From Corynebacterium sp. CNCTC7651 (GTDB taxonomy: Bacteria; Actinomycetota; Actinomycetes; Mycobacteriales; Mycobacteriaceae), in contig NZ_CP071246.1 of assembly GCF_021496665.1 (NCBI RefSeq), positions 1,364,001-1,428,000 of the forward strand: 64,000 nt of DNA, written 5' to 3'. How positions within the stretch are numbered: position 1 is the stretch's first letter; every line of letters begins with the position of its first letter. The notes below the pieces were generated by a model. The model had not been told where the DNA came from. It saw nothing but the letters and a program-made list of their open reading frames with translations, and did no database searches. Below, in pieces: positions 1-64,000 of this stretch. Made by a program: the position numbers and the translations under genes.

Positions 1-627
1 GATGGAGTTCTGGGCCAGCTCGGCGGCACCGAGGGCGTTAGCGTAGCGGCGCTCAATCTTGTCGCGCACCTGGTCCAGGTTCGGGCCGGAGGCAGTGATG
101 GAGTTCATCTGCTGCATGGTCTCGGAGACCTTCTCCTGCATCTTGGCCTGCTCCAGCTGGCTCAGCAGCTTGGAACGCTCAGCCACCTGCTGCTGCAGGT
201 GTGCAGCGTTGCGCTCCACGGCCTGCTTGGCGGAAGCTGCCTGCTGCAGCGCCTGGTCGTGCAGCTGCTTGGTGTCTTCCACACCCTGCTCAGCGGTGAC
301 CAGCTGTGCGGCGAATGCCTCAGCGGCGTTCTCGTACTCCTGGGCCTTCTGCGCATCGCCCGCTCCGCGCGCCTTGTCTGCGAGCTGGAGCGCCTGACGG
401 GTGTTAGCCTGCAGCTTCTCCACGTCCTCGAGGCGGCGGTTCAGCTGCATCTCCAGCTGGCGCTGGTTGCCAATCACAGCCGCAGCCTGCTGGGACAGTG
501 CCTGGTGCTGGCGCTGTGCCTCATTGATCGCCTGCTCGATCTGGACCTTCGGGTCTGCGTTCTCTTCGATCTTGTTATCGAAAAGCGCCATCAGGTAGTT
601 CCAGAACTTCTTAAACGGGTTCGCCAT
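1..627 (-). CDS. pspA: Phage shock protein A (PspA/IM30/Vipp1 family), 3' end outside window
   Basis: The gene starts at the ATG at 627 and runs off the left edge, leaving 209 visible residues that begin [20 protein letters not shown]. The family forms peripheral membrane scaffolds that stabilise a damaged cytoplasmic membrane. The N-terminal amphipathic helix is followed by nearly continuous coiled coil rich in Gln, Glu and Ala (about residues 20-200), which is the PspA/Vipp1 hallmark. It lies directly downstream of clgR on the same strand, as in other corynebacteria and mycobacteria, where ClgR controls a PspA-type gene. The C-terminal end cannot be assessed. Confidence 0.9.
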
Positions 628-693
628 GGGTCAAGGACCTTTCGTGGTTTGTAACGTTAATTCTGCGTTACCACTGTAGACGCGAAACGCGCG

Positions 694-1083
694 CTACGCT
701 TCCGCGGCGGCCGGGGCGGTGGTTGCAAGCTCCTCATTCAGCTCCGGCAGCGACATGTTTGCCACGGCTTCAAACAGCACCTCCGCCACCGTGGCATCAA
801 GTGCCTGACAGATGGAGGCCAGCACCTCAGAGGACACTTCTTTCCGCCCGCGCTCCAGTTCAGAAAGGTAGCCGGGCGAGACCAACGCCGCGCTGGCGAG
901 GTCGGGCAGCGTCATGCCCTTGTCCGCGCGATAAGCGCGCAGAGACATGCCGAGCGCCTCGCGCATCAGCGGTTCGCGCTGAGCATGCTTGCGCGCAGCC
1001 AGAGATTGTCCAGCCGTGCCGAGGGCGTTGGCCGGGACTGGGCGGTGAGCCGGGATATCGCGGAGCACTGTTGTAGTTACCAT
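694..1083 (-). CDS. clgR: ClgR-type XRE helix-turn-helix transcriptional activator
   Basis: This 129-residue protein carries one XRE-type helix-turn-helix at about residues 40-100 (LRAYRADKGMTLPDLA ... SPGYLSELERGRKEVSSE). In actinobacteria ClgR activates clp protease and membrane-stress genes and is itself a Clp substrate; the Ala-rich tail ending AAAEA would fit proteolytic control, which is inference. The ATG at 1083 is preferred over the GTG at 1086 because AGGAG sits 5 nt upstream of it. The gene is followed by pspA and preceded by cinA, the standard corynebacterial arrangement, and is probably cotranscribed with pgsA and cinA. Confidence 0.88.
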   Translation of the reverse strand: MVTTTVLRDIPAHRPVPANALGTAGQSLAARKHAQREPLMREALGMSLRAYRADKGMTLPDLASAALVSPGYLSELERGRKEVSSEVLASICQALDATVAEVLFEAVANMSLPELNEELATTAPAAAEA

Positions 1084-1098
1084 CACGTCTCCTAACGG

Positions 1099-1656
1099 TT
1101 ATCGGTTGGCATTTGTTCCATCTTGGTTCTGCACCGCGGTCAACGCCCCGCGCAGGGCCGCCTCCACCGCTGCGGCACGGATTGCGTTCCGGTCGCCGGC
1201 GAGGACTCGGACGGGCTCCGGGGAGCCGTCGATAAGCGTGAAGCGCCCGAGCGCGGTGGGGACGAGTTCTGCGGCCGCGGAGGACGCCGTCCAGTGCGGG
1301 CCGGCAAGCCCAATCCAGACCTCCCCCACCGGGTGCCCGTCCTGCGGATCCGGCCCCGCGACACCGGTCAGCGCCACCGCCCAGTCCGCCCCGCACGCCG
1401 CACGCGCACCGCGAGCCATCTCCCGGGCCACCGCAGGCGAGACTGGACCGCACTCTTCGAGCACATGCTTATCGACGTTCGCCAGCCCCACCTTCACGTC
1501 CGTCGCATACGTAATCAGCCCGCCGCGCAATACGTCGGAGGCGCCGGGGACGCTGGCGAGGGTGGCAGCAGCCAAGCCCGCGGTCAAAGACTCGCAAAAG
1601 GCGATGGTCTGCCCGTGGGCGCGGAGCTCATCAATCAGCGTGTTCGCGGTACTCAT
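1099..1656 (-). CDS. cinA: CinA C-terminal-type nicotinamide-nucleotide amidohydrolase
   Basis: The 185-residue protein corresponds to the stand-alone C-terminal CinA domain (PncC), which deamidates nicotinamide mononucleotide to nicotinate mononucleotide. Family motifs are visible: ESLTAGLAAATLASVPGAS near the N terminus, the GGLITYATDVK segment and VALTGVAGPDPQDGHPVGEVWIG. The N-terminal molybdopterin-like domain of long CinA is absent, which is normal in actinobacteria. Its ATG overlaps the stop of pgsA by 4 bp, indicating translational coupling. The gene holds two copies of the 11-mer GCTTATCGACG in opposite orientations. Confidence 0.88.
   Translation of the reverse strand: MSTANTLIDELRAHGQTIAFCESLTAGLAAATLASVPGASDVLRGGLITYATDVKVGLANVDKHVLEECGPVSPAVAREMARGARAACGADWAVALTGVAGPDPQDGHPVGEVWIGLAGPHWTASSAAAELVPTALGRFTLIDGSPEPVRVLAGDRNAIRAAAVEAALRGALTAVQNQDGTNANR
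1227..1237 (-). repeat. GCTTATCGACG oligomer, copy 1 (in cinA)
   Basis: This is an exact minus-strand copy of the over-represented 11-mer. On the coding strand it encodes Leu-Ile-Asp using the CTT leucine codon. Confidence 0.8.
1467..1477 (+). repeat. GCTTATCGACG oligomer, copy 2 (in cinA)
   Basis: This exact plus-strand copy is antisense to cinA, where it encodes Val-Asp-Lys. It is followed by TTCGCC and lies 230 bp from copy 1 in the opposite orientation. Confidence 0.8.
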
Positions 1657-2189
1657 TTGTTCACTTTCTCTGCGTCAACGAGGTACTGGATGCCGGTGAC
1701 CACGGTGACAGCCGCGGCGAGGATCATCACCACAAGCGTGGGGACGTCCATCCAGGCCGGCAGCGGGCAGAGGTACATGGCCACACCGACGGTCTGTAGG
1801 ACGGTCTTGAGCTTGCCGCCCTTCGACGCCGGGACAACCTTGCCCTGCCGCAGCATCCACATGCGCCAGAAAGTAATGCCCAGTTCGCGGATGATGATCA
1901 TCACGGTGATCCACACCGGCAAGGTGGAGGCGATGTTCAGGCTCACCAGCGCCGTAATCATCAGCGCCTTGTCCGCGATGGGGTCCGCGATCTTGCCAAA
2001 GTCGGTGACCAAGCCGCGCGAGCGGGCGATATCGCCGTCCAACTTGTCCGTAATCATCAGCGCGACGAAGAGGCCGAAGGCCCACCACCACTGCTGCGTA
2101 AGCACCAGCCAGGCAAAAACCGGGATGAAGATGATGCGCAGCGACGTGAGAATGTTGGGCAAGTTCCAATTGGACTGCTTCTGGGTCAC
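1653..2189 (-). CDS. pgsA: CDP-diacylglycerol-glycerol-3-phosphate 3-phosphatidyltransferase
   Basis: This membrane enzyme makes phosphatidylglycerophosphate from CDP-diacylglycerol and glycerol 3-phosphate. The complete CDP-alcohol phosphotransferase signature DG-x2-AR-x8-G-x3-D-x3-D is readable as DGDIARSRGLVTDFGKIADP followed by IAD. Hydrophobic segments surround it. I place the start at the GTG at 2189, ten nt after GGGAGG; a GTG at 2198 is in frame but abuts that Shine-Dalgarno sequence. The gene overlaps cinA by 4 bp. Actinobacteria carry several paralogs, so PgsA rather than a phosphatidylinositol synthase is likely but not certain. Confidence 0.85.
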   Translation of the reverse strand: MTQKQSNWNLPNILTSLRIIFIPVFAWLVLTQQWWWAFGLFVALMITDKLDGDIARSRGLVTDFGKIADPIADKALMITALVSLNIASTLPVWITVMIIIRELGITFWRMWMLRQGKVVPASKGGKLKTVLQTVGVAMYLCPLPAWMDVPTLVVMILAAAVTVVTGIQYLVDAEKVNK

Positions 2190-2241
2190 CTGTGTCACGC
2201 CTCCCAGAGTACAGAGCGCCCCCGTCGCGCCCGGACTGCCC

Positions 2242-2247
2242 TAGACT
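2242..2247 (+). promoter_or_regulatory. -10 element TAGACT, probable leaderless start of YciI gene
   Basis: TAGACT lies 8 nt before the ATG at 2256 and there is no Shine-Dalgarno sequence between them, so transcription probably starts at or next to the start codon. Confidence 0.5.
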
Positions 2248-2255
2248 GCCGTTGC

Positions 2256-2543
2256 ATGAAGTACTTTGCAGTCACCTACACCTACGGCGAGGATCAGGCC
2301 CTAGTCGACGCCACCCGCCCCGAGCACCGCGAGTTCATCGCGTCCCAGCTCTCCCTCGGCCGCATCGTCGGCTCCGGTCCTTACGTGGACGGCACCCAGG
2401 CCCTGATCATCATCCAGCTGTCGGACACCGCCACCGAGGCCGATGCAGCAGAGGTGATGGATCAGGATCCGTACACCCAGAAGGGTGCGCTGGCGAAGCG
2501 CGAGATCCGGGAGTGGAACCCGGTCTCGAACATCTTCATCTAA
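2256..2543 (+). CDS. YciI family protein
   Basis: This is a 95-residue single-domain protein of the YciI/YCII ferredoxin-like fold (dimeric alpha-beta barrel superfamily). The N-terminal strand MKYFAVTYTYGED, the region PEHREFIASQLSLGRIVGSGPYVDG and a GALAKREIREWNP C-terminal segment match the family, which has a conserved His-Asp pair near the active cleft. No specific substrate is known for most members. It is divergent from pgsA and convergent with terC; its stop is adjacent to the terC stop at 2544. Confidence 0.85.
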   Translation: MKYFAVTYTYGEDQALVDATRPEHREFIASQLSLGRIVGSGPYVDGTQALIIIQLSDTATEADAAEVMDQDPYTQKGALAKREIREWNPVSNIFI

Positions 2544-3713
2544 CTACTTGCCGCCGCGGGCCACGTCGAGGTGGTCCGTGTCGCGGGAGCCGGTTGCGGT
2601 GTGGTCGCCCTTGCCGGAGGTAGCCGGGTCATCGATCCACTCGATGTGGTTGCCCTTGTTATCCACCTTGCGGCGGTTGCCGTGATCGTCGTAATCGATG
2701 TGGAACTTCGGACCCTCCGGGTCCTTCTCGCCGCTCTTGATCATCTGCCGCTCCTTTGCCATGGACGCGACCGCGGTGATGACCAGCGTGGCGATGATCA
2801 CCACCAGCGAGGTCACAGTGCCAATCTCCGGCACGTTGAAGCCCTCGCCGCCGCTGATGAACGGCAGGTTGTTCTCGTGCAACGCGTGCAGCAGCAGCTT
2901 CACGCCGATGAAGCCGAGGATGACGGCCAAGCCGTACGGCAGGTACACCAGCTTGTCCAGCAGACCGTTGAGCAGGAAGTAAAGCTGGCGCAGACCCAGC
3001 AGCGCGAACGCGTTCGCGGTGAAGACCAGGAACGGCTCGGTGGTAATGCCGAAGATAGCCGGGATGGAGTCGAAGGCGAACATCACGTCGATAAAGCCGA
3101 TCGCCAGCAGCGCAACGAACAGCGGGGTCACGGCCTTCTTGCCGGCCTCCGTCACGGACACCAGCTTGTCCCCGTGGTAGGACTCCGTCACCGGGATTGC
3201 CTTGCGCAGGGTCTTGACCACGAACATGTCGTTGGGGTCCTGCTCCGGCTGGTCCGTCGCCTCGTCGTACACCAGCTTGATCGCGGTGTAGAGCAAGAAC
3301 GCGGCGAAGATGTAGAAGACCCAGGACCAGGCCGAGATGATCACGGCGCCGAGCAGGATGAAGATCAGGCGGAACACCAGCGCCATGACGATACCGATCA
3401 ACAGCACCTTCTGCTGGTATGCGCGCGGGATCTTGAACGCGCCCATGATCAGCGCGAACACGAAGAGGTTGTCAATAGAGAGCGACAGCTCGGTGATGTA
3501 ACCGGTGAAGAACTGCACCGAGTGCTCCGCGTCCCAGAGCCACCATACGATGCCGCCGAAGACGCAAGCCATCGCCATGTAGAACAGTGCCCAGCCGCCG
3601 GATTCCTTCATGGAGGGCTCGTGGGGCGTGCGGACGTGCGAGACGAAATCGAAAACAAAAAAGCCGAGGATAATGGCGCTGGTAACCAGCCAGATCCACA
3701 AGGGGACGTTCAT
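2544..3713 (-). CDS. TerC/Alx family integral membrane protein, probable manganese exporter
   Basis: The 389-residue protein has about nine membrane segments and the two signature TerC motifs, TELSLSIDNLFVFALIMG and IDVMFAFDSIPAIFGIT, whose acidic residues are conserved in metal-handling members such as Alx and MntP-associated TerC proteins. An unusually long hydrophilic C-terminal tail (about residues 325-389) is rich in Asp, Lys, Gly and His. The ATG at 3713 is preceded by GGAGG. A yybP-ykoY-type Mn2+ riboswitch immediately upstream supports a manganese role over tellurite resistance, which is only the historical family name. Confidence 0.88.
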   Translation of the reverse strand: MNVPLWIWLVTSAIILGFFVFDFVSHVRTPHEPSMKESGGWALFYMAMACVFGGIVWWLWDAEHSVQFFTGYITELSLSIDNLFVFALIMGAFKIPRAYQQKVLLIGIVMALVFRLIFILLGAVIISAWSWVFYIFAAFLLYTAIKLVYDEATDQPEQDPNDMFVVKTLRKAIPVTESYHGDKLVSVTEAGKKAVTPLFVALLAIGFIDVMFAFDSIPAIFGITTEPFLVFTANAFALLGLRQLYFLLNGLLDKLVYLPYGLAVILGFIGVKLLLHALHENNLPFISGGEGFNVPEIGTVTSLVVIIATLVITAVASMAKERQMIKSGEKDPEGPKFHIDYDDHGNRRKVDNKGNHIEWIDDPATSGKGDHTATGSRDTDHLDVARGGK

Positions 3714-3717
3714 GCGT

Positions 3718-3870
3718 GCCTCCGGTCAAGGGTGAGTAAACGACCGGAGGTCTCCCCCACCAGCTTCACGACGGCGGGCCGCCCCGACCGGGACCCACCA
3801 GATGCAGGTGCCGTGTTGACGATCGCGGGCGATTGCGGGGTACTCCCCTCCAACGGGTGGCAACTTTACC
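3718..3870 (-). promoter_or_regulatory. yybP-ykoY-type manganese riboswitch upstream of terC
   Basis: Read on the minus strand, the 5' leader contains the family landmarks in order: GGGGAGTA (3848-3841), GTCAACAC in the middle, and GGGGGAGACC (about 3758-3749). A P1 stem can form between TTGGAGG (3853-3847) and CCTCCGG (3750-3744). The same CCTCCGGTC (3750-3742) is perfectly complementary over 9 bp to GACCGGAGG (3726-3718), which holds the terC Shine-Dalgarno sequence. The two pairings exclude each other, so ligand-stabilised P1 would free the ribosome site: a translational ON switch. The boundaries are approximate. Confidence 0.83.
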
Positions 3871-3897
3871 CGTCGGCCGGGTTGCGTGCACTACCGG

Positions 3898-4488
3898 CTA
3901 CGCGAAAAGGTCATTCTTCGGGTCGAGCACCGCGTTGAGTTCCAAAATGTTTTGGACTTCCTCCGCGGCGGGTTCCCCAAAGTGGTGGGCCACGAAAGCG
4001 AGCGCCATATCGGTCCCGGCAGACACACCTGACGAAGTCCAACGGTCGCGGTCATGCACCCATCGGGCAGTGCGCACCCATTCGACGTCGCCGCCGAACG
4101 AGGTAGCCCAGTCGTAGGCGCGCTTGTTGGTGGTCGCGCGGTATCCCTCCAGAAGGCCGGAAGCAGCGAGTAGTGCCGCGCCCGTGCAGACAGAAGTGGT
4201 GATGTCCGCGCGTTCAGACATCCGAACCAGCTCAGCCCCGAAGGCTTCATCATCCACCAACCGGCGGGTGCCCGCACCGCCGGGCACCATGAGCACGTCG
4301 CCAGTCATTTCGTCGTAGCTGGCGTGCGCGGAGATCTCGACGCCTTGACTACTCGCAACTGGCCCACCGTCCGCGGAGAGCAGCTCAACGCTTAAACCCT
4401 CCACCTTGGCGAAGACTTCCACCGGCCCAGCGACGTCCAGGAGTTCGAAGTCCTCGAAGAGCACCACCGAGATGGTGCGCGGAAGCAT
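3898..4488 (-). CDS. DJ-1/PfpI family glutamine amidotransferase-like protein
   Basis: The 196-residue protein has the flavodoxin-like DJ-1/PfpI fold. The putative nucleophile is the Cys in SVCTGAALLAASGLL on the nucleophile elbow, with a conserved acidic residue near the N terminus in FEDFELLDVAGP and the MVPGGAGTR strand-turn. This combination is closest to isonitrile-hydratase-like members, but the substrate cannot be read from the sequence. The ATG at 4488 is chosen because ACAGGAG lies just upstream; longer in-frame extensions run into ftsK. It follows ftsK by 14 bp on the same strand and may be cotranscribed. Confidence 0.85.
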   Translation of the reverse strand: MLPRTISVVLFEDFELLDVAGPVEVFAKVEGLSVELLSADGGPVASSQGVEISAHASYDEMTGDVLMVPGGAGTRRLVDDEAFGAELVRMSERADITTSVCTGAALLAASGLLEGYRATTNKRAYDWATSFGGDVEWVRTARWVHDRDRWTSSGVSAGTDMALAFVAHHFGEPAAEEVQNILELNAVLDPKNDLFA

Positions 4489-4502
4489 CGAAGCTCCTGT
4501 CA

Positions 4503-7500
4503 CTAGAACGCTCCGCCGGTCGGGTTGTAGGTGGCCTGCACCGTCTTCGTGCCACCGTCGTCGTCGAGGTCTGAGTCTGAGCCGTCGAAAAGCGACGGCT
4601 CCTCGGTGGGTGCCTCTGCGGGGTCGGCGCCCTTGATCATCCACAGGATGGTGTCCAGCTCCTCGGGTTTGACCAGCACCTCGCGGGCCTTGGAGCCCTC
4701 GGAGGGGCCGACCACGCCGCGGGTCTCCATGAGGTCCATGAGGCGGCCGGCCTTGGCGAAGCCGATGCGCAGCTTGCGCTGCAGCATGGACGTGGAGCCG
4801 AGCTGCGAGGTGACAACAAGCTCGACGGCCTCGAGGAGGTCGTCCATGTCCTTGCCGATTTCCTCGTCGATCTGCTTCGCCTCGGCGGCCTTGTCCTCGG
4901 TGACGCCCTCGACGTACTCGGGCTCGGACTGGTTCTTGGCGGCCTCGACCACGGCCTGGATCTCTTCGTCCGTGACAAAGGCACCCTGCAGGCGCTGCGG
5001 CTTACCGGCGCCCTGCGGGATGAACAGGCCGTCGCCCATGCCGATCAACTTTTCTGCGCCGGCTTGGTCCAGGATCACGCGGGAGTCTGTCAGCGAGGAC
5101 GTTGCGAACGCGAGGCGGGACGGCACGTTGGTCTTGATCAGGCCGGTGACCACATCCACACTCGGGCGCTGCGTGGCCAGCACCAGGTGGATGCCGGCGG
5201 CGCGGGCCTTCTGTGTGATGCGGACGATGGAGTCCTCGATCTCCTTCGGCGCCGTCATCATCAGATCCGCCAGCTCATCCACCACGCACACGATGAACGG
5301 GTACGGGCGCATCTCCCGCTCCGATCCCGGGGGCGCCGTAAGTTCCCCGGAGCGCACCTTGCGGTTGAAGTCCTTGATGTGGCGCACGCGCGCGGACTTC
5401 ATGTCCATGTAGCGCTGCTCCATCTCCTCCACCAACCACTGCAGCGCGGCCGCCGCCTTCTTCGGCTGGGTGATGATCGGCGTGATCAGGTGCGGGATGC
5501 CCTCGTACGGCGTGAGCTCCACCATCTTCGGGTCCACCAGAATCAGGCGGACCTCCTCAGGCGTGGCGCGCGTGAGCAGGGAAATCAACATGGAGTTGAC
5601 AAACGCGGACTTACCGGAGCCGGTGGAACCGGCGACCAGCAAGTGCGGCATCTTCTGCACGCTCGCGGCGACGAAGTCGCCCTCGATGTCCTTGCCCAAG
5701 CCGATCAGCATCGGGTCCGCGTCCGCGGCCACCTTCGGCGCATCCAGCACGTCGCGCAGGCGCACCATCTCGCGGTCCTGATTCGGCACCTCAATACCCA
5801 CGGCAGACTTGCCCGGGATCGGGGTGAGCAGGCGCACATTATCAGTGGCCGCGGCGTACGCCAGGTTGGACTGCAGGTTCGTAATCTTGGAAACCTTCAC
5901 GCCCGGGCCCAGCTCAACCTCGTAGCGCGTCACTGTCGGGCCGCGCGAGAAGCCCGTCACCTGCGCATCCACGTGGAACTCCTCGAAGACATCCGTGATC
6001 GCCTCAATCATGCGATCGTTCGCCTCAGTCCGCGTCTTCGGCTTCGATCCCGCCACCAGCAGGTCCGTCGTAGGCAGCACGTAGTCGGAATTCCCCTGCG
6101 GCGTGCGCTTCACCGGTTTCGGTGCTTCCTCGCGCTTCTCCAGCTCAGATTTCGGGGTGCTGGCTGGCACCGCCGCGGCATCGATTCCGCTGCGCGCCAC
6201 GATGGCCTGGCGCATTGCCTCGCGCGAGGATTCCACGGCGTCGGGGGCTTCTGCTTGGCGACGTTCCCCCGAACCCTCTCCATGCTCTTCCCTCGGCAGC
6301 ACTGCCGTCTCTTCACGGGATGGCTTGCGGGCCGGACGGGTTTGGCGCGGCTGGCTCTGGGGAGCCGGTTCGCGTGCTGCAACTGGCTCACGCGGCACAA
6401 CCACGGTCGAGCCGGAATCCGGCTCATTGCCGGCAGCGTAAACGGTGGCAGAGTCCTCCGACTCCTCGATCTCGTCTGCCCAGTCGATCACTGTGTCCGC
6501 GTCGTCGCCGTCTGCGGGATAGTTATCCATCGGCGTGCGGCGGCGCGGACGGGTGGCGCGCTGCGGTTCGCGGCGGGTGGTTTCAGTGTTGCGGTCGGTG
6601 CTCTGGACAGCCTCGCGCGACTTCAGCTGCGGCGCAGGCCGCTCCGAGCGCGGTGCTGATGTGCGCTCGCGCCCCTCTGCGATCGCCTCGATATCTCGGT
6701 CGGCCCGGCTGTACTGGTCGGCGTCGGAGGAATCGTCGTCAAGCTCGGTGCCCTGACCCTCGCCCTTTTCCAGCAGCTGGGCGATGAGCGCGCGGAGGTA
6801 GTCGTACGCCTCACGCACGGTGATGCCGGTGGTTTTCAGCGCGCCGTAGACGATCACTAACGCCAACAGCGGCACAGCAACGTAGGGCGAGAATGCAGCG
6901 GAGAGCACTCCGCCGAACAGCGCGCCGATGGCGCCGCCCGCAACGCGGCGAGCCTCCCAGTCTGCCGGCGTGCCGGCGAAGACGTGCACCATGCCCAGCA
7001 TTGCAACGGCGATGATGCTCAGGCCAAGCGCGACGCGCCCGCGAACGGCCGCCGGCGTGCGCACGTTGAGCATGAGCGCAATAGCTACGCCAACCAGCAC
7101 CACGGGGAGGATGAGCGCGCCAGCGCCGATCACCCAGTGGCAGCCTTGCGCGATGGCGCGGCCGACGGGTCCGGCAACATCCATCCACACGGATGCACCG
7201 ATGATGGCAGCCAATCCGATAAGCACGAGCCCCCACGCATCAGCGTGAGTGTTCACTGGGGCGGGTTCTTGCTGCCCTTGCTGCTCCTCCTGCGCCATGC
7301 GGGGCTGCGCCTCCTCTCGGTTTCGGCGGCGCGGTCGCGGGGTGTCTTCATACGCTGCGTCATACCCCGCCTCGTATCCGCTTGCGTACGCCTGCTCTTC
7401 CTCGGGCTCGGGAGCGAAGGGGTCGAACGTGTCCTCCTCGTCCTCCCGTGCGTTGCGGCGGCGACCGCCACCAAAGCCGGAACCGATGTTGGACACTGTC

Positions 7501-7733
7501 GAACCGAACCACCGTGCGGCGGAACCGAGCGACTCCCCCACTACGCGCGTGGCAGATCCCACACGCTCATCCGCAGTCTGGGATGCAACCATCGACGCAG
7601 TTGGCGGGTGGGTCATAGAGACCGGCGCCCGCGAGGAGGTGTAATCCCGCTCCCCCGACCGTGGCGCGTTTGACCGGCCGCTAGGGCCGGTTCGGGCGCG
7701 CGTTGAACGTGGGGCGGAATTTTTGACAGACAT
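4503..7733 (-). CDS. ftsK: DNA translocase FtsK/SpoIIIE
   Basis: The 1076-residue protein is the septal DNA pump that clears chromosome termini during division. After a disordered N-terminal stretch (about 1-155, acidic and Gln-rich) come about four or five membrane segments (about 160-310), then a long low-complexity Arg/Glu/Pro linker (about 325-530), then the RecA-like motor with Walker A GSTGSGKS and Walker [15 protein letters not shown]. The C-terminal gamma domain ([20 protein letters not shown] ... [13 protein letters not shown]) would read polar DNA sequences. The ATG at 7733 has only a weak Shine-Dalgarno sequence, so the exact start is less certain. A T-variant of the repeated oligomer lies at 4583-4593. 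Confidence 0.95.
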
Positions 7734-7817
7734 GTAAGTAACAGTAGTACCTCATGTCACATCCATCCCACGCGCCACACGGGCTGGTGCCGAGTTTCAG
7801 CGCAAGTGAGATTGCGG

Positions 7818-8444
7818 CTAGACGCCGCGGCTCAGCTGTTCTGCTGCGGCAGTGTTGCCGGTGATTTCCACCTTTGCGGCGTCGCGGCCGGAAACCCAGA
7901 TCAGCAGCTCTCCTGGTTCGCCTGATACGCGGATTACATCGTCCCCGCGTTCCGCGACCCCCTTCTTCCCGCCCAGGGTGACGGGTGGGAGATTCGGCGG
8001 GGTGAGCACCACTGGGACATCCGACGAACGGAAGGCGAGTGTGCCGAAACGCTTCGCCCATTCGAGCAGCTGCTTGTTCACCGCCTGGCTGAACTCGCGC
8101 GGTTCAACGACCCCGCCGCCGCGGCGCACGTCCTCGTGGTGGATGAAGTGCTCTGCCGTGTTCATCGCGGCGTCCACCGGTTTCAGCAGAGCGGGTGGCC
8201 CGGACATCCACTCCTTCACCACCGCGTCATAATCCCGCGCCTTCTGCTTGTCCATTTCCCGGTCCAGGATTGGCTCTAACGGGCTGACAAACATTCCCGG
8301 CGCCGCCCACGGCTTGCGCTCCCGGATCAGCAGGTGCGCGGCGAGGTCTCGGGTGACCCACCCCCCGTTCAACGTGGGGGCTTCTGGGCCAACCTCAAGC
8401 AGGAGTTCGCCGAGGCGCTGGCGCTCTTTCTGTGCGAATGACAT
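7818..8444 (-). CDS. TIGR03085-type (DinB/maleylpyruvate isomerase-fold) protein
   Basis: The 208-residue protein starts MSFAQKERQRLGELLLEVGP and matches the actinobacterial TIGR03085 family of the DinB/MDMPI four-helix superfamily. Candidate metal-binding histidines are in LAAHLLIRERKP and AEHFIHHEDVRR, with the family-typical W near RKPWAAPG. No enzymatic activity is established for this subfamily; mycothiol-dependent chemistry is known only for relatives. The start at 8444 fits the family length, although a GTG-extended reading upstream is open. Confidence 0.85.
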   Translation of the reverse strand: MSFAQKERQRLGELLLEVGPEAPTLNGGWVTRDLAAHLLIRERKPWAAPGMFVSPLEPILDREMDKQKARDYDAVVKEWMSGPPALLKPVDAAMNTAEHFIHHEDVRRGGGVVEPREFSQAVNKQLLEWAKRFGTLAFRSSDVPVVLTPPNLPPVTLGGKKGVAERGDDVIRVSGEPGELLIWVSGRDAAKVEITGNTAAAEQLSRGV

Positions 8445-8466
8445 GCCGCCCAGCGTAGCCAGTTCT

Positions 8467-8901
8467 TTAGAGCGAGGAGCCGAACAGCACTGCACCCACC
8501 GGATTATGGGTGGCAAAGTGGACCAGCTGCCCGCGGAGGCGGAACACAGGCGCAAAGAAGGCGACGACCGGGTCCGTGGTCACGCGCTTGACGGAAGTGC
8601 GGCCGGGGCCGAGGTCAGTCACCTTCATCCCCGGCATGTGGCACTCCTGCAGCCCGCCCTTGTTCCAGAGACACAGGATGTGATCTGCCGGGTAACGTCC
8701 AATCACCTCGATCGCTTCGGAGTTCGGGTTCGGCTCGCCCGGACGCACAACGTCATACTCCAGCCACTGGGTCATAAACGGCGCTTCGAACGGCACCGGT
8801 GTTCCGGGGCGCACCTCTCGGGGGCTCGCGCCTGCCGGGGCGGCAGCACAGGTGAGTGCGACAGTTGCGGCAAGAGCACCTGCAGTAATCTTGGATTTCA
8901 T
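8467..8901 (-). CDS. Small exported protein, paralog of the gene at 8919-9386
   Basis: I do not recognise a named family. The 144-residue product has a Sec signal peptide (MKSKITAGALAATVALTCAAAPAGAS, cleavage probably after AGA-S). The mature part aligns with its neighbour over its whole length: PGT-VP(F/Y)EA, the QW-x2-Y-x-VV segment, EVIGR(Y/F), and a pair of cysteines spaced 10-11 residues apart around an NKGGL or NAKGGL core that could form a disulphide. It is 17 bp downstream of that neighbour, probably in the same transcript, and looks like a tandem duplication of a secreted protein. Confidence 0.75.
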   Translation of the reverse strand: MKSKITAGALAATVALTCAAAPAGASPREVRPGTPVPFEAPFMTQWLEYDVVRPGEPNPNSEAIEVIGRYPADHILCLWNKGGLQECHMPGMKVTDLGPGRTSVKRVTTDPVVAFFAPVFRLRGQLVHFATHNPVGAVLFGSSL

Positions 8902-8918
8902 CTCAGCTCCTTAGTGCT

Positions 8919-9386
8919 CTAGAGGTAGCGGTAAGAGGACCCAGACCAAGAGCTCAGCGCAGCCAAGTTCGAGGGAAGGTGGATAAAGAAGGAAAGAACC
9001 GGCGCGAAAGGCTTGACCATCGGATCAACGGTGACCACCTTGCCGTAGGGGGCGTAGCCGAGCTCAAGGGCCGACTGGCCGTCAACGTAGCAGGTGCCAA
9101 GACCGCCCTTCGCGTTCATGTGGCACATGATCCAGTCCTGGTCGAACTTGCCGATCACACGGATGCCGCGGACATCCTTGTTGCGGTAGTTCGGGTCGCC
9201 GAGCTTGACCACCTGGTAGCTGCGCCACTGAGAAGCGTAGCCGGCTTCGTACGGCACCTCGGTGCCCGGGGGCAGGGGGCGGCCGCCGGTCCAGTCGACA
9301 TCTTCGGCGTGGGCCGGGGCGGCGGCCAAGGTCAGTGCGGTGCAGACGGCAGCAGCGCTAACAAGAATGCGTGATTTAGCGTTCAT
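8919..9386 (-). CDS. Small exported protein, paralog of the gene at 8467-8901
   Basis: The 155-residue product begins MNAKSRILVSAAAVCTALTL and has a clear Sec signal peptide ending APAHA-ED. The mature domain shares the two-cysteine core with the downstream paralog (CHMNAKGGLGTC here, CLWNKGGLQEC there). It ends with a serine- and tyrosine-rich tail lacking any anchor or sorting signal, so it is probably released or loosely wall-associated. The in-frame reading can extend to 9416, but the signal peptide places the start at 9386. Function is unknown. Confidence 0.75.
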   Translation of the reverse strand: MNAKSRILVSAAAVCTALTLAAAPAHAEDVDWTGGRPLPPGTEVPYEAGYASQWRSYQVVKLGDPNYRNKDVRGIRVIGKFDQDWIMCHMNAKGGLGTCYVDGQSALELGYAPYGKVVTVDPMVKPFAPVLSFFIHLPSNLAALSSWSGSSYRYL

Positions 9387-9444
9387 GTCTTCATTATCCG
9401 CAGAATCCGCCCGCATGTTACCTAGGACACACTGTAGAAAGCCA

Positions 9445-9491
9445 GCAACCCCGGCTCAGTCCAGCAGGTCTCTGCTGTGAGCCGGGGTTGC
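9445..9491 (-). terminator. Rho-independent terminator after rnj
   Basis: A perfect 14-bp stem pairs GCAACCCCGGCTCA (9445-9458) with TGAGCCGGGGTTGC (9478-9491). A small CAGCA/TGCTG hairpin sits within the loop. It lies 30 bp downstream of the rnj stop and is followed on the minus strand by a short T-containing stretch. Confidence 0.8.
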
Positions 9492-9520
9492 GCAATCAAC
9501 CGTCGTAAAGAAAAAGCTCT

Positions 9521-11623
9521 TTAGAGCGACTCGCGTGAGGCGTGCACGTCGCTGTCGTCGACGGGGCCGAGATCGGCGGCCATCGGGACAATCGTCGGCA
9601 GGATGACCGGCTCGCGGCGGTACTTCTGCTCGATCGCGCGGGACACCTTGCGGCGCAGCTGCTGCACCATGCGGAACGGATCGTTCTCGCCCTCTGCGAC
9701 GAGATCATTCATCACGGTCTCCACACCCTCGACGACGCGCTTGTTGAACTCGCGGTCATCGTCAGACCAGCCGGTGGTGGACACCGTCGGCGCAGAAAGC
9801 AGGCGACCAGTGCGGTCATCGATCACGCAGGTGATGGAGATGACGCCACCGGATGCGAGCGACGTGCGGTCCGCCAACACATCGAGGTCCACATCGCCCA
9901 TGGTCTCGCCGTCCACGTAGAGCTGACCAACCTGGTACTGGCCGACGACCTTGACCTTGCCCTTCTGCATGTCCACAACCACGCCGTTCTGGGCCAGCGC
10001 GGTGTTCTCCGGCTTCACGCCGGTAGCGATCGCCAGCTCCTTGTTGGCGCGCATGTGGCGCCACTCGCCGTGCACCGGCATCGCACACGTCGGGCGCGCC
10101 GCGTTGTACAGCGCGAGCAGCTCGCCGGCGTACCCGTGGCCGGACGCGTGGACGTGCGCCTCCGAGTTGGTGATCACGTTGGCACCAATCTGGGCGAGGT
10201 TGTTGATCACGGCGAAGACCGCTTCCTCATTACCTGGGATCAGCGAAGAGGAGAGGATGATCGTGTCACCGTCGCGGATAGTGATCTGGCGGTGCTCGCG
10301 GCGGGACATGCGGCTCAGCGCCGCCATCGGCTCACCCTGGGTACCGGTGGTGATCAGCACCGTGCGGTGCGGCGCCATCTTCGCGGCTTCCTCGATCGGG
10401 ATGATCGTGCCCTTCGGTGCCTTGAGCAGGCTCATCTTCTCCGCGATCTCCATGTTGCGCAGCATGGAGCGGCCGTTGAAGGCAACCTTGCGGTTGTTTG
10501 CCACCGCGGCGTTGATGGCCATCTGCACACGCGCAACGTTGGACGCGAAGGACGCGATGACAACGCGCTGGCGGGCCTGGGAAACAAGGCGGGTCAGCGT
10601 CTCCTCAATACCAGCCTCCGAAGCGGAAATGCCCGGGATGGTGGCGTTGGTGGAATCACACATGAACAGGTCGATGCCCTCATCGCCGAAGCGGGCAAGT
10701 GCCGGAACATCCGTCGGCTTGCCGTCGTACGGGGTCTGGTCCAGCTTCACGTCACCCGTCATCACAACATGGCCGGCACCGGTCTTGATGGATACGCCCA
10801 AGCACTCCGGGATGGAGTGGTTGACGTGCCAGAAACGGATGCGGAACGGGCCGACGTTGATGTCGGAGTTCTTGTCCACCTCATGCAGCTTCGGCTTCTG
10901 GCGGTGCTCGCGGGTCTTCGCGGCAATCAGCGCGTTTGTGAAGCGGGAAGAGTAGATCGGGATATCGTGGCGAAGCTTCAGCAGCCACGGGATGGCGCCG
11001 ATGTGGTCCTCGTGCCCGTGGGTGACAATGAGCGCCTCGACCTTATCCAGCTTGTTCTCGATCGGGCCGAAGTCCGGCAGCACAAGGTCTACGCCCGGCT
11101 CGCCGGAGTTCGGGAACAGCACACCGCAATCCACGATGAGCAGACGGCCGTTGTACTCGAAGACAGTCATGTTGCGACCGACCTCGGAGATGCCGCCAAG
11201 CGCGTAGATGCGCAGCGTGTTGTTCGCCGCCTTCGGCGGGGCCGGCAAACGCTTGGTCAAGTCCGCGCCCTGCATGGACTTCACGGGGTTGCGGCGATCC
11301 TGGCCGCCGCCGCCGCCGTTGCCGCCACGACCACGGCCACGACGGCGGCTGCGGCCGTTACCGTTGCCGCCGTTACCGTTGTTGCCGCCATTGTTTCCTT
11401 GGCTGTTGCCGCCCTCGTGGGAGCCACCAGCCTGCTCACCGCGGTCCGGCTGGCTACCGGTGCCGTCGCCGCTGTCGCGGGACACGCGCTCCTCGCGGTC
11501 CACCTGTGCAGCCCCAGCGGTAGGGGTGGTGTCAGGCGCCTGGAACACGGGCTGCTGATCAGCGGGTTCCGGCGGACCTGCCTTCCGCGTCACCTTACGT
11601 GCGCGGTTACGGGGTTCATTCAT
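9521..11623 (-). CDS. rnj: Ribonuclease J
   Basis: This 700-residue metallo-beta-lactamase/beta-CASP nuclease combines endonuclease and 5'-3' exonuclease activity in RNA maturation and decay. The catalytic zinc motif HGHEDHIG is preceded by LYALGG-type strand sequence (RIYALGGISEVGRNMTV), and beta-CASP residues occur in HASGHGY and PVHGEWRHM. The first 130 residues are a disordered Gly/Asn/Arg-rich extension (repeated GGNNGNGGNGNGRS-like sequence), typical of actinobacterial RNase J. It starts 2 bp after the dapA stop, with GGAG embedded in the dapA end, so the two genes are coupled. Confidence 0.94.
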   Translation of the reverse strand: MNEPRNRARKVTRKAGPPEPADQQPVFQAPDTTPTAGAAQVDREERVSRDSGDGTGSQPDRGEQAGGSHEGGNSQGNNGGNNGNGGNGNGRSRRRGRGRGGNGGGGGQDRRNPVKSMQGADLTKRLPAPPKAANNTLRIYALGGISEVGRNMTVFEYNGRLLIVDCGVLFPNSGEPGVDLVLPDFGPIENKLDKVEALIVTHGHEDHIGAIPWLLKLRHDIPIYSSRFTNALIAAKTREHRQKPKLHEVDKNSDINVGPFRIRFWHVNHSIPECLGVSIKTGAGHVVMTGDVKLDQTPYDGKPTDVPALARFGDEGIDLFMCDSTNATIPGISASEAGIEETLTRLVSQARQRVVIASFASNVARVQMAINAAVANNRKVAFNGRSMLRNMEIAEKMSLLKAPKGTIIPIEEAAKMAPHRTVLITTGTQGEPMAALSRMSRREHRQITIRDGDTIILSSSLIPGNEEAVFAVINNLAQIGANVITNSEAHVHASGHGYAGELLALYNAARPTCAMPVHGEWRHMRANKELAIATGVKPENTALAQNGVVVDMQKGKVKVVGQYQVGQLYVDGETMGDVDLDVLADRTSLASGGVISITCVIDDRTGRLLSAPTVSTTGWSDDDREFNKRVVEGVETVMNDLVAEGENDPFRMVQQLRRKVSRAIEQKYRREPVILPTIVPMAADLGPVDDSDVHASRESL

Positions 11624-11625
11624 AT

Positions 11626-12591
<966 letters not shown>

Positions 12592-12635
12592 TCATCCGAC
12601 GGGCCGGAACGCCAGCCGAAACGCCGCGCGCACTC

Positions 12636-13388
12636 CTAAGAAAGGTACGGCGTGGTTGCCATCCGGGTGCCGTCAGCCAACTCGCTGATCAGGAAGTCGC
12701 TAAACAACACCGGCGACTGCTCCCGCAGCACCTCCAGGCAGCGGATGGCCAGCGCGCGGATCTCAGTGTCCGCGTGCTCTGATGCCCGTGCGGCAATGAA
12801 CCCGCGCCAGGCCCGGTAGTTACCGGTCACCACAAACCGCGTCTCAGTTGCGTTGGGCAAAATCGCCCGGGCCGCCTGCCGCGCCTTCTTGGCGCGCAGG
12901 AGCGCGTTCGGCTCCGCCGCCATATTCTCCTCCAGCGCGGCGAGTAACTCGTCGTGCACAAAGCGGGCATCATCCACCGCACGCAGGAACAGGCGCGTCA
13001 GATCCTCATCTTCCGCAATGGCATCGGGCACCACAACCTCTCCCCCGCCGGCGTGCACGTAGCGCTGCGAGAGCTGGGAGAAGGAGAAGTGCCGGTGGCG
13101 CAGCAGCTCATTGCCAGCAGCGCGGGAAAGTCCACGGATATATACAGTCGCCGTCGCGTGCTCCAGCAGCGCGTCATGCCCAACGTCAATGATGTGGCGC
13201 AGGTACGCGTCGTTCGCGCGGGTGTGCGGGTTCGGCTTTTCCCACGTTTCATAGCACGCGCGCCCGGCGAACTCCACCAGCGCTTCCGCATCCGTCGCCC
13301 CCTCATCCGCCGCCCAATCCACACCCGTTGGCATGTGGAACTGGGACGCGGCGATGAGCTGCACGTCCAGCTCCGACTCCACCGCCAC
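12636..13388 (-). CDS. thyX: Flavin-dependent thymidylate synthase
   Basis: The 250-residue enzyme makes dTMP from dUMP using FAD and methylene-tetrahydrofolate. The ThyX signature RHR-x7-S is present as [11 protein letters not shown] followed by QRY, and the upstream H-rich segment [17 protein letters not shown] fits the flavin site. The start is a GTG at 13388 (another GTG lies 2 codons on), three bases after the dapB stop, so coupling with dapB is likely. The thyX-dapA-dapB neighbourhood is conserved in corynebacteria. Confidence 0.95.
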
Positions 13389-13391
13389 GGC

Positions 13392-14195
<804 letters not shown>

Positions 14196-14210
14196 TCACT
14201 TTTTCGCCCA

Positions 14211-14216
14211 TATAGT
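14211..14216 (+). promoter_or_regulatory. Candidate -10 element TATAGT for the lipoprotein gene
   Basis: TATAGT precedes the cluster of possible start codons at 14219-14237 by a few bases. The 11-mer of the 21-bp repeat would overlap the -35 region. Confidence 0.45.
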
Positions 14217-14218
14217 CG

Positions 14219-14920
14219 ATGGTTATGGATATGCATGTGAAGCGAACGTCGAAAAGCAAAGCCTGCCTGGCGCTGGGTGCGGTGCTGACGCTGAGCCTGG
14301 CCGCCTGCGGGCAGAACGTGCAACCTGTGGCGGAGCCGAAGACCTTCACCAGCGCGGAGGCGGCCACCAGTGTGGTGACCACGACGGAGGCGGCACCGAC
14401 GGTGACGGAGACGGCGACTGTGGAAACAACAGTGGAGCCGGTGGATACGGAAGCCGCGCAGTCGGTGTTCACGACGGAGCCTGTGCGGGTGCAGTCCCAG
14501 GGAGCGCCGGAGCTGGTGATTCAGGACGTGCGCGCCGGCACCCATGATGGGTATGACCGCGTGGTGTTTGAATACTCCGGCCCGGGCAAGCCCGGGTTCA
14601 TCGCCGGCTACAACCCGGACCCGCGACAGCAGACCTCCGGCTACCCGCTCGAGGGCCTGAAAGGCAATGCGTTCCTCGAGGTCATGATTCAGGGCACGCC
14701 CATGATGATGATGTCTCAGCGCGAGGACTTGCTCGGTGTTGGCCCGGTACGTGTGGCTCCGGGCGGCGGGTTTGTCGGCGCGGGCAGCGTCCAGGGCGTG
14801 GTGCACGGCGGCGTGTTCGAGGCGGATACGCAGTACGTGATCGGCCTGGACAAGGTCCGTCCGTACAACATCTACGTCCTGGAGAACCCGACTCGTGTGG
14901 TCGTGGATTTCCAGCAGTAG
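14219..14920 (+). CDS. AMIN-like domain lipoprotein
   Basis: The product is a predicted lipoprotein with lipobox LSLAAC followed by a Thr/Val/Glu-rich flexible spacer (about residues 35-100). A C-terminal beta-rich domain (about 105-233, LVIQDVRAGTHDGYDRVVFEYSG ... NIYVLENPTRVVVDFQ) matches the AMIN-like fold found in actinobacterial exported proteins, where related AMIN domains bind envelope polymers. The start is uncertain: ATG codons at 14219, 14225 and 14231 and a GTG at 14237 are all in frame, no Shine-Dalgarno sequence is visible, and the TATAGT upstream suggests initiation near 14225-14237. Codons 11-14 include a T-variant of the repeated oligomer (14247-14257). Confidence 0.78.
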   Translation: MVMDMHVKRTSKSKACLALGAVLTLSLAACGQNVQPVAEPKTFTSAEAATSVVTTTEAAPTVTETATVETTVEPVDTEAAQSVFTTEPVRVQSQGAPELVIQDVRAGTHDGYDRVVFEYSGPGKPGFIAGYNPDPRQQTSGYPLEGLKGNAFLEVMIQGTPMMMMSQREDLLGVGPVRVAPGGGFVGAGSVQGVVHGGVFEADTQYVIGLDKVRPYNIYVLENPTRVVVDFQQ

Positions 14921-14947
14921 CTTTCGCGCGGAAGGAGGAACTGCCTT

Positions 14948-15178
14948 ATGACCACTACTGCGTGGTTGGGCATTGGTTTTGTGGTGCTGTTGCTGGTGGC
15001 GGGCCTGACCGCCGTGGGCCTGACCTTGCGCGACATCTCCCGGGAAGATTTGGATGATCCGGCGAAATCCAAGTGGGGTTTGCTTATCGGGCTCTCCCCC
15101 GGCGCCGGGCTCTACGCGTGGCACCGCCGCAAGGAGCTGATGGGCCACGGGGATAGCGAGGACCCCAAAACTAAGTGA
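14948..15178 (+). CDS. Small single-span membrane protein, unknown function
   Basis: I do not recognise this 76-residue protein. It has one strong N-terminal membrane segment (about residues 5-27, LGIGFVVLLLVAGLTAVGL) and a hydrophilic cytoplasmic tail ending in acidic and lysine residues. GAAGGAGG lies 8 nt before the ATG, a strong ribosome site. It follows the lipoprotein gene by 27 bp and is probably cotranscribed with it. Confidence 0.65.
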   Translation: MTTTAWLGIGFVVLLLVAGLTAVGLTLRDISREDLDDPAKSKWGLLIGLSPGAGLYAWHRRKELMGHGDSEDPKTK

Positions 15179-15259
15179 CATTTGTCTCACGCATCCGGCG
15201 CGCGTGTTACGGTTCACATGTAGGAAGTTGCCGTCCCCGAGCGCAGAGGTGAGCACCGC

Positions 15260-16396
15260 ATGTCCAAGGAAACTCCCGAGTACAACTACAACGAGGATGC
15301 AAAGCCGGAAAACGGCCAGGTGAGCAAGGATTTTGACTCGCTGGGCAAGTTCGATGATTCCGGCAACCGCGGCAAGCGCGAGCTGAAGCGCGCCCCGCTG
15401 GGCCCGGATTCCCTGCTGTGGCAGTGGGGCGCGGACAACCGCATCCACCTGCTGCGCGGATACACCGGCGTGCTGCAGAACATGCACCCCGCCATCGGCC
15501 AGTCCCTGCTGGACCACTCCAAGTTCTTCGAGGAGCCGTTCTCCCGCCTTGAGCGCTCCACCCCGCAGATCATCTACTCCATCTACGATGACGGCACTCG
15601 CGCCAAGCAGGTCCGCGACTACCACCACGGCATCAAGGGCACGCTCCGCGACGGTACTCGCTACCACTCCCTGAACCCGGACGTGTACTGGTGGGCGCAC
15701 GCCACCTTCGTTTGGCGCGTGATCTGGGCCCAGGAGCTCTTTGGCACCCCGTTCACCCGCGAGGAGAAAGAGCAGATCATCCAGGAGGGCGTGACTTGGT
15801 GGGACATGTACGGCATGTCCGAGCGCCCGGTGATTGACACACTCGAGGGGTACGAGCAGTACTTCAAGGAGATGGAGGACAACGTCCTCGAGCGCAATGA
15901 GACGGTGGACTTCGCCCTGCGCACCGCCCGCGTTGAGCCTGTCAAGGCACCGGACGGCGTGCCGGAAGCCGTGTGGAAGGTGATCTGGAAGCCGATCATG
16001 AACTCCCTGATCTGGCTGACCTACGGCACCTTGAATGACAAGCAGCGCGAAATCCTCGACCTGGAGTGGACCGCGAAGGACCAGAAGCGCTTCGACCGCA
16101 TCGCAGATGCCGTGCGCAAGCTCTTCGAGATCCTCCCGGAGGACAAGCGCTACATGGAGCCGGGCCGCTCCATGATGATCAAGGCCGGCATGATCGACGG
16201 CGAGTACAAGGAGCCCAAGCTCGCCGCACCGTACGGCCACGGCGAGGAAGCACCGGCTGAGGCCGCTGCTAAGGACAAGACTCACACCAAGGATGCTAAG
16301 GCTGGAAAGTCCGGCCTGAGCACCGGCGCGAAGGCGGCTATCGCAGCTGGCGCTGCGGTTGCAGTGCGTCAGCTGCTGAAGGGTCGTAAGAAGTAG
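15260..16396 (+). CDS. MpaB-type oxygenase family protein (DUF2236)
   Basis: The 378-residue protein matches the ER-bound oxygenase mpaB/latex-clearing-protein superfamily. The conserved block DYHHGIKGTLRDGTRYH ... LNPDVYWWAHATFVW contains the histidines that coordinate heme or iron in characterised members. Other typical segments are LLRGYTGVLQNMHPAIGQ and the C-terminal LPEDKRYMEPGRSMM-like helix. A Lys/Ala-rich tail ends in LLKGRKK. Many mycobacterial members have no known substrate, so a specific reaction cannot be assigned. GAGGTGAGC supports the ATG at 15260. It is convergent with the cupin gene. Confidence 0.82.
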   Translation: MSKETPEYNYNEDAKPENGQVSKDFDSLGKFDDSGNRGKRELKRAPLGPDSLLWQWGADNRIHLLRGYTGVLQNMHPAIGQSLLDHSKFFEEPFSRLERSTPQIIYSIYDDGTRAKQVRDYHHGIKGTLRDGTRYHSLNPDVYWWAHATFVWRVIWAQELFGTPFTREEKEQIIQEGVTWWDMYGMSERPVIDTLEGYEQYFKEMEDNVLERNETVDFALRTARVEPVKAPDGVPEAVWKVIWKPIMNSLIWLTYGTLNDKQREILDLEWTAKDQKRFDRIADAVRKLFEILPEDKRYMEPGRSMMIKAGMIDGEYKEPKLAAPYGHGEEAPAEAAAKDKTHTKDAKAGKSGLSTGAKAAIAAGAAVAVRQLLKGRKK

Positions 16397-16420
16397 CTCA
16401 CGGCCAGTGCAAACGGCAGA

Positions 16421-16756
16421 CTACGTTCCGGAAAGGATCAATAAGGTCACTGTTGATTCTTCGTCAGCACACAGATCGTGCGGGATGTCAGCCTCGAGGT
16501 GAACCGCTGTACCGGATTGGAGCGAAATCGTTTCGCCTTCGGCAGTGAAGTTCACCCGGCCGGTTTGCCCCATCACGATGATTGGACGTGCGGCTTTGTG
16601 CTCGGGCAGCGCGTCCCCGGGCGCGAACGCCAGACGCACGACGGTAGCGTCGGCGAAGCGTCCAATCACCTTTACTTCTGGGCGCGCTACGGGCTCGCCG
16701 CCCCTTGCTCGCGCATCGGAGGTGCGAGGCAAGTTCAAACCGGTTAAGACGTCCAC
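16421..16756 (-). CDS. Small cupin-domain protein
   Basis: The 111-residue protein is a single cupin barrel. Motif 1 is degenerate (FAPGDALPEHKAARPIIVMGQTG, keeping G-x4-H) and motif 2 reads SGTAVHLEADIPHDL, so metal ligands may be two or three histidines. It starts with a GTG inside the end of the upstream regulator gene (13-bp overlap), which implies coupled translation and a shared role. The family is too broad to predict a ligand; sensing or binding of a small molecule is plausible. Confidence 0.8.
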   Translation of the reverse strand: MDVLTGLNLPRTSDARARGGEPVARPEVKVIGRFADATVVRLAFAPGDALPEHKAARPIIVMGQTGRVNFTAEGETISLQSGTAVHLEADIPHDLCADEESTVTLLILSGT

Positions 16757-17505
16757 GATTTACCCTTCTCTTCATCGCCTGCATAGAGGTTGATGCCGCA
16801 TTCTCCATGGCGGTCAAACGGAGAGAGTTCAACCGAGCCACGGCCTGCACGCTCGCGGATATAACCGGCGTGGATATGACAAATAACCGAATTCGGCGGA
16901 GTGCCGTCAGGGCGGACAAATGGGCAGGCTCGCAGGCCGATCGTGGCATCGCCCCGGTCGTACGGGTCAAATCCGAGCCGCCGAAGGTCCCAAAGTGCAG
17001 CACCAATGGGGTCATCGGCTTCGATCCACGGCACTCTTTCCCCGGCGATTCCCGGATTCTCCGGCGTGATGCCACCCAGTTTTGCTCGTCTCGCCCATTC
17101 TCTGCCGAGTGTCTCGGCACGGTGAGCCGCGTCGATGTCTGCTTCAGCTGTGCCGTGGCCGATCTCCGACGCAAGCACCTCAACGAGGCCAACATACTCG
17201 CTGGCGAGTTCAGCTGGCCGCGGTAAACGGAGGCAGTACAGCATCCATGGCCGCCCGCGACCGGGCGACTGGTGGGTTTCTGCTCTGATCACCCCTGCAT
17301 CCATTAGCGCATCGAGGTGCCCTCGCACAGTGTTTGCGTGCGCGTCCACCGCCCTAGCAATGTCGTTGACACGCGCTGCTCCGCCACCGCGCCGGATAGC
17401 TTCAAGCACTTCGCGTTGCTTAGCACTGACGGCCGATGCGTTTTCCACCGCCGTTGCGGTGGGGCGGGGCGCTATTACGTCGCCCTGTTGAACTTCACTT
17501 TCCAC
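16744..17505 (-). CDS. Winged-helix regulator with a C-terminal three-cysteine (Fe-S type) domain
   Basis: Residues about 25-90 form an ArsR/MarR-like winged helix (QREVLEAIRRGGGAARVNDIARAV ... ANTVRGHLDALMDAGVI). The C-terminal part has three cysteines in the arrangement C-x14-C-x26-C (ACPFV, ICHIH, ECGIN), very close to SufR-type regulators that hold an iron-sulphur cluster and sense redox state, oxygen or NO. The GTG at 17505 is preceded by GGAG. It overlaps the cupin gene and diverges by 89 bp from a polytopic membrane protein, its likely target. A true SufR would sit by a suf operon, so this is a paralog with another regulon. Confidence 0.8.
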   Translation of the reverse strand: MESEVQQGDVIAPRPTATAVENASAVSAKQREVLEAIRRGGGAARVNDIARAVDAHANTVRGHLDALMDAGVIRAETHQSPGRGRPWMLYCLRLPRPAELASEYVGLVEVLASEIGHGTAEADIDAAHRAETLGREWARRAKLGGITPENPGIAGERVPWIEADDPIGAALWDLRRLGFDPYDRGDATIGLRACPFVRPDGTPPNSVICHIHAGYIRERAGRGSVELSPFDRHGECGINLYAGDEEKGKSWTS

Positions 17506-17581
17506 CGCTCCGGTCCTTCCTGGAGATTCTCGTACGTCACACCCGGTTAATGTTGTTGCTCCTTATCGACATCTGAAATAG

Positions 17582-17587
17582 TACGAT
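17582..17587 (+). promoter_or_regulatory. -10 element TACGAT, probable leaderless GTG start
   Basis: TACGAT ends 7 nt before the GTG at 17595 with no Shine-Dalgarno sequence. The 89-bp divergent spacer also holds a near match (CCTTATCGACA, 17561-17571) to the repeated oligomer. Confidence 0.45.
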
Positions 17588-17594
17588 AAATTCC

Positions 17595-18764
17595 GTGCAA
17601 AACAAGAGTGTTCTCGCGCACCGTCGGTGGCACGCCTCGTTAGGGGCCATCGTAGTTTCCTGGCTTCTCGTCGCAGCCGCCGCGAGCGGCATCGCGCTCA
17701 TAGGGCGCACCGAGATACCGTTTTCCTGGGCACAGATCCACACATTCACGATCGGCGCGATCACCACCGCGATAGTGGGGTACTCCGCACACTTCACCGC
17801 CACGTTGACACGCGGCCCGCAACCCTCGTACGTCCTGCTAGGCAGCGAAATCGCGATCATTCAGTTGGGCCTCCTCACTCTCCTCTCACACCCCACATGG
17901 GGCACGTTGAGCACTGTGGCAGCATTCGCGATTGCTGGCGCCGTCAGCTTGCACGCGGTGACGCTAACCAAGATGATTCGGCGCGCGTTTATCAATCAGC
18001 TGGCCGTGACCTCATGGGCGTACGTCGTAGCGGCCTGCCTCCTCGTTTTCGCCATTGGTTTCGCCGTTACCGCGCAGTATGTCGCAAACCACGACGCGTT
18101 CATCGCCGCCCATTCCCGGGCAGCCGTGTGGGGTTTTGCGTGGACCGCCATCCTCGGCACGTCGCTGACCATGCTGCCCACGCTTGCCGGAACCCAAGTG
18201 GCACCCCGCGTCCGCAACCGTTGCCCCCACGCGTTGATTCTGCACGGATTGGCGGTAACCCTCGCCGCGGGGTGCCTAGCCGCAGGTTGGGTCCGCATCG
18301 CGTGTGTATTCTTGCTGGCCTCCGGCGCCTGTTCGGCAAGCCTGCTTCAGCCCACGCTGGCTCAACTGCTTTCCGTACGAACACCCCGCTCCGCAGCTTC
18401 AGTCCTCGTCGGCTGCGGCGTGGCGTGGATGTTTGCGTGCTTGGTCGGAGACGCCGCGGCACTTGCAGCCGGGCTCCCCATACGCGCCATGACCGGCGGT
18501 CCCCTTGCGTCACTCTTAGGCGCAGGCCTCGCCCAAACATTGCTCGGCGCGCTCTCTCACCTCATTCCGGTTCTCACCGGACGGCCCGCAGCGCGGGCCA
18601 CGCTAGCGCACGGTTCATTGTGGCGAGCAATCTTGTATAACGTTGGCGGCATTGTCGCCTTCGTGGGTTTCCCGGCGGTTGGTGCCGCCACCATGGTCGC
18701 GGCAGCAATGTGGCACATTGCGAAACTTGGACTCTCCCTACAGAAGGCGGACCCCAGCGCATGA
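17595..18764 (+). CDS. Polytopic membrane protein, NnrS-like, paralog of 18813-20087
   Basis: The 389-residue protein has about 11-12 membrane segments. Histidines recur inside or at the ends of helices: WAQIHTFTIGAITTAIVGYSAHF near the N terminus, ALILHGLAVT in the middle and LSHLIPVLTGR near the C terminus. The first block resembles the H-x-F-x2-G-x4-AIxGF pattern of NnrS heme-copper proteins, and similar membrane domains occur fused to actinobacterial copper nitrite reductases (from memory). Heme or copper binding is inference. It is divergent from the Fe-S-type regulator and convergent with its paralog. Confidence 0.65.
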   Translation: MQNKSVLAHRRWHASLGAIVVSWLLVAAAASGIALIGRTEIPFSWAQIHTFTIGAITTAIVGYSAHFTATLTRGPQPSYVLLGSEIAIIQLGLLTLLSHPTWGTLSTVAAFAIAGAVSLHAVTLTKMIRRAFINQLAVTSWAYVVAACLLVFAIGFAVTAQYVANHDAFIAAHSRAAVWGFAWTAILGTSLTMLPTLAGTQVAPRVRNRCPHALILHGLAVTLAAGCLAAGWVRIACVFLLASGACSASLLQPTLAQLLSVRTPRSAASVLVGCGVAWMFACLVGDAAALAAGLPIRAMTGGPLASLLGAGLAQTLLGALSHLIPVLTGRPAARATLAHGSLWRAILYNVGGIVAFVGFPAVGAATMVAAAMWHIAKLGLSLQKADPSA

Positions 18765-18812
18765 CGCAGCTCAACCTTTCGTCGGCCTCCCAAGCTGCGG
18801 CGGTCCTCGGCA

Positions 18813-20087
18813 TCATCGTGAGGACTTGGAGACAATCACCGCCCGCTGTGCCCGCACCCCGCGCACTAGGAGCGGCAGGAATGCAACGAGGCACCCAAAC
18901 GCGACCAAAATGCAAACGTAGCGTGCGACGGAATCGCCCAACACCAGCCAGCAGATTAGCGCCACGTTAAAGAGGACTACGCGCGTTATTCCTGCCCGGT
19001 TGAGCTCCGTTAATCCTGCGCGTGTGGCGGCGGGCCCACCTCCCATGGTTGTGGGAAGCAAATAGCTCATCGTGCCAATCAGCAATTGCGCAGCAAAACC
19101 GAGAAGCAAAGGCAAGACAGGCATGTACAAGTACCCCGCCTCCCCACCAGGTGCTAGAAGCGACGTGGTCATTGCGATGCCAGAGCCCACCATCCACGTC
19201 ACTGCGCTGAGAGCTGACAAGCTCCAATAGGTGGCCCTACCCTTCTTTTCGCCTTGCGCGCTCTGCAGCGCCGCAATCCACGTCTTGAGAGCGAACGCCC
19301 AGGAAGCAGTGTAAATTCCCATTCCGCAGCCAGCGGCTAACCCACTCCCGGCCAACGCGCCCGCTACAGCAAGCCCGAGCCCCGTCCCCGCAATGGCAAG
19401 CATCGCACTCTGATGGGTCAACGTGCCTTGCACACGCCACATCGCGGGAAAAAGAACTGTCAATGACCCTCCGGCTGCCAGGCCAACGAAACCAAAGACA
19501 TTGAGCATCAGGTGGGCGACAAGCACGCGGCCTTGCCAGGTCCCGGGCACCTCATAGGCCAGGAATGCCCCTAAAAGGGCTCCGACAACCAGGCAACCCG
19601 CCGACGCTACGTAGAACCAAACCGCTGGCCGAAACCGTTGATTCGGGCCGGCCAACCGGATTTGCTGTGCAATAACGGCCCCGTGCCATGTCAGGACACC
19701 AGCCACGCCCACGGCGCCCACGGCGGTGAATCCCAACGACCACCCAATCGCCGGCTCAAGCAACATCCCTACGAGCACCAGGACCACACAGGCGTTGAGC
19801 AGCCGCGATCTGAGAAGCTGCGCGGGGCGCTCGCTGTCCTCCAAGCGCCTGTGCAGGAATCGTTCAGTAAGGTTCTGTGACCAAACGATGATTGAGTTGG
19901 TCAAGATTCCCAAGGCGAAAATGTGAATGAGCAGCCAGCGTGAATCCGGAATAAACGGAAACATCAGACCGACCAGGAGGAATACCAGCATCCAGACAGA
20001 TACGGGTCGGGACACTCGACGGTGCCAAGCCCGTGGGCTCCACTTCTCAGATGTCGACTGCCGCTGGAGTTCACTGTGATCCGCCAT
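18813..20087 (-). CDS. Polytopic membrane protein, NnrS-like, paralog of 17595-18764
   Basis: The 424-residue protein has about 12 membrane segments and the same layout as its neighbour. The opening helix pair reads IHIFALGILTNSIIVWSQNLTERFLHRR (neighbour: IHTFTIGAITTAIVGYSAHFTATLTR), and a late helix reads SYLLPTTMGGGPAATRAGL (neighbour: SHLIPVLTGRPAARATL). Several histidines of the neighbour are replaced here (for example AHF by QNL and HLIP by YLLP), so metal or heme binding may differ. The ATG at 20087 follows GGTGG. The two paralogs face each other with only 48 bp between their stops. Confidence 0.65.
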   Translation of the reverse strand: MADHSELQRQSTSEKWSPRAWHRRVSRPVSVWMLVFLLVGLMFPFIPDSRWLLIHIFALGILTNSIIVWSQNLTERFLHRRLEDSERPAQLLRSRLLNACVVLVLVGMLLEPAIGWSLGFTAVGAVGVAGVLTWHGAVIAQQIRLAGPNQRFRPAVWFYVASAGCLVVGALLGAFLAYEVPGTWQGRVLVAHLMLNVFGFVGLAAGGSLTVLFPAMWRVQGTLTHQSAMLAIAGTGLGLAVAGALAGSGLAAGCGMGIYTASWAFALKTWIAALQSAQGEKKGRATYWSLSALSAVTWMVGSGIAMTTSLLAPGGEAGYLYMPVLPLLLGFAAQLLIGTMSYLLPTTMGGGPAATRAGLTELNRAGITRVVLFNVALICWLVLGDSVARYVCILVAFGCLVAFLPLLVRGVRAQRAVIVSKSSR

Positions 20088-20165
20088 AGCCACCAAGGTA
20101 GCACCGTGGTGGCTTTTAACACGGATTATCCCGTAAAAAAGAGCGGTGGTGGCACCGCCCATTGC

Positions 20166-22457
20166 CTACTCCGCGTCGTTCTCCTCGACCGGCACGAGGG
20201 AGATCTTGCCGCGGTTGTCGATGTCGCGGATCTCCACCTCAACCTTGTCGCCCACGTTGATCACGTCTTCGACGTTCTCCACGCGGGTGTTGCCGCCCAG
20301 GTTGGAGACGTGGATCAGGCCGTCAGTGCCCGGCAGGATGGACACGAACGCGCCGAACGCCACGGTCTTGACCACGGTGCCCAGGTAGCGCTCGCCCACC
20401 TTCGGCATCTGCGGGTTCGCAATCGCGTTGATCTTCTCAATCGCCGCGTCGGTCGCGGAACCCTGGGTGGCGGAGACATAGATCGTGCCATCGTCTTCAA
20501 TGGTGATTTCGGCGCCGGTGTCCTCGGTGATCTGGTTGATGGTCTTGCCCTTCGGGCCGATGACCTCGCCGATCTTGGAAACCGGGACCTTGACGGTGGT
20601 GATCTTCGGGGCCAGCGGGCTCATCTCGTCCGGACCGTCGATGACCTCAGCCATGGTGTCCAGGATGGTCTCGCGAGCCTCGCGTGCCTGGTTCAGGGCG
20701 CTGGCCAGCACGTTGGACGGGATGCCGTCCAGCTTGGTGTCCAGCTGCAGGGCGGTGATGAAGTCGCGGGTACCCGCCACCTTGAAGTCCATGTCGCCGA
20801 ATGCGTCCTCAGCGCCGAGGATGTCGGTCAGTGCAACGTACTCGGTCTCACCGTCAACCTCGCCGGAGACGAGGCCCATGGCGATGCCGGCCACCGGGGC
20901 AGCCAGCGGCACGCCAGCGTTGTACAGGGACAGCGTGGAGGCGCAGACGGAACCCATGGAGGTGGAACCGTTGGAGCCCAGCGCCTCAGAGACCTGGCGG
21001 ATGGTGTACGGGAACTCCTCGCGGGACGGGATCACCGGGGCCAGCGCACGCTCTGCCAGAGCACCGTGGCCGATCTCGCGGCGCTTCGGAGAGCCCACGC
21101 GGCCGGTTTCGCCGGTGGAGTACGGCGGGAAGTTGTAGTGGTGGATGTAGCGCTTCGTGTCCTCCGGGTGGAGGGAGTCAATGTGCTGCTCCATCTTCAG
21201 CATGTCCAGGGTGGTCACACCCAGAATCTGGGTCTCGCCGCGCTCGAACAGCGCGCTGCCGTGGGCACGCGGGATCAGCTCAACCTCCACCTCGAGGTCG
21301 CGGATATCGGTCACCCCGCGGCCGTCGATACGGAAGCCCTCGGTGAGGATCTTCTCGCGCACGATCTTCTTCTGCACCGCGTTGTAGGCGGCGCGGATCT
21401 CCTTGGACATCGCCGAAGTCTCATCAGCGTCGTCCTCATTAGCGAAGCGGCCGATAAGCTCAGCCTCGATCTCCTCCATGTAGGAGTTCGACGCATCCTC
21501 GCGCTCGTGCTTGCCCGCGATGGTCATGATCTTGCCCAGGCGCTTCGCGGTCTTCTTCTCAACAGCGTCGAAGACCTTGTCGGAATACGCCGGGAAAAGC
21601 GGGAACTCCTTAGCGTCCTTGGCAGCCTTTTCAGCCAGGTCACGCTGTGCTTCGCACAGGGTCTTGATGTACGGCTTCGCAGCCTCAAGGCCCTGGGCCA
21701 CAGTCTCCTCGGTCGGGGCCGGGTGGCCGTCCGCCACCAGCTGCACCACGTGTGCGCCCGCGCCGGCCTCAACCATCATGATGGCAACGTCCTGTTCGGT
21801 GCGGCGGCCGCGCTTCCGCTCCACAATGCGGCCCGCAACCACCATCTCGAACAGCGCGCGCTCGTGCTGCGCGTGGTTCGGGAAGGCCACCCACTGGCCC
21901 TCCGGGTGCTTGTCATCAGCAATCAGCGCCATGCGCACGCCACCGACCGGGCCGGAAACCGGCAGGCCAGACAGCTGCGTCGCTGCGGAGGCACCGTTGA
22001 TGGCAACAACGTCGTAGTACTCGTCAGGGTGCATGGACATCACGGTGACAACGACCTGCACCTCGTTGCGCAGACCCTTCACAAACGTCGGGCGCAGCGG
22101 GCGGTCAATCAAACGGCAAGCCAGGATCGCCTCGGTGGAGGGACGGCCCTCACGGCGGAAGAACGAACCCGGGATCTTGCCCGCTGCGTACATCCGCTCT
22201 TCCACGTCCACGGTCAGCGGGAAGAAATCAAAGCCTTCGCGCGGCTGGTTGGATGCCGTCACAGTGGCCAGCATCATCGTGTCATCGTCCAGGTACGCGC
22301 TGACGGAACCGTCAGCCTGGCGGGCCAGCTGGCCGGTTTCAAAGCGGATGGTGCGGGAGCCGAAGTCACCGTTGTCCAGCGTGGCAACGGCCTCGGTGAT
22401 GCCAAACTCCTCATCAACAAACACGTCGTGCGAATTCTTAGGCGTGAAGTTGCTCAA
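20166..22457 (-). CDS. pnp: Polyribonucleotide nucleotidyltransferase (PNPase/GpsI)
   Basis: The 763-residue enzyme degrades RNA phosphorolytically from the 3' end. Two RNase PH-like cores are present ([20 protein letters not shown] ... and [17 protein letters not shown] ... [19 protein letters not shown]), followed by KH ([20 protein letters not shown]) and S1 ([21 protein letters not shown]) domains. The start is best placed at a TTG at 22457: AAGGAGAGG lies 8 nt upstream and this length fits homologs, while the ATG codons at 22505 and 22493 precede that Shine-Dalgarno sequence. It lies downstream of rpsO, the classical arrangement. Confidence 0.95.
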
Positions 22458-22560
22458 AAGATCCCTCTCCTTGGGTCTATGTTTGGCGATCATCGATGCC
22501 ACCAATATGTCTAGTCATGCAACGTCACACCATATTACCAGCTCGCGGACCATTTGCGCA
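22458..22560 (-). promoter_or_regulatory. pnp leader with own promoter and hairpin; Actino-pnp RNA candidate
   Basis: The leader contains TAATAT (minus strand, about 22540) as a possible -10 element and a hairpin around TTGGTG ... CGCCAA (about 22480-22506) before the AAGGAGAGG. An Actino-pnp RNA motif is known upstream of actinobacterial pnp genes, but I cannot confirm its consensus by eye. Confidence 0.35.
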
Positions 22561-22598
22561 GTTGGCAGCAACGGACAGGCACGTCTACGCACGCAAAA

Positions 22599-22626
22599 CG
22601 CCCGCCTCCCACGCGGGAAACGGGCG
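22599..22626 (-). terminator. Terminator between rpsO and pnp
   Basis: CGCCCG (22599-22604) pairs with CGGGCG (22621-22626), with an inner CTCCCACGCGGGAAA that extends the stem, and the minus strand continues into TTTTG. It separates rpsO from the pnp leader. Confidence 0.65.
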
Positions 22627-22642
22627 CTTGAAAAAGCTTGGT

Positions 22643-22653
22643 GCTTATCGACG
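22643..22653 (+). repeat. GCTTATCGACG oligomer, copy 4 (overlaps rpsO stop codon)
   Basis: On the rpsO strand the motif reads CGT-CGA-TAA-GC, supplying the last two arginine codons and the stop codon of the gene. Confidence 0.85.
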
Positions 22654-22914
22654 CAGGCCGAGGCGAGCGATCAGGGAACGGTAACGCTCCACGTCGTTCT
22701 CGCGCAGGTACTTCAGCAGGCCACGACGGCGACCGACCAGCAGCAGCAGGCCGCGGCGGGAGTGGTGATCGTGCTTGTGGTACTTCAGGTGCTCGGTGAG
22801 GTTGTTGATGCGCTCGGTGAGCAGTGCAACCTGAGCCTCCGGGGAACCGGTGTCGGTCTCGTGCAGGCCGTACTCCTTGAGGATGTCAGCCTTCTTCTCA
22901 GTGGTCAGAGCCAT
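22645..22914 (-). CDS. rpsO: 30S ribosomal protein S15
   Basis: The 89-residue protein has the exact family length and landmarks, including [25 protein letters not shown], the [16 protein letters not shown] rRNA-binding block and the C-terminal [13 protein letters not shown]. It binds the central domain of 16S rRNA early in 30S assembly. CAAGGAG lies before the ATG. The stop codon lies inside a copy of the 11-mer, and a terminator follows. In several bacteria S15 represses its own mRNA, and the leader here shows competing hairpins. Confidence 0.97.
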
Positions 22915-22937
22915 GAGGAATCTCCTTGGTTATTTCA

Positions 22938-22982
22938 GTCCGCATGTCTTGTGGTGCTTTGCGGGACTGCTGCGGACCGCAG
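22938..22982 (-). promoter_or_regulatory. rpsO leader with two mutually exclusive hairpins
   Basis: GTCCGCA (22938-22944) can pair with TGCGGAC (22971-22977), or CTGCGG can pair with CCGCAG within 22970-22982; both use the bases 22971-22977. This resembles a switchable S15 autoregulatory leader, though no consensus is assigned. Confidence 0.35.
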
Positions 22983-23015
22983 TCAACATCGAGCGTGCAA
23001 AGCCGAGGGAGAACT

Positions 23016-23978
23016 CTACCGTGCCGGCGTTGCAGCGGCCAAATCCGTGAGGCGGCGCATGAACTCCGCCAAGAAGCGCTGAACGTCCACGCCAACCGCC
23101 ACGTGCGCCGTTTTCACCGGGTCGTTGAGCCGCGTCTCGTCGCCGATCGTGCGCCCGCGGGTTGCTCCCTCGGTGTCCGTCTTCATGTTGATGTCGATGG
23201 TGGTCACCAACGTCGGGTCAACTGCCACTCCCACCGCCAGCGGGTCGTGCAGGCCACAACCGCCGAGGTACGGTGCCGTGGTTTCGTACGCCTTGATGTA
23301 GTAATTCGTCGCAGCCGCGAGGAAATCACCGCCGACGGTCCCCAGCGCCTCCCACTTCGCGGTTTCCTCCGTAGTCAGCAGGGTCTGGAGGGTGACGTCG
23401 AGGCCAATCATGGTGATGTCGCCGACACCGCGGAACACCATGTCCGCGGCCTCCGGGTCCTGGTTGATGTTGGCCTCAGCCCACGGGGAGACGTTGCCCG
23501 GCACGGTGAGCGCGCCGCCCATGTTCACAATGTGGGCGTTCGCGGCAAAGTGCTCGTCCGCCTCCATCGCGGCTGCCACGGTAGTCAAGGGGCCCACAGG
23601 CACAATCACCAGATCATCACCGTGTTCGCGCACGGATTCCACCATGAAGTCGACCGCAGAAGTCTCCTCTACCTGGCGCTTGGCATCCGGAATCACCGCT
23701 TCGCCGATGCCGTTTATGCCGTGGATGAACTCGGAGATCTCGAGCACCTCGAAGCTGTCCTTCGCGCGGGCATGGTCCGGGCCTGCGAAGACCGGGATAT
23801 CGGTGCGGCCGAACAACTCCAAGATGGCCAGCGCGTTGCGGGTGCCGGTGGGCACCAGCACGTTGCCGTAGGTGCCGGTGATGCCGATGAGCTCTAGCTC
23901 CTCGGAGCCGAGGGCGTAGGCGATGGCCAACGCGTCGTCAATACCGGTGTCAACGTCGAGAATGAGTTTGCGGGTCAT
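23016..23978 (-). CDS. Inosine-uridine preferring nucleoside hydrolase
   Basis: The 320-residue enzyme hydrolyses ribonucleosides to base and ribose for salvage. The calcium-binding family signature DVDTGIDDALAI is at the N terminus. Supporting segments are VPVGPLTTVAAA, AEANINQDPEAAD and the catalytic-region histidine in GCGLHDPLAVGVAVDP. The ATG at 23978 fits the family start. It lies between rpsO and ribF as in related genomes. Pyrimidine versus purine preference cannot be told from the sequence. Confidence 0.92.
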   Translation of the reverse strand: MTRKLILDVDTGIDDALAIAYALGSEELELIGITGTYGNVLVPTGTRNALAILELFGRTDIPVFAGPDHARAKDSFEVLEISEFIHGINGIGEAVIPDAKRQVEETSAVDFMVESVREHGDDLVIVPVGPLTTVAAAMEADEHFAANAHIVNMGGALTVPGNVSPWAEANINQDPEAADMVFRGVGDITMIGLDVTLQTLLTTEETAKWEALGTVGGDFLAAATNYYIKAYETTAPYLGGCGLHDPLAVGVAVDPTLVTTIDINMKTDTEGATRGRTIGDETRLNDPVKTAHVAVGVDVQRFLAEFMRRLTDLAAATPAR

Positions 23979-24010
23979 GGCACCCGACTTTACGCGGTGC
24001 CCCGCAATCT

Positions 24011-24982
24011 CTATGCGCCCAGGATGTCGCGGGTGCGCGCAACGTCTCGTGCCATGTGCTCCAGCAGCTCGTCCACGGAATCAAACTTGGTCATGTCGCG
24101 GACCTTCTCCACAAACTCCACGCGCGCCATCCGGTCGTACAGATCGGCATCCCTGTCCAGCACAAAAGACTCCACGCTGCGGCGCGCGTCCCCGAACGTC
24201 GGGTTCGTGCCCACGGAAATCGCTGCCGGGTACCGCACGCCGGGTTCCATGTCGCCGTCTATCTCCCCGTCGTCGATAATCGTCAGCCAGCCGGCGTACA
24301 CCCCGTCGCCCGGCAGGGCGGCACCCGCGCCCGCGTACTGGTTCGCCGTCGGGTAGCCCAGCTCGCGCCCCCCGCGGCCGGCACCCCGCTCAATCGGCGC
24401 GACCACGGAGAACGGCCGCCCCATGTAATCGGTGGCCACCTTGATGTTGCCGCCGGAAAGCTGGTCGCGGATGGCGGTGGAGCAGATGCGCACTCCGCCG
24501 TCGCCAAGCAAGCCCACAACGGTCACGTCTACCCCGAAGCGCTCGCCGAGCTGCGCCATCGTCGCCGACGTGCCGGCCGCGTCCTTGCCAAAGGTGAAAT
24601 TCTCCCCCACCACCACGTGGCGTGCGCCTAGCTTGCCCAGCAGCACATCCCGCACGTACTCCTCCGGGCTGTCTCCTGCGAGTTCTTTACGGAAGTCAAT
24701 CACCAGCAACGTGTCCACACCAAGTTCCGCGATGTGCCGGGCGCGCTCCGTCAGCGGCGTGAGTTCCGCCGGTGCGGATTCTGGCGCAAAGATGGTGCGC
24801 GGGTGCGGGTCAAACGTCATCACCACGCACGGCACGCCGAGTTCCTTCGCACGCGCAACTGCCTCGGTAATCAGCAGCTGGTGGCCGCGGTGCACGCCGT
24901 CGAACACGCCGATGGTGACCACGGTGCCCCCGCCTGCTGCAAGGTCGCCGGGGATCGCGTCGAGGCCGTGCAAGATATCCAC
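24011..24982 (-). CDS. ribF: Bifunctional riboflavin kinase/FAD synthetase
   Basis: This 323-residue enzyme phosphorylates riboflavin and adenylylates FMN to FAD. The N-terminal nucleotidyltransferase half has TIGVFDGVHRGHQLLI and VVVGENFTFGKDA. The C-terminal kinase half has GRGGRELGYPTANQ and ISVGTNPTFG. I choose the GTG at 24982 (VDILHGLDAIP) because TACTCT lies 7 nt upstream, suggesting leaderless expression, and because it matches the homolog start. It diverges from truB with 44 bp between starts. Confidence 0.94.
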   Translation of the reverse strand: MDILHGLDAIPGDLAAGGGTVVTIGVFDGVHRGHQLLITEAVARAKELGVPCVVMTFDPHPRTIFAPESAPAELTPLTERARHIAELGVDTLLVIDFRKELAGDSPEEYVRDVLLGKLGARHVVVGENFTFGKDAAGTSATMAQLGERFGVDVTVVGLLGDGGVRICSTAIRDQLSGGNIKVATDYMGRPFSVVAPIERGAGRGGRELGYPTANQYAGAGAALPGDGVYAGWLTIIDDGEIDGDMEPGVRYPAAISVGTNPTFGDARRSVESFVLDRDADLYDRMARVEFVEKVRDMTKFDSVDELLEHMARDVARTRDILGA

Positions 24983-24989
24983 GTGGCAT

Positions 24990-24995
24990 AGAGTA
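24990..24995 (-). promoter_or_regulatory. -10 element TACTCT of ribF, probable leaderless start
   Basis: The hexamer on the minus strand ends 7 nt before the ribF GTG at 24982, with no Shine-Dalgarno sequence between. Confidence 0.45.
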
Positions 24996-25026
24996 CGGCA
25001 TGGCCCCTCAGGCATACTGATCTACC

Positions 25027-25920
25027 ATGACGGACCCCTTGGCATCTTCCGGAATCGTCGTTGTTGATAAGCCCGCGGGCATGACCAGCCATGACGTGGT
25101 GGCGAAACTGCGCCGCGCCTTCAACACCAGGAAGGTCGGCCACGCGGGCACTTTGGACCCGATGGCGACGGGCGTGCTGGTCGCAGGCATTGAGCGCGGA
25201 ACGAAGCTGCTGGCCCACCTGGTCGCAGACGACAAGACCTACAAGGCCACGATCCGCCTCGGCGCCTCCACCACCACGGACGACGCGGAGGGCGAGGTAC
25301 TCTCCACCGCGGACGCATCGCTTGTCACCGACGAGGCTATCCAGGCGATCGTCGATACGCTGACCGGCGACATCATGCAGAAGCCGGCGAGCGTGTCCGC
25401 CATCAAGATCGACGGCAAACGCGCCCACGAGCTGGTCCGCGAGGGCGCGGAGGTGGACATTCCCGCCCGCCCCGTCACCGTCCACAGCATCGACATCACG
25501 GACACGCGCCGGCACGGCAGCGTCATCGACCTCGACGTGCGCGTGCACTGCTCCTCCGGCACCTACATCCGCTCGCTCGCCCGCGACCTCGGGGCAGCGT
25601 TAGGCGTCGGAGGCCACTTAATTGCTTTACGACGACTCACTTCCGGCCACTTCACCATTGAGGACGCCGCCCCGCTGGGTGCGCTGCAGGATGAACCGAT
25701 CCTCTCGCTCACGATGGATGAGGCGCTGTCCCGCGCCTGGCCAGTCCTAGCTGTCACCCAGGATGAGTACGATGCGCTAGCCATGGGAAAATGGCTCGAG
25801 CCACGCGGGCTCACAGGCGTGCACGCCGCGCAAGGACCGGACGGGCGCGTCGTGGCCCTAGTGAAGGAGCAGGGCAAGCGCCTAGCGACCGTCTTCGTCG
25901 CCCGCCCGTCAACGCTTTAG
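25027..25920 (+). CDS. truB: tRNA pseudouridine(55) synthase
   Basis: The 297-residue enzyme converts U55 of the tRNA T-loop to pseudouridine. The catalytic-aspartate motif HAGTLDPMATGVL is intact, preceded by the GIVVVDKPAGMTSHDVV opening and followed by KTYKATIRLG and the SSGTYIRSLARDLG motif. A short C-terminal domain follows, as in actinobacterial TruB. It is the only plus-strand gene between rpsO and rimP and is divergent from ribF. It converges with the phosphopantetheinyl transferase gene. Confidence 0.95.
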   Translation: MTDPLASSGIVVVDKPAGMTSHDVVAKLRRAFNTRKVGHAGTLDPMATGVLVAGIERGTKLLAHLVADDKTYKATIRLGASTTTDDAEGEVLSTADASLVTDEAIQAIVDTLTGDIMQKPASVSAIKIDGKRAHELVREGAEVDIPARPVTVHSIDITDTRRHGSVIDLDVRVHCSSGTYIRSLARDLGAALGVGGHLIALRRLTSGHFTIEDAAPLGALQDEPILSLTMDEALSRAWPVLAVTQDEYDALAMGKWLEPRGLTGVHAAQGPDGRVVALVKEQGKRLATVFVARPSTL

Positions 25921-25933
25921 CACCGCCGGCGTA

Positions 25934-26590
25934 TTAGCACTCCAAGAACGCAGAGGCGATGACGTAGCCGCCGCGGACCACCCAGCGCCCCTCGAAGAAC
26001 GGCGCCGGTGTGGGCCGCGCCATCAGCCGGGACGTGAACGTGCCGTCCGTGCGCAGCTCAATCTCCGCCTCGTCGAAACCAAGCCAGCGCCGCGTCATGG
26101 GGAACCAGCACTTGTAGGTGGCTTCCTTGGCGCAGAACAGCAGCCGGTCCGCCCATTCCTGACCGGCTTCCTGCATGCGCCGTACAGCAATCAGCTCCTC
26201 GGGGCGCGCGATCTGGGCCAGCACACCGTCCGGGAGGGCCTGCGCCGGCTCCGCGTCAAGGCCCATGGAGCGAACGTGGCGCGTCGGCGCGGCGACCGCG
26301 GCTCGGAGCCCCTCCGTGTGGGTGAGGGATCCCGTAAATCCGGCGGGCCACAGCGGCATGCCGCGCTCGCCTCGCAGGATCGCCTCATGCGTGGTCAAGC
26401 CGAGCTCCTTGAGTGCCTGGTGCGCGCACCAGCGGGCGTCGCCGAACTCGCCCTTGCGCAGATCGACGGCACCGCTGACCTCTTCGCGCTCGCTGGGCAG
26501 CAGGTCACGGTAGTTCGTCAGGTCCCCCGCGTCGTCGTTGCGCAGGTACACCACGCGCGCGGCTGCCGGGAACAGATGGTGGTCCTGCAT
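25934..26590 (-). CDS. pptT: 4'-phosphopantetheinyl transferase (PptT/Sfp type)
   Basis: The 218-residue enzyme would transfer phosphopantetheine from CoA to carrier domains, in corynebacteria the mycolate-condensing polyketide synthase Pks13 and fatty acid synthases. The two Mg-binding and catalytic motifs are visible as MGLDAEPA (usual form GxDxE) and LFCAKEATYKCWFP (KExxxK). The ATG at 26590 overlaps the stop of the upstream phosphoesterase in a TGATG junction, so the pair is translationally coupled. The neighbour resembles mycobacterial PptH, which strengthens the PptT call. Confidence 0.88.
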   Translation of the reverse strand: MQDHHLFPAAARVVYLRNDDAGDLTNYRDLLPSEREEVSGAVDLRKGEFGDARWCAHQALKELGLTTHEAILRGERGMPLWPAGFTGSLTHTEGLRAAVAAPTRHVRSMGLDAEPAQALPDGVLAQIARPEELIAVRRMQEAGQEWADRLLFCAKEATYKCWFPMTRRWLGFDEAEIELRTDGTFTSRLMARPTPAPFFEGRWVVRGGYVIASAFLEC

Positions 26591-27396
26591 CACAGGCTCA
26601 CCTCCATGACCGGGTACGGGAACGGGATCGGCGCATGGTTCCGCGGCTGCCATTCCCGGGGGTAGCCCAGCGAAACCTCGATGTGCTTGATGCCGTCAAT
26701 CTGCATGATGCCCGGCATGTGCAAATGCCCGTAGATTACCGCCTCCGCGTTGTAGCGCTGCGGCCAGCTCCGGGTATGCCGGGTTCCGCACCACAGCGCC
26801 ACCTCGGACCACCGCATTTTCATGGTCGGCTCTTGCACCAGCGGCCAGTGATTGACCAGGATCGTCGGCCCTTCGATGCGGGACAGGCGCTTAGTGGTGT
26901 ACGCCAGCCGGTCCCAGCACCACGCACGCACATCCACGAAGGGCGCGATGGCGAACTCATCCGTCATCACGATATTGCGTTGGCGGGCGGCGGCAATTGC
27001 CTCCTCCACGCTCATGTCGGGGGCGCGGAACGAGTAGTCGTACAACGTGAACAGCGGCGCCACTGTGACACCGCCGAAGACCGGGTACGGGTCCTCCGGC
27101 GTTATCACCCCCATCTCGCGCATGGACTGCACCAACGCCGTGTACTTCTCCCGGCCGCGGTACCGGTCGGCGGAACGGGAAAAGAGCTCATGGTTGCCCG
27201 GCACCCAGATGACAGTGTCAAAACGCTCAGCCAGTTTGCCCATGACGCGGACAATTAGATCGTGGCGCTCTGCTACGTCGCCCGCAACGATGAGCCAGTC
27301 AGACGGATCTGCGGGCTGGATCGCGTCAATGCACGGTGTGTTGGCTTTCACCGCCGCGTGCAGGTCACTCACCGCCCACAAGGTGGTGGTTGTCAT
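26590..27396 (-). CDS. pptH: Metallophosphoesterase, PptH-like phosphopantetheinyl hydrolase
   Basis: The 268-residue calcineurin-like phosphoesterase carries all binuclear-metal motifs in order: SDLH, AGDVAE, GNHELF, NHWP and GHLHMP. In Mycobacterium tuberculosis the gene next to pptT encodes PptH, which removes phosphopantetheine from carrier proteins and opposes PptT. The same adjacency and a one-base overlap (TGATG) are seen here, so the same antagonistic pair is inferred. Nothing in the sequence alone excludes another phosphoester substrate. Confidence 0.82.
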   Translation of the reverse strand: MTTTTLWAVSDLHAAVKANTPCIDAIQPADPSDWLIVAGDVAERHDLIVRVMGKLAERFDTVIWVPGNHELFSRSADRYRGREKYTALVQSMREMGVITPEDPYPVFGGVTVAPLFTLYDYSFRAPDMSVEEAIAAARQRNIVMTDEFAIAPFVDVRAWCWDRLAYTTKRLSRIEGPTILVNHWPLVQEPTMKMRWSEVALWCGTRHTRSWPQRYNAEAVIYGHLHMPGIMQIDGIKHIEVSLGYPREWQPRNHAPIPFPYPVMEVSL

Positions 27397-27430
27397 GCGT
27401 ACATTCCTAACACAGACGGGCAGACCACTC

Positions 27431-28747
27431 TCAGTTCTGCCCGGTGCGGGCCCACCGCATGGACCTGAAGCGCAGCACGTCCCCCACCAGGCGCATGACT
27501 ATCGACGCAAGATGGCCAGCCCAGATGCCGGTGAGCCCCCACCCGAAGTACATGGAAGCGACAGTCAACGGCACAAAGGCACCGAGCACGGACACGATGG
27601 TGAGGTTGCGCAGGAAGGCGGCGTCGCCCGCGCCGAGCATGACGCCGTCGAGAGCGAACACCACGCCTCCGGCGACAATCATTGCGATGAGCAGCCACCA
27701 CGGGACACCGAGCTCCCCGAACACCGCCGGGTCCCGGGTGAAGATGGACTGAATGGGCCTCGCCAGCACCGCGAACACGGCCGCGAGCACCAGCGATAAC
27801 ACCACGGTGTACTTGGTGGCCTGCACACCCACCGATTTCGCCCGGGCCACCTGACCGGTACCGAGGGCAGCTCCCGTGAGCGTCTGCGCCGCGATGGCCA
27901 TGGAATCCAAGACAAGCGTGAGGAAGTTCCACAGCTGCAGCATGATCTGGTGGGCGGCCAGCACGGCCACGCCGAACCTACCCGCCACCGCTGCTGCGGC
28001 GAGCAAGGAGATTTGGAAGGACAGGGAGCGCAAGATGAGGTCGCGGCCCAGCACCAGCTGCTGGGAAATTATGGACCACTGCGGCGCCCAACTTCCGCCG
28101 TTGGCCGCGTGCTCCCGCACCAGGACAACCAGGAAGAGGGAGGCGGCGATACCCATCCCCAGCACATTCGCCGCGGCGGACCCGACCAGCCCGTAGCGGT
28201 CTACCGCAAACGGCAGCAATATCGCGCCGGGGATCAGCCCGCACAAGGTGAGACGGAACGGCAGCTTGGTGTTCTGCACGCCACGCATCCACCCGTTGCC
28301 GGCCATGATGATCAAGGTCAGCGGGATAGCGAACGCCGCCATGCGCATCCACGCCGCCGCGGCGACGCTGGTGGCCTGATCATTGGTCAACCACAGGGCA
28401 ATCGGCTGCGCAAACGCCCAGATAAGTCCTGCCAGCGCAAGCCCCACCGCTACCGCCACCCACGTGGCCTGCACGCCCTCCGCGACGGCCTTGTCCCGCT
28501 TGCCGGCACCGTACAGCCGGGAACTGCGCGCGGTGGTGCCGTAGGACAAAAACGTCAGCTGCGTGGTCACCGTGGACTGGATCGCGGTACCGGCGGCCAG
28601 TGCAGCCAGTTGGCCGGTACCCAGCCTGCCCACCACCGCCGTATCCAAGAGCAGGTACAGCGGATTTGCTGCCAGGACGCCGAGCGCCGGCAGCGCGAGC
28701 GCAAAGATCTGGCGCGGGCTTACTCCCGCGCCCACCTCGCGCGTCAC
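27431..28747 (-). CDS. dinF: MATE family multidrug efflux transporter (DinF type)
   Basis: The 438-residue protein has about 12 membrane segments in two homologous halves, as expected for MATE cation-coupled exporters. Typical features are the opening ALPALGVLAANPLYLLLDTAVVGRLGT and the mid-protein GRDLILRSLSFQISLLAAA segment that starts the second half. The start is a GTG overlapping the nrnA stop by 4 bp, so it is coupled to the RNA/PAP phosphatase gene. Substrates cannot be predicted. Confidence 0.9.
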   Translation of the reverse strand: MTREVGAGVSPRQIFALALPALGVLAANPLYLLLDTAVVGRLGTGQLAALAAGTAIQSTVTTQLTFLSYGTTARSSRLYGAGKRDKAVAEGVQATWVAVAVGLALAGLIWAFAQPIALWLTNDQATSVAAAAWMRMAAFAIPLTLIIMAGNGWMRGVQNTKLPFRLTLCGLIPGAILLPFAVDRYGLVGSAAANVLGMGIAASLFLVVLVREHAANGGSWAPQWSIISQQLVLGRDLILRSLSFQISLLAAAAVAGRFGVAVLAAHQIMLQLWNFLTLVLDSMAIAAQTLTGAALGTGQVARAKSVGVQATKYTVVLSLVLAAVFAVLARPIQSIFTRDPAVFGELGVPWWLLIAMIVAGGVVFALDGVMLGAGDAAFLRNLTIVSVLGAFVPLTVASMYFGWGLTGIWAGHLASIVMRLVGDVLRFRSMRWARTGQN

Positions 28748-29715
28748 TCCGGCAGCGCGGCCAACAGCTCGCGCGTGACCATGTCGAGCGTGCCGGTTGC
28801 GGAGTAGCCTGCAGCCGGAATGTGCCCGCCGCCGCCCAAGGCGGCAGCGACCTGAGAAACATCAATCACGCTGGAACGCAGGCTCACCGCCCAGTACCGC
28901 GGAGCCTGCTGCTTGAACACCACACCCACATCGCTGCCTTGGAGCGCACGGGCGTATTCGATGATGGATTCCACGGCAGTTTGGCTCATCCGCGCCAACG
29001 CCTCGGCAGGAATCGCGATGACGCTGACGGTCAGCCCCTTCTCGCGGAACGTCTGCATATCCGCCAGCACGGAGCCCATGATCCGCAAGTCCAGCGCGCT
29101 CATGGAATCCATGAGGTCAAGCGCGATCTGGCGGGTGTTCAGCCCGTACGTCATCAGCTCCGCGGCCAGCACGTGCATCCGCGGCGTGCCCCAGCGGAAA
29201 CTGCCCGTGTCAGTGACCAAGCCTGCGTACAGGCAGTACGCGATCTCTTCGGTGAGCGCCACGCCAAGGTGCCGGAATAGCTCACGAACAAGGGTGGTGG
29301 TGGACTCCGAATCAATAATCAGATTCGTCCCGCCGAAGCCCGGATTGGTCTCGTGGTGGTCAATCACAATCACGCGCTCAGGATTCGCGGCGATCGCCTC
29401 CTGAAGCAGACCTGTGCGGTCGATCGACGCGCAATCCACCGTGACCACCAGCCCATCCGCCGGCAGGGTAGCGCCGTACGTGATTTCGCCGACACCAGGC
29501 ACGGTGCGCAGATTCTCCGCGTGCGGGTAGGTCTGGCCAATGAACACATCCGCCTGAATACCCATACCGCGCAATCCCGCCGCCAAACCGCAGGCAGAGC
29601 CAACGGCATCCGCGTCGGGCTTCACATGCGCCACAACGGATACCTTTTCGGCACCGCGCAGCGTCTCGGCGATAGCGGCGAAACGCCCCTCATCGCCTGG
29701 GAACAATGATTCCAT
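28744..29715 (-). CDS. nrnA: DHH/DHHA1 oligoribonuclease/pAp phosphatase (NrnA family)
   Basis: The 323-residue enzyme has the DHH phosphoesterase motifs HVKPDADAVGSACGL, DCAS and DHHETNPGFG, plus the DHHA1 glycine-rich motif GGGGHIPAAG. Family members degrade short RNAs and 3'-phosphoadenosine 5'-phosphate or act on cyclic dinucleotides. It starts 9 bp after rbfA ends on the same strand, and the conserved rbfA-nrnA-MATE order is standard in actinobacteria. Confidence 0.92.
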   Translation of the reverse strand: MESLFPGDEGRFAAIAETLRGAEKVSVVAHVKPDADAVGSACGLAAGLRGMGIQADVFIGQTYPHAENLRTVPGVGEITYGATLPADGLVVTVDCASIDRTGLLQEAIAANPERVIVIDHHETNPGFGGTNLIIDSESTTTLVRELFRHLGVALTEEIAYCLYAGLVTDTGSFRWGTPRMHVLAAELMTYGLNTRQIALDLMDSMSALDLRIMGSVLADMQTFREKGLTVSVIAIPAEALARMSQTAVESIIEYARALQGSDVGVVFKQQAPRYWAVSLRSSVIDVSQVAAALGGGGHIPAAGYSATGTLDMVTRELLAALPE

Positions 29716-29724
29716 CCGCGTGAC

Positions 29725-30168
29725 TTACTCCCCGCTCTCACCGCGCGTGCGGTACGGGTTGGAATCACCCGCAGGCTGCGCATTCGCACGCAGGCGGGCC
29801 GTCTCCGCATCACGCTCACGCGCACGATTCAGCAGCTCCTCCATGTTCGCGGAGGCCTCCGGAATCGTGTCGTGCTCGAACTTCAGCGTCGGCGTGAAGC
29901 GCACGCCCAGCTGATCGCCGACAATCTTGCGGATCTGGCCGCGCGCGCGGTGCAGCGCCTCTGCCGCCTGATCCAAATCGGGCTCATCGTCGATGCCCCT
30001 ACCCCGCACGGTGTAGTACACAGTGGCGTCATGGAGGTCGCCGGTGACGCGCACGTCCGTGATAGTCACCAGCTCCAAGCGCGGGTCCTTCACCTCACGC
30101 TCAATCGCGGTGGCCACGATCTGCTGGATTTGCTTCGCCAGGCGCTGGGCGCGTGGGTTGTCAGCCAT
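29725..30168 (-). CDS. rbfA: Ribosome-binding factor A
   Basis: The 147-residue protein assists late 30S maturation at the 16S 5' helix. It has the KH-like RbfA core ([26 protein letters not shown] ... [21 protein letters not shown]) and [14 protein letters not shown] near the C terminus. AAAGGAG lies 6 nt before the ATG at 30168. The frame is open further upstream through a repeat, but no start signal supports that. The tail is rich in Arg and Ala. Confidence 0.94.
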
Positions 30169-30203
30169 CTCGTCTCCTTTGATTCTTTGGGGTGTGCAAT
30201 CGG

Positions 30204-30224
30204 ACGTCGATAAGCAAAAGCCCA
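30204..30224 (-). repeat. 21-bp intergenic repeat with GCTTATCGACG (copy 5), identical to 14175-14195
   Basis: The inverse complement of this segment is identical over 21 bp to the sequence upstream of the lipoprotein gene at 14.2 kb. The core 11-mer is at 30205-30215. It lies between infB and rbfA. Confidence 0.85.
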
Positions 30225-30272
30225 GCGACGCGCAAACCTTACCCATGGTAGCTGCCTGCGCCCAAACGCACA

Positions 30273-30301
30273 CACCCCGCGCTGCAGGTGAGCGCGGGGT
30301 G
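30273..30301 (-). terminator. Terminator-like hairpin after infB
   Basis: CACCCCGCGCT (30273-30283) pairs perfectly with AGCGCGGGGTG (30291-30301) around a 7-nt loop. It lies 42 bp beyond the infB stop, so rbfA may be transcribed separately or by read-through. Confidence 0.7.
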
Positions 30302-30342
30302 GGGCTTCTTGCTTGACGACGGTTGCGTACCAGCCTAGCTGC

Positions 30343-33327
30343 CTAGGTCCGCGGCACCTCAACCATCTCGTACGCCTGGATGATGTCATCCACCTGGATA
30401 TCCGGGTAGGACAGCACCATACCGCACTCGTAGCCCTTGGCTACCTCGGTGACGTCGTCCTTCTCGCGGCGCAGCGACTCAATCGTCGCGTCCGGAGTGA
30501 CCACGTTGCCGTCGCGCACCAGGCGAACCTTGACGCCGCGCTTGACCTTGCCTTCGGTGACCATGCAGCCGGCGATGAGGCCGACGGCAGAGGCCTTGAA
30601 GATTTGGCGGATCTCCGCCTGGCCAAGATCGCGCTCCTCGTAGATCGGCTTGAGCATGCCGCGCAGGGCCTGCTCCACCTCTTCGATGACCTGGTAGATC
30701 ACCGAGTAGTAGCGGATCTCCACGCCCTCGTTGTTGGCCTCCTCGGTGGCCTTGCCCTCGGCGCGGACGTTGAACGCCACGATGACGGCATCGGACGCGG
30801 CAGCCAGCAGGACGTTGGTCTGGGTGACAGCACCGACACCGCGGTCGATGATGTTCACCTCCACCTCGTCGTCCACCTCGATCTTGAGCAGGGCCTCCTC
30901 CAGCGCCTCCACGGAGCCGGCGTTGTCGCCCTTGAGGATGAGGTTGAGCTGGCTGGTCTCCTTGAGCGCCTGATCCAGGTTCTCCAGGGACACGCGCTTC
31001 TTGGTGCGGGCCTGCATAGCGGCGCGGTGACGGGCATCGCGCTGCGCGGCGATCTGGCGCGCAACACGGTCGTCCTCCACCACAAGCAGGTTGTCGCCCG
31101 GGCCGGGCACGCCGTTGAGACCCTGGACCTGCACCGGACGGGACGGACCAGCCTCCTCGACGTCGTTGCCCCACTCATCCACCATGCGGCGCACACGGCC
31201 GAAGTTGCCGCCGACGACGATGGAGTCGCCGACGCGCAGGGTGCCGCGTTGCACGATAACGGTGGACACCGGGCCGCGGCCGCGGTCCAGGTGGGACTCG
31301 ATGGCAATGCCCTGCGCATCCATGTCCGGGTTCGCCGTCAGCTCCAGCGCCGCGTCCGCGGTCAGGAGCACGGCTTCGAGCAGTTCGTCGATACCCGTGC
31401 CCTGCTTCGCGGAGATGTTGATGAACATCGTGTCGCCGCCGTACTCCTCCGGCACCAGCCCGTACTCGGTGAGCTGGCCGCGGATCTTGTCCGGCTGCGC
31501 CTCCGGCTTATCAACCTTGTTCACCGCAACCACGATCGGCAGCTCAGCAGCCTTCGCGTGGTTGATGGCCTCCACGGTCTGCGGCATCACGCCGTCATCC
31601 GCAGCAACCACCAGGATTGCAAGGTCGGTGGACTTCGCACCACGGGCACGCATGGCGGTAAACGCCTCGTGGCCCGGGGTATCCAGGAAGGTGATCGTGC
31701 GCGGCTCATCCTCCAGGGTCACGGTGGTCTGGTATGCACCGATGCCCTGGGTGATGCCGCCGGCCTCACCCTTACCCACGTTGGCGTTGCGGATGGAGTC
31801 CAGCAAACGGGTCTTACCGTGGTCGACGTGGCCCATCACGGACACCACAGGCGGACGCTGCTCCAGGAGCTCCTCGCCGCCCTCGTCCTCGCCGAACTGG
31901 AGGTCGAAGGACTCGAGCAGCTCGCGGTCCTCATCCTCCGGCGAGACAATCTGCACCTCGTAGTTGATCTCGGCGCCGAGCAGCTGCAGCGTCTCCTCGG
32001 AGACAGACTGCGTAGCCGTCACCATCTCGCCCAGGTTGAACAGGGCCTGCACGAGGTTCGATGCCTCGGTGCCAATCTTTTCCGCGAGGTCAGACAGGGT
32101 TGCACCCTGACGCAGGCGCACGGTTGCACCGCCGCCGTCCGGGAGGCGCACGCCGCCGATGACGTTCGGTGCGTGCATCTCCTCGTACTCGCTGCGCTTC
32201 TGGCGCTTCGACTTACGGCCGCGGCCGGGTGCACCACCCGGACGGCCGAAAGCACCTGCGGTACCGCCGCGGCGACCACCGCGACCGCCGCCGCGGAACC
32301 CGTCGCGCGGGCCTCCGCCCTGACCGCCGGGGCCACCCTGGCCACCGCGGCCGCGACCCGGTCCGCCTTGGCTACCGCCGCGACCGCGCGCGGCGTTCGC
32401 AGACTTGGACGGCATCTGGGTAGGCGACGGCGCTGCAGCCATGTCGGCTGGCGACGGGCGGTTTCCGCCCGGACGGGGTCCCGGACGACCCTGACCAGCG
32501 CCAGCGCGCTGGCCGCCCTGGCCCTGCCCCTGACCACCCTGGCCCGGGCCGCGACCACGGCCGCCAGCACCCTGCTGGCCGCCACGGCCACCACCCGGGC
32601 GCGGAGCCGGACGGCCGCCGCCGGTGTTGGAAGAGAACGGGTTGTTGGCCACGCGCGGGCGACCGCCCGGCTTGGGCATCGGACGTGGCATTGCGCCCGG
32701 GGTCGGGCCACCTTCGGCAGCCTTCGGCGCCGCTGGCTTCGGTGCGGCCGGTTTCGGGGCGCCAGGCTTCGGCGCATTCGGGCGTGCAGACTGCTGCTCT
32801 GCAGGCGCACCAGGTTTAGCCGCTGCTGCCGGACGCGGAGCGCCGGGCTTCGCCGCACCAGGCTTTGCTGCACCGGGCTTCGCTGCACCCGGCTTTGCTG
32901 CCGCAGGCTTGGCGGGTGCGGGCTTTGCAGCACCCGGCTGCGGTGCAGACTGCTGTGCGCCCGGCTTGGGGCCAGGCTGACCTGCCGGCTTCGGGGCACC
33001 GGGCTTTGCGGCCGGCTGAGCCGGTTTCGCAGCCTGCTGAGCGCCCGGTTTCGGAGCACCCGGCTTGGCTGCGCCAGGCTTGGGGGCACCAGGCTTCGGG
33101 GCACCCGGCTTGGGCGCAGACCCCGCGGTTTCGGGCTTAGCGCTGTCCTTTGCGGCGCCGTCGCCCTGGCCTTCATAGAAGGCCCGCATCTTCTTCACCA
33201 CCGGGGGTTCGATGGTGGAGGATGCTGTCTTTACAAACTCGCCCTGTTCCTTCAGGGTGGCGAGGAGTTCCTTACTTGTTACGCCGAGCTGTTTTGCCAG
33301 TTCGTGAACGCGTAGCTTTCCGGGCAC
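30343..33327 (-). CDS. infB: Translation initiation factor IF-2
   Basis: The 994-residue GTPase delivers initiator tRNA to the 30S subunit. The N-terminal IF2-N helix bundle ([22 protein letters not shown]) is followed by a very long low-complexity region (about 55-370) of Ala-Pro-Lys-Gly repeats and then Gly/Gln/Arg-rich stretches. The G domain has [20 protein letters not shown] and NKVDKP, and domains II-IV follow. The start is a GTG at 33327, with CAAGGAG upstream. The neighbours nusA, ylxR and rbfA are the classical infB operon. Confidence 0.96.
32700..33140 (-). repeat. Tandem low-complexity repeat region in infB
   Basis: This segment encodes many degenerate KPGAPKPG and KPGAAKPG units, so the DNA is a string of related 12-24 bp repeats prone to slippage. 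It lies in the disordered linker, where length variation should be tolerated. Confidence 0.75.
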
Positions 33328-33457
33328 GTGTCTCCTTGTTGGTTTATCTAGGAGCTAGTGCCTGTTACGTCTACGTGTCCGAGGACGTGCGAGGTACCGG
33401 CCCCTAGGGCTGGTCAGTGACTTTCATCGCTGATGCTGCTTCATGGTCGCGTACTCA

Positions 33458-33799
33458 TCAGTGTTCGGTCTTCCTATCGTCGTGTGGGTCGTTTCCTGCG
33501 TCCGTCTCGCGGGATGCGAGGAACGAACGTACTTGACTCACGTCCACTGGCGTGGACAGGCGCAGCGCCCGGGCGAATGCCCTGCGGTGCTCCGCCAGCT
33601 CTAACGCTTCCAGCGTGGGGGTTACCCAAGCACCGCGCCCGGGCATGCAGCGGTTCGGATCCGGAAGGATCCGCCCCGGCACATCCGGGTCGGCGACTAC
33701 CCGCAGCAAACGGGTGTCGGGCAGCTGCTCACGCGTTGCGACGCACGTTCGGACACGAATCGGACGCTTGCGTGGCCGCGTGGCCGCTGCAATGCCCAT
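33458..33799 (-). CDS. ylxR: YlxR/RnpM family RNA-binding protein
   Basis: The 113-residue protein matches the YlxR (DUF448) family found between nusA and infB in most Gram-positive bacteria. The motif RTCVATREQL near the N terminus and the signature MPGRGAWV (usual GRGAYVC) are present, with a lysine/arginine-rich surface. A Firmicutes member (RnpM) binds and modulates RNase P; whether this holds here is unknown. The C-terminal tail after residue 90 is charged and probably disordered. Confidence 0.9.
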   Translation of the reverse strand: MGIAAATRPRKRPIRVRTCVATREQLPDTRLLRVVADPDVPGRILPDPNRCMPGRGAWVTPTLEALELAEHRRAFARALRLSTPVDVSQVRSFLASRETDAGNDPHDDRKTEH

Positions 33800-33871
33800 T
33801 CGTACCTTTCCAACGCTGGTTCTGGTTTTAAGCCGTTGTTAATAGTACGCCAAAACGTGCGGAAACTGTAG

Positions 33872-34897
33872 TTACTGCTCCGCTTCGCCTTCCGCTCCGG
33901 CATCCGCATCCGAATGGATGTCAATCTTCCAACCCGTCAGGCGGGCAGCCAGGCGGGCGTTCTGCCCTTCCTTGCCGATGGCCAGCGAGAGCTGGTAATC
34001 CGGCACCACTACACGCGCGGTTTGCGCCTGGGGGTCGGTGACCTGGACGCTAACTACCTTTGACGGCGCGAGGGCGTTGCCCACATAGGTCGCCGGGTCC
34101 TCGGAGTAATCGATGATGTCAATCTTCTCCCCACCCAGCTGCTGCATGATGTCGGTGACGCGGGCGCCGCGCGGGCCAATGCAGGCACCCTTGGCGTTCA
34201 CACCCTTCACCGTCGCGCGCACGGCAACCTTGGAGCGGTGGCCGGCCTCGCGGGCGATGTTGATGATCTCCACGGAGCCATCCGCAACCTCAGGCACCTC
34301 GAGCGCGAACAGGCCGCGGACAAGCTCCGGGTGCGTGCGGGAGAGGTTGACGGTGACGTTGCGCTCGCCCTTGTTCACGCCCACCACGTACGCCTTCACG
34401 CGGTCACCGTGGGAGAGGTGCTCGCCCGGGATCTTCTCGGCCGGCAGCAGGATGCCGTCCTGCGGGTCTGCTTCGGTGCCGAGCTGGACCACGGAAATGC
34501 CGCGTGCCTCCGCGTTCGCGTCGCGCTGGACAATGCCGGACACAACCTGGCCCTCAAAGCCCGAGTACTCGGTGTACACGCGACCGGCTTCGGCTGCGCG
34601 CAGGCGCTTCTTGATAGCGTCGCGCACCGCCACAGCACCGATGCGGGAGAAGTTCACCGGAGTGTCGTCATACTCCGAAACCACTTCCCCATCCTCGCCC
34701 AGCTCGCTGACAATGACAGCGACATCGCCCGTCTCCGTATCAATGTCCACGCGAGCGCGCTCATTTTCCCCTTGCGGGTTCTCGCGGTAGTCGCGGTACG
34801 CCCACAGCAGCGAGCTGGCAATGGTCTGCAGCAGCTCATCAAACGGGATGCCCTGGTTCTTCTCAATCGCCCTCAGGGCGCCCATGTCAATATTCAC
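33872..34897 (-). CDS. nusA: Transcription termination/antitermination factor NusA
   Basis: The 341-residue protein has the N-terminal RNA-polymerase-binding domain (1-110), an S1 domain (about 120-195), and two KH domains with the motifs [26 protein letters not shown] and [19 protein letters not shown]. The acidic C-terminal repeats of enterobacterial NusA are absent, as usual in actinobacteria. The short tail is Asp/Ala/Glu-rich. It starts 3 bp after the rimP stop and is probably cotranscribed as rimP-nusA-ylxR-infB. Confidence 0.96.
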
Positions 34898-34900
34898 TTG

Positions 34901-35443
34901 TTACCTCTCACCGGCCTCAAGTTTCAAGGCCTCATCGAACGACAGTTCCGCCAGCTCAACCTCTGCGGCAGGCGGCTGGTTGAACTCAATGTCTACCACC
35001 GCAGCAGGCAAATCCGAAACTGCCCGCACGGCGACCTTCGGCGTTTTCGTGCCGGCTTCCACGAGGATGATCTCGCTTTCGTCGTCACGCAAGGCCCCGA
35101 TGCGCCACGCCTTGCCCTCGATGACGGCGAGGCGTCCGCGGTTGCGGCGCCAATGGCGCGGCTGGGTCAGCGGCAGGTCCACTCCCGGCGTAGTCACCTC
35201 GAGCGTGTAACCGGCGCCGAAGTTGAGCTTGCCGGCGTCCTCGGTGGCGTCGAAAAGCTCGCTAAGCTCCTGGCTCACCACCTCGAGTTCGTCGAGCGTG
35301 GGGCGGGTATCCGAGTCCAGCGCGACGATGACCTGCGATTTCTTGCCGGCCTTCACAGCGCGAACGTCCTCAACATCCATCCCGTGCGCGGTGGCGACGG
35401 GCTCGATGTACGCGCGGAGTTCTTCGGTTGAAGGAAATGCCAT
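34901..35443 (-). CDS. rimP: Ribosome maturation factor RimP
   Basis: The 180-residue protein is needed for 30S subunit maturation. It has the RimP N-terminal alpha/beta domain (VEDVRAVKAGKKSQVIVALDSD ... ELEVVSQELSELFD) and the GYTLEVTTPGVDLPLTQPRHWRRN motif, then a C-terminal SH3-like barrel. The ATG at 35443 is chosen over a long upstream extension that would run antisense through the lipoprotein gene. A T-variant of the 11-mer is at 35248-35258 (encoding ELFDAT). Confidence 0.93.
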   Translation of the reverse strand: MAFPSTEELRAYIEPVATAHGMDVEDVRAVKAGKKSQVIVALDSDTRPTLDELEVVSQELSELFDATEDAGKLNFGAGYTLEVTTPGVDLPLTQPRHWRRNRGRLAVIEGKAWRIGALRDDESEIILVEAGTKTPKVAVRAVSDLPAAVVDIEFNQPPAAEVELAELSFDEALKLEAGER

Positions 35444-35461
35444 GCGTTCCAGCCTATCGTG

Positions 35462-35467
35462 TAGCGT
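35462..35467 (+). promoter_or_regulatory. -10 element TAGCGT, probable leaderless GTG start
   Basis: TAGCGT ends 7 nt before the GTG at 35475, and no Shine-Dalgarno sequence is present. Confidence 0.45.
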
Positions 35468-35474
35468 TTTGCGC

Positions 35475-36275
35475 GTGAAGAAGCTGCTTGCCGTGCCCGT
35501 CGCCGCCCTCCTAGCGGTTGGGATGGCGGGCTGCACCGTGATGGATGTCGTGGGGCCGCGGCCGAACAAAGAGATCATGGCGCTGGCACGGCAGGCCACA
35601 GCGGACGCCGGCGAGGGCACGTACGGCGAGCTGCGGCGCTTCCACTCGCAGCAGCTTATCGACGAAGCTTTGAGACTCTGCGGCACCTCCCCCAACGGCG
35701 AAGTTCCCTCGAGCTGCGATGCTTCCTTGGATGGCGCGGAGCTGCCGGCGGCGGAATCGGTTTCTGCGCTTGTGGATTCCACTGTCGCGGCCGCTAACCG
35801 TGTGCCGGATGAGTCCGTGGACGTGGTGGTGGCGCAGGCGATTGACGCCGTCGCGCTGGACGAGGTTGACATGCAGGCGGTTGGTTTGTCGGGTATTGAG
35901 GCTGAGGCCGACGTAGCTGCCGCGCAGCAGCTGCTGTTTGCTGAGGACCAGCTGCGCTACGGGCTGACCTTTGCCTTGGCTTATGCGGACGAGGGGCTTC
36001 GCGAACGGATTCGAGCGCTGCTCGACGCATCACGGGAGCGCGTGGTGGCGCTGCAAGAGATCCTCCCGCCGGCGGCGGAGCCACTCGATGTGCCAGCCGC
36101 GTACGTTTTCCGAGAGCCGGACGTTGAGCCCGAAAATGCAGAAGAGGCCACGCGGCTGGTCGATGACCTGCAGCGTGGCCTAGTGGACCAGTGGCGGCTT
36201 AGCGCCGCCCAGGCCGAAAGTGATGTGTGGCGCCGGGACGCGATCTACTTTGCGGCCCACGCCCAGCGGGACTGA
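35475..36275 (+). CDS. Lipoprotein with ferritin-like DUF4439 domain
   Basis: The 266-residue product has a lipoprotein signal peptide (VKKLLAVPVAALLAVGMAGC). Its C-terminal half is an all-helical ferritin-like domain (AEADVAAAQQLLFAEDQLRYGLTFALAY ... RERVVALQEILPP ... QWRLSAAQAESDVWRRDAIYFA) of the DUF4439 family. Iron ligands typical of true ferritins are not obvious. The start is a GTG preceded by TAGCGT at 7 nt. It is divergent from rimP. Codons for QLIDEA contain an exact copy of the 11-mer at 35654-35664. Function is unknown. Confidence 0.82.
   Translation: MKKLLAVPVAALLAVGMAGCTVMDVVGPRPNKEIMALARQATADAGEGTYGELRRFHSQQLIDEALRLCGTSPNGEVPSSCDASLDGAELPAAESVSALVDSTVAAANRVPDESVDVVVAQAIDAVALDEVDMQAVGLSGIEAEADVAAAQQLLFAEDQLRYGLTFALAYADEGLRERIRALLDASRERVVALQEILPPAAEPLDVPAAYVFREPDVEPENAEEATRLVDDLQRGLVDQWRLSAAQAESDVWRRDAIYFAAHAQRD
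35654..35664 (+). repeat. GCTTATCGACG oligomer, copy 6 (in DUF4439 gene)
   Basis: This is an exact copy, read in the coding direction as Leu-Ile-Asp-Glu. Confidence 0.8.
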
Positions 36276-36336
36276 TGGGTGCAACACTGAGTGGACCCAA
36301 ACCGACACTGGGGGTACACAAACCGCCCTTGACCGC

Positions 36337-36362
36337 TGAGGCCTACACCCCTGTAGGCCTCA
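36337..36362. repeat. Intergenic palindrome, copy A
   Basis: TGAGGCCTACA and TGTAGGCCTCA form perfect 11-bp arms around a CCCC loop. The same 26-bp unit recurs at 36431-36456, within copy B. Confidence 0.9.
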
Positions 36363-36406
36363 AGAGCGGCGAGTCACACCAGTAACAGCCGACCTGCAGT
36401 TTTGCG

Positions 36407-36416
36407 GTAGGCCTCA
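36407..36416. repeat. Half-copy of the intergenic palindrome
   Basis: GTAGGCCTCA repeats the right arm of the palindromes and lies between copies A and B; a left arm is not visible. Confidence 0.6.
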
Positions 36417-36427
36417 AGGCCCAAATG

Positions 36428-36459
36428 CGTTGAGGCCTACACCCCTGTAGGCCTCAACG
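36428..36459. repeat. Intergenic palindrome, copy B
   Basis: Here the arms extend to 14 bp (CGTTGAGGCCTACA and its complement) around the same CCCC loop. It lies 60 bp beyond the proS stop. The 243-bp gap 36276-36518 otherwise shows no gene; the palindromes may act as bidirectional terminators for the converging DUF4439 and proS genes. Confidence 0.9.
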
Positions 36460-36518
36460 AAAGTAGCCGGATGCGCGCCCGCGGGCGGGCCAGGGCTGCC
36501 CCGCCAACCCGAGACCCC

Positions 36519-38318
36519 CTACCCCGCGAGCGGGGCGGTCTCCTTACGCACCAGCTCGAGCACCTGGTCCACAATGCGATCGGCCGGAACCTCAAGGGTC
36601 TCGCCGCCGCGAATGCGCAGCTCAACAATGCCGTCGGCGAAGCTGCGGCCCAGGATCACCAGGAACGGCATGCCCAGAAGCTCGGCGTCCTTGAATTTGA
36701 CTCCGGGCGAGACCTTAGGGCGATCGTCGAAAAGCACTTCGAGCCCGGCGGAGTCGAACTCGGCGACCAGCCGCTCGCCGGCCTCGAGCGCGGCGGCATC
36801 CTTGTTCGCCACGGCAACGTGCACCTGGTACGGCGCGATGGCGACGGGCCAGACCAGGCCCTTGTCGTCGTGGCGCTGCTCGGCCACGACCGCCATCATG
36901 CGGGAGACGCCAATGCCGTAGGAACCCATGGTGGGCACGGCGCGCTTGCCGTTCTCGTCCAAGATCTGCACGTCCATGGCCTCGGTGTACTTGCGGCCGA
37001 GCTGGAAGATGTGGCCCATCTCAATGCCGCGTGCGAGCTCCAGAGTGCCGTTGCCGGACGGGGACGGGTCGCCCTCCTTGATCTCGGCGGCCTCCACGAA
37101 GCCGTCGACGGTGAAGTCGCGCCCAGCAACAAGGCCGACGACGTGCTTCTGCGGGGCATCGGCCCCCGTGATCCAGCTGGTGCCGTCCACCACGCGCGGG
37201 TCCGCGAGCACACGGACACCGTTTGCGGCCAGCGCGCGCGGGCCGACGTAGCCCTTGACCAGGAAGCCAGACTTGGCAAAGTCCTCCTCGCTGGCAAGCT
37301 CAAACGTGGCCGGCTCGAGGGAGGCTTCGAGGCGCTTCTCGTCCAGCTCGCGGTCGCCCGGAATGAGCACGCCAACAAGCTGCGGGCCCACCGGCTCGCC
37401 CTCTTCGGTCACCGCGCGCGGGTCGTCCACCTTGATCACCATGCACTTGAGGGTGTCGGCGGCGGTGACCTCGCGATCGTCGATACGCACGCCCGCCCCG
37501 TTCGCCCAGTCCACCAGCGCGGCGATGGTCTCGGATGCCGGGGTGTCGCGCTCCACCGGCTCGGGCAGCCCCTCGATCGAGCGCGCCGGCGGCACGACCG
37601 TGGTCACGGCCTCCACGTTCGCCGCGAAGTCGCCTGCGGTGGAGACCACAAAGGTGTCCTCACCGTTTTCGGAGTACGCAAGGAATTCTTCGGACGCGGA
37701 GCCGCCCATCGCACCGGAGGTGGCCTTGCAGATCTCGTACTTCAGCCCCACGCGGTCAAACACACGCTGGTACGCGGCGCGGTGCTTGGCGTAGGACTCC
37801 GCCAGCCCCTCATCCGTCATGTCGAAGGAGTAGCTGTCCTTCATCACAAACTCGCGGCCGCGCAAGATGCCCGCACGCGGACGTGCCTCATCGCGGTACT
37901 TGGTCTGGATCTGGTACAGCGTCACCGGGAAGTCCTTGTAGGAGCTGTACAGGTCTTTCACCTGCTGGGTGAACATCTCCTCGTGCGTCGGGCCCAGCAG
38001 CATGTCCGCGCCCTTGCGGTCCTTCAGGCGGAACAGATCATCGCCGTACTCGGACCAGCGGTTCGTCGCCTCATACGGCTCGCGGGGCAAAAGCGCCGGG
38101 AACAGCAGCTCCTGGGCGCCCATCGCGTCCATTTCCTCGCGCACAATGCCCTCGATCTTGCGCAGCGTGCGCAGGCCAAGCGGCAGCCAGGAGTACACGC
38201 CTGGGGCGGCGCGGCGCACGTAGCCGGCGCGCACGAGCAGCTTGTGGCTGGGCACCTCCGCGTCGGCAGGATCTTCGCGCAACGTGCGCAGGAATAGCTC
38301 TGACAGGCGTGTGATCAT
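36519..38318 (-). CDS. proS: Prolyl-tRNA synthetase
   Basis: The 599-residue class II synthetase is the bacterial type with an editing (INS) insertion. Motif 2 region [23 protein letters not shown] and motif 3 [12 protein letters not shown] are clear, and the opening [21 protein letters not shown] with [23 protein letters not shown] is standard. The editing domain lies about between residues 225 and 400. The ATG at 38318 fits the family; a longer upstream reading would overlap the divergent yaaA. A T-variant of the 11-mer is at 36725-36735. Confidence 0.96.
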
Positions 38319-38336
38319 GAACGCAAATCCTACCGT

Positions 38337-38342
38337 TAGGGT
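38337..38342 (+). promoter_or_regulatory. -10 element TAGGGT of yaaA, probable leaderless start
   Basis: TAGGGT ends 7 nt before the ATG at 38350, and the intervening TTTTGCC is not a ribosome site. Confidence 0.5.
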
Positions 38343-38349
38343 TTTTGCC

Positions 38350-39105
38350 ATGCTGATCGTGCTCCCACCTTCCGAAACCAAAGCTCCCGGCGGCGAGCCG
38401 GACGGCATCGATTGCTCCTTCCCTACCCTTGACCCCATCCGGGCCACGCTTATCGACGCTCTTTCGAACACCCCAATCGACACCATGATGGCCGAGCTGA
38501 AAATCCCGGCCGGCAAGCGCACGGAGGCCGAGGAGAACCTGCAGCTGCGCACCGCGCCCGTTATGCCGGCGATTCACCGCTACACCGGGGTGCTCTACGA
38601 CGCGCTCGACGCTGGTTCGCTTTCCGACGACGCATTGCACCACCTCGCCGTCGGATCCGCCCTGTTCGGTCTTGTGCGTGCGAATGACATGATTCCGCGT
38701 TACCGCCTTTCCGGCGGGTCGAAGTTGGGTGGACGGACGATGCGTGCCTGGTGGGGGACATCGGTTAGCCAGGCGTTGGCCACTGCCGCCGAGGAGCACG
38801 GCCTCATCCTGGACCTGCGCTCCGGCGCGTACCAGCAGCTCGGCCCGGTGCCGGCCGGCGTGCCGTGTGTGACCGTGCGGGTGGAAAACGTGCTCGCGGA
38901 CGGCACTCGCAAGGTGGTCAGCCACTTTAACAAGCACTACAAGGGCGAACTGGCGCGGGACATGGCGCTCTTGGCCGCCCGCGAAGGCGGCACACCGGGG
39001 ATTCGTGATGCTGACGAGCTCGCCGATGCGGCTTCCGAGGCCGGCTTCGACGTGGAGGTGCGTGGCGACGAACTCACGCTCCTAGTCGGCGGCTCCCGGG
39101 AGTGA
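38350..39105 (+). CDS. yaaA: YaaA/UPF0246 (DUF328) peroxide-stress protein
   Basis: The 251-residue protein matches the YaaA family, in which the E. coli member limits free iron during hydrogen peroxide stress and binds DNA. The N-terminal LPPSETK motif and the segment [13 protein letters not shown] are typical, as are [22 protein letters not shown] and [26 protein letters not shown]. It starts 32 bp from the divergent proS start and appears leaderless. An exact copy of the 11-mer lies at 38448-38458 within codons for LID. Confidence 0.9.
38448..38458 (+). repeat. GCTTATCGACG oligomer, copy 7 (in yaaA)
   Basis: This is an exact copy, read in the coding direction as Leu-Ile-Asp. Confidence 0.8.
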
Positions 39106-39138
39106 TTCCAGCGCCGAGACGTCATTCGTACTTTTGGA

Positions 39139-39200
39139 ATAGCTCGATTTGGGCCCTTTTTGCCCCTCCGGGAGCCCAAAATCGGCCCAAATCGAGCTAT
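39139..39200. repeat. Long inverted repeat between yaaA and the DUF1648 gene
   Basis: Perfect 17-bp arms (ATAGCTCGATTTGGGCC at 39139-39155 and its complement at 39184-39200) flank a 28-nt loop holding CTTTTTGCCCC and CGGGAG. It may terminate yaaA, but the arms are longer and more AT-rich than the other terminators here. Confidence 0.85.
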
Positions 39201-39253
39201 CGCTTTTCTATAGATGCGCGGAGACGGGAGGGCATCTGGCCAAATAGCCCTGA

Positions 39254-39259
39254 TACGGT
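39254..39259 (+). promoter_or_regulatory. -10 element TACGGT, probable leaderless start
   Basis: TACGGT ends 8 nt before the ATG at 39268, without a Shine-Dalgarno sequence. Confidence 0.45.
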
Positions 39260-39267
39260 TCATTCTC

Positions 39268-40002
39268 ATGAAGCCCCGCACCGCCTTCACCGCCACTGCC
39301 CTGATTTACGCAGCCGCGCTGGCGTACGTGCTGCTGCGGTGGGATGCGATTCCGGACCCGGTGGCAACGCACATCGGCATCACCGGCGAACCCGATGCGT
39401 GGCGGCCGAAGACGTTTCTCTCGGTAACGGCGGTGACATGGATCGGTGTCGCAGCCTCGCTTGGGATTGCCCTGTGTTTGCCGCCCGTTTCGCTCGCAGG
39501 GGCCCGCAGGGAGGTAGCGCCGACTAGCACGATCCCGTTCTCGGCGTCGGCGGCGCAGCGCACCCGAGTGCTGGCAGGTCAAACGCACGAGATGCTTGGA
39601 GGGGTGCTGGTAGCAACGGCGATGCTGCTCGCGGTGACCCAGGTGATGATAGTGTTCCCGGACCACATTCCTTTTTGGCTGTTCGGCATCCTGTTCGTGG
39701 CCTACATGGCGGCAGTGATTTGGGTGACGGCGCGCCTGCTTCGGTCCGGTAAGCAGCTGCAGGCCGAGATCGCGGCCGATGCCGAGGAAGAGCAACGCAT
39801 CGCGCGCCTGAACCTGAAGGTCTCCGGCATGGGAACGTACAACGAGCCGGAGGATCCGATGGCGGCGTGTGTGCTGCCGACGGCACCGGACAAGGTGCAG
39901 GTCAACACCGCGCACCCTCAAGCAAAGGGGTACCTCCGCCGCTTGGTTGCGGGCATTGCGCTTCCCATCGTGGCGATTGTGCTGATCCTTGTTTTCATCT
40001 AG
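39268..40002 (+). CDS. DUF1648 domain membrane protein
   Basis: The 244-residue protein has four to five membrane segments. The first part (PDPVATHIGITGEPDAWRPKTFLS) matches DUF1648, seen in SdpI-like immunity proteins and other Gram-positive membrane proteins. A cytoplasmic helical and acidic region (about 165-215, AEIAADAEEEQRIARL) precedes the last membrane segment. No function is established for such stand-alone members. It precedes the nuclease gene by 4 bp. Confidence 0.75.
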   Translation: MKPRTAFTATALIYAAALAYVLLRWDAIPDPVATHIGITGEPDAWRPKTFLSVTAVTWIGVAASLGIALCLPPVSLAGARREVAPTSTIPFSASAAQRTRVLAGQTHEMLGGVLVATAMLLAVTQVMIVFPDHIPFWLFGILFVAYMAAVIWVTARLLRSGKQLQAEIAADAEEEQRIARLNLKVSGMGTYNEPEDPMAACVLPTAPDKVQVNTAHPQAKGYLRRLVAGIALPIVAIVLILVFI

Positions 40003-40006
40003 GCCC

Positions 40007-40702
40007 ATGGCATCGAGCAAAGTTCCGTGCACGCGCAGCCGCACACGCAACCGCCGCCGCGATGCCTTCCGCCTCCTGCTCGCCATCGCGATCGCAGCGG
40101 CGGCGATCACCGCCATCGCAGTCGCCGTCCGCACGTGGCAAGGGCACGACCCGGACGCAGTGACTGTGGAGAAGATCGTCGACGGCGACACGATCGACAT
40201 CCGCCGCGACGGCGAAACCACCCGCGTTCGCCTCCTGAACATCGATACGCCCGAACAGGGCGAGTGCCTTTTCGACGAATCCGCCCATCGTCTCACCGAG
40301 CTCATCCCGCCCGGCAGCGCTGTAAGGCTGGAGTACGACGTGGAGCGCCAGGACCGCTACGGGCGCGACCTCGCGGGCGTCTACGCGGATACTTCCGACG
40401 GCAAGATCCTGGTCAACGAGGTGATGGTCCGCGAGGGTCTTGCCCGCGCCGTCGAGTACCAGCCAAATACCCGCTTCTCCGCCGCAATCCGTGCCGCAGA
40501 GGTGGAAGCGAACAACGCCCACCTGGGCATCCACGGTGTTCCGCCGACGTGTTTGTTGCCAACGGACGTAGCCAAGCAAGCTCTGGAGCGGTACACGCAG
40601 GACCCGGACCCGTTCTACAAGGCCGTGATGCGCGATGCCGTGGAGCGCACGCCGAACTTCACGTATCGGGAGCCGGCGCTGGCGTTCATCGATAGCCTGT
40701 AG
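40007..40702 (+). CDS. Membrane-anchored thermonuclease-family protein
   Basis: The 231-residue protein has a basic N terminus and one membrane segment (about 20-45), then a staphylococcal-nuclease fold. The conserved residues are visible: VDGDTIDI, the first catalytic Arg with Glu in TRVRLLNIDTPEQ, and the second Arg in DRYGRDLAGVY. It probably degrades extracellular nucleic acid at the cell surface for phosphate or nucleotide supply, or in DNA processing. A near-copy of the T-variant oligomer (CCTTTTCGACG) occurs at about 40267-40277. Confidence 0.85.
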   Translation: MASSKVPCTRSRTRNRRRDAFRLLLAIAIAAAAITAIAVAVRTWQGHDPDAVTVEKIVDGDTIDIRRDGETTRVRLLNIDTPEQGECLFDESAHRLTELIPPGSAVRLEYDVERQDRYGRDLAGVYADTSDGKILVNEVMVREGLARAVEYQPNTRFSAAIRAAEVEANNAHLGIHGVPPTCLLPTDVAKQALERYTQDPDPFYKAVMRDAVERTPNFTYREPALAFIDSL

Positions 40703-40704
40703 GC

Positions 40705-41430
40705 ATGCACGAACAAGCGCGGGAGATTCTGGCAGGCGCCACACACATCGAGGTGTTCACGGGCGCGGGCATGAGCGCCGATAGCGGCATTGCCACGTAC
40801 CGCGACGCGGTCACCGGGCTGTGGGAGAACGTGGACCCGCAGGCCATGGCGTCCATCGACGCATGGCACCTCGACCCAGAGACCATGTTCGCCTGGTACC
40901 TCTGGCGCGCCCATCTGGCGCAGCAGGCGGAGCCGAACGCGGGCCACATTGCGATCGCGAACATGGCCGGCGCGACCGTGACCACGCAGAACATCGACAA
41001 CCTGCACGAGCGAGCGGGGTCCAAGAACGTGGTGCACCTGCACGGCTCGCTGTTCGACTTCCGCTGCTCCCACTGCGATACGCCCTACACCGCTCCGATC
41101 GACATCCCCAACGAGCAGGTGCCGGCAATTACCCCGCCGAAGTGCCCGGTCTGCGGCGGGGCTGTGCGTCCCGGCGTGGTGTGGTTCGGGGAGGCATTGC
41201 CTGACGACGCTTTCTTGGAAGCCGAGCGGCGCATGAAAACCGCGGACGCAGTATTGATTGTGGGCACCTCCGGCGTCGTATTCCCCGCCGCCGGTCTGCC
41301 GCTCATGGCGCACGCGAGAGAGATCCCGATCGTGGAGGTCACCCCGATGCGCACTGACCTCTCCCCCTTGGCCACCGTGGTCGTGGAGGACACCGCGGCG
41401 CACGCGCTGCCGCTGATCCTGCCGCAGTAG
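40705..41430 (+). CDS. cobB: NAD-dependent protein deacylase (sirtuin)
   Basis: The 241-residue enzyme removes acyl groups from lysine with NAD. The sirtuin motifs are intact: GAGMSADSGIATYRD, TQNIDNLHERAG, the catalytic histidine in VHLHGSLF, and zinc cysteines CSHC and CPVCGG followed by VRPGVVWFGE. The gene starts 2 bp after the nuclease stop, so the two are probably cotranscribed. It converges with the toxin gene yoeB, the stops being adjacent. Confidence 0.93.
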   Translation: MHEQAREILAGATHIEVFTGAGMSADSGIATYRDAVTGLWENVDPQAMASIDAWHLDPETMFAWYLWRAHLAQQAEPNAGHIAIANMAGATVTTQNIDNLHERAGSKNVVHLHGSLFDFRCSHCDTPYTAPIDIPNEQVPAITPPKCPVCGGAVRPGVVWFGEALPDDAFLEAERRMKTADAVLIVGTSGVVFPAAGLPLMAHAREIPIVEVTPMRTDLSPLATVVVEDTAAHALPLILPQ

Positions 41431-41685
41431 CTAGTAGTGGTAACGGGCTTGCAGGATGACGAGATCTCGGCCCTCGACGAGATAGACGAGACGGTGTTCC
41501 TGGGTGATTCGACGCGACCAAGCCCCCTCGGCACCGTATTTCAAGGGCTCCGGTTTGCCAATTCCCTCAAACGGATCCCGCAGCATATCTTTCAGTAGCT
41601 GATTGATCCGCTTTAGCGTCTTCCGATCCTCGTTTTGCCAGTAGGTGTAGTCCTCCCAGGCATTGAGATCCCATACCAAATGCAT
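41431..41685 (-). CDS. yoeB: Toxin YoeB (Txe/YoeB mRNA interferase)
   Basis: The 84-residue protein is a RelE-superfamily ribosome-dependent mRNA interferase. Recognisable residues are the opening WDLNAWEDYTYWQNEDRKTL, the active-site Glu in DPFEGIGKPEPLK, the Arg in WSRRITQEHRLVY and the C-terminal catalytic His in ARYHY. The ATG at 41685 forms a TGATG junction with the antitoxin stop (a GTG at 41688 is alternative). Length and all catalytic positions are normal, so the toxin should be active. Confidence 0.93.
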   Translation of the reverse strand: MHLVWDLNAWEDYTYWQNEDRKTLKRINQLLKDMLRDPFEGIGKPEPLKYGAEGAWSRRITQEHRLVYLVEGRDLVILQARYHY

Positions 41686-41936
41686 CACGCATCAAGGTCG
41701 AGTTCGTGTTCCTCAAACCGCCCGGCGCGAGCGTTTTCGTAAGACTCCATCAGTCGACGCGCATTCGCTGGTGACCTGAAGAGGTAAGCGGTTTCTACCC
41801 ACGCGGCATAGTCATCAGCCGGCATGATGACTACGTTCCCGTGGCGGGAAGCCACCTCGATAGCTTCCCGATCGCTATTAACCTGCTCAAGCAGCGGAAA
41901 AAACGTTCGGCGAGCTTCACTAGCGCTCATCGTCAT
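41685..41936 (-). CDS. yefM: Antitoxin YefM (Phd/YefM family)
   Basis: The 83-residue antitoxin starts MTMSASEARRTFFPLLEQVNSDREAIEVAS and has the Phd/YefM DNA-binding fold (VVIMPADDYAAWVET), then an acidic toxin-neutralising tail ending ELDLDA. GGAGGAG lies 9 nt before the ATG at 41936. The antitoxin precedes and is coupled to the toxin as in the canonical operon. A palindromic operator overlaps the promoter. Confidence 0.92.
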   Translation of the reverse strand: MTMSASEARRTFFPLLEQVNSDREAIEVASRHGNVVIMPADDYAAWVETAYLFRSPANARRLMESYENARAGRFEEHELDLDA

Positions 41937-41966
41937 CGTTGAAATCTCCTCCCCACCACTAAACAA

Positions 41967-41988
41967 CTGGTACCAGAAAATTGTACCA
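41967..41988 (-). promoter_or_regulatory. yefM-yoeB promoter with palindromic operator
   Basis: The minus strand shows TACAAT (41985-41980) as -10. The perfect palindrome CTGGTACCAG (41967-41976) and the spaced arms TGGTAC and GTACCA (41968-41988) overlap it. YefM operators in other bacteria centre on TGTACA-like cores, so autoregulation here is likely. Confidence 0.6.
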
Positions 41989-42011
41989 CCCGAATCTTTG
42001 CTGAAAAACCC

Positions 42012-42611
42012 TTAAATAATCCGGCGCTGGCGGGCGGCTTCCACCGCCGCAGTGCGGTTATCCACGCCGAGCTTGGCGTAGATGTGGATCAGGTGCGTCT
42101 TCACCGTCGCCTGGGAGATGAAAAGCTGCTGCGCGATTTCGCGGTTGGAAGCGCCGGTCTGTAGGGCCTGCAACAGCTCGATCTCGCGGGCGGAGAGAGC
42201 CTCGTCCGGACGCATGACGCGCTCCGCCAGCACGTTGGCTACTTGGGGTGAGAGTGCGCGCTCGCGGCGGGCTGCGCGGAGCACCGCATCGTGCAGCTGC
42301 TCCTCGGGTGCATCTTTCAGCAGGTAGCCCATGGCGCCCGCTTCGACGGCGGCGACGACATCGGCCTGGGTGTCGTAGGTGGTCAGGATGAGCACCGGCG
42401 GGCCGCCGGCTTCTGCCAGCCGGCGCGTCAGGTCGATGCCGCTTGCGCCGGGCATCTGGATGTCGCTGACCACAAGGTCCACCTCGTCCGGCACATCGGC
42501 GGTGCCGTCGGAGGCTTCAGCCACCACAGTGATGTCGCCGAACGAGTCGAGCACGGCGCGTAAGCCGGCGCGGACGACTGGGTGATCGTCGATGAGCATG
42601 ATACGCAGCAT
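42012..42611 (-). CDS. NarL/LuxR-family response regulator
   Basis: The 199-residue protein has a receiver domain (acidic pair at 8-9, phospho-acceptor Asp50 in VVSDIQMPG, Lys in YLLKDAPEE). Its C-terminal LuxR-type helix-turn-helix reads LSAREIELLQALQTGASNREIAQQLFISQATVKTHL. It is coupled to the sensor kinase by a TGATG junction. The pair is divergent from an ABC transporter, its most likely regulatory target. The stimulus is not readable; cell-envelope stress is common for such arrangements. Confidence 0.92.
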   Translation of the reverse strand: MLRIMLIDDHPVVRAGLRAVLDSFGDITVVAEASDGTADVPDEVDLVVSDIQMPGASGIDLTRRLAEAGGPPVLILTTYDTQADVVAAVEAGAMGYLLKDAPEEQLHDAVLRAARRERALSPQVANVLAERVMRPDEALSAREIELLQALQTGASNREIAQQLFISQATVKTHLIHIYAKLGVDNRTAAVEAARQRRII

Positions 42612-43729
42612 CAGTCCTCCTTCAGCGGCAGGGTGGCGGCCAGTACGTTGCCCTCCACGGTGAGGGTGCCGCCGATCTCTTCAACGCGGGCGCGCAAGCC
42701 TTTCAGGCCGAACCCCTCGGGGCCGGTGATGCCGCGGCCGTTGTCGAAGACATCGACAGTCGCTTCGTCGCCCAGCCTATCCACCGTCACCACGGCAAGC
42801 GACGCTCCGGCGTGGCGCACGACGTTGCTGAGGCTCTCGCGCACCACGCGCTCCGCCACAGAGGCCGCGGGTTCCGGCAGGTCAACGGCGTTGACGCGCA
42901 CCTCAAGCGGAGAACCGAGCGCGCGCTGGCGGGCTTCGGCGGCGCGCGCGAGCCGTTCGATCCGTGCCGTCAGCGGCTCCCCGGCACCTGCGGCGTTGCC
43001 GGCGACGAAGCGGCGCGCCTCCGCAAGATTGTCGGCTGCGACTTCCCGGATGGTACTGAGGGTCTCGCGGGCTGGCTGTGCGCCGTCGATAAGCGAAAGC
43101 TCCTTGTCCAGCGCGCGGCCGAGGAGCACGATGGAGCTCAGTCCCTGCGCCATGGTGTCGTGCACCTCGCGGGAGAGGCGCGTGCGTTCCTCGGCCACGC
43201 CGGCGGCGTGCTCGGCGGCGGACAGGTCGCGTTGAGCGGCCTCGAGATCCGCGGCAACCTTGCGGTAATGCTCCGCATCCGCCCGCAGCGCCTGGTAGGC
43301 GTGGACAATGCCGATCGCCATGATGGAGCCAATCGTGGGGCCAATCAATCCGCCCATGCCGTTCGCAGGCACGGTCACGCTCAAGGTGTAGGCCAGAAGC
43401 CCGGCGGTGACCGCAATCCCCCACCTAGCGGGGAGCACGAAACAGGCGACCATGACCAGCGGAAACTCCAACCACACAAAGCTGGGAGACAGCGCCGCCA
43501 GCACCACCCACAGCAAAATCACCACAGTTAACCACAGCGCCGCCTGCGCTTGCGTGTATGAATACCCGCGGTTCTGGTGCACGGTGCCGAAGAGATACGC
43601 GGCGGCGAACGCGGCTGCCGCCGCAACCGTGGACCAGTGCTGCGCACCGACAAGCCCCACGAGCAGCAGCACAGCGACGAGGACGTGCACGCTCACGCGC
43701 AGGGTGGCCATGATGCGGTGTGTGGTCAT
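42611..43729 (-). CDS. HisKA_3 (DesK/NarX-type) sensor histidine kinase
   Basis: The product of about 372 residues has five to six N-terminal membrane segments and no large extracellular domain. A coiled-coil linker (YRKVAADLEAAQRDLSAAEHAAG) leads to the HisKA_3 phospho-acceptor in RLSREVHDTMAQGL (about residue 185), then an ATPase domain (RESLSNVVRHAGAS ... DNGRGI ... GFGLKGLRARVEEIGG). Membrane-only sensing kinases next to ABC transporters often detect antimicrobial or lipid perturbation through the membrane. The start is set at the first ATG, since a GTG 84 bp further upstream lies beyond the palindrome and lacks support. An exact 11-mer copy is at 43084-43094. Confidence 0.9.
   Translation of the reverse strand: MTTHRIMATLRVSVHVLVAVLLLVGLVGAQHWSTVAAAAAFAAAYLFGTVHQNRGYSYTQAQAALWLTVVILLWVVLAALSPSFVWLEFPLVMVACFVLPARWGIAVTAGLLAYTLSVTVPANGMGGLIGPTIGSIMAIGIVHAYQALRADAEHYRKVAADLEAAQRDLSAAEHAAGVAEERTRLSREVHDTMAQGLSSIVLLGRALDKELSLIDGAQPARETLSTIREVAADNLAEARRFVAGNAAGAGEPLTARIERLARAAEARQRALGSPLEVRVNAVDLPEPAASVAERVVRESLSNVVRHAGASLAVVTVDRLGDEATVDVFDNGRGITGPEGFGLKGLRARVEEIGGTLTVEGNVLAATLPLKED
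43084..43094 (-). repeat. GCTTATCGACG oligomer, copy 8 (in histidine kinase gene)
   Basis: This is an exact copy, read in the coding direction as Leu-Ile-Asp-Gly. Confidence 0.8.
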
Positions 43730-43780
43730 GAGCGCCACCCTAGCCCCACTCGGACTCCTGCCCCACCTGGTTTCCCCGTA

Positions 43781-43798
43781 ATCAACCGATCGGTTGAT
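43781..43798. promoter_or_regulatory. 18-bp perfect palindrome between kinase and ABC transporter genes
   Basis: ATCAACCGATCGGTTGAT is a perfect palindrome in the divergent promoter region of about 130 bp. Its form (two 9-bp half sites without spacer) resembles TetR-family operators more than NarL-type sites, but it could be the response regulator's site. Confidence 0.6.
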
Positions 43799-43857
43799 CA
43801 GTTTCTCAACCACCTTCCCGATGTGACAACACGCAGGTCAAGGCCACAATTGGGGCC

Positions 43858-44838
43858 ATGTTCGTTGGTATTCGTGAAATCAAGAAGGCGAAGGGGCGCT
43901 TCGGGCTGATTGTGGGCACCGTCGCGCTGATCACCCTTCTGGTTGTTGTCCTGACCGGTCTCACGTCGGGACTTGGCAAGCAAAACACTTCCGCGCTGGA
44001 GGCGCTCGCACCCGAGGCTGTCGTGTTCGACGACCCGGCCGAGCCGTCCTTCACCACCTCCCGCGTCGACGCGCAGCCAGGCATGGTGCCGCTGGGCACC
44101 GGCCAGACGCTCATGCAGGGCGCAAGCGGCGAAGAAGAGTCCGTGGGCATCCTCAGCCTCCCGGCAGGCACCGAACTGCCCGGGGGCCAGGTGCTTGCCG
44201 ACGGCGCCGTGGCCTCCAGCTCCCTCGGCTTAAGCGCCGGCGAAACCATCCGCCTCGGCGGCACCGAAACCGTCGTGGACGCAATCGCGGATGACCTGCA
44301 GTACTCTCATACCCCGGTGGTATGGGTGCCTACCGATATCTGGCAGCAGGCGTTCCACACTGATGCGGACGGCACCGTCCTCTTGTCCGACGACCCGAAC
44401 GCCGCCGGCGGCGTCACTCTCAAGGAATCTTTCCAGGGTCTGCCGGCGTACGCGTCCGAGCAGGGGTCCCTGATGATGATCCAGGGCTTCCTCTACGCCA
44501 TCGCGGCACTGGTCATCATCGCCTTCCTCAGCGTGTGGACGATGCAGCGCACCCGCGTCCTGGCCATCCTCAAGGCCATCGGCGCATCCAACAAGTACCT
44601 GCTCAAGGATGCCCTCGGCCAGTCCGCAATCCTGCTCGCCATCGGTGTGACCGTTGGCGGACTGGCAGCCCTTGGCATCGGCATGACCATGGCCGGCGTG
44701 GCACCGTTCACCCTCTCCGCCCCCGTCATCGCCGCTCCCCCGGCCGCAGTGTGGGTGCTCGGCATGGCCGGCGCACTCATTGCCACCCGCTCCATCACCA
44801 AAGTCAACCCGCAAAGCGCACTCGGAGGTGTCGCATAA
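43858..44838 (+). CDS. ABC transporter permease, FtsX/MacB type
   Basis: The 326-residue protein has one N-terminal membrane segment, a large extracytoplasmic domain (about 40-205), and three C-terminal membrane segments in an FtsX-like domain (ALVIIAFLSVWTMQRTRVLAILKAIGASNKYLLKDALGQSAIL). This architecture belongs to type VII ABC systems that work on envelope substrates by mechanotransmission rather than classical transport. Its TAA stop overlaps the ATG of the ATPase gene by one base. Divergence from a two-component system suggests stimulus-dependent expression. Confidence 0.9.
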   Translation: MFVGIREIKKAKGRFGLIVGTVALITLLVVVLTGLTSGLGKQNTSALEALAPEAVVFDDPAEPSFTTSRVDAQPGMVPLGTGQTLMQGASGEEESVGILSLPAGTELPGGQVLADGAVASSSLGLSAGETIRLGGTETVVDAIADDLQYSHTPVVWVPTDIWQQAFHTDADGTVLLSDDPNAAGGVTLKESFQGLPAYASEQGSLMMIQGFLYAIAALVIIAFLSVWTMQRTRVLAILKAIGASNKYLLKDALGQSAILLAIGVTVGGLAALGIGMTMAGVAPFTLSAPVIAAPPAAVWVLGMAGALIATRSITKVNPQSALGGVA

Positions 44839-45485
44839 TGCTTGAACTCAACAACGTCACCGTGACCTTCCAAGACGGCCAGGAGCGCCGCACCGTACTG
44901 GACAACCTCAACTTCACCGCCGAGCGCGGCCAGCTGACCTTCATCGTCGGCGAGTCTGGCTCCGGCAAGTCCACCCTCCTCTCCGTCGCCGCAGGTCTAA
45001 TCACCCCGGACTCCGGCACCGCTACGCTGAACGGCCGCGTGGTCAACGACCAGGTCCGCCGCGACCACATGGGCATGATCTTCCAGCAGGCCAACCTCAT
45101 CACCGCCCTCAACGTTCGCGACCAGCTGCTGGTCACCGACCACTTGCGAGGCGTGAAGCCACGCAAGGACAGGGCTGAAGAGCTGCTCGCCGCCGTGGGC
45201 CTCGAGGGCCTGGGCGACCGCGACATGAAAGCGCTTTCCGGCGGCCAGCGTCAGCGCGTGGGCATCGCCCGCGCCCTCATGGGCTCCCCGGAGCTTGTGC
45301 TTGCCGACGAACCCACCGCTGCCCTCGATGCTTCCCGCTCCCGCGAGATCGTCGACCTCCTGCGCAAGCTGGTGGAAGAGCACGACGTGGCCTGCGGCTT
45401 TGTCACCCACGATCGCTCCCTCATCGCCGAGCACGACCGCGTCTTCGAGATGGGCGAGCACGCACCCGTCCCCGCCCTGGTTTAG
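44838..45485 (+). CDS. ABC transporter ATP-binding protein, LolD/MacB type
   Basis: The 215-residue ATPase has Walker A GESGSGKST, Q-loop IFQQANLI, signature LSGGQRQRVGIARAL, Walker B LVLADEPTAALD and the H-loop in VTHDRSL. It pairs with the permease just upstream (TAATG overlap). LolD/MacB/FtsE-type ATPases energise such permeases. The gene ends at a 15-bp tandem duplication shared with the converging methyltransferase gene. Confidence 0.93.
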   Translation: MLELNNVTVTFQDGQERRTVLDNLNFTAERGQLTFIVGESGSGKSTLLSVAAGLITPDSGTATLNGRVVNDQVRRDHMGMIFQQANLITALNVRDQLLVTDHLRGVKPRKDRAEELLAAVGLEGLGDRDMKALSGGQRQRVGIARALMGSPELVLADEPTAALDASRSREIVDLLRKLVEEHDVACGFVTHDRSLIAEHDRVFEMGEHAPVPALV

Positions 45486-45512
45486 CCAGCTCGCAGCTAG
45501 CCAGCTCGCAGC
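45483..45512. repeat. 15-bp perfect tandem duplication at the junction of two converging genes
   Basis: TAGCCAGCTCGCAGC occurs twice head to tail (45483-45497 and 45498-45512). The first copy starts with the stop codon of the ABC ATPase, and the methyltransferase stop codon spans the copy boundary. Confidence 0.9.
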
Positions 45513-46492
45513 ACGGTAAAGGTGGCATCGCGGCTGACTTGTTCAACCGTCGCAAAGCGCCGCTCCACCTCACCGCGGTAGCGCAAGTGCGAATTGTGCA
45601 CCAGGTACAGCTGCCCGCCGGGGGCAAGCAACCGCTTCGCGGCATCCAGCAGGTGTTGCACCAGCGTCGCATCCACCGCTGTTCCGTCGTGGAACGGCGG
45701 ATTGAGCGCTATCGTGTCGAAACTTCCTGCGGGGTAGCGCGACCCGGCGTCGTCCCACGTCGCGTCCAGCCCAATGGCCCTCGCGGAGAGCACAGCGTCC
45801 GCGTCCGAGTCTGTGGCGCTCACCGAGTCCGCGGCCCCTGCAAGACCACGCGAAACGCTGCCGTTGCCGCAGCCGAGATCGAGAAACCTGCCCAAACCAC
45901 TATCCGGCAGCGCTGAGCGCAGCAGTTCGCCGCCGCGGTCCGGCTTCGCCCCGGAAAACACGCCGCCCACAGCCACTAGGCCGTTGGCCCGGCGCGGTTG
46001 GTAACTCACCTGTTTTGGCCCAGAGGCAACCAGGCAGCGGAACTTCCCCCGGCCGCGGGACGCGGAAACTTCCTCGAACGCCTCGCCCAAGACCTCATTC
46101 ATCGAGCGTGCCAGGTGCTTGTTGTTGCCGCCGAGGACTACCTGCGCCTCTGCATATCCCGCCCCCGCGATCGCTGCCGCCACGTATTCCAGGCGCGCGA
46201 GGGATTTCGGTGCCCTCCCGATGGCGAGCGCGGTTCCACTCTCTCCTGCCAGCGCCGCGTCCAAACGGGTATCCCCAACGATGCGCGCGCCGAGCGCCGC
46301 GGCATGCCGGCACCGTGTGTAGTCCGCATCGCAGAACACCACATCCGCGCCAGTGGCTAGTGCTGCGCGCACAAGATCGCCCGACGGATCCTCCGTCACC
46401 ACAATGGTGCCTGGAGCTGCTGCACCCGCGCCCGCGCCGTCCCCGGGGTGCAGCCCGGCCACGTCCACAATCAGCTGATCAACCGCGAGCAT
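45497..46492 (-). CDS. Class I SAM methyltransferase, RsmC/RlmG-like
   Basis: The 331-residue protein has the two-domain RsmC/RlmG layout: a degenerate N-terminal methyltransferase-like half and a catalytic C-terminal half with FLDLGCGNGSVSRGLAG (SAM binding) and ALNPPFHDGTAVD (NPPF catalytic motif). The family methylates guanine N2 in 16S or 23S rRNA; which position is modified here is not certain. It overlaps the upstream cobA gene by 14 bp. Its last codons and stop are duplicated in the 15-bp tandem repeat. Confidence 0.88.
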   Translation of the reverse strand: MLAVDQLIVDVAGLHPGDGAGAGAAAPGTIVVTEDPSGDLVRAALATGADVVFCDADYTRCRHAAALGARIVGDTRLDAALAGESGTALAIGRAPKSLARLEYVAAAIAGAGYAEAQVVLGGNNKHLARSMNEVLGEAFEEVSASRGRGKFRCLVASGPKQVSYQPRRANGLVAVGGVFSGAKPDRGGELLRSALPDSGLGRFLDLGCGNGSVSRGLAGAADSVSATDSDADAVLSARAIGLDATWDDAGSRYPAGSFDTIALNPPFHDGTAVDATLVQHLLDAAKRLLAPGGQLYLVHNSHLRYRGEVERRFATVEQVSRDATFTVLRAG

Positions 46493-47234
46493 GCGCAGCC
46501 ACCTCCCCGATCACGTAGACGGCCGGGTTGGTGATGCCGGCGCGTTCCATCTCGTCCGCCAGGGTGGCAACCGTGCCGGCCACTGCCCGCTGCTTGGCGG
46601 TCTCCCCGTCCTGGATTGCTGTGGCGGGGGTGGTTGGGTCCAAGCCTTCGTCGATAAGCGTGCGCGTGATGGCGCCCACGTTTTTCACCCCCATCACCAC
46701 GATGATGGTGCCGCCGAGGCGGCCGAGCGCGGCCCAGTCCACCAGGGATTTGGCGTGCCCGGGCGGGAGGTGGCCGGAGACCACGGTGAAGCAGTGGTTG
46801 ACGCCGCGCTGCGTCACCGGCACCCCTACCGCGGACGGCACCGAGATTGCGCTGGTGACACCGGGGACGACGGTGCAGGGCACGCCGGCAGCGGCGCAGG
46901 CAACGTACTCCTCAAATCCGCGGCCGAAGACGTGCGGGTCCCCGCCTTTGAGCCGCGCAACGCGCTTGCCAGCCAGCGCATGCTGCACCAGAAGCTCATT
47001 GATGCGCTCCTGCGCCACCTGTTTGCCGTACGGCAGTTTGGCAACGTCGATGATCACCTTGCCGTCCAGATCCACGAACTGGGCGAGCTGGTCCGCGGGT
47101 CCCAGGTGGTCCGTCAGGATTACGTCCGCCGCCTCCAGCGCGCGCAGCCCCCGGATGGTCAGCAGATCCCATTCTCCGGGACCGCCGCCAACCAGCGTGA
47201 CGTGCCCGGTTTCTGAAGCGCTGACTGTCTGCAT
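46479..47234 (-). CDS. cobA: Uroporphyrinogen-III C-methyltransferase
   Basis: The 251-residue enzyme makes precorrin-2 for siroheme or cobalamin. Signature segments are LVGGGPGEWDLLTIRGLRAL, the P2 region RLKGGDPHVFGRGFEE and AGVPCTVVPGVTSAISVP. It is a stand-alone methyltransferase without the dehydrogenase/chelatase half of CysG. The ATG at 47234 follows a TAGACT box at 8 nt, indicating a leaderless mRNA; the GTG at 47240 is also in frame. It diverges from selO with only 25 bp between start codons. An exact 11-mer copy is at 46649-46659. Confidence 0.92.
   Translation of the reverse strand: MQTVSASETGHVTLVGGGPGEWDLLTIRGLRALEAADVILTDHLGPADQLAQFVDLDGKVIIDVAKLPYGKQVAQERINELLVQHALAGKRVARLKGGDPHVFGRGFEEYVACAAAGVPCTVVPGVTSAISVPSAVGVPVTQRGVNHCFTVVSGHLPPGHAKSLVDWAALGRLGGTIIVVMGVKNVGAITRTLIDEGLDPTTPATAIQDGETAKQRAVAGTVATLADEMERAGITNPAVYVIGEVAAHARG
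46649..46659 (-). repeat. GCTTATCGACG oligomer, copy 9 (in cobA)
   Basis: This is an exact copy, read in the coding direction as Leu-Ile-Asp-Glu. Confidence 0.8.
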
Positions 47235-47242
47235 GGCCACTC

Positions 47243-47252
47243 AGTCTAGGCT
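47243..47252. promoter_or_regulatory. Overlapping divergent -10 elements of cobA and selO
   Basis: The minus strand reads TAGACT at 47248-47243 (8 nt before the cobA ATG) and the plus strand reads TAGGCT at 47247-47252 (7 nt before the selO ATG). The two -10 boxes share two base pairs, so the polymerases should exclude each other. Confidence 0.5.
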
Positions 47253-47259
47253 GGCCTCC

Positions 47260-48465
47260 ATGCCGCAGCCCAACCTGAGTCACTCCTTCGCCGAACAGCT
47301 CCCGGACATGGTCCGCGCCGTCGATGGCACGGACTTCCCCGCCGCCGAACTGGTGGTGCTTAATGAGCCGCTGGCGCGGGAACTGGGGCTCGACCCCGCC
47401 TGGCTGCGTTCCGCAGATGGCGTGCAGTGGCTCGCCGGGGCGGGCGGCGGCCACGCCACAGCGTATGCCGGCCATCAGTTCGGCCAGTTCGTGCCGCTGC
47501 TGGGCGATGGCCGTGCGCTCCTCCTCGGCGACATCGAAGGCCGCGAGATCCAGCTGAAAGGCTCCGGCCCCACGCCGTTCTCCCGCCCCGGCTCGGACGG
47601 ATTCGGCGCGGTTGGGCCGATGCTGCGCGAATACTTGGTCTCCGAATTCATGCACGCGGTAGGCATTCCCACCACGCGCTCGCTGGCGGTGCTGACAACC
47701 GGCGAGAATGTCATTCGCCAGCAGGGCCAGGTCCCAGGCGGCATTGTGGTGCGCGTTGCAAGGTCCCACCTGCGCGTCGGTTCCGTGCAGTACGCTGCGA
47801 CGCAATCTGGCGAGTTGGTGGAGGCCGTAGTCGCCGCCGCCGGTTTCCAGGACGCAGGGCTCTTGCTTGCCGACGTCATGAACCGCCAAATGGAACTCGT
47901 TGCGCGGTGGATGCGGATCGGCTTTGTGCACGGTGTGATGAATACGGACAACACTGCGCTATCCGGCGAGACCATTGATTACGGCCCGTGCGCGTTCACG
48001 GAGCGGTTTGTGGGCAACGCCGTATTCTCCTCTATCGATAGGCAGGGCCGCTACGCGTTCGGCAACCAGCCGACCATCATCGCCTGGAACTTGGCGCGGC
48101 TGGCGGAGGCGCTGCTGCCGGTCATGGACATGGCGAAGGCCCAAGCGATTGTCGGCAATGCGCAGGACGTGTGGGACGCGCACTGGGCGCGCTGGGTGGG
48201 GCCGCACGCCGACGGGCTGGCCGCGGCAGAAGACATTGCGACCTACAACCGCGAACACGGCATCGACGGGCAGCCCGGGCCGATCTTCGTGCCCCGCAAC
48301 GGGATGCTGGAGCGGGCGATTGTTGCAGCGGAGCAGCAGGGGGACACCGCGCCGTATTTCGAGCTCCTCGCGGCGGTGACCGACCCGTTCAACCCCGAAG
48401 CAGGCCCGGAATGGATGAAGGCGCCCGAAGGCGCCTTTGATTTCATCACGTTCTGCGGAACGTAG
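47260..48465 (+). CDS. selO: SelO/YdiU family protein adenylyltransferase, shortened form
   Basis: SelO pseudokinases transfer AMP to proteins. The ATP-site sequence IQLKGSGPTPFSRPGSDGFG, then GFVHGVMNTDN and DYGPCAF, are intact, and the protein ends in FCGT with the conserved C-terminal cysteine. At 401 residues it is about 75 shorter than E. coli SelO: after NLARLAEALLPVMD the usual C-terminal helical segment ending in a TFRxL block appears to be missing, and the chain resumes near VPRNGMLERAI. No frameshift is apparent. Whether this is a lineage feature or a deletion is unknown. Confidence 0.9.
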   Translation: MPQPNLSHSFAEQLPDMVRAVDGTDFPAAELVVLNEPLARELGLDPAWLRSADGVQWLAGAGGGHATAYAGHQFGQFVPLLGDGRALLLGDIEGREIQLKGSGPTPFSRPGSDGFGAVGPMLREYLVSEFMHAVGIPTTRSLAVLTTGENVIRQQGQVPGGIVVRVARSHLRVGSVQYAATQSGELVEAVVAAAGFQDAGLLLADVMNRQMELVARWMRIGFVHGVMNTDNTALSGETIDYGPCAFTERFVGNAVFSSIDRQGRYAFGNQPTIIAWNLARLAEALLPVMDMAKAQAIVGNAQDVWDAHWARWVGPHADGLAAAEDIATYNREHGIDGQPGPIFVPRNGMLERAIVAAEQQGDTAPYFELLAAVTDPFNPEAGPEWMKAPEGAFDFITFCGT

Positions 48466-48507
48466 GGGCTGCGTCGCCCCTACCCTCATTCACTAGCGTG
48501 CCGACGT

Positions 48508-50037
48508 TTAGTCGTGCGCACCGATGTAGTCGTCCAAGTGGTGGTCCTCATCCAGCTGCAGCGTCTTCTGGGTCCAGCGCCACTGCTCCTCGTACGCGCG
48601 CTTGTCGCGCTTGAGGGACTTGCCGTAGGTCGGGAACATCTCGCCGAGCTTCGGGGCCCACTCAATCATGCGCTCGCCGAAGCAGCGCTCCAGCAGCTCC
48701 AGCATGGCAGCCGGGGTGATGGATGCACCCGGGGAAGCGCCCAGGATACCGGCGATGGTGCCGTTCTGGTCGTTGACCAGGGCGGTACCGAACTCGAGGG
48801 AACCGAAGCGCGGGGCCGCGGTCGGCTTGATCACCTGCACGCGCTGGCCGGCGACAACCTCGGTCCAGTCGCTCGGATCTGCCATCGGGTAGTACTCGCG
48901 CAGCACATCCATCTTGCCGTCAAAGTCGCGGAAGACCTCCTCCACCAGGTACTTGACCAAGTCGAAGTTGGTGGCGGCAACGCCGAGGTAGGACGGGATG
49001 TTGTCCGGGCGGATGGACTTGAACAGGTCCAGGTAGGAGCCTTCCTTCATGAACTTCGGCGTCCAGCCACCGTACGGGCCGAAGAGCAGGGACTGCTCCC
49101 CGTCCACCACGCGCAGGTCAAGGTGCGGCACGGACATCGGCGGGGCACCGACCTTGGCTTTGCCGTACACCTTCGCCTGGTGCTGGGCCACAAGCTCCTG
49201 GTTCGTGGTGCGCAGCCACATGCCGGAGATCGGGAACCCGGCGTAGCCGCGCAGCTCCGGAACACCCGCCTTACGCAGCAGGTCAAGCGCGTAACCGCCG
49301 GCGCCCACGAAAACGAAGCGGGCGCGGGTGACCTTCTTCTCGCCGGTGCGGACGTTCTTGACCGACACCTTCCAGAAGTTGCCTTCGCGCTTGATGTTGG
49401 TCACCTCGTGGCCGTAACGGATGGAAGTGCCGTTCTGCTTAGCGGAATCCAGGAACTGCTTGGTCAGTGCGCCGTAGTTGATGTCCGTACCCGCGTCGGT
49501 CCAGGAGATTGCCACCGGCTCCTCGTCGAAGTCGCGGCCCTGACCCATCAGCGGAAGCATGCGAGAGAACTGCTCACTGTCATCGGTGAACTGCATGTTG
49601 GGGAACATGTGGTTCGACGCCAGGGCATCGTAGCGGCGGCGGAGGTAATCGATCTGGTCCTCGCCCTGCGCAAAGGAGACGTGCGGCACCTGGTTAATAA
49701 AAGCGCGCGGATCAGTCAGCACACCGTTTTCCATGCTGTGCGACCAGAATTGGCGAGATAGCTGGAACTTCTCGTTGATCGCCATCGCCTTGGAAACGTC
49801 GACGCGGCCGTTCTTCTCCGGGGTGTAGTTCAGCTCACACAGTGCGGAGTGGCCGGTACCCGCGTTGTTGAAGGGGTAAGAGGATTCCTCCGCCGGGCCA
49901 TCAAGGCGTTCGTAGATGATCTGGCTCCACCCCGGCTCGAGCGCCTGAAGCATCGCGCCCAGGGTTGCACTCATAATGCCTGCACCGACAAGGAGTACGT
50001 CAAACTCGTTGTCGTAGTGATCCCGCTTGTTGGCCAT
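48508..50037 (-). CDS. mqo: Malate:quinone oxidoreductase
   Basis: The 509-residue peripheral membrane flavoenzyme oxidises malate to oxaloacetate, passing electrons to menaquinone; in corynebacteria it is a main malate-oxidising enzyme. The FAD motif VLLVGAGIMSATLGAML, the segment NNAGTGHSALCELNYTP and GAGGYALDLL are characteristic. The ATG at 50037 with GGTGG upstream fits the family; the in-frame extension to 50187 has no support. It is divergent from the alpha/beta hydrolase gene and convergent with selO. Confidence 0.96.
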   Translation of the reverse strand: MANKRDHYDNEFDVLLVGAGIMSATLGAMLQALEPGWSQIIYERLDGPAEESSYPFNNAGTGHSALCELNYTPEKNGRVDVSKAMAINEKFQLSRQFWSHSMENGVLTDPRAFINQVPHVSFAQGEDQIDYLRRRYDALASNHMFPNMQFTDDSEQFSRMLPLMGQGRDFDEEPVAISWTDAGTDINYGALTKQFLDSAKQNGTSIRYGHEVTNIKREGNFWKVSVKNVRTGEKKVTRARFVFVGAGGYALDLLRKAGVPELRGYAGFPISGMWLRTTNQELVAQHQAKVYGKAKVGAPPMSVPHLDLRVVDGEQSLLFGPYGGWTPKFMKEGSYLDLFKSIRPDNIPSYLGVAATNFDLVKYLVEEVFRDFDGKMDVLREYYPMADPSDWTEVVAGQRVQVIKPTAAPRFGSLEFGTALVNDQNGTIAGILGASPGASITPAAMLELLERCFGERMIEWAPKLGEMFPTYGKSLKRDKRAYEEQWRWTQKTLQLDEDHHLDDYIGAHD

Positions 50038-50154
50038 TACTCGCCACCTTTTCTTAATCACGTTGAAATTTCGCTTACGCGAACGGATTCCTTTAAACAA
50101 TACGCGCGTGCTCACGGCCCGTGCCAGTGGTCCGCCGCTTGTGTACAGCACAGC

Positions 50155-50160
50155 TACTAT
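50155..50160 (+). promoter_or_regulatory. -10 element TACTAT, probable leaderless start
   Basis: TACTAT ends 7 nt before the ATG at 50168, and no Shine-Dalgarno sequence lies between. Confidence 0.5.
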
Positions 50161-50167
50161 CGGGTGC

Positions 50168-51166
50168 ATGCAATGGGAGCAAGACATTCTCGGACCTGGT
50201 TATGATGCCGCTGTCCTAGACATGGGCAAAGACCCAGACACCGGTGGCAACGTTCGCGCCGTGCTGGTGCGTGCGACGGAAGGCAACACGCAGGCAGTAG
50301 ATGGAAAGCCGGCATTGCTGTGGGTGCACGGAATGTCGGACTATTTCTTCCAGTCCCACGTGGCGGATTACTTCACGGAGCAGGGTTATCCGTTCTACGG
50401 ACTAGACCTCCGCCGCTGCGGCCGCGCACGCAAGGCGGGCCAGCGCTGGCACTACACCCGGAATATGGCGAACTATTTCCCCGAGCTGACCGCGGCGCTG
50501 GAGATCCTGGCGGAGAAGCACGGCTCTGTAGTCGTCATGGCGCATTCGACGGGCGGCCTCATCGTTCCCTTGTGGGCGGACGATCTTCGCCGCAACCACC
50601 CAAAGAAGCACGCCAAGCTGCGGGGCATCGTCCTGAACAGCCCGTGGCTCGATCTGCAATACCCGCGCCCTGTTGTCGCGCTTGCACGCCCCGTGATCAA
50701 CGTTGTGGGTAAGTTCCTCCCGCTGCTTCCCCTGCCGGATGGCGGGTTGGGTGCCTACGGTGTCTCCATCCACGAGAGCGAACACGGCGAATGGAAGTTT
50801 GACACAGACAAGAAGCCGATCGAGGGCCACCGCAAGTACCTCGGGTGGATCCGCGCAGTTGTTAAGGCGCAACAGGAGATCCACAGCGGAGACGTGGACG
50901 CAGGAGTACCGATCCTGACGTTGGTTTCCGCGCACTCCTACCTCGGCGAGGACTACTCCCCCGCAGCTGACACAGCGGACACGGTGCTTGACGTAGAGCA
51001 GATCCGCAATTGGGCTCCAGAAGTAGCGGAAGACGTAGAGGTGAAGACCATCGAGGGTGCCCGCCACGATGTCTTCCTCTCCGAGGCATTCGCCCGTGAG
51101 GTGGCGTTCAAGGCCACCAGCGAATGGCTCGATGCGCTGCCGGCACGCGACAACAACGATCTCTAA
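50168..51166 (+). CDS. Alpha/beta hydrolase (lysophospholipase/S33 type)
   Basis: The 332-residue protein has the alpha/beta-hydrolase fold with the oxyanion HGMSDYFFQSH, nucleophile elbow MAHSTGGLIVPL (Ser in SxG form HSTGG), a late Asp region, and the catalytic-type His in EGARHDVFLS. It resembles monoacylglycerol lipase/lysophospholipase L2-type enzymes. No signal peptide is present. It lies 25 bp before mtr on the same strand and appears to start from its own leaderless promoter. Confidence 0.86.
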   Translation: MQWEQDILGPGYDAAVLDMGKDPDTGGNVRAVLVRATEGNTQAVDGKPALLWVHGMSDYFFQSHVADYFTEQGYPFYGLDLRRCGRARKAGQRWHYTRNMANYFPELTAALEILAEKHGSVVVMAHSTGGLIVPLWADDLRRNHPKKHAKLRGIVLNSPWLDLQYPRPVVALARPVINVVGKFLPLLPLPDGGLGAYGVSIHESEHGEWKFDTDKKPIEGHRKYLGWIRAVVKAQQEIHSGDVDAGVPILTLVSAHSYLGEDYSPAADTADTVLDVEQIRNWAPEVAEDVEVKTIEGARHDVFLSEAFAREVAFKATSEWLDALPARDNNDL

Positions 51167-51191
51167 GCGGTCTCTGGAGGAGAGCACAGAT

Positions 51192-52595
51192 ATGGCTAAC
51201 GAGGCGCACTACGACCTCATCATCATCGGCACCGGTTCCGGCAACACTATTCTCACGCCGGAGTTCGACGACAAGAAGGTGGCCATCGTCGAGCACGGAG
51301 CGTTCGGCGGCACCTGCCTAAACGTGGGCTGCATCCCCACCAAGATGTATGTGCTGGCGGCGGACGCAGCGTACGCTCCACGCGAGTCACAGCGGCTCGG
51401 CGTCGACTTGGAATTTAAGGGCGCGGATTGGCCCGCAATTGTGGACCGGGTCTTCACCAACCGCATCGATGTCATCGCTGAGGGTGGCGAAAGCTACCGC
51501 CGAAGCGAGGCGTGCCCCAACGTTGACGTATACGACGGGACAGCGACGTTCGTGGGCGAAAAACGCATCCGCACCGCCGCAGGTGACCAGCCCTTCGAAA
51601 TCACGGCAGATCAGATCTTGTTGGCGGCAGGGTCCCGCCCTCGCATTCCGGAGTGGGCGGAGGGCGTGCCGTTCCACACCAACGAGGACATCATGCGGCT
51701 GCCCCAGCAGCCAAAATCCCTCACCATCGTTGGCGGCGGCTTCATCGCGATGGAGTTCGCGCACGTCTTCGAGGCGCTCGGCACGGATGTCACGGTCATC
51801 AGCCGCTCGCCGTTCCTCCGCTCGCTGGATTCCACCATCGGCGAGCAGTTCAACACCATCGCGCAGCAACGCTTCAACACCAAGCTCGGGCGCACCGTGG
51901 TGGATGCCACCGGCGACAGCACCCAGGTCACGCTTACGCTTGACGACGGTTCTTCGGTGACCTCCGAGGCACTCCTCATTGCCACCGGACGCATCCCGAA
52001 CGGCGATGTCCTGGAAGCGCCGACCGGTGGCGTCGAACTGGATGAGCGGGGCCGCGTGTGCGTCGACGAGTACGGCCGCACTACGGCAGATGGTGTGTGG
52101 GCGCTAGGCGACATCTCCTCGCCGTACCAGCTGAAGCACGTGGCCAATGCGGAAGCCCGCGCGGTGACCCAGAACATTCTGGACACCTTCGCCGGCAAGG
52201 AGCCGATGCGAATCATGCCGCACGAGCACGTTCCGTGGGCCGTGTTCACCCACCCGCAGATTGCCACCGTGGGCCTGACGGAAGAGCAGGCGGTGGAAGG
52301 CGGCTTCGATGTCACCGTGAAGGTGCAGAACTACGGCGATGTTGCATACGGCTGGGCGTTGGAGGACACCACCGGCGTATGCAAACTTGTTGCAGATCGC
52401 GCGACCGGCCGGCTGCTCGGCGCCCACTATATGGGCCCGCAGGCCTCTACCCTGATCCAGCAAATGATCACGGTAATGGCCTTTGACCTCGACCTCCGCG
52501 AGTTCCCGCGCAAGCAGTACTGGATCCACCCCGCCCTGCCGGAAGTTACAGAGAACGCGATTCTGGGCTTGGACCTCGAGTTCGCAGAAAATTAG
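51192..52595 (+). CDS. mtr: Mycothione reductase
   Basis: The 467-residue flavoprotein reduces oxidised mycothiol with NADPH, the actinobacterial counterpart of glutathione reductase. The redox disulphide GGTCLNVGCIPTKM, the FAD motif IIIGTGSGN, the NADPH-binding GGGFIAMEFA and the C-terminal HPALPEVTENA with the catalytic His are present. The typical Mtr opening (YDLIIIGTGSGN) separates it from lipoamide dehydrogenase. GGAGGAGAG precedes the ATG at 51192. A terminator hairpin follows at 52628. Confidence 0.93.
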   Translation: MANEAHYDLIIIGTGSGNTILTPEFDDKKVAIVEHGAFGGTCLNVGCIPTKMYVLAADAAYAPRESQRLGVDLEFKGADWPAIVDRVFTNRIDVIAEGGESYRRSEACPNVDVYDGTATFVGEKRIRTAAGDQPFEITADQILLAAGSRPRIPEWAEGVPFHTNEDIMRLPQQPKSLTIVGGGFIAMEFAHVFEALGTDVTVISRSPFLRSLDSTIGEQFNTIAQQRFNTKLGRTVVDATGDSTQVTLTLDDGSSVTSEALLIATGRIPNGDVLEAPTGGVELDERGRVCVDEYGRTTADGVWALGDISSPYQLKHVANAEARAVTQNILDTFAGKEPMRIMPHEHVPWAVFTHPQIATVGLTEEQAVEGGFDVTVKVQNYGDVAYGWALEDTTGVCKLVADRATGRLLGAHYMGPQASTLIQQMITVMAFDLDLREFPRKQYWIHPALPEVTENAILGLDLEFAEN

Positions 52596-52627
52596 CCGAT
52601 AGCAAAATTTCAGTCAATTAGGGCAAA

Positions 52628-52659
52628 ATCGGGAGCAACCCGTTATAGTTGCTCCCGAT
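52628..52659 (+). terminator. Terminator after mtr
   Basis: ATCGGGAGCAAC (52628-52639) pairs perfectly with GTTGCTCCCGAT (52648-52659) around an 8-nt loop. No long T tract follows, so efficiency is uncertain. TATAGT in the loop could serve as a -10 element for the next gene. Confidence 0.6.
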
Positions 52660-52767
52660 ACCCAGATCACGGTGAAGTTCTTCACAAGCAACTGGGAGAT
52701 TCCAATGTAGGGTTGCTTGAACCCTACTCGGACACTTTGTAAGCACTACCAGTTAAGGATTCGTTTC

Positions 52768-53157
52768 ATGCGTAACCTCCGTAAGGCTGCCCTCGCTGGC
52801 GCTACCGCAGTTGCAATTGCATTCGGCGGCACCTCCGTCGCTCTCGCCCAGGATGCAAACCCGGCCGCTACCGACAAGTACAGCAACGCCAACTCCGAGA
52901 ACGCTCCGGAGATGCCGACGAACGGCGTTGAGTCTGTCCCTGCGGACCTGGGCAAGCGCCTGCAGGCTGACCAGACCGTTTACGGTCCGGCCATCTTCGG
53001 CAGCTCCAAGGGCTCCGCTCCGGGCGAGAAGGAATCCTTCTCCGAGCAGCCGATCTGGGGTCAGATCCTCTACGGTCTCACCATCACGGGTGCCGTCGCT
53101 TCCATCCTCGGCCTGATCATCGCTCCGGTTTACAACTTCGTCGTCCACGGCCGCTAA
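52768..53157 (+). CDS. Exported protein with C-terminal membrane segment, paralog of 53209-53700
   Basis: I do not recognise a named family. The 129-residue product has a signal peptide (MRNLRKAALAGATAVAIAFG ... ALA-QD), a polar mature region, and a C-terminal hydrophobic segment (ILYGLTITGAVASILGLIIAP) ending VYNFVVHGR. AAGGA lies before the ATG. Codon use is strongly biased to a few preferred codons (AAC, AAG, GGC, CGC), which suggests high expression. A structured 110-bp leader with a TAGGGTT/AACCCTA hairpin precedes it. Confidence 0.75.
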   Translation: MRNLRKAALAGATAVAIAFGGTSVALAQDANPAATDKYSNANSENAPEMPTNGVESVPADLGKRLQADQTVYGPAIFGSSKGSAPGEKESFSEQPIWGQILYGLTITGAVASILGLIIAPVYNFVVHGR

Positions 53158-53208
53158 TCCGCGGATTTCCGCAACCACAGTCTATTAACTTCTGAAAGAA
53201 GGAACACG

Positions 53209-53700
53209 ATGCGCAACTTCCGCAACGCAGCAGTCGCCTCCGCCACTGCCCTCGCTCTGATCGCTTCCGGCACCACCGCCGCTCTCGCTCAGGATGTCGA
53301 GGTCAAGATCAAGACCAACGACACCATCTCCGTTGAGCTGCCGGAAACCACCAATGCTGCTGACGCTTCTGACCGCGAGGTGCTGCACACCGGCACCCAG
53401 GGCAACGTAGCGTTCAAGGGCTTCGCAAAGTCCGACGACAAGAAGCCGGGCGATATCATCTCTGACGCTGTCGATGGCGCAAATCAGGGCAAGGGTTCTT
53501 CTAGGGCCCTGTCTGGCCTGGACACCGACAAGCGCTTCGACGGCCGCGACGCTTTCGGCAAGGAAACCAACTGGCAGAACATGCCGCAGTGGTCCCGCAT
53601 CTGGGTTGACGCCACCATCGTCGGCGGCATCGGCGCCCTGATCGGCCTGCTCATCGCTGGTGTGAACTTCCTGAAGTTCAACGGCGTCCTGCCGCGCTAA
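53209..53700 (+). CDS. Exported protein with C-terminal membrane segment, paralog of 52768-53157
   Basis: The 163-residue product starts MRNFRNAAVASATALALIAS with a signal peptide cleaved near ALA-QD, as in its neighbour. The mature part differs but keeps the end plan: a tryptophan-containing stretch (WQNMPQWSRIWVDA), one hydrophobic segment (IVGGIGALIGLLIAGVNFLKF) and a basic end. GAAGGAAC precedes the ATG. Preferred-codon bias is strong. Together the two look like tandem, abundant envelope proteins of corynebacteria with unknown function. Confidence 0.75.
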   Translation: MRNFRNAAVASATALALIASGTTAALAQDVEVKIKTNDTISVELPETTNAADASDREVLHTGTQGNVAFKGFAKSDDKKPGDIISDAVDGANQGKGSSRALSGLDTDKRFDGRDAFGKETNWQNMPQWSRIWVDATIVGGIGALIGLLIAGVNFLKFNGVLPR

Positions 53701-53728
53701 GCTTTCGCCGGCTTGCCGGCACACTAGA

Positions 53729-53765
53729 GCTCCCGCCACGATCTCAACCGTGGACGGGAGCTTTT
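53729..53765 (+). terminator. Terminator after the exported-protein pair
   Basis: GCTCCCG-CCACG pairs with CGTGG-A-CGGGAGC, leaving one bulged base, and is followed by TTTTAGTTT. It ends the 52768-53700 unit. Confidence 0.85.
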
Positions 53766-53790
53766 AGTTTCTCCGCCTAGAACTGGTCGG

Positions 53791-54237
53791 TCAGATTAAT
53801 CCTTGAGCGCGAAGCAGGTGCGCCTCCCGCGGGTCGAGTTTCCCGTCGCTGGTCAACATCTCCGCGGGGGCATTTGCCTCATCCACGTACATTGTCCAGC
53901 CAAACGTTTCCTGCACCTCGATCAGCCCGCGAGGGACTTCGCCCAGTAGACGGATGAGACTGACGGGCTCCCCCGTTTCGCCCTCACCCGGTGCGGGAAC
54001 GTACAGGGCGAACTTCACCTCGCCGTTTTCCTCAGCCGCTCTCCGATCGGCTTCGTCGATCGCTTGGTGGACATCATCCGCGCCGCGGATCACTTCGGTC
54101 CACTGGGCGTGGTAGTACCGCTCCCCGTCGTAGCGCAGCACCCAGAAATAGGCGACGTAAAACGGTGTCGCGTACTGCGGGTCGGTGGGAACGCGAAGCG
54201 CCTTTTCGTCGAAAAGCATCGAGCAAACGTCGCCCAT
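53791..54237 (-). CDS. Hypothetical protein
   Basis: I do not recognise this 148-residue soluble protein. It is rich in aromatic residues in the first half (YATPFYVAYFWVLRYDGERYYHAQW) and acidic overall, with no signal peptide or membrane segment. GAGGCTTAGG upstream supports the ATG at 54237; an internal ATG at 54219 is alternative. It follows map by 11 bp and could be cotranscribed. A T-variant of the 11-mer (54207-54217) encodes its LFDE near the start. Confidence 0.65.
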   Translation of the reverse strand: MGDVCSMLFDEKALRVPTDPQYATPFYVAYFWVLRYDGERYYHAQWTEVIRGADDVHQAIDEADRRAAEENGEVKFALYVPAPGEGETGEPVSLIRLLGEVPRGLIEVQETFGWTMYVDEANAPAEMLTSDGKLDPREAHLLRAQGLI

Positions 54238-54248
54238 GGCCTAAGCCT

Positions 54249-55145
54249 CTACCCCAGCATCAGCTGACCGGCTGCAACATCGGCGTCGGGGATGGTCAGG
54301 ATCTCGTTGCCATCATCCGTGATCACAATTGTGTGCTCGAACTGCGCGGTGTATTCGCCGTCCTTGTTCTGCACGGTCCAACCGTCATCCCAGATGTCGT
54401 AAGGCAGCTCACCGAGGTTAATCATCGGCTCGATGGTCAGGGTCATGCCAGGTTCGAGAACATCGCGGTACGCGTCAGAGTCGTAGTGCAGCACCACAAG
54501 CCCGTTGTGGAACGTCGGACCAACACCGTGGCCGGTGAAATCGGTGACCACGTTGTAGCCGAAGCGCTTGGCGTAAGACTCGATCACGCGCCCGATCACG
54601 TTAATCTCCCGGCCCGGCTTGGCGGCCTTGATGCCGCGCATCATCGCCTGGTACGTGCGTTCCACCAAAAGGCGGTGCTCCTCCGCCACCTCGCCCGCCA
54701 TGAAGGTGGCGTTCGTATCGCCGTGCACGCCGTTCTTGTACGCGGTGACATCGATATTGGCAATGTCGCCTTCCTGAATCACCGTCGTATCCGGGATACC
54801 GTGGCAGACGATCTCGTTCAAAGAAATGCAAGAAGACTTCGTGTACCCGCGGTACCCCAGGGTCGACGGGTAGGCGCCGTGATCCAGCAGATACTCGTGC
54901 ACGACGGCGTCTACGGCATCCGTCGTCACGCCCGGCTTGATCTCAGCACCGGCGAGCGCGAGGGCGTTGGCGGCAATCTTGCTCGCCTCGCGCATCTTTT
55001 CAATCGTCTCTGCCGTCTGAATCAGCGGCTCGCCGATGTTCTCTTGGACGGTGTCCTTCCATGCGTACTCCGGCCGCTCGATTGAAGCCGGAACTTTCCG
55101 GATCGGAGTGGGTTTGCCTGGATGTAGCTTTCCGCGTGGATTCAT
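54249..55145 (-). CDS. map: Methionine aminopeptidase, type I with N-terminal extension
   Basis: The 298-residue enzyme removes initiator methionine. The N-terminal extension with [11 protein letters not shown] is the SH3-ligand-like motif of actinobacterial MetAP1c. The catalytic core has metal ligands in [29 protein letters not shown] and AQFEHT. All five ligands appear present. It is followed by the hypothetical gene and preceded by the lipoprotein PBP gene. Confidence 0.95.
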
Positions 55146-55233
55146 AGGGTCAATGGTAGCCCCACCCGCAGAGTACCCACCGCAGGCTGTCTAGACCCCG
55201 CTGTCCACACCGCGCTGCTCCCCGCTGCCCCCG

Positions 55234-57063
55234 TTACATCCCGCGCGCTTGGTCAAGGTTGCTCAGCATCGAGTTGGTCAGGCTCACCGCGGCCTGGGAG
55301 CCGCCGCCCAGCACCACCAGGGTGGCGAAAGCGATGTCGTCCTCCACCCGGTACCCGGTGAACCAGGAATGGGAGCCGCCGAAGATCTCGGCCTCGCCAG
55401 TCTTGCCGCGAATATCGCCCGATGCACTGAAACCGCCCGCCGTGCCGCCCGGCGCGGTGACAGCGGCCATGAGGTCGCGGAGTTGGTCAATCACTTCAGG
55501 TTTCAGCGCTTCCGCCTCGCCGGAAACCTCCGTCGTCTCCCCGGCAACGAGGTACGGCGTAGGCATCGAACCATGCGCCGCGGTGGCAGAGACCAGCGCC
55601 ATACCGAAAGGACTCGCCAAATCGTAGCCCTGGCCGTAACCGGCCTCTGTGCGGTCCAGCGGAGTCTCCCCCACCGGGATCGACCCGGTGAACGTATCCA
55701 GGCCCGGGATCGTGAAGTCCACGCCCAACCCGAACTGCCTGCCCACGTCCGCGAGTTCGCCGGGGGCGAGTTGCGTGGAGATATCCGCGAACGTGGTGTT
55801 GCACGAGCGCGCGAACGCGGTGCGCAGGGGCACGCTGCCGAGGCTGAAGCCTGCGTAGTTGGTCACCACACGTCCGTAGATATTCATGGTGCCCGGGCAC
55901 GGCACGACGCTTTCCGGGGTCAGCCCCTTGCGCTCCAACCCCGCGGCGGAGGTGATGATCTTGAACGTGGAGCCCGGCGGGTACTGCCCCATGGTGGCCA
56001 AGTTGCCCTCCCGGTCCGCCGCCGGGGTCTGTGCGATCGCTAGCACCCCTCCCGTGGACGGCCGGATTGCCACGATCATGGCCTGCTGGCCCGCCACCGG
56101 CTCTAGCGCCTGCTCCGCCGCAAGCTGCACTTGGTGGTCCAGGCTCACCTCGACCGCTGGTGCCGGCGCGGGGTCTGCGCGCTCCACCTGCTCATATTCC
56201 GCGCCGTTCTCGTTGACCACGCTGACGCTCCAGCCGGGATTGCCCTCTAAGTCATCCCCCACCAACTGTCCGATGCGCGCCATGATGTCCGGCGCAAAGC
56301 CGGGATCCACGTTCACCATCGCGGCTTCCTCGTTCAACCGCACCCCGGGCACGCCGGCAAGGTTCTGTTCGAGCACGTGCCTGGCAGCGCTCGGTACCAG
56401 CGCCACTGCATACGTCCCGCGTGCTTCTTCGAGGCTCGCGGTGAGGTCGGCGGCGTCCACACGCGGCACTGCCCCATCGACGTCGCGAGCTGCGTCGAGC
56501 GCGGTGGCGATCCGGTGCGCCGTGTCCGGGGCGGATTGCATGCCCGCGGTATCCACCAGCACGCGGTAGGCCACGCCTGGCCGCAGAAGCTCAACGCCAT
56601 CGGAGGAGATGACGCTTGCTGGGCGGGCAGCGATAGAGCGAAGCTCCAGGTGCTGGTGGGCGCCGAGCTTGGGGTGGATGATGGCCGGCTGCCACCGCAC
56701 CGTCCATTCCTCCGCAGTTTGGGTCAGCGTCATGTGCGCGTCGTATGTGAAGGTGCGGTCCCGCGGCAATTCCCACGTCATCTCATACGTGGCCGTGGCG
56801 ATGTTGTCGGTCTGGCTCACGTCCTTCAGCTCGGCTGAAAGTGTCTCAGCCTGTAAACCTTCCCAGCTGGCGGAAAGGGAGGATTCGGCGGCGGAGGGAT
56901 CGTCGACAAGCGATGCAAGCACAGAGGCATCGCGGGACTCAAGTGCGGCGAGGAGTTTCGCGGCGGTGGGTTCTGCGTCGTTCGGGCGGGGCGTGCAGGC
57001 GACCAGCCCAACCGCAGCCAGCAGCACGCTGGTGAACAGGGCGACAAGGCGACGCAGGGGCAT
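55234..57063 (-). CDS. Lipoprotein class B penicillin-binding protein (transpeptidase)
   Basis: The 609-residue protein has a lipobox (VGLVAC), an NTF2-like MecA_N domain (about 35-150), a dimerisation domain, and a transpeptidase domain with all three active-site motifs: SxxK in PPGSTFKI, SxN in ARSCNTT and KTG in RGKTGEAE. It crosslinks peptidoglycan at the cell surface. Being a lipoprotein rather than a membrane-spanning PBP is typical of the corynebacterial PBP2b-like enzyme next to map. The start is placed at the ATG 57063 by the signal peptide. Confidence 0.92.
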   Translation of the reverse strand: MPLRRLVALFTSVLLAAVGLVACTPRPNDAEPTAAKLLAALESRDASVLASLVDDPSAAESSLSASWEGLQAETLSAELKDVSQTDNIATATYEMTWELPRDRTFTYDAHMTLTQTAEEWTVRWQPAIIHPKLGAHQHLELRSIAARPASVISSDGVELLRPGVAYRVLVDTAGMQSAPDTAHRIATALDAARDVDGAVPRVDAADLTASLEEARGTYAVALVPSAARHVLEQNLAGVPGVRLNEEAAMVNVDPGFAPDIMARIGQLVGDDLEGNPGWSVSVVNENGAEYEQVERADPAPAPAVEVSLDHQVQLAAEQALEPVAGQQAMIVAIRPSTGGVLAIAQTPAADREGNLATMGQYPPGSTFKIITSAAGLERKGLTPESVVPCPGTMNIYGRVVTNYAGFSLGSVPLRTAFARSCNTTFADISTQLAPGELADVGRQFGLGVDFTIPGLDTFTGSIPVGETPLDRTEAGYGQGYDLASPFGMALVSATAAHGSMPTPYLVAGETTEVSGEAEALKPEVIDQLRDLMAAVTAPGGTAGGFSASGDIRGKTGEAEIFGGSHSWFTGYRVEDDIAFATLVVLGGGSQAAVSLTNSMLSNLDQARGM

Positions 57064-57124
57064 GGAAAGACGGTAGCAGCACCGGAGAGCTCCCCGGCGC
57101 TGCCACTCGAAACCGCGACTGCGT

Positions 57125-58288
57125 CTAGCGGGTGACCTTGACCTCTGCCTTGGCGCCGGCGATCTCCTCGAGGCCCTCCTCCTCAGCGATGCGCAGCGCG
57201 TGCGCAATCAGGGTTTCCACGATCTTGGACTCCGGAACCGTCTCCACGACCTCGCCCTTGACGAAAATCTGGCCCTTGCCGTTGCCGGAGGCCACGCCGA
57301 GGTCTGCATCCCGTGCCTCGCCCGGGCCGTTGACCACGCAGCCCATGACGGCGACGCGCAGCGGGAACTCCATGCCCTCCAGACCAGCGGTGACTTCCTC
57401 CGCCAGCTTGTACACGTCCACCTGGGCGCGACCGCAGGACGGGCAGGACACAATCTCCAGCTTGCGTGGGCGCAGGTTGAGCGACTGCAGGATCTGGTCG
57501 CCCACCTTGATCTCCTCCACCGGGTCGGCGGAGAGGGACACGCGGATGGTGTCGCCGATACCTTCAGCCAGCAGTGCGCCGAACGCGACGGAGGACTTGA
57601 TGGTGCCCATGAACTTCGGACCGGCCTCCGTCACACCGAGGTGCAGCGGGTAATCGGTCTTCGCGGCGAGCTGGCGGTACGCCTCCACCATCAGCACAGG
57701 GTCGGAGTGCTTCACGGAAATAGCAATGTCGCCGTAACCGTACTCCTCGAACAACCCAGCCTCGTAGATAGCGGACTCCACCAGCGCCTCAGGCGTGGCC
57801 TTGCCGTACTTCTCCAGCAAGCGCTTATCCAGGGAGCCGCCGTTGACGCCGATGCGGATCGGGATGCCGGCATCGCCCGCCGCCTTTGCAACTTCCTTCA
57901 CACGCCCGTCAAACTCCTTGATGTTGCCCGGGTTCACACGTACCGCGGCGCAACCCGCATCAATCGCGGCGAAGATGTACTTCGGCTGGAAGTGGATGTC
58001 CGCGATCACCGGGATGGGGGACTTCGCGGCAATTGCCGGCAGCGCTTCCGCATCGACGGTCTTCGGGCACGCCACGCGGACGATGTCGCAGCCTGCGGTT
58101 GCGAGTTGCGCAATCTGCTGCAGGGTGGCGTTAATGTCGTGCGTCTTCGTGGTGGTCATGGACTGGACCGTGATCGGGTAATCCGACCCCACGCCCACAC
58201 CACCAACCATCAGCTGGCGGGTTTTGCGCCGCGGCGCCAGAACCGGTGGCGGACCTTCAGGAATACCTAGACCGATGGGCAGACTCAT
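57125..58288 (-). CDS. ispG: 4-hydroxy-3-methylbut-2-en-1-yl diphosphate synthase
   Basis: The 387-residue iron-sulphur enzyme performs the penultimate step of the MEP isoprenoid pathway. The N-terminal TIM barrel opens with [15 protein letters not shown] and contains [29 protein letters not shown]. The C-terminal cluster ligands are in SCPSCGR and [16 protein letters not shown]. The ATG at 58288 follows TAGAGT by 8 nt, suggesting a leaderless transcript; a GTG at 58294 is in frame. dxr, the second MEP step, is two genes upstream. Confidence 0.95.
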
Positions 58289-58308
58289 GGTCACCTACTC
58301 TAGCACCG

Positions 58309-59517
58309 CTAGCCGAATATCCTGACTGGGTTGATCACGTCCGCCACCATGACAAATAGGCCGATAAGCAGCAACGCGGCCGCCATGGCGTATGTCAGGG
58401 GCATGAGCTTTTCGTAATTCACCGGAGCCCCCGGCGGCAGGCCCCGCAGCCGCCGGAAGAAGTCGCGCACCTTCTCGTAGATGATGACGGCGATGTGCCC
58501 GCCATCCAAAGGCGGCAGCGGCACGAGGTTGAACAGGGCAAGGAAGAAGTTCAAGCTGGCCAGCATCATCCAGAACAGCGGCCAGAGGCTGCGCTCCACC
58601 AGCTCACCGCCGGCGCGGGACGCGCCGATCACGCTCACTGGCCCCTCGATATCGCGCTCCGCACCGAAAATGGATGCCACCACGCCGGGGACCTTCCCCG
58701 GAAACGCGATGAGCCCGTCCACCGTGGCGCCGAGCATTTCGCCGCTGAACTTCAACGTCGCGGGCACGGCCTCGACGGGCCCGAACTGCTTCACCCCGTC
58801 CTTGATCGGCGCGCTGGCCATGCCGATTGCGCCGGCGGTGAACGCTTCACCGGTTTGGGGGTTGAGGCGCGTCACCTCGTCCACGTGCACGGTCAGCGTC
58901 ATGGGCTGGTCCCCGCGCACAATGTCGAAGCGTACGTCTTCACCGGGGCGCGCAAGCACATACTGGCGGACCTCGACGAAGGATTCGACTGCCTGGCCGT
59001 CCATCGCCATCACAGCGTCGCCTTCCTGGAACCCCGCCGCTTCCGCCGGCCCTTCCCCGGTGCAGGGCGCGAGCGTTTCCGCGTCCACCTGGTCCGAGGT
59101 GCAGGTCAGCTCACCCACCCGCGGCGTTCGGTCCGCGTCCGGGTTCGGAATGCCGGAGCTTATTGCCACAAAGTAAATCAGCACCACGCCGATCAGCAGG
59201 TTCATCACAATGCCGCCGGCCATGACAGCGATACGCTGCCACGCCGGCTTATTCACCATCGCATGCGGCGCTTCTTCCGCGGTGAGCTGGTCCTGGGCGG
59301 TCATGCCCGCAATTTCGCAAAAGCCGCCGAAGGGCAGCGCCGCGATGCCGTACTCGGTGTGGCCGCGGGTGGTAGACCACACTGTGGGGCCGAAGCCAAT
59401 AAAGTAACGGCGCACCCGCATGCCAAACGCACGCGCAGTGAACATGTGCCCCGCCTCGTGCAACGCGATTGATGCTGCGATGCCGAGTGCGAAGAGCAGG
59501 ATTCCGATTGCCCCCAA
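58309..59517 (-). CDS. rip1: Site-2 protease, RseP/Rip1 family (M50)
   Basis: The 402-residue intramembrane metalloprotease has the zinc motif HEAGH in the first membrane helix, followed by FGMRVRRYFIGFGPTVWS, a PDZ domain (about 125-240), and the second catalytic motif NLVPLPPLDGGH. Family members cleave anti-sigma factors and other membrane proteins. The start is probably a TTG at 59517, 3 bp after the dxr stop, with GGCGGA upstream; no ATG or GTG precedes the HEAGH helix. The dxr-rip1-ispG order is standard for actinobacteria. Confidence 0.93.
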   Translation of the reverse strand: MGAIGILLFALGIAASIALHEAGHMFTARAFGMRVRRYFIGFGPTVWSTTRGHTEYGIAALPFGGFCEIAGMTAQDQLTAEEAPHAMVNKPAWQRIAVMAGGIVMNLLIGVVLIYFVAISSGIPNPDADRTPRVGELTCTSDQVDAETLAPCTGEGPAEAAGFQEGDAVMAMDGQAVESFVEVRQYVLARPGEDVRFDIVRGDQPMTLTVHVDEVTRLNPQTGEAFTAGAIGMASAPIKDGVKQFGPVEAVPATLKFSGEMLGATVDGLIAFPGKVPGVVASIFGAERDIEGPVSVIGASRAGGELVERSLWPLFWMMLASLNFFLALFNLVPLPPLDGGHIAVIIYEKVRDFFRRLRGLPPGAPVNYEKLMPLTYAMAAALLLIGLFVMVADVINPVRIFG

Positions 59518-59520
59518 GGG

Positions 59521-60681
59521 TTATCCGCCGATCCGCTCGACTGCGGCGGCCGCCTCTTCGCGCGCCCGCGAATCCACAGCAAGCACGTCCTCGACCCCGC
59601 TGGGCGCGTCTGCGTAAGCACCTGCGCCATCGAGCACCGCAGCGACGACATCCACAATTTCGGGGAAACGGATACGGCCTGCAAAAAACGCATCCACAGC
59701 GACCTCGTTCGCCGCGTTGTACACCGCGGGATACGGGTCCCCCTGCTTGGCCGCCGCGCGAGCAAGTTCCACAGCGGGGAACGCGGCGGTATCCAGCGGC
59801 TCGAACGTCCACTCAATTGCCTTGGAGAAGTCCAGAGCAGGCTGCGCGCCGGCTACTCGGCCCGGCCACGCCAGCGCGTGCGCGATCGGCATCTTCATCG
59901 ACGGCGGGGAGGCCTGCGCGATGGAAGCGCCGTCCACAAAGGTGACCATGGAGTGGACCACAGACTGCGGGTGCACGGTCACGTCGATGATGTCCGGATC
60001 GATGCCGAACAGCAGCGAGGCCTCGATGAGCTCGAGGCCCTTGTTCACCATGGTGGCGGAGTTGATGGTGTTCATCGTGCCCATTGACCACGTCGGGTGC
60101 GTCACCGCCTGCTCAGGCGTCACATCCATCATGCGTTCGCGGCTCCACCCGCGGAATGGCCCGCCGGATGCAGTGAGCACGAAGCGGGAAACCTCGCTTG
60201 CGCGGCCTGCGCGCAGGCACTGCGCCATCGCGGAGTGCTCTGAATCCACCGGTACGAGCTGCCCGTCCCCTGCGCGGTCGAGCACCAGACGCCCACCGGC
60301 CACCAAGGATTCCTTGTTCGCCAGCGCGAGTACTGCCCCTGTGTCCAGCGCCGCGAGGGTGGAGCTCAGACCGGCCGCGCCCACGAGGGCGTTGAGTACC
60401 ACGTCCGCCTGCTCTGCTTCGACGAGTCGCCGCGCGGCATCCTGTCCCGCAATCACGTCTCCGCCCAGCGCCGCGCTGATCTCCGCCGCGGCGCCGTCGC
60501 GCTGCACAGCAACTTGGCCGGATTGAAGGCCGAACTCCCGCGCCTGCGCCACGACGGCGGCCGGATCACTGCCGGCAGCAGCGATACCCACCACCTCGAA
60601 CGCGTCGCGGTTGGCGCGGATTACCTCAGCAGCTTGCGTGCCAATTGATCCGGTGGAACCCAAAATGAGGATCTTCTTCAC
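59521..60681 (-). CDS. dxr: 1-deoxy-D-xylulose 5-phosphate reductoisomerase
   Basis: The 386-residue enzyme forms MEP from DXP with NADPH, the committed step of the MEP pathway. Motifs are [40 protein letters not shown] and the metal-site region [27 protein letters not shown]. The start is a GTG at 60681 ([12 protein letters not shown]). A longer in-frame extension is open but would overlap the promoter region of the divergent gene. Confidence 0.95.
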
Positions 60682-60829
60682 CCTGCCATTCTGGCACGGC
60701 CGGGCGGCACCCCTCGCGCCCTGCGGTAAAACTTTCGGTGGTTTGGGGGTATTCAGTCGCGTGGTGCACACCGGCTGTGCGACAATGGCCCTAACTATTG
60801 TTTACCTTTGTTCATCCTTGAAAAGGAGC

Positions 60830-61336
60830 ATGGCTGTGGCCCACCACGCTAAGAAGCAGGAACCGCAGGTCTACAACGGCGTTTCTGAGGCGGACGTGCC
60901 GTCGGCACGCTTTGGCTGGAGCGAGCTGAGCCGCGGGACCATCCAGATCGCCGGCTGGATCTCCGTGCTGTTCCTCGTCGCTTTCAACTTCGGTAACCAC
61001 CAGGGCCACGTGGAGACGATCTGGCTGATTACCCTCGCAGTACTGATCGCCCTCGGCCTGATCATCCACGCGACCGAGCCGAAGCTCTCCCAGGTCCGCA
61101 CCGTCACTGCGCACAACAAGCCGCAGGGCCACCGCGAACCGGACTGGGCATACGACCAGAAGACGCTGTCCGGTGCTTACGAGCACCTGGATGAGCGCCA
61201 GCTGCGCGCCCTGAACATCGACCCGGCCCGCATCACCCACCTGCGCCCGCAGCAGCAGGCTGTCGCCGCTCCGGTGCAGACCACCGAGCGCGTCGAGGTT
61301 GTGAAGGTAGCTCCGCGCGCGAAGCACTCCCGCTAA
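60830..61336 (+). CDS. DUF2631 family membrane protein
   Basis: The 168-residue protein has two adjacent membrane segments (about residues 40-58 and 64-80, IQIAGWISVLFLVAFNFGNH and VETIWLITLAVLIALGLIIH) and a hydrophilic C-terminal half rich in Gln, Val and Arg. It matches the DUF2631 family found next to dxr in Actinobacteria; the function is unknown. AAAAGGAG precedes the ATG at 60830. It is flanked by a terminator at 61359. Confidence 0.82.
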   Translation: MAVAHHAKKQEPQVYNGVSEADVPSARFGWSELSRGTIQIAGWISVLFLVAFNFGNHQGHVETIWLITLAVLIALGLIIHATEPKLSQVRTVTAHNKPQGHREPDWAYDQKTLSGAYEHLDERQLRALNIDPARITHLRPQQQAVAAPVQTTERVEVVKVAPRAKHSR

Positions 61337-61358
61337 ACTCGCGCACCGCACACAACGC

Positions 61359-61389
61359 AAGCCCGGTCCCCGCAAGGGATCGGGCTTTA
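61359..61389. terminator. Bidirectional terminator between DUF2631 gene and rlmN
   Basis: AAGCCCGGTCCC pairs with GGGATCGGGCTT around CGCAA, with a T run on the plus side and TTG on the minus side. It is followed by GCTTGCCGACGTTCGC, a degenerate relative of the repeated 11-mer and its flank. Confidence 0.8.
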
Positions 61390-61422
61390 TGCTTGCCGAC
61401 GTTCGCTGCTACTTAACTCTTA

Positions 61423-62535
61423 CTACCCAGCCTTTTCGTCCGCCGCCAGCTGCCCGCACGCGGCCGCAATTTCCTGCCCCTTGGTATCGCGCACCGTGCA
61501 GGTCACGCCCTGGGCGATGACGCGGCGCACAAACTCATCCTGGCGCGCCTTCGGCGAAGCATCCCATTTCGAACCCGGGGTTGGGTTCAGCGGAATCAAG
61601 TTCACGTGCACCTTGGAACCAAGAGCCGCGTGGAGCTTCTTGCCTAGCATGTCCGCGCGGAAATCCTGGTCGTTGATGTCCCGGATCAGCGCATACTCGA
61701 TGGACACGCGGCGCCCGGACTGATCGGCGTAGTAGCGCGCAGCGTCCAGCACCTCCGCAACCTCGTAGCGGTTATTCATGGGCACCAGCTCGTCCCGCAG
61801 CTCGTCGTCAGGCGTGTGCAGGGAAACGGCGAGCGTGCAAGACAAGCCCTCGTCCGCAAGCCTGCGAATCTGCGGGGCGAGCCCCACAGTAGAAACCGTG
61901 ACGTTGCGCTGAGAGATGCCGAAACCGTCCGGCGAAGGCTGGGTGATCTGGCGCACCGCGGAAACCACGCGGTTGTAGTTGGCCAACGGCTCGCCCATGC
62001 CCATGAATACGATGTTGGACAAGCGGGAGCCCTCCGCCTGCATCATCGCCGCGGCCTCGCGCACCTGGTCCACAATCTCCGCGGTAGACAAGTTGCGGTC
62101 CAGCCCGCCCTGGCCGGTTGCGCAGAACGGGCAAGCCATGCCGCAGCCAGCTTGGGAGGAGATGCAGAGCGTGGCGCGGTCCGGGTAGCGCATGAGCACA
62201 GACTCCAGCAGGATGCCGTCGTGGAGGCGCCACAATGTCTTTGTTGTGTCCCCGTTATCCGTTTCCACCTTGCGCACCGGGGTCAGCAGGGTAGGAAACA
62301 GCGCGTCCTTCACCACCTGGCGCTGCTGCTCGGGCAGGTCCGTCATGGTGAGCGGATCTGCCTCGAACTTGCCGTAGTAGTGGCGTGCGATCTGGTCGGC
62401 GCGGAACTTCGGCAAACCGAGCTCTTTCAGCGCTTCGATGCGCTCGGCCTTGTCAAGGTCGGCGAAGTGCTTCGGCGGCATGCCGCGCTTCGGCGCAAGC
62501 AGCTGGATCTGGGGAACATTGCCGGTCTCAGTCAT
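61423..62535 (-). CDS. rlmN: Dual-specificity RNA methyltransferase RlmN
   Basis: The 370-residue radical-SAM enzyme methylates C2 of A2503 in 23S rRNA and A37 in some tRNAs. The cluster motif CxxxCxxC is visible as CGMACPFC, with GMGEPLANY and [15 protein letters not shown]. Catalytic cysteines occur in the C-terminal [20 protein letters not shown]. Length and order are normal. It lies between the terminator and cdsA. Confidence 0.95.
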
Positions 62536-62587
62536 AATGCGCCCATTGTTGCACGTCGCCGACGCGTGCGACCAATCTAGAAAGTAT

Positions 62588-63532
62588 CTAGAACGGGTTC
62601 ATCAGCACAGCGGCGTTCAGCAACGCGTAGGTGGCGGCTGCTGCCGGCAGCATGCCGTCCAGGCGGTCCATCAACCCGCCGTGCCCCGGCAGCAGGTTGG
62701 ACATGTCCTTGATGCCAAGCTCGCGCTTGAACTGGCTCTCCACAAGATCACCCATAGTGGCGCAGACAACGAGGGCAATGCCCATCACAATGCCCATCCA
62801 CCACGGTCCCTGGATGAGGAAGTGCACCACCAGCATACCGGTGATCACGCCGAAGACAATCGACCCAGCGAAGCCTTCCCAGCTCTTGTTCGGGCTCACC
62901 GCGGGCGCCATGGGGTGCGAGCCGAACATCACGCCGGCGACGTAGCCGCCGACATCGCTGGCGACGACGCAGAGCATGAACGCGAGGATGAAGTGGGAGC
63001 CCGGAATGCCCCCTTCATCAATCAGCGAGATCATCGCCGCGAATGAACCGAAGAGCGGAATCCACGTGAGCACGAAGATGCCCACCGCGGTATCACGCAG
63101 GTAATTCTCCGGTTTGGCGCCGCGGCCATTGTGGAACAGGCGCCAGAACATGAGGAACAGCACCGTGATGGCGTACGCGCCGACAAGACCGCCGGACGCG
63201 TAGATCGAGGACGCCCACAGCATGATCTGCCCCAGGATGATCAACAGCGTCCGGGGCTGCTGGTAGCCAGCCTCGCGCAGGCGCGTCAGCACCTCCCACA
63301 TCGCCAGCGCCACAGCGACGGCGACCAGCGGGTACCACGCCTTCGGCCCGACGAACACAGCGCCGATCACCAGCGCGCCCAGCACCACACCAGTTGTAAT
63401 CGCCGCCGGCAGGTCGCGCCCCGCCTTGTTCTTCGGCTTCGGCGCCTTCAGGTGCCCCGTCGGCCAACGGCTCGCCTGCGCACGCTCGGGCGATCCATCG
63501 GTGGCGGAGGTTCCGGGACGGGGTTCGGTCAC
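62588..63532 (-). CDS. cdsA: Phosphatidate cytidylyltransferase
   Basis: The 314-residue integral membrane enzyme makes CDP-diacylglycerol, the precursor used by pgsA-type enzymes. It has about eight membrane segments and the C-terminal CDS signature [19 protein letters not shown] followed by [13 protein letters not shown]. The N terminus is a 30-residue polar stretch. The start is a GTG at 63532. It follows frr on the same strand by 50 bp, the usual frr-cdsA-rlmN order. Confidence 0.93.
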
Positions 63533-63582
63533 GTGCAGGCTTTCTGTTGTGGGGCTTGGGCTTTACGACGTTTGAAAGAGAC

Positions 63583-64000
63583 TTACACCTCCATCAATTC
63601 AGCTTCCTTCTTCTGCACCAGCTCATCAATCTGGGCGACGTAGCCCTGGGTGGTCTTGTCCAGCGCCTTCTCTGCGGTCTGGACCTCGTCCTCACCAGCG
63701 TCGCCGTCTTTCTGGATCTTCTTCAGTGCTTCCATGCCCTGGCGACGCACGTTGCGGATGGCGATCTTGCCGTCCTCGCCCTTCTGCTTCGCCTGCTTCA
63801 CCAGGTCACGGCGGCGCTCCTCAGTCAGCTGGGGGATGGTCACGCGGATCACCTGGCCGTCATCCGTCGGGTTCACACCCAAGTCCGAGTTGCGGATCGC
63901 GTCCTCGATCTCGCGCATCGTGGACTGGTCGAACGGCTTGATCAGCAGCATGCGCGGCTCCGGCACAGAGATGGTGGCCATCTGGTTGATCGGAGTCGGG
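63583..64000 (-). CDS. frr: Ribosome recycling factor, 5' end outside window
   Basis: The visible 139 C-terminal residues of this roughly 185-residue factor include [24 protein letters not shown] and [35 protein letters not shown], which are diagnostic. With EF-G it splits post-termination ribosomes. The Met at 63981 is internal, not the start, because the reading frame continues to the window edge with conserved residues (PTPINQ). Confidence 0.96.

What the first reader, a model, noticed from the sequence alone, without database searches (positions are those of the whole stretch)
1227..46659. The 11-mer GCTTATCGACG is massively over-represented: a candidate DNA-uptake-like or genome-wide binding sequence
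Exact copies are at 1227-1237(-), 1467-1477(+), 14184-14194(+), 22643-22653(+), 30205-30215(-), 35654-35664(+), 38448-38458(+), 43084-43094(-) and 46649-46659(-). With about 60% GC, roughly 0.03 copies are expected on both strands of 64 kb, so nine is a several-hundred-fold excess. Copies occur in both orientations relative to the genome and to genes, encoding LID one way and VDK the other, and also between genes; this rules out one protein motif as the cause. The in-gene copies use the CTT leucine codon, otherwise uncommon here. Lack of strand polarity argues against Chi- or KOPS-like roles. The pattern resembles uptake signal sequences of Neisseria and Pasteurellaceae; I know of none described for Corynebacterium.
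Basis: partly seen in the sequence, partly recalled or inferred. Interest (0 to 1): 0.85.

Follow-up and report, generated by a model that had tools for sequence, protein, structure and literature searches.

The report
Genome-wide DNA uptake-like word in Corynebacterium
Most Corynebacterium species sampled carry hundreds to thousands of copies of one short DNA word, in clade-specific spellings and nearly absent from their plasmid-like DNA, which looks like a 'self' label for natural DNA uptake of the kind described in two families of Gram-negative bacteria.

Summary
GCTTATCGACG occurs 9 times in the window (shuffle expectation 0.02) and 344 times in the 2.45-Mb genome (reversed control 0). It is one spelling of a spaced word, GCTTNNCGACG: 1418 copies (control 70), on both strands, without replication polarity, within and between genes. 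Permuting synonymous codons leaves about 22 of 249 coding copies. Of 242 genomes of the genus, 165 hold at least 20 exact copies; of the other 77, 21 exceed five times control for this word or a second spelling, GCTTNNCGATG, one has another word, CGCGRCGTCAT, five are doubtful and 50 show neither spelling. In 18 genomes sampled the spellings hardly mix. 185 genomes of 30 sister genera stay near control (at most 2.6-fold). Eighteen plasmid-like contigs have 0 exact copies against 29 expected. Tad pilus, ComEC and DprA genes are in nearly every Corynebacterium genome, with or without the word. Best reading: an uptake-sequence system like DUS/USS, evolved independently in an actinobacterium. Not shown: uptake, the receptor, or an excess of inverted pairs. 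My searches of open-licence papers listed no earlier report.

The parts
1227..1237 (-). exact word GCTTATCGACG, inside ORF 1099-1656(-) (approximate gene call)
1467..1477 (+). exact word GCTTATCGACG, opposite strand to ORF 1099-1656(-) (approximate gene call)
3763..3773 (+). spaced form GCTTCACGACG
4583..4593 (-). spaced form GCTTTTCGACG
6253..6263 (+). spaced form GCTTGGCGACG
6734..6744 (-). spaced form GCTTGACGACG
14184..14194 (+). exact word, outside called genes; left arm of an inverted pair with 14247
14247..14257 (-). spaced form GCTTTTCGACG; right arm of the inverted pair (63 bp apart, so outside the 60-bp tally); window 14176-14265 folds at -37.1 kcal/mol, z -4.93
22643..22653 (+). exact word, outside called genes, upstream of the PNPase-type gene 20166-22505(-)
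24499..24509 (-). spaced form GCTTGGCGACG
25624..25634 (+). spaced form GCTTTACGACG
30205..30215 (-). exact word inside the RbfA-family ORF 29725-30273(-)
30311..30321 (+). spaced form GCTTGACGACG
35248..35258 (-). spaced form GCTTTTCGACG
35654..35664 (+). exact word, in the N-terminal part of ORF 34901-35872(-), ahead of its RimP_N domain (may be intergenic if the true start is later)
36725..36735 (-). spaced form GCTTTTCGACG
38448..38458 (+). exact word inside ORF 38242-39105(+), YaaA family
38619..38629 (+). spaced form GCTTTCCGACG
43084..43094 (-). exact word inside a histidine kinase ORF 42611-43813(-)
44193..44203 (+). spaced form GCTTGCCGACG
45299..45309 (+). spaced form GCTTGCCGACG
45548..45558 (-). 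spaced form GCTTTGCGACG
46649..46659 (-). exact word inside ORF 46479-47240(-), tetrapyrrole methylase family
47865..47875 (+). spaced form GCTTGCCGACG
51938..51948 (+). spaced form GCTTGACGACG
54207..54217 (-). spaced form GCTTTTCGACG
56901..56911 (-). spaced form GCTTGTCGACG
61391..61401 (+). spaced form GCTTGCCGACG
63560..63570 (+). spaced form GCTTTACGACG

Best explanation
GCTTNNCGACG is the uptake (self-recognition) sequence of a natural transformation system in Corynebacterium. Shown: a strict 4-N2-5 word at about 580 copies per Mb of this genome, its clade-specific spellings, its near absence from plasmid-like contigs, its sharing at orthologous positions, and a genus-wide gene set of Tad/Flp pilus, ComEC and DprA with ComEA beside ComEC in the loci looked at. 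Inferred: a surface DNA receptor (a Tad pilus subunit or the helix-hairpin-helix protein ComEA) binds the word, so DNA of the same clade is taken up preferentially through ComEC and recombined with help of DprA/RecA. Over time this drives the word into permissive sites of exchanged chromosomal DNA, while plasmids and phages, spread by other means, do not gather it. A change in receptor specificity would change the spelling, giving the ACG and ATG dialects and perhaps the unrelated word of G012.
For: Enrichment: 1418 copies vs 70 reversed control; exact word 344 vs 0. Strictness: single changes in GC, T4 or CGACG are nearly absent (0-4 copies each), NN is free, T3 tolerates G. Not codon-driven. 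No replication polarity: 96+/85- in one chromosome half, 71+/74- in the other, while GC skew flips. Genus: 165 of 242 genomes with at least 20 exact copies; 21 of the other 77 above 5 times control of GCTTNNCGAYG; 185 genomes of 30 other genera at most 2.6 times control. Dialects: of the 18 ACG or ATG genomes sampled with 20 kb each, 15 have 0 copies of the other spelling and three have 1-2; G012 has 684 CGCGNNGTCAT vs 21 reversed. Plasmid-like contigs: 0 exact vs about 29 expected in 18 readable contigs of 12 genomes, about 332 kb read. Orthologous sites shared across clades, some with the dialect letter swapped. Machinery: ComEC 241 of 242, TadA 239 of 242, DprA 242 of 242, Flp DUF4244 238 of 242, TadE-like 241 of 242, ComEA in the 35 ComEC-side loci looked at, one only as a fragment. 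A Tad/Flp pilus with comEA/comEC drives transformation in the actinobacterium Micrococcus luteus (PMC6370729, passages).
Against: No uptake or transformation data. 50 of 242 genomes lack both spellings although nearly all genomes keep the machinery genes, so gene presence does not predict the word. Close pairs within 60 bp are not in excess in ACG genomes: 8 observed vs 10.5 expected in the own genome, 6 vs 7.9 and 5 vs 5.1 in two other sets; the ATG set has 5 vs 2.6, all same-strand, unlike USS/DUS. Columns that separate the dialects are few in Flp and TadE-like (one each), five in TadE and nine in ComEA, and all are confounded by kinship. Plasmid depletion could also reflect recent arrival from hosts without the word. 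One orthologous site carries ATG in two ACG genomes (G009, G217).
Confidence: 0.75

Rival explanations
1. The word is the binding site of a chromosome-organising, replication or repair protein that needs many spread sites (nucleoid protein, segregation factor or Chi-like recombination signal).
For: Wide spread and strict specificity fit a DNA-binding protein. Plasmids would not need the sites.
Against: No strand polarity by chromosome half, against Chi- or KOPS-like use. No concentration in one part of the chromosome among the sampled 20-kb stretches, 8-25 copies each (stretches partly chosen near known copies). Spellings differ wholesale between clades and 50 of 242 genomes lack both, odd for an essential chromosome function. 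I know of no Corynebacterium protein with this site (recall).
Confidence: 0.12
2. The word is a codon-pair, translation or mutation-bias by-product, for instance of a repair or modification system that favours CTT ATC GAC and similar runs.
For: About half of the spaced copies lie in one frame on the coding strand: 151 of 326.
Against: Synonymous permutation within genes removes most of the coding copies, 249 to 22. Copies occur in all six phase/strand combinations and outside called genes. A mutation bias should also act on resident plasmids and does not explain a free NN between two strict blocks.
Confidence: 0.03
3. The word is a DNA-modification or restriction target (methyltransferase site) under positive selection, without a role in uptake.
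For: A strict bipartite site looks like some bipartite methylation sites (recall).
Against: Restriction targets are usually avoided (recall), not enriched about 20-fold over the reversed control. A 2-base spacer is unlike Type I sites (recall). Spellings clustered on a gene tree do not fit the fast turnover of restriction-modification systems.
Confidence: 0.05
4. The word mainly serves transcription termination as inverted pairs, with single copies as relics.
For: Several inverted pairs fold stably: L026 z -5.75, L025 z -6.07, window 14176-14265 z -4.93. Close pairs in the three ACG sets are mostly inverted, 17 vs 2 same-strand.
Against: Close pairs in the ACG sets are not in excess of random placement, the ATG set gave 0 inverted and 5 same-strand pairs, and most copies are single and within called genes.
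Confidence: 0.02

Closest known systems
DNA uptake sequence (DUS) of Neisseriaceae and its dialects (PMC3630211, abstract and passages read; receptor ComP as told in PMC6370729, passages)
   Same: Short word, hundreds to thousands of copies, both strands, inside and between genes, several spellings differing by few bases, spellings following phylogeny.
   Different: Unrelated sequence (Neisseria DUS GCCGTCTGAA); free 2-base spacer; actinobacterium with a Tad/Flp pilus instead of a type IV pilus with ComP; inverted pairs not in excess; uptake not shown.
Uptake signal sequence (USS) of Pasteurellaceae (PMC12616744, passages read)
   Same: Copy number like that of H. influenzae (about 1300 AAGTGCGGT copies, PMC5217627 passage), two dialects, receptor only predicted (a minor pilin).
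   Different: Unrelated sequence and phylum; terminator use not established here.
Tad/Flp-pilus transformation system of Micrococcus luteus (PMC6370729, passages read)
   Same: Actinobacterial Flp/Tad pilus with comEA and comEC; the same kinds of genes are found here.
   Different: The passages I read report no uptake sequence for it.
Chi and KOPS sites (recalled)
   Same: Many copies of a short word over the chromosome.
   Different: Those are polarised relative to replication (recall); this word is not.

Membership tests
DUS/USS-type uptake sequence | Short (about 9-12 nt) motif enriched to hundreds or thousands of copies | tested here: met
   1418 vs 70 reversed control; 344 vs 0 for the exact 11-mer
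DUS/USS-type uptake sequence | Both strands, no polarity, genic and intergenic | tested here: met
   (gene calls approximate)
DUS/USS-type uptake sequence | Dialects that follow phylogeny and keep an inner core | tested here: met
   ACG/ATG spellings share GCTTNNCGA; labels clustered on one gene tree (DECH helicase, 28 rows), 6 changes vs 14.3 shuffled. The G012 word shares no core with them
DUS/USS-type uptake sequence | Sits in exchanged core DNA, rare in mobile elements | tested here: met
   18 readable plasmid-like contigs: 0 exact vs about 29 expected, 15 spaced vs 4 reversed; 20 kb of each of two phages: 0 (whether their hosts carry the word was not tested); prophages, islands and a core-gene map not tested
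DUS/USS-type uptake sequence | Frequent inverted pairs acting as terminators | tested here: not met
   pairs not in excess of random placement in the ACG sets, none inverted in the ATG set; single examples fold well
DUS/USS-type uptake sequence | Host encodes a transformation machine | tested here: met
   gene level only
DUS/USS-type uptake sequence | Motif raises DNA binding, uptake or transformation | not testable with these tools
   needs an experiment
DUS/USS-type uptake sequence | Identified sequence-specific receptor (minor pilin) | tested here: inconclusive
   Flp, TadE, TadE-like and ComEA alignments by dialect: separating columns exist but cannot be told from kinship
Neisseriaceae DUS or Pasteurellaceae USS by descent | Same motif sequence, vertical relation | tested here: not met
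   motif unlike GCCGTCTGAA and AAGTGCGGT; near control in 30 sister genera
Chi-/KOPS-like oriented site | Strand bias switching at origin and terminus | tested here: not met
   96+/85- and 71+/74- in the two halves while GC skew flips sign

The most novel reading that the evidence does not exclude
Corynebacterium has an independently evolved, genus-wide self-DNA code for natural transformation: a bipartite 4-N2-5 word in at least two dialects plus one unrelated word, read by a Tad/Flp pilus subunit or by ComEA. As far as I found, that would be a third origin of uptake sequences and the first in a Gram-positive phylum. Dialect changes would act as barriers to gene exchange between species, and the many natural dialect and motif-less species would allow the receptor to be found by co-variation.
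Probability: 0.7. Interest if true: 0.93.

Novelty: new variant of a known kind. Interest (0 to 1): 0.86.

Why it matters
[quoted passage not shown] A third, independent case in actinobacteria would show that sequence-gated bacterial sex evolved outside Proteobacteria. It would suggest that natural transformation is active in Corynebacterium, a genus of commensals, pathogens and industrial strains. It predicts which species can exchange DNA, and gives a simple handle (add the word to donor DNA) for testing transformation in harmless strains.

Tried and rejected
Codon or protein-motif cause: rejected by synonymous shuffles and by use of all phases. Chi/KOPS: rejected by lack of polarity. RNA element: no Rfam match at gathering score in the window. 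Presence or absence of competence genes as the switch: rejected, since ComEC, TadA, DprA, Flp and TadE-like genes are nearly universal. TadA scores are weaker (E above 1e-126, or no match) in 31 of the 50 genomes without either spelling and in 10 of the 186 with one (my hand reading), but this is confounded by phylogeny and by draft assemblies. Dialect determinants: TadE has an Asp at alignment column 70 in all ATG and no ACG rows; nine ComEA columns separate the dialects, three of them (305, 328, 337) in the HhH region; but the helicase tree allows a single ATG origin, so this is no evidence of causation. Inverted-pair excess: not found. Other words in motif-less genomes: G043, G114, G140 and G206 gave nothing I could tell from composition, G132 gave a repeat array, G007 and G121 weak candidates. 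The G012 word is not wholly clean: G231 has 101 copies against 3 reversed, and several GC-rich genomes have more copies than reversed control, so the reversed control is a soft null for that pattern. Literature: searches listed no report of an uptake sequence or of this word in Corynebacterium. Only open-licence PMC papers are held, and two listings were capped (20 of 69 papers, 15 of 105).
Full report
OBSERVATION. Shuffles expect 0.02. In the window GCTTATCGACG and its complement are the commonest 11-mers; an order-4 Markov model expects 0.10, and GCTTNNCGACG has 29 copies against 1.7 expected. The window lies in a single 2,453,109-base contig with 163 forward and 181 reverse exact copies and none of the reversed pattern.

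THE UNIT. In 464 kb of the own genome (window and twenty stretches), de novo 11-mer counting puts GCTTATCGACG first (89 against 0.24 in an order-3 model). Substitution analysis shows a spaced word: changes in G1, C2, T4 or the block CGACG are nearly absent (0-4 copies each), T3 may be G (12 copies against 0.58), and the two middle bases are free, with AT, TA, TT and GA the most enriched. The consensus is GCTTNNCGACG, preceded mostly by C or T; the second base after it is never G in the 89 copies. The genome has 1418 copies against 70 reversed. The stretches were chosen partly near known copies, so their density is biased upward; whole-genome counts are not.

NOT A CODON EFFECT. With a GC3-based gene caller, coding copies fall from 78 exact and 262 spaced to means of 2.45 and 17.6 when synonymous codons are redrawn (20 repeats, maxima 5 and 23). 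With a second caller and permutation within each gene they fall from 76 and 249 to 4.2 and 22.15 (20 repeats, maxima 7 and 30). All six phase/strand combinations occur for the spaced word; 74 of 326 copies lie outside called genes, and uncalled sequence makes up 16.9% of the total (59 of 326 with the first caller). Both callers are approximate; 2 of 11 check genes were missed.

DISTRIBUTION. No strand polarity: 96+/85- in the first half of the chromosome and 71+/74- in the second, while GC skew changes sign from +0.020 to -0.024. The sampled 20-kb stretches have 8 to 25 copies. Close pairs (up to 60 bp) are not in excess in ACG genomes: 8 against 10.5 expected in the own genome, 6 against 7.9 and 5 against 5.1 in two other sets; 17 of those 19 are inverted. 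The ATG set has 5 against 2.6, all on the same strand. Single inverted pairs fold strongly, including window 14176-14265, whose copies are 63 bp apart, so terminators made from the word exist as candidates, but this is not a genome-wide rule.

GENUS-WIDE PICTURE. Of 242 genomes of the genus, 165 have at least 20 exact copies, up to 782 in G199, with a reversed control of at most 6 (tallied by hand). The other 77 have 15 or fewer. For GCTTNNCGAYG, 21 of those 77 exceed five times their reversed control (for example G001 1118 vs 78, G070 1949 vs 121, G237 1973 vs 101), 5 lie at about 3-5 times (G028, G032, G157, G185, G231), and the other 51 are at 2.7 times or less. In 20-kb samples of 18 ACG or ATG genomes the spellings hardly mix: the ten ACG genomes have 5-19 ACG and 0-2 ATG copies, the eight ATG genomes 5-13 ATG and 0 ACG copies. 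One of the 51, G012, has its own word CGCGRCGTCAT, again 4-2-5 in layout: 342 forward + 342 reverse copies of CGCGNNGTCAT against 21 reversed. In the other 55 genomes of that search the pattern has at most 101 copies; G231, with 101 against 3 reversed, has a like ratio, and the reversed control is soft for GC-rich genomes. So 186 genomes have the word in one spelling, 5 are doubtful, 1 has another word, 50 show neither spelling. Named genomes: Corynebacterium urinipleomorphum 1189 vs 90 and Corynebacterium sp. MSK041 1040 vs 73 have it, as do three Corynebacterium MAGs (642 vs 38, 741 vs 68, 1924 vs 137); C. variabile 143 vs 92, a C. urealyticum MAG 108 vs 78, Rhodococcus aetherivorans 267 vs 341 and Tsukamurella asaccharolytica 234 vs 185 do not. 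Outside the genus, 185 genomes of 30 genera are at most 2.6 times control for GCTTNNCGACG.

SELF VERSUS MOBILE DNA. Twenty stretches of small contigs from 14 genomes with the exact word were read, at most the first 20 kb of each. Leaving out a 471-kb contig (3 exact and 13 spaced copies) and one unreadable stretch, 18 stretches (about 332 kb, from contigs of 4 to 145 kb in 12 genomes) have 0 exact copies against about 29 expected at the density of their own genomes, and 15 copies of GCTTNNCGAYG against 4 reversed; eight chromosomal 20-kb stretches counted beside them, mostly of other motif-bearing genomes, have 8-20 each. That these contigs are plasmids is inferred from size. The first 20 kb of two Corynebacterium phages have none, with a reversed count of 0 too; whether their hosts carry the word was not tested.

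CONSERVATION IN PLACE. In genes of the Tad region aligned across up to 27 genomes, copies recur at the same codons in different clades. In a 973-aa gene beside the Tad locus (topoisomerase I by recall of gene order, not searched) one position is shared by eight ACG genomes, and another carries ACG in G002, G153 and G188 but ATG in G165, G209 and G027. In the helicase gene one position carries ATG in eight ATG genomes but also in two ACG genomes, G009 and G217. Sharing among close relatives is expected by descent alone; no formal null was run.

MACHINERY. The own genome has a Tad/Flp locus at about 89-96 kb (L091): TadZ/Ssd-like protein, TadA ATPase, two T2SSF-type matches, a DUF4244 Flp-like pilin, a weak TadE match, an Rv3654c-type TadE-like protein and the neighbouring DECH helicase. 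A ComEA gene (SLBB + HhH) lies next to ComEC. In 242 genomes ComEC is in 241, TadA in 239, DprA in 242, DUF4244 in 238, TadE-like in 241; ComEA was seen in the 35 loci looked at, in one only as a fragment. These genes are present with and without the word, so they make uptake possible but do not predict it. A Tad/Flp pilus with comEA and comEC is the transformation system of Micrococcus luteus, another actinobacterium (PMC6370729, passages).

RECEPTOR. Alignments of Flp, TadE and TadE-like (26 genomes, TadE in 25) and ComEA (35 genomes) by dialect give some separating columns but none that can be told from kinship. A helicase tree of 28 rows puts ACG in deep and shallow branches (G070 next to the Rhodococcus outgroup, both on long branches) and allows one origin of ATG. 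ComEA of several motif-less genomes, as extracted, lacks the conserved N-terminal stretch, but so does that of G070, which has 1949 copies.

MECHANISM. The best-supported reading is an uptake sequence. Shown: enrichment, strictness, spellings, avoidance of plasmid-like contigs, and machinery genes. Inferred: specific binding, preferential uptake, and accumulation by recombination. The main rivals are a chromosome-wide binding protein, a modification site, and codon or mutation bias; the last is largely excluded.

COMPARISON. The pattern matches Neisseriaceae DUS (dialects, thousands of copies; PMC3630211, abstract and passages) and Pasteurellaceae USS in kind, not in sequence. A 2025 paper calls those two families the only ones known to do this (PMC12616744, passage). 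My searches of the held open-licence papers (listings capped) listed no such report for Corynebacterium or for this word. PMC5217627 (passages) searched genomes for spaced 5-mer pairs and lists CRISPR-related pairs for three Corynebacterium genomes.

LIMITS. Nothing here measures DNA uptake. Phylogeny was not controlled in the gene-content comparison, and only one gene tree was built.

Noticed in passing
G012 (L081, L108-L111): A 2.0-Mb Corynebacterium genome with its own abundant word CGCGRCGTCAT (684 copies of CGCGNNGTCAT vs 21 reversed), unrelated to GCTTNNCGACG.
   Followed up: partly
G231 (L231, L244): CGCGNNGTCAT 101 vs 3 reversed and GCTTNNCGAYG 172 vs 55: a doubtful genome that may have a word of its own.
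   Followed up: no
G121 (L061-L064): GCGGCGTCC is over-represented (49 vs 9.3 expected in 80 kb); possibly another abundant word. TTGTCCACA also gives 9 copies vs 0.19 (DnaA-box-like by recall).
   Followed up: no
G007 (L053-L056): GTGGCGTCG is mildly over-represented (12 vs 1.6 in 80 kb) in a genome without the Corynebacterium word.
   Followed up: no
G132 (L079, L096-L099): Repeat array with about 20 copies of a GC-rich unit containing ACCTCCGCGTG and GCGCGGAG-type words; CRISPR-like by look only.
   Followed up: no
G207 (L243): ComEA reading frame appears broken or very divergent in a genome without the word; described only.
   Followed up: no
genus-wide: Genomes without the word often have a lower-scoring TadA (31 of 50 weak or missing, against 10 of 186 with the word, several of them draft assemblies); may be phylogeny.
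   Followed up: partly
G001 (L049-L052): Palindrome CCTGCAGG is over-represented (22 vs 5.8 in 80 kb, both strands counted, so 11 places).
   Followed up: no
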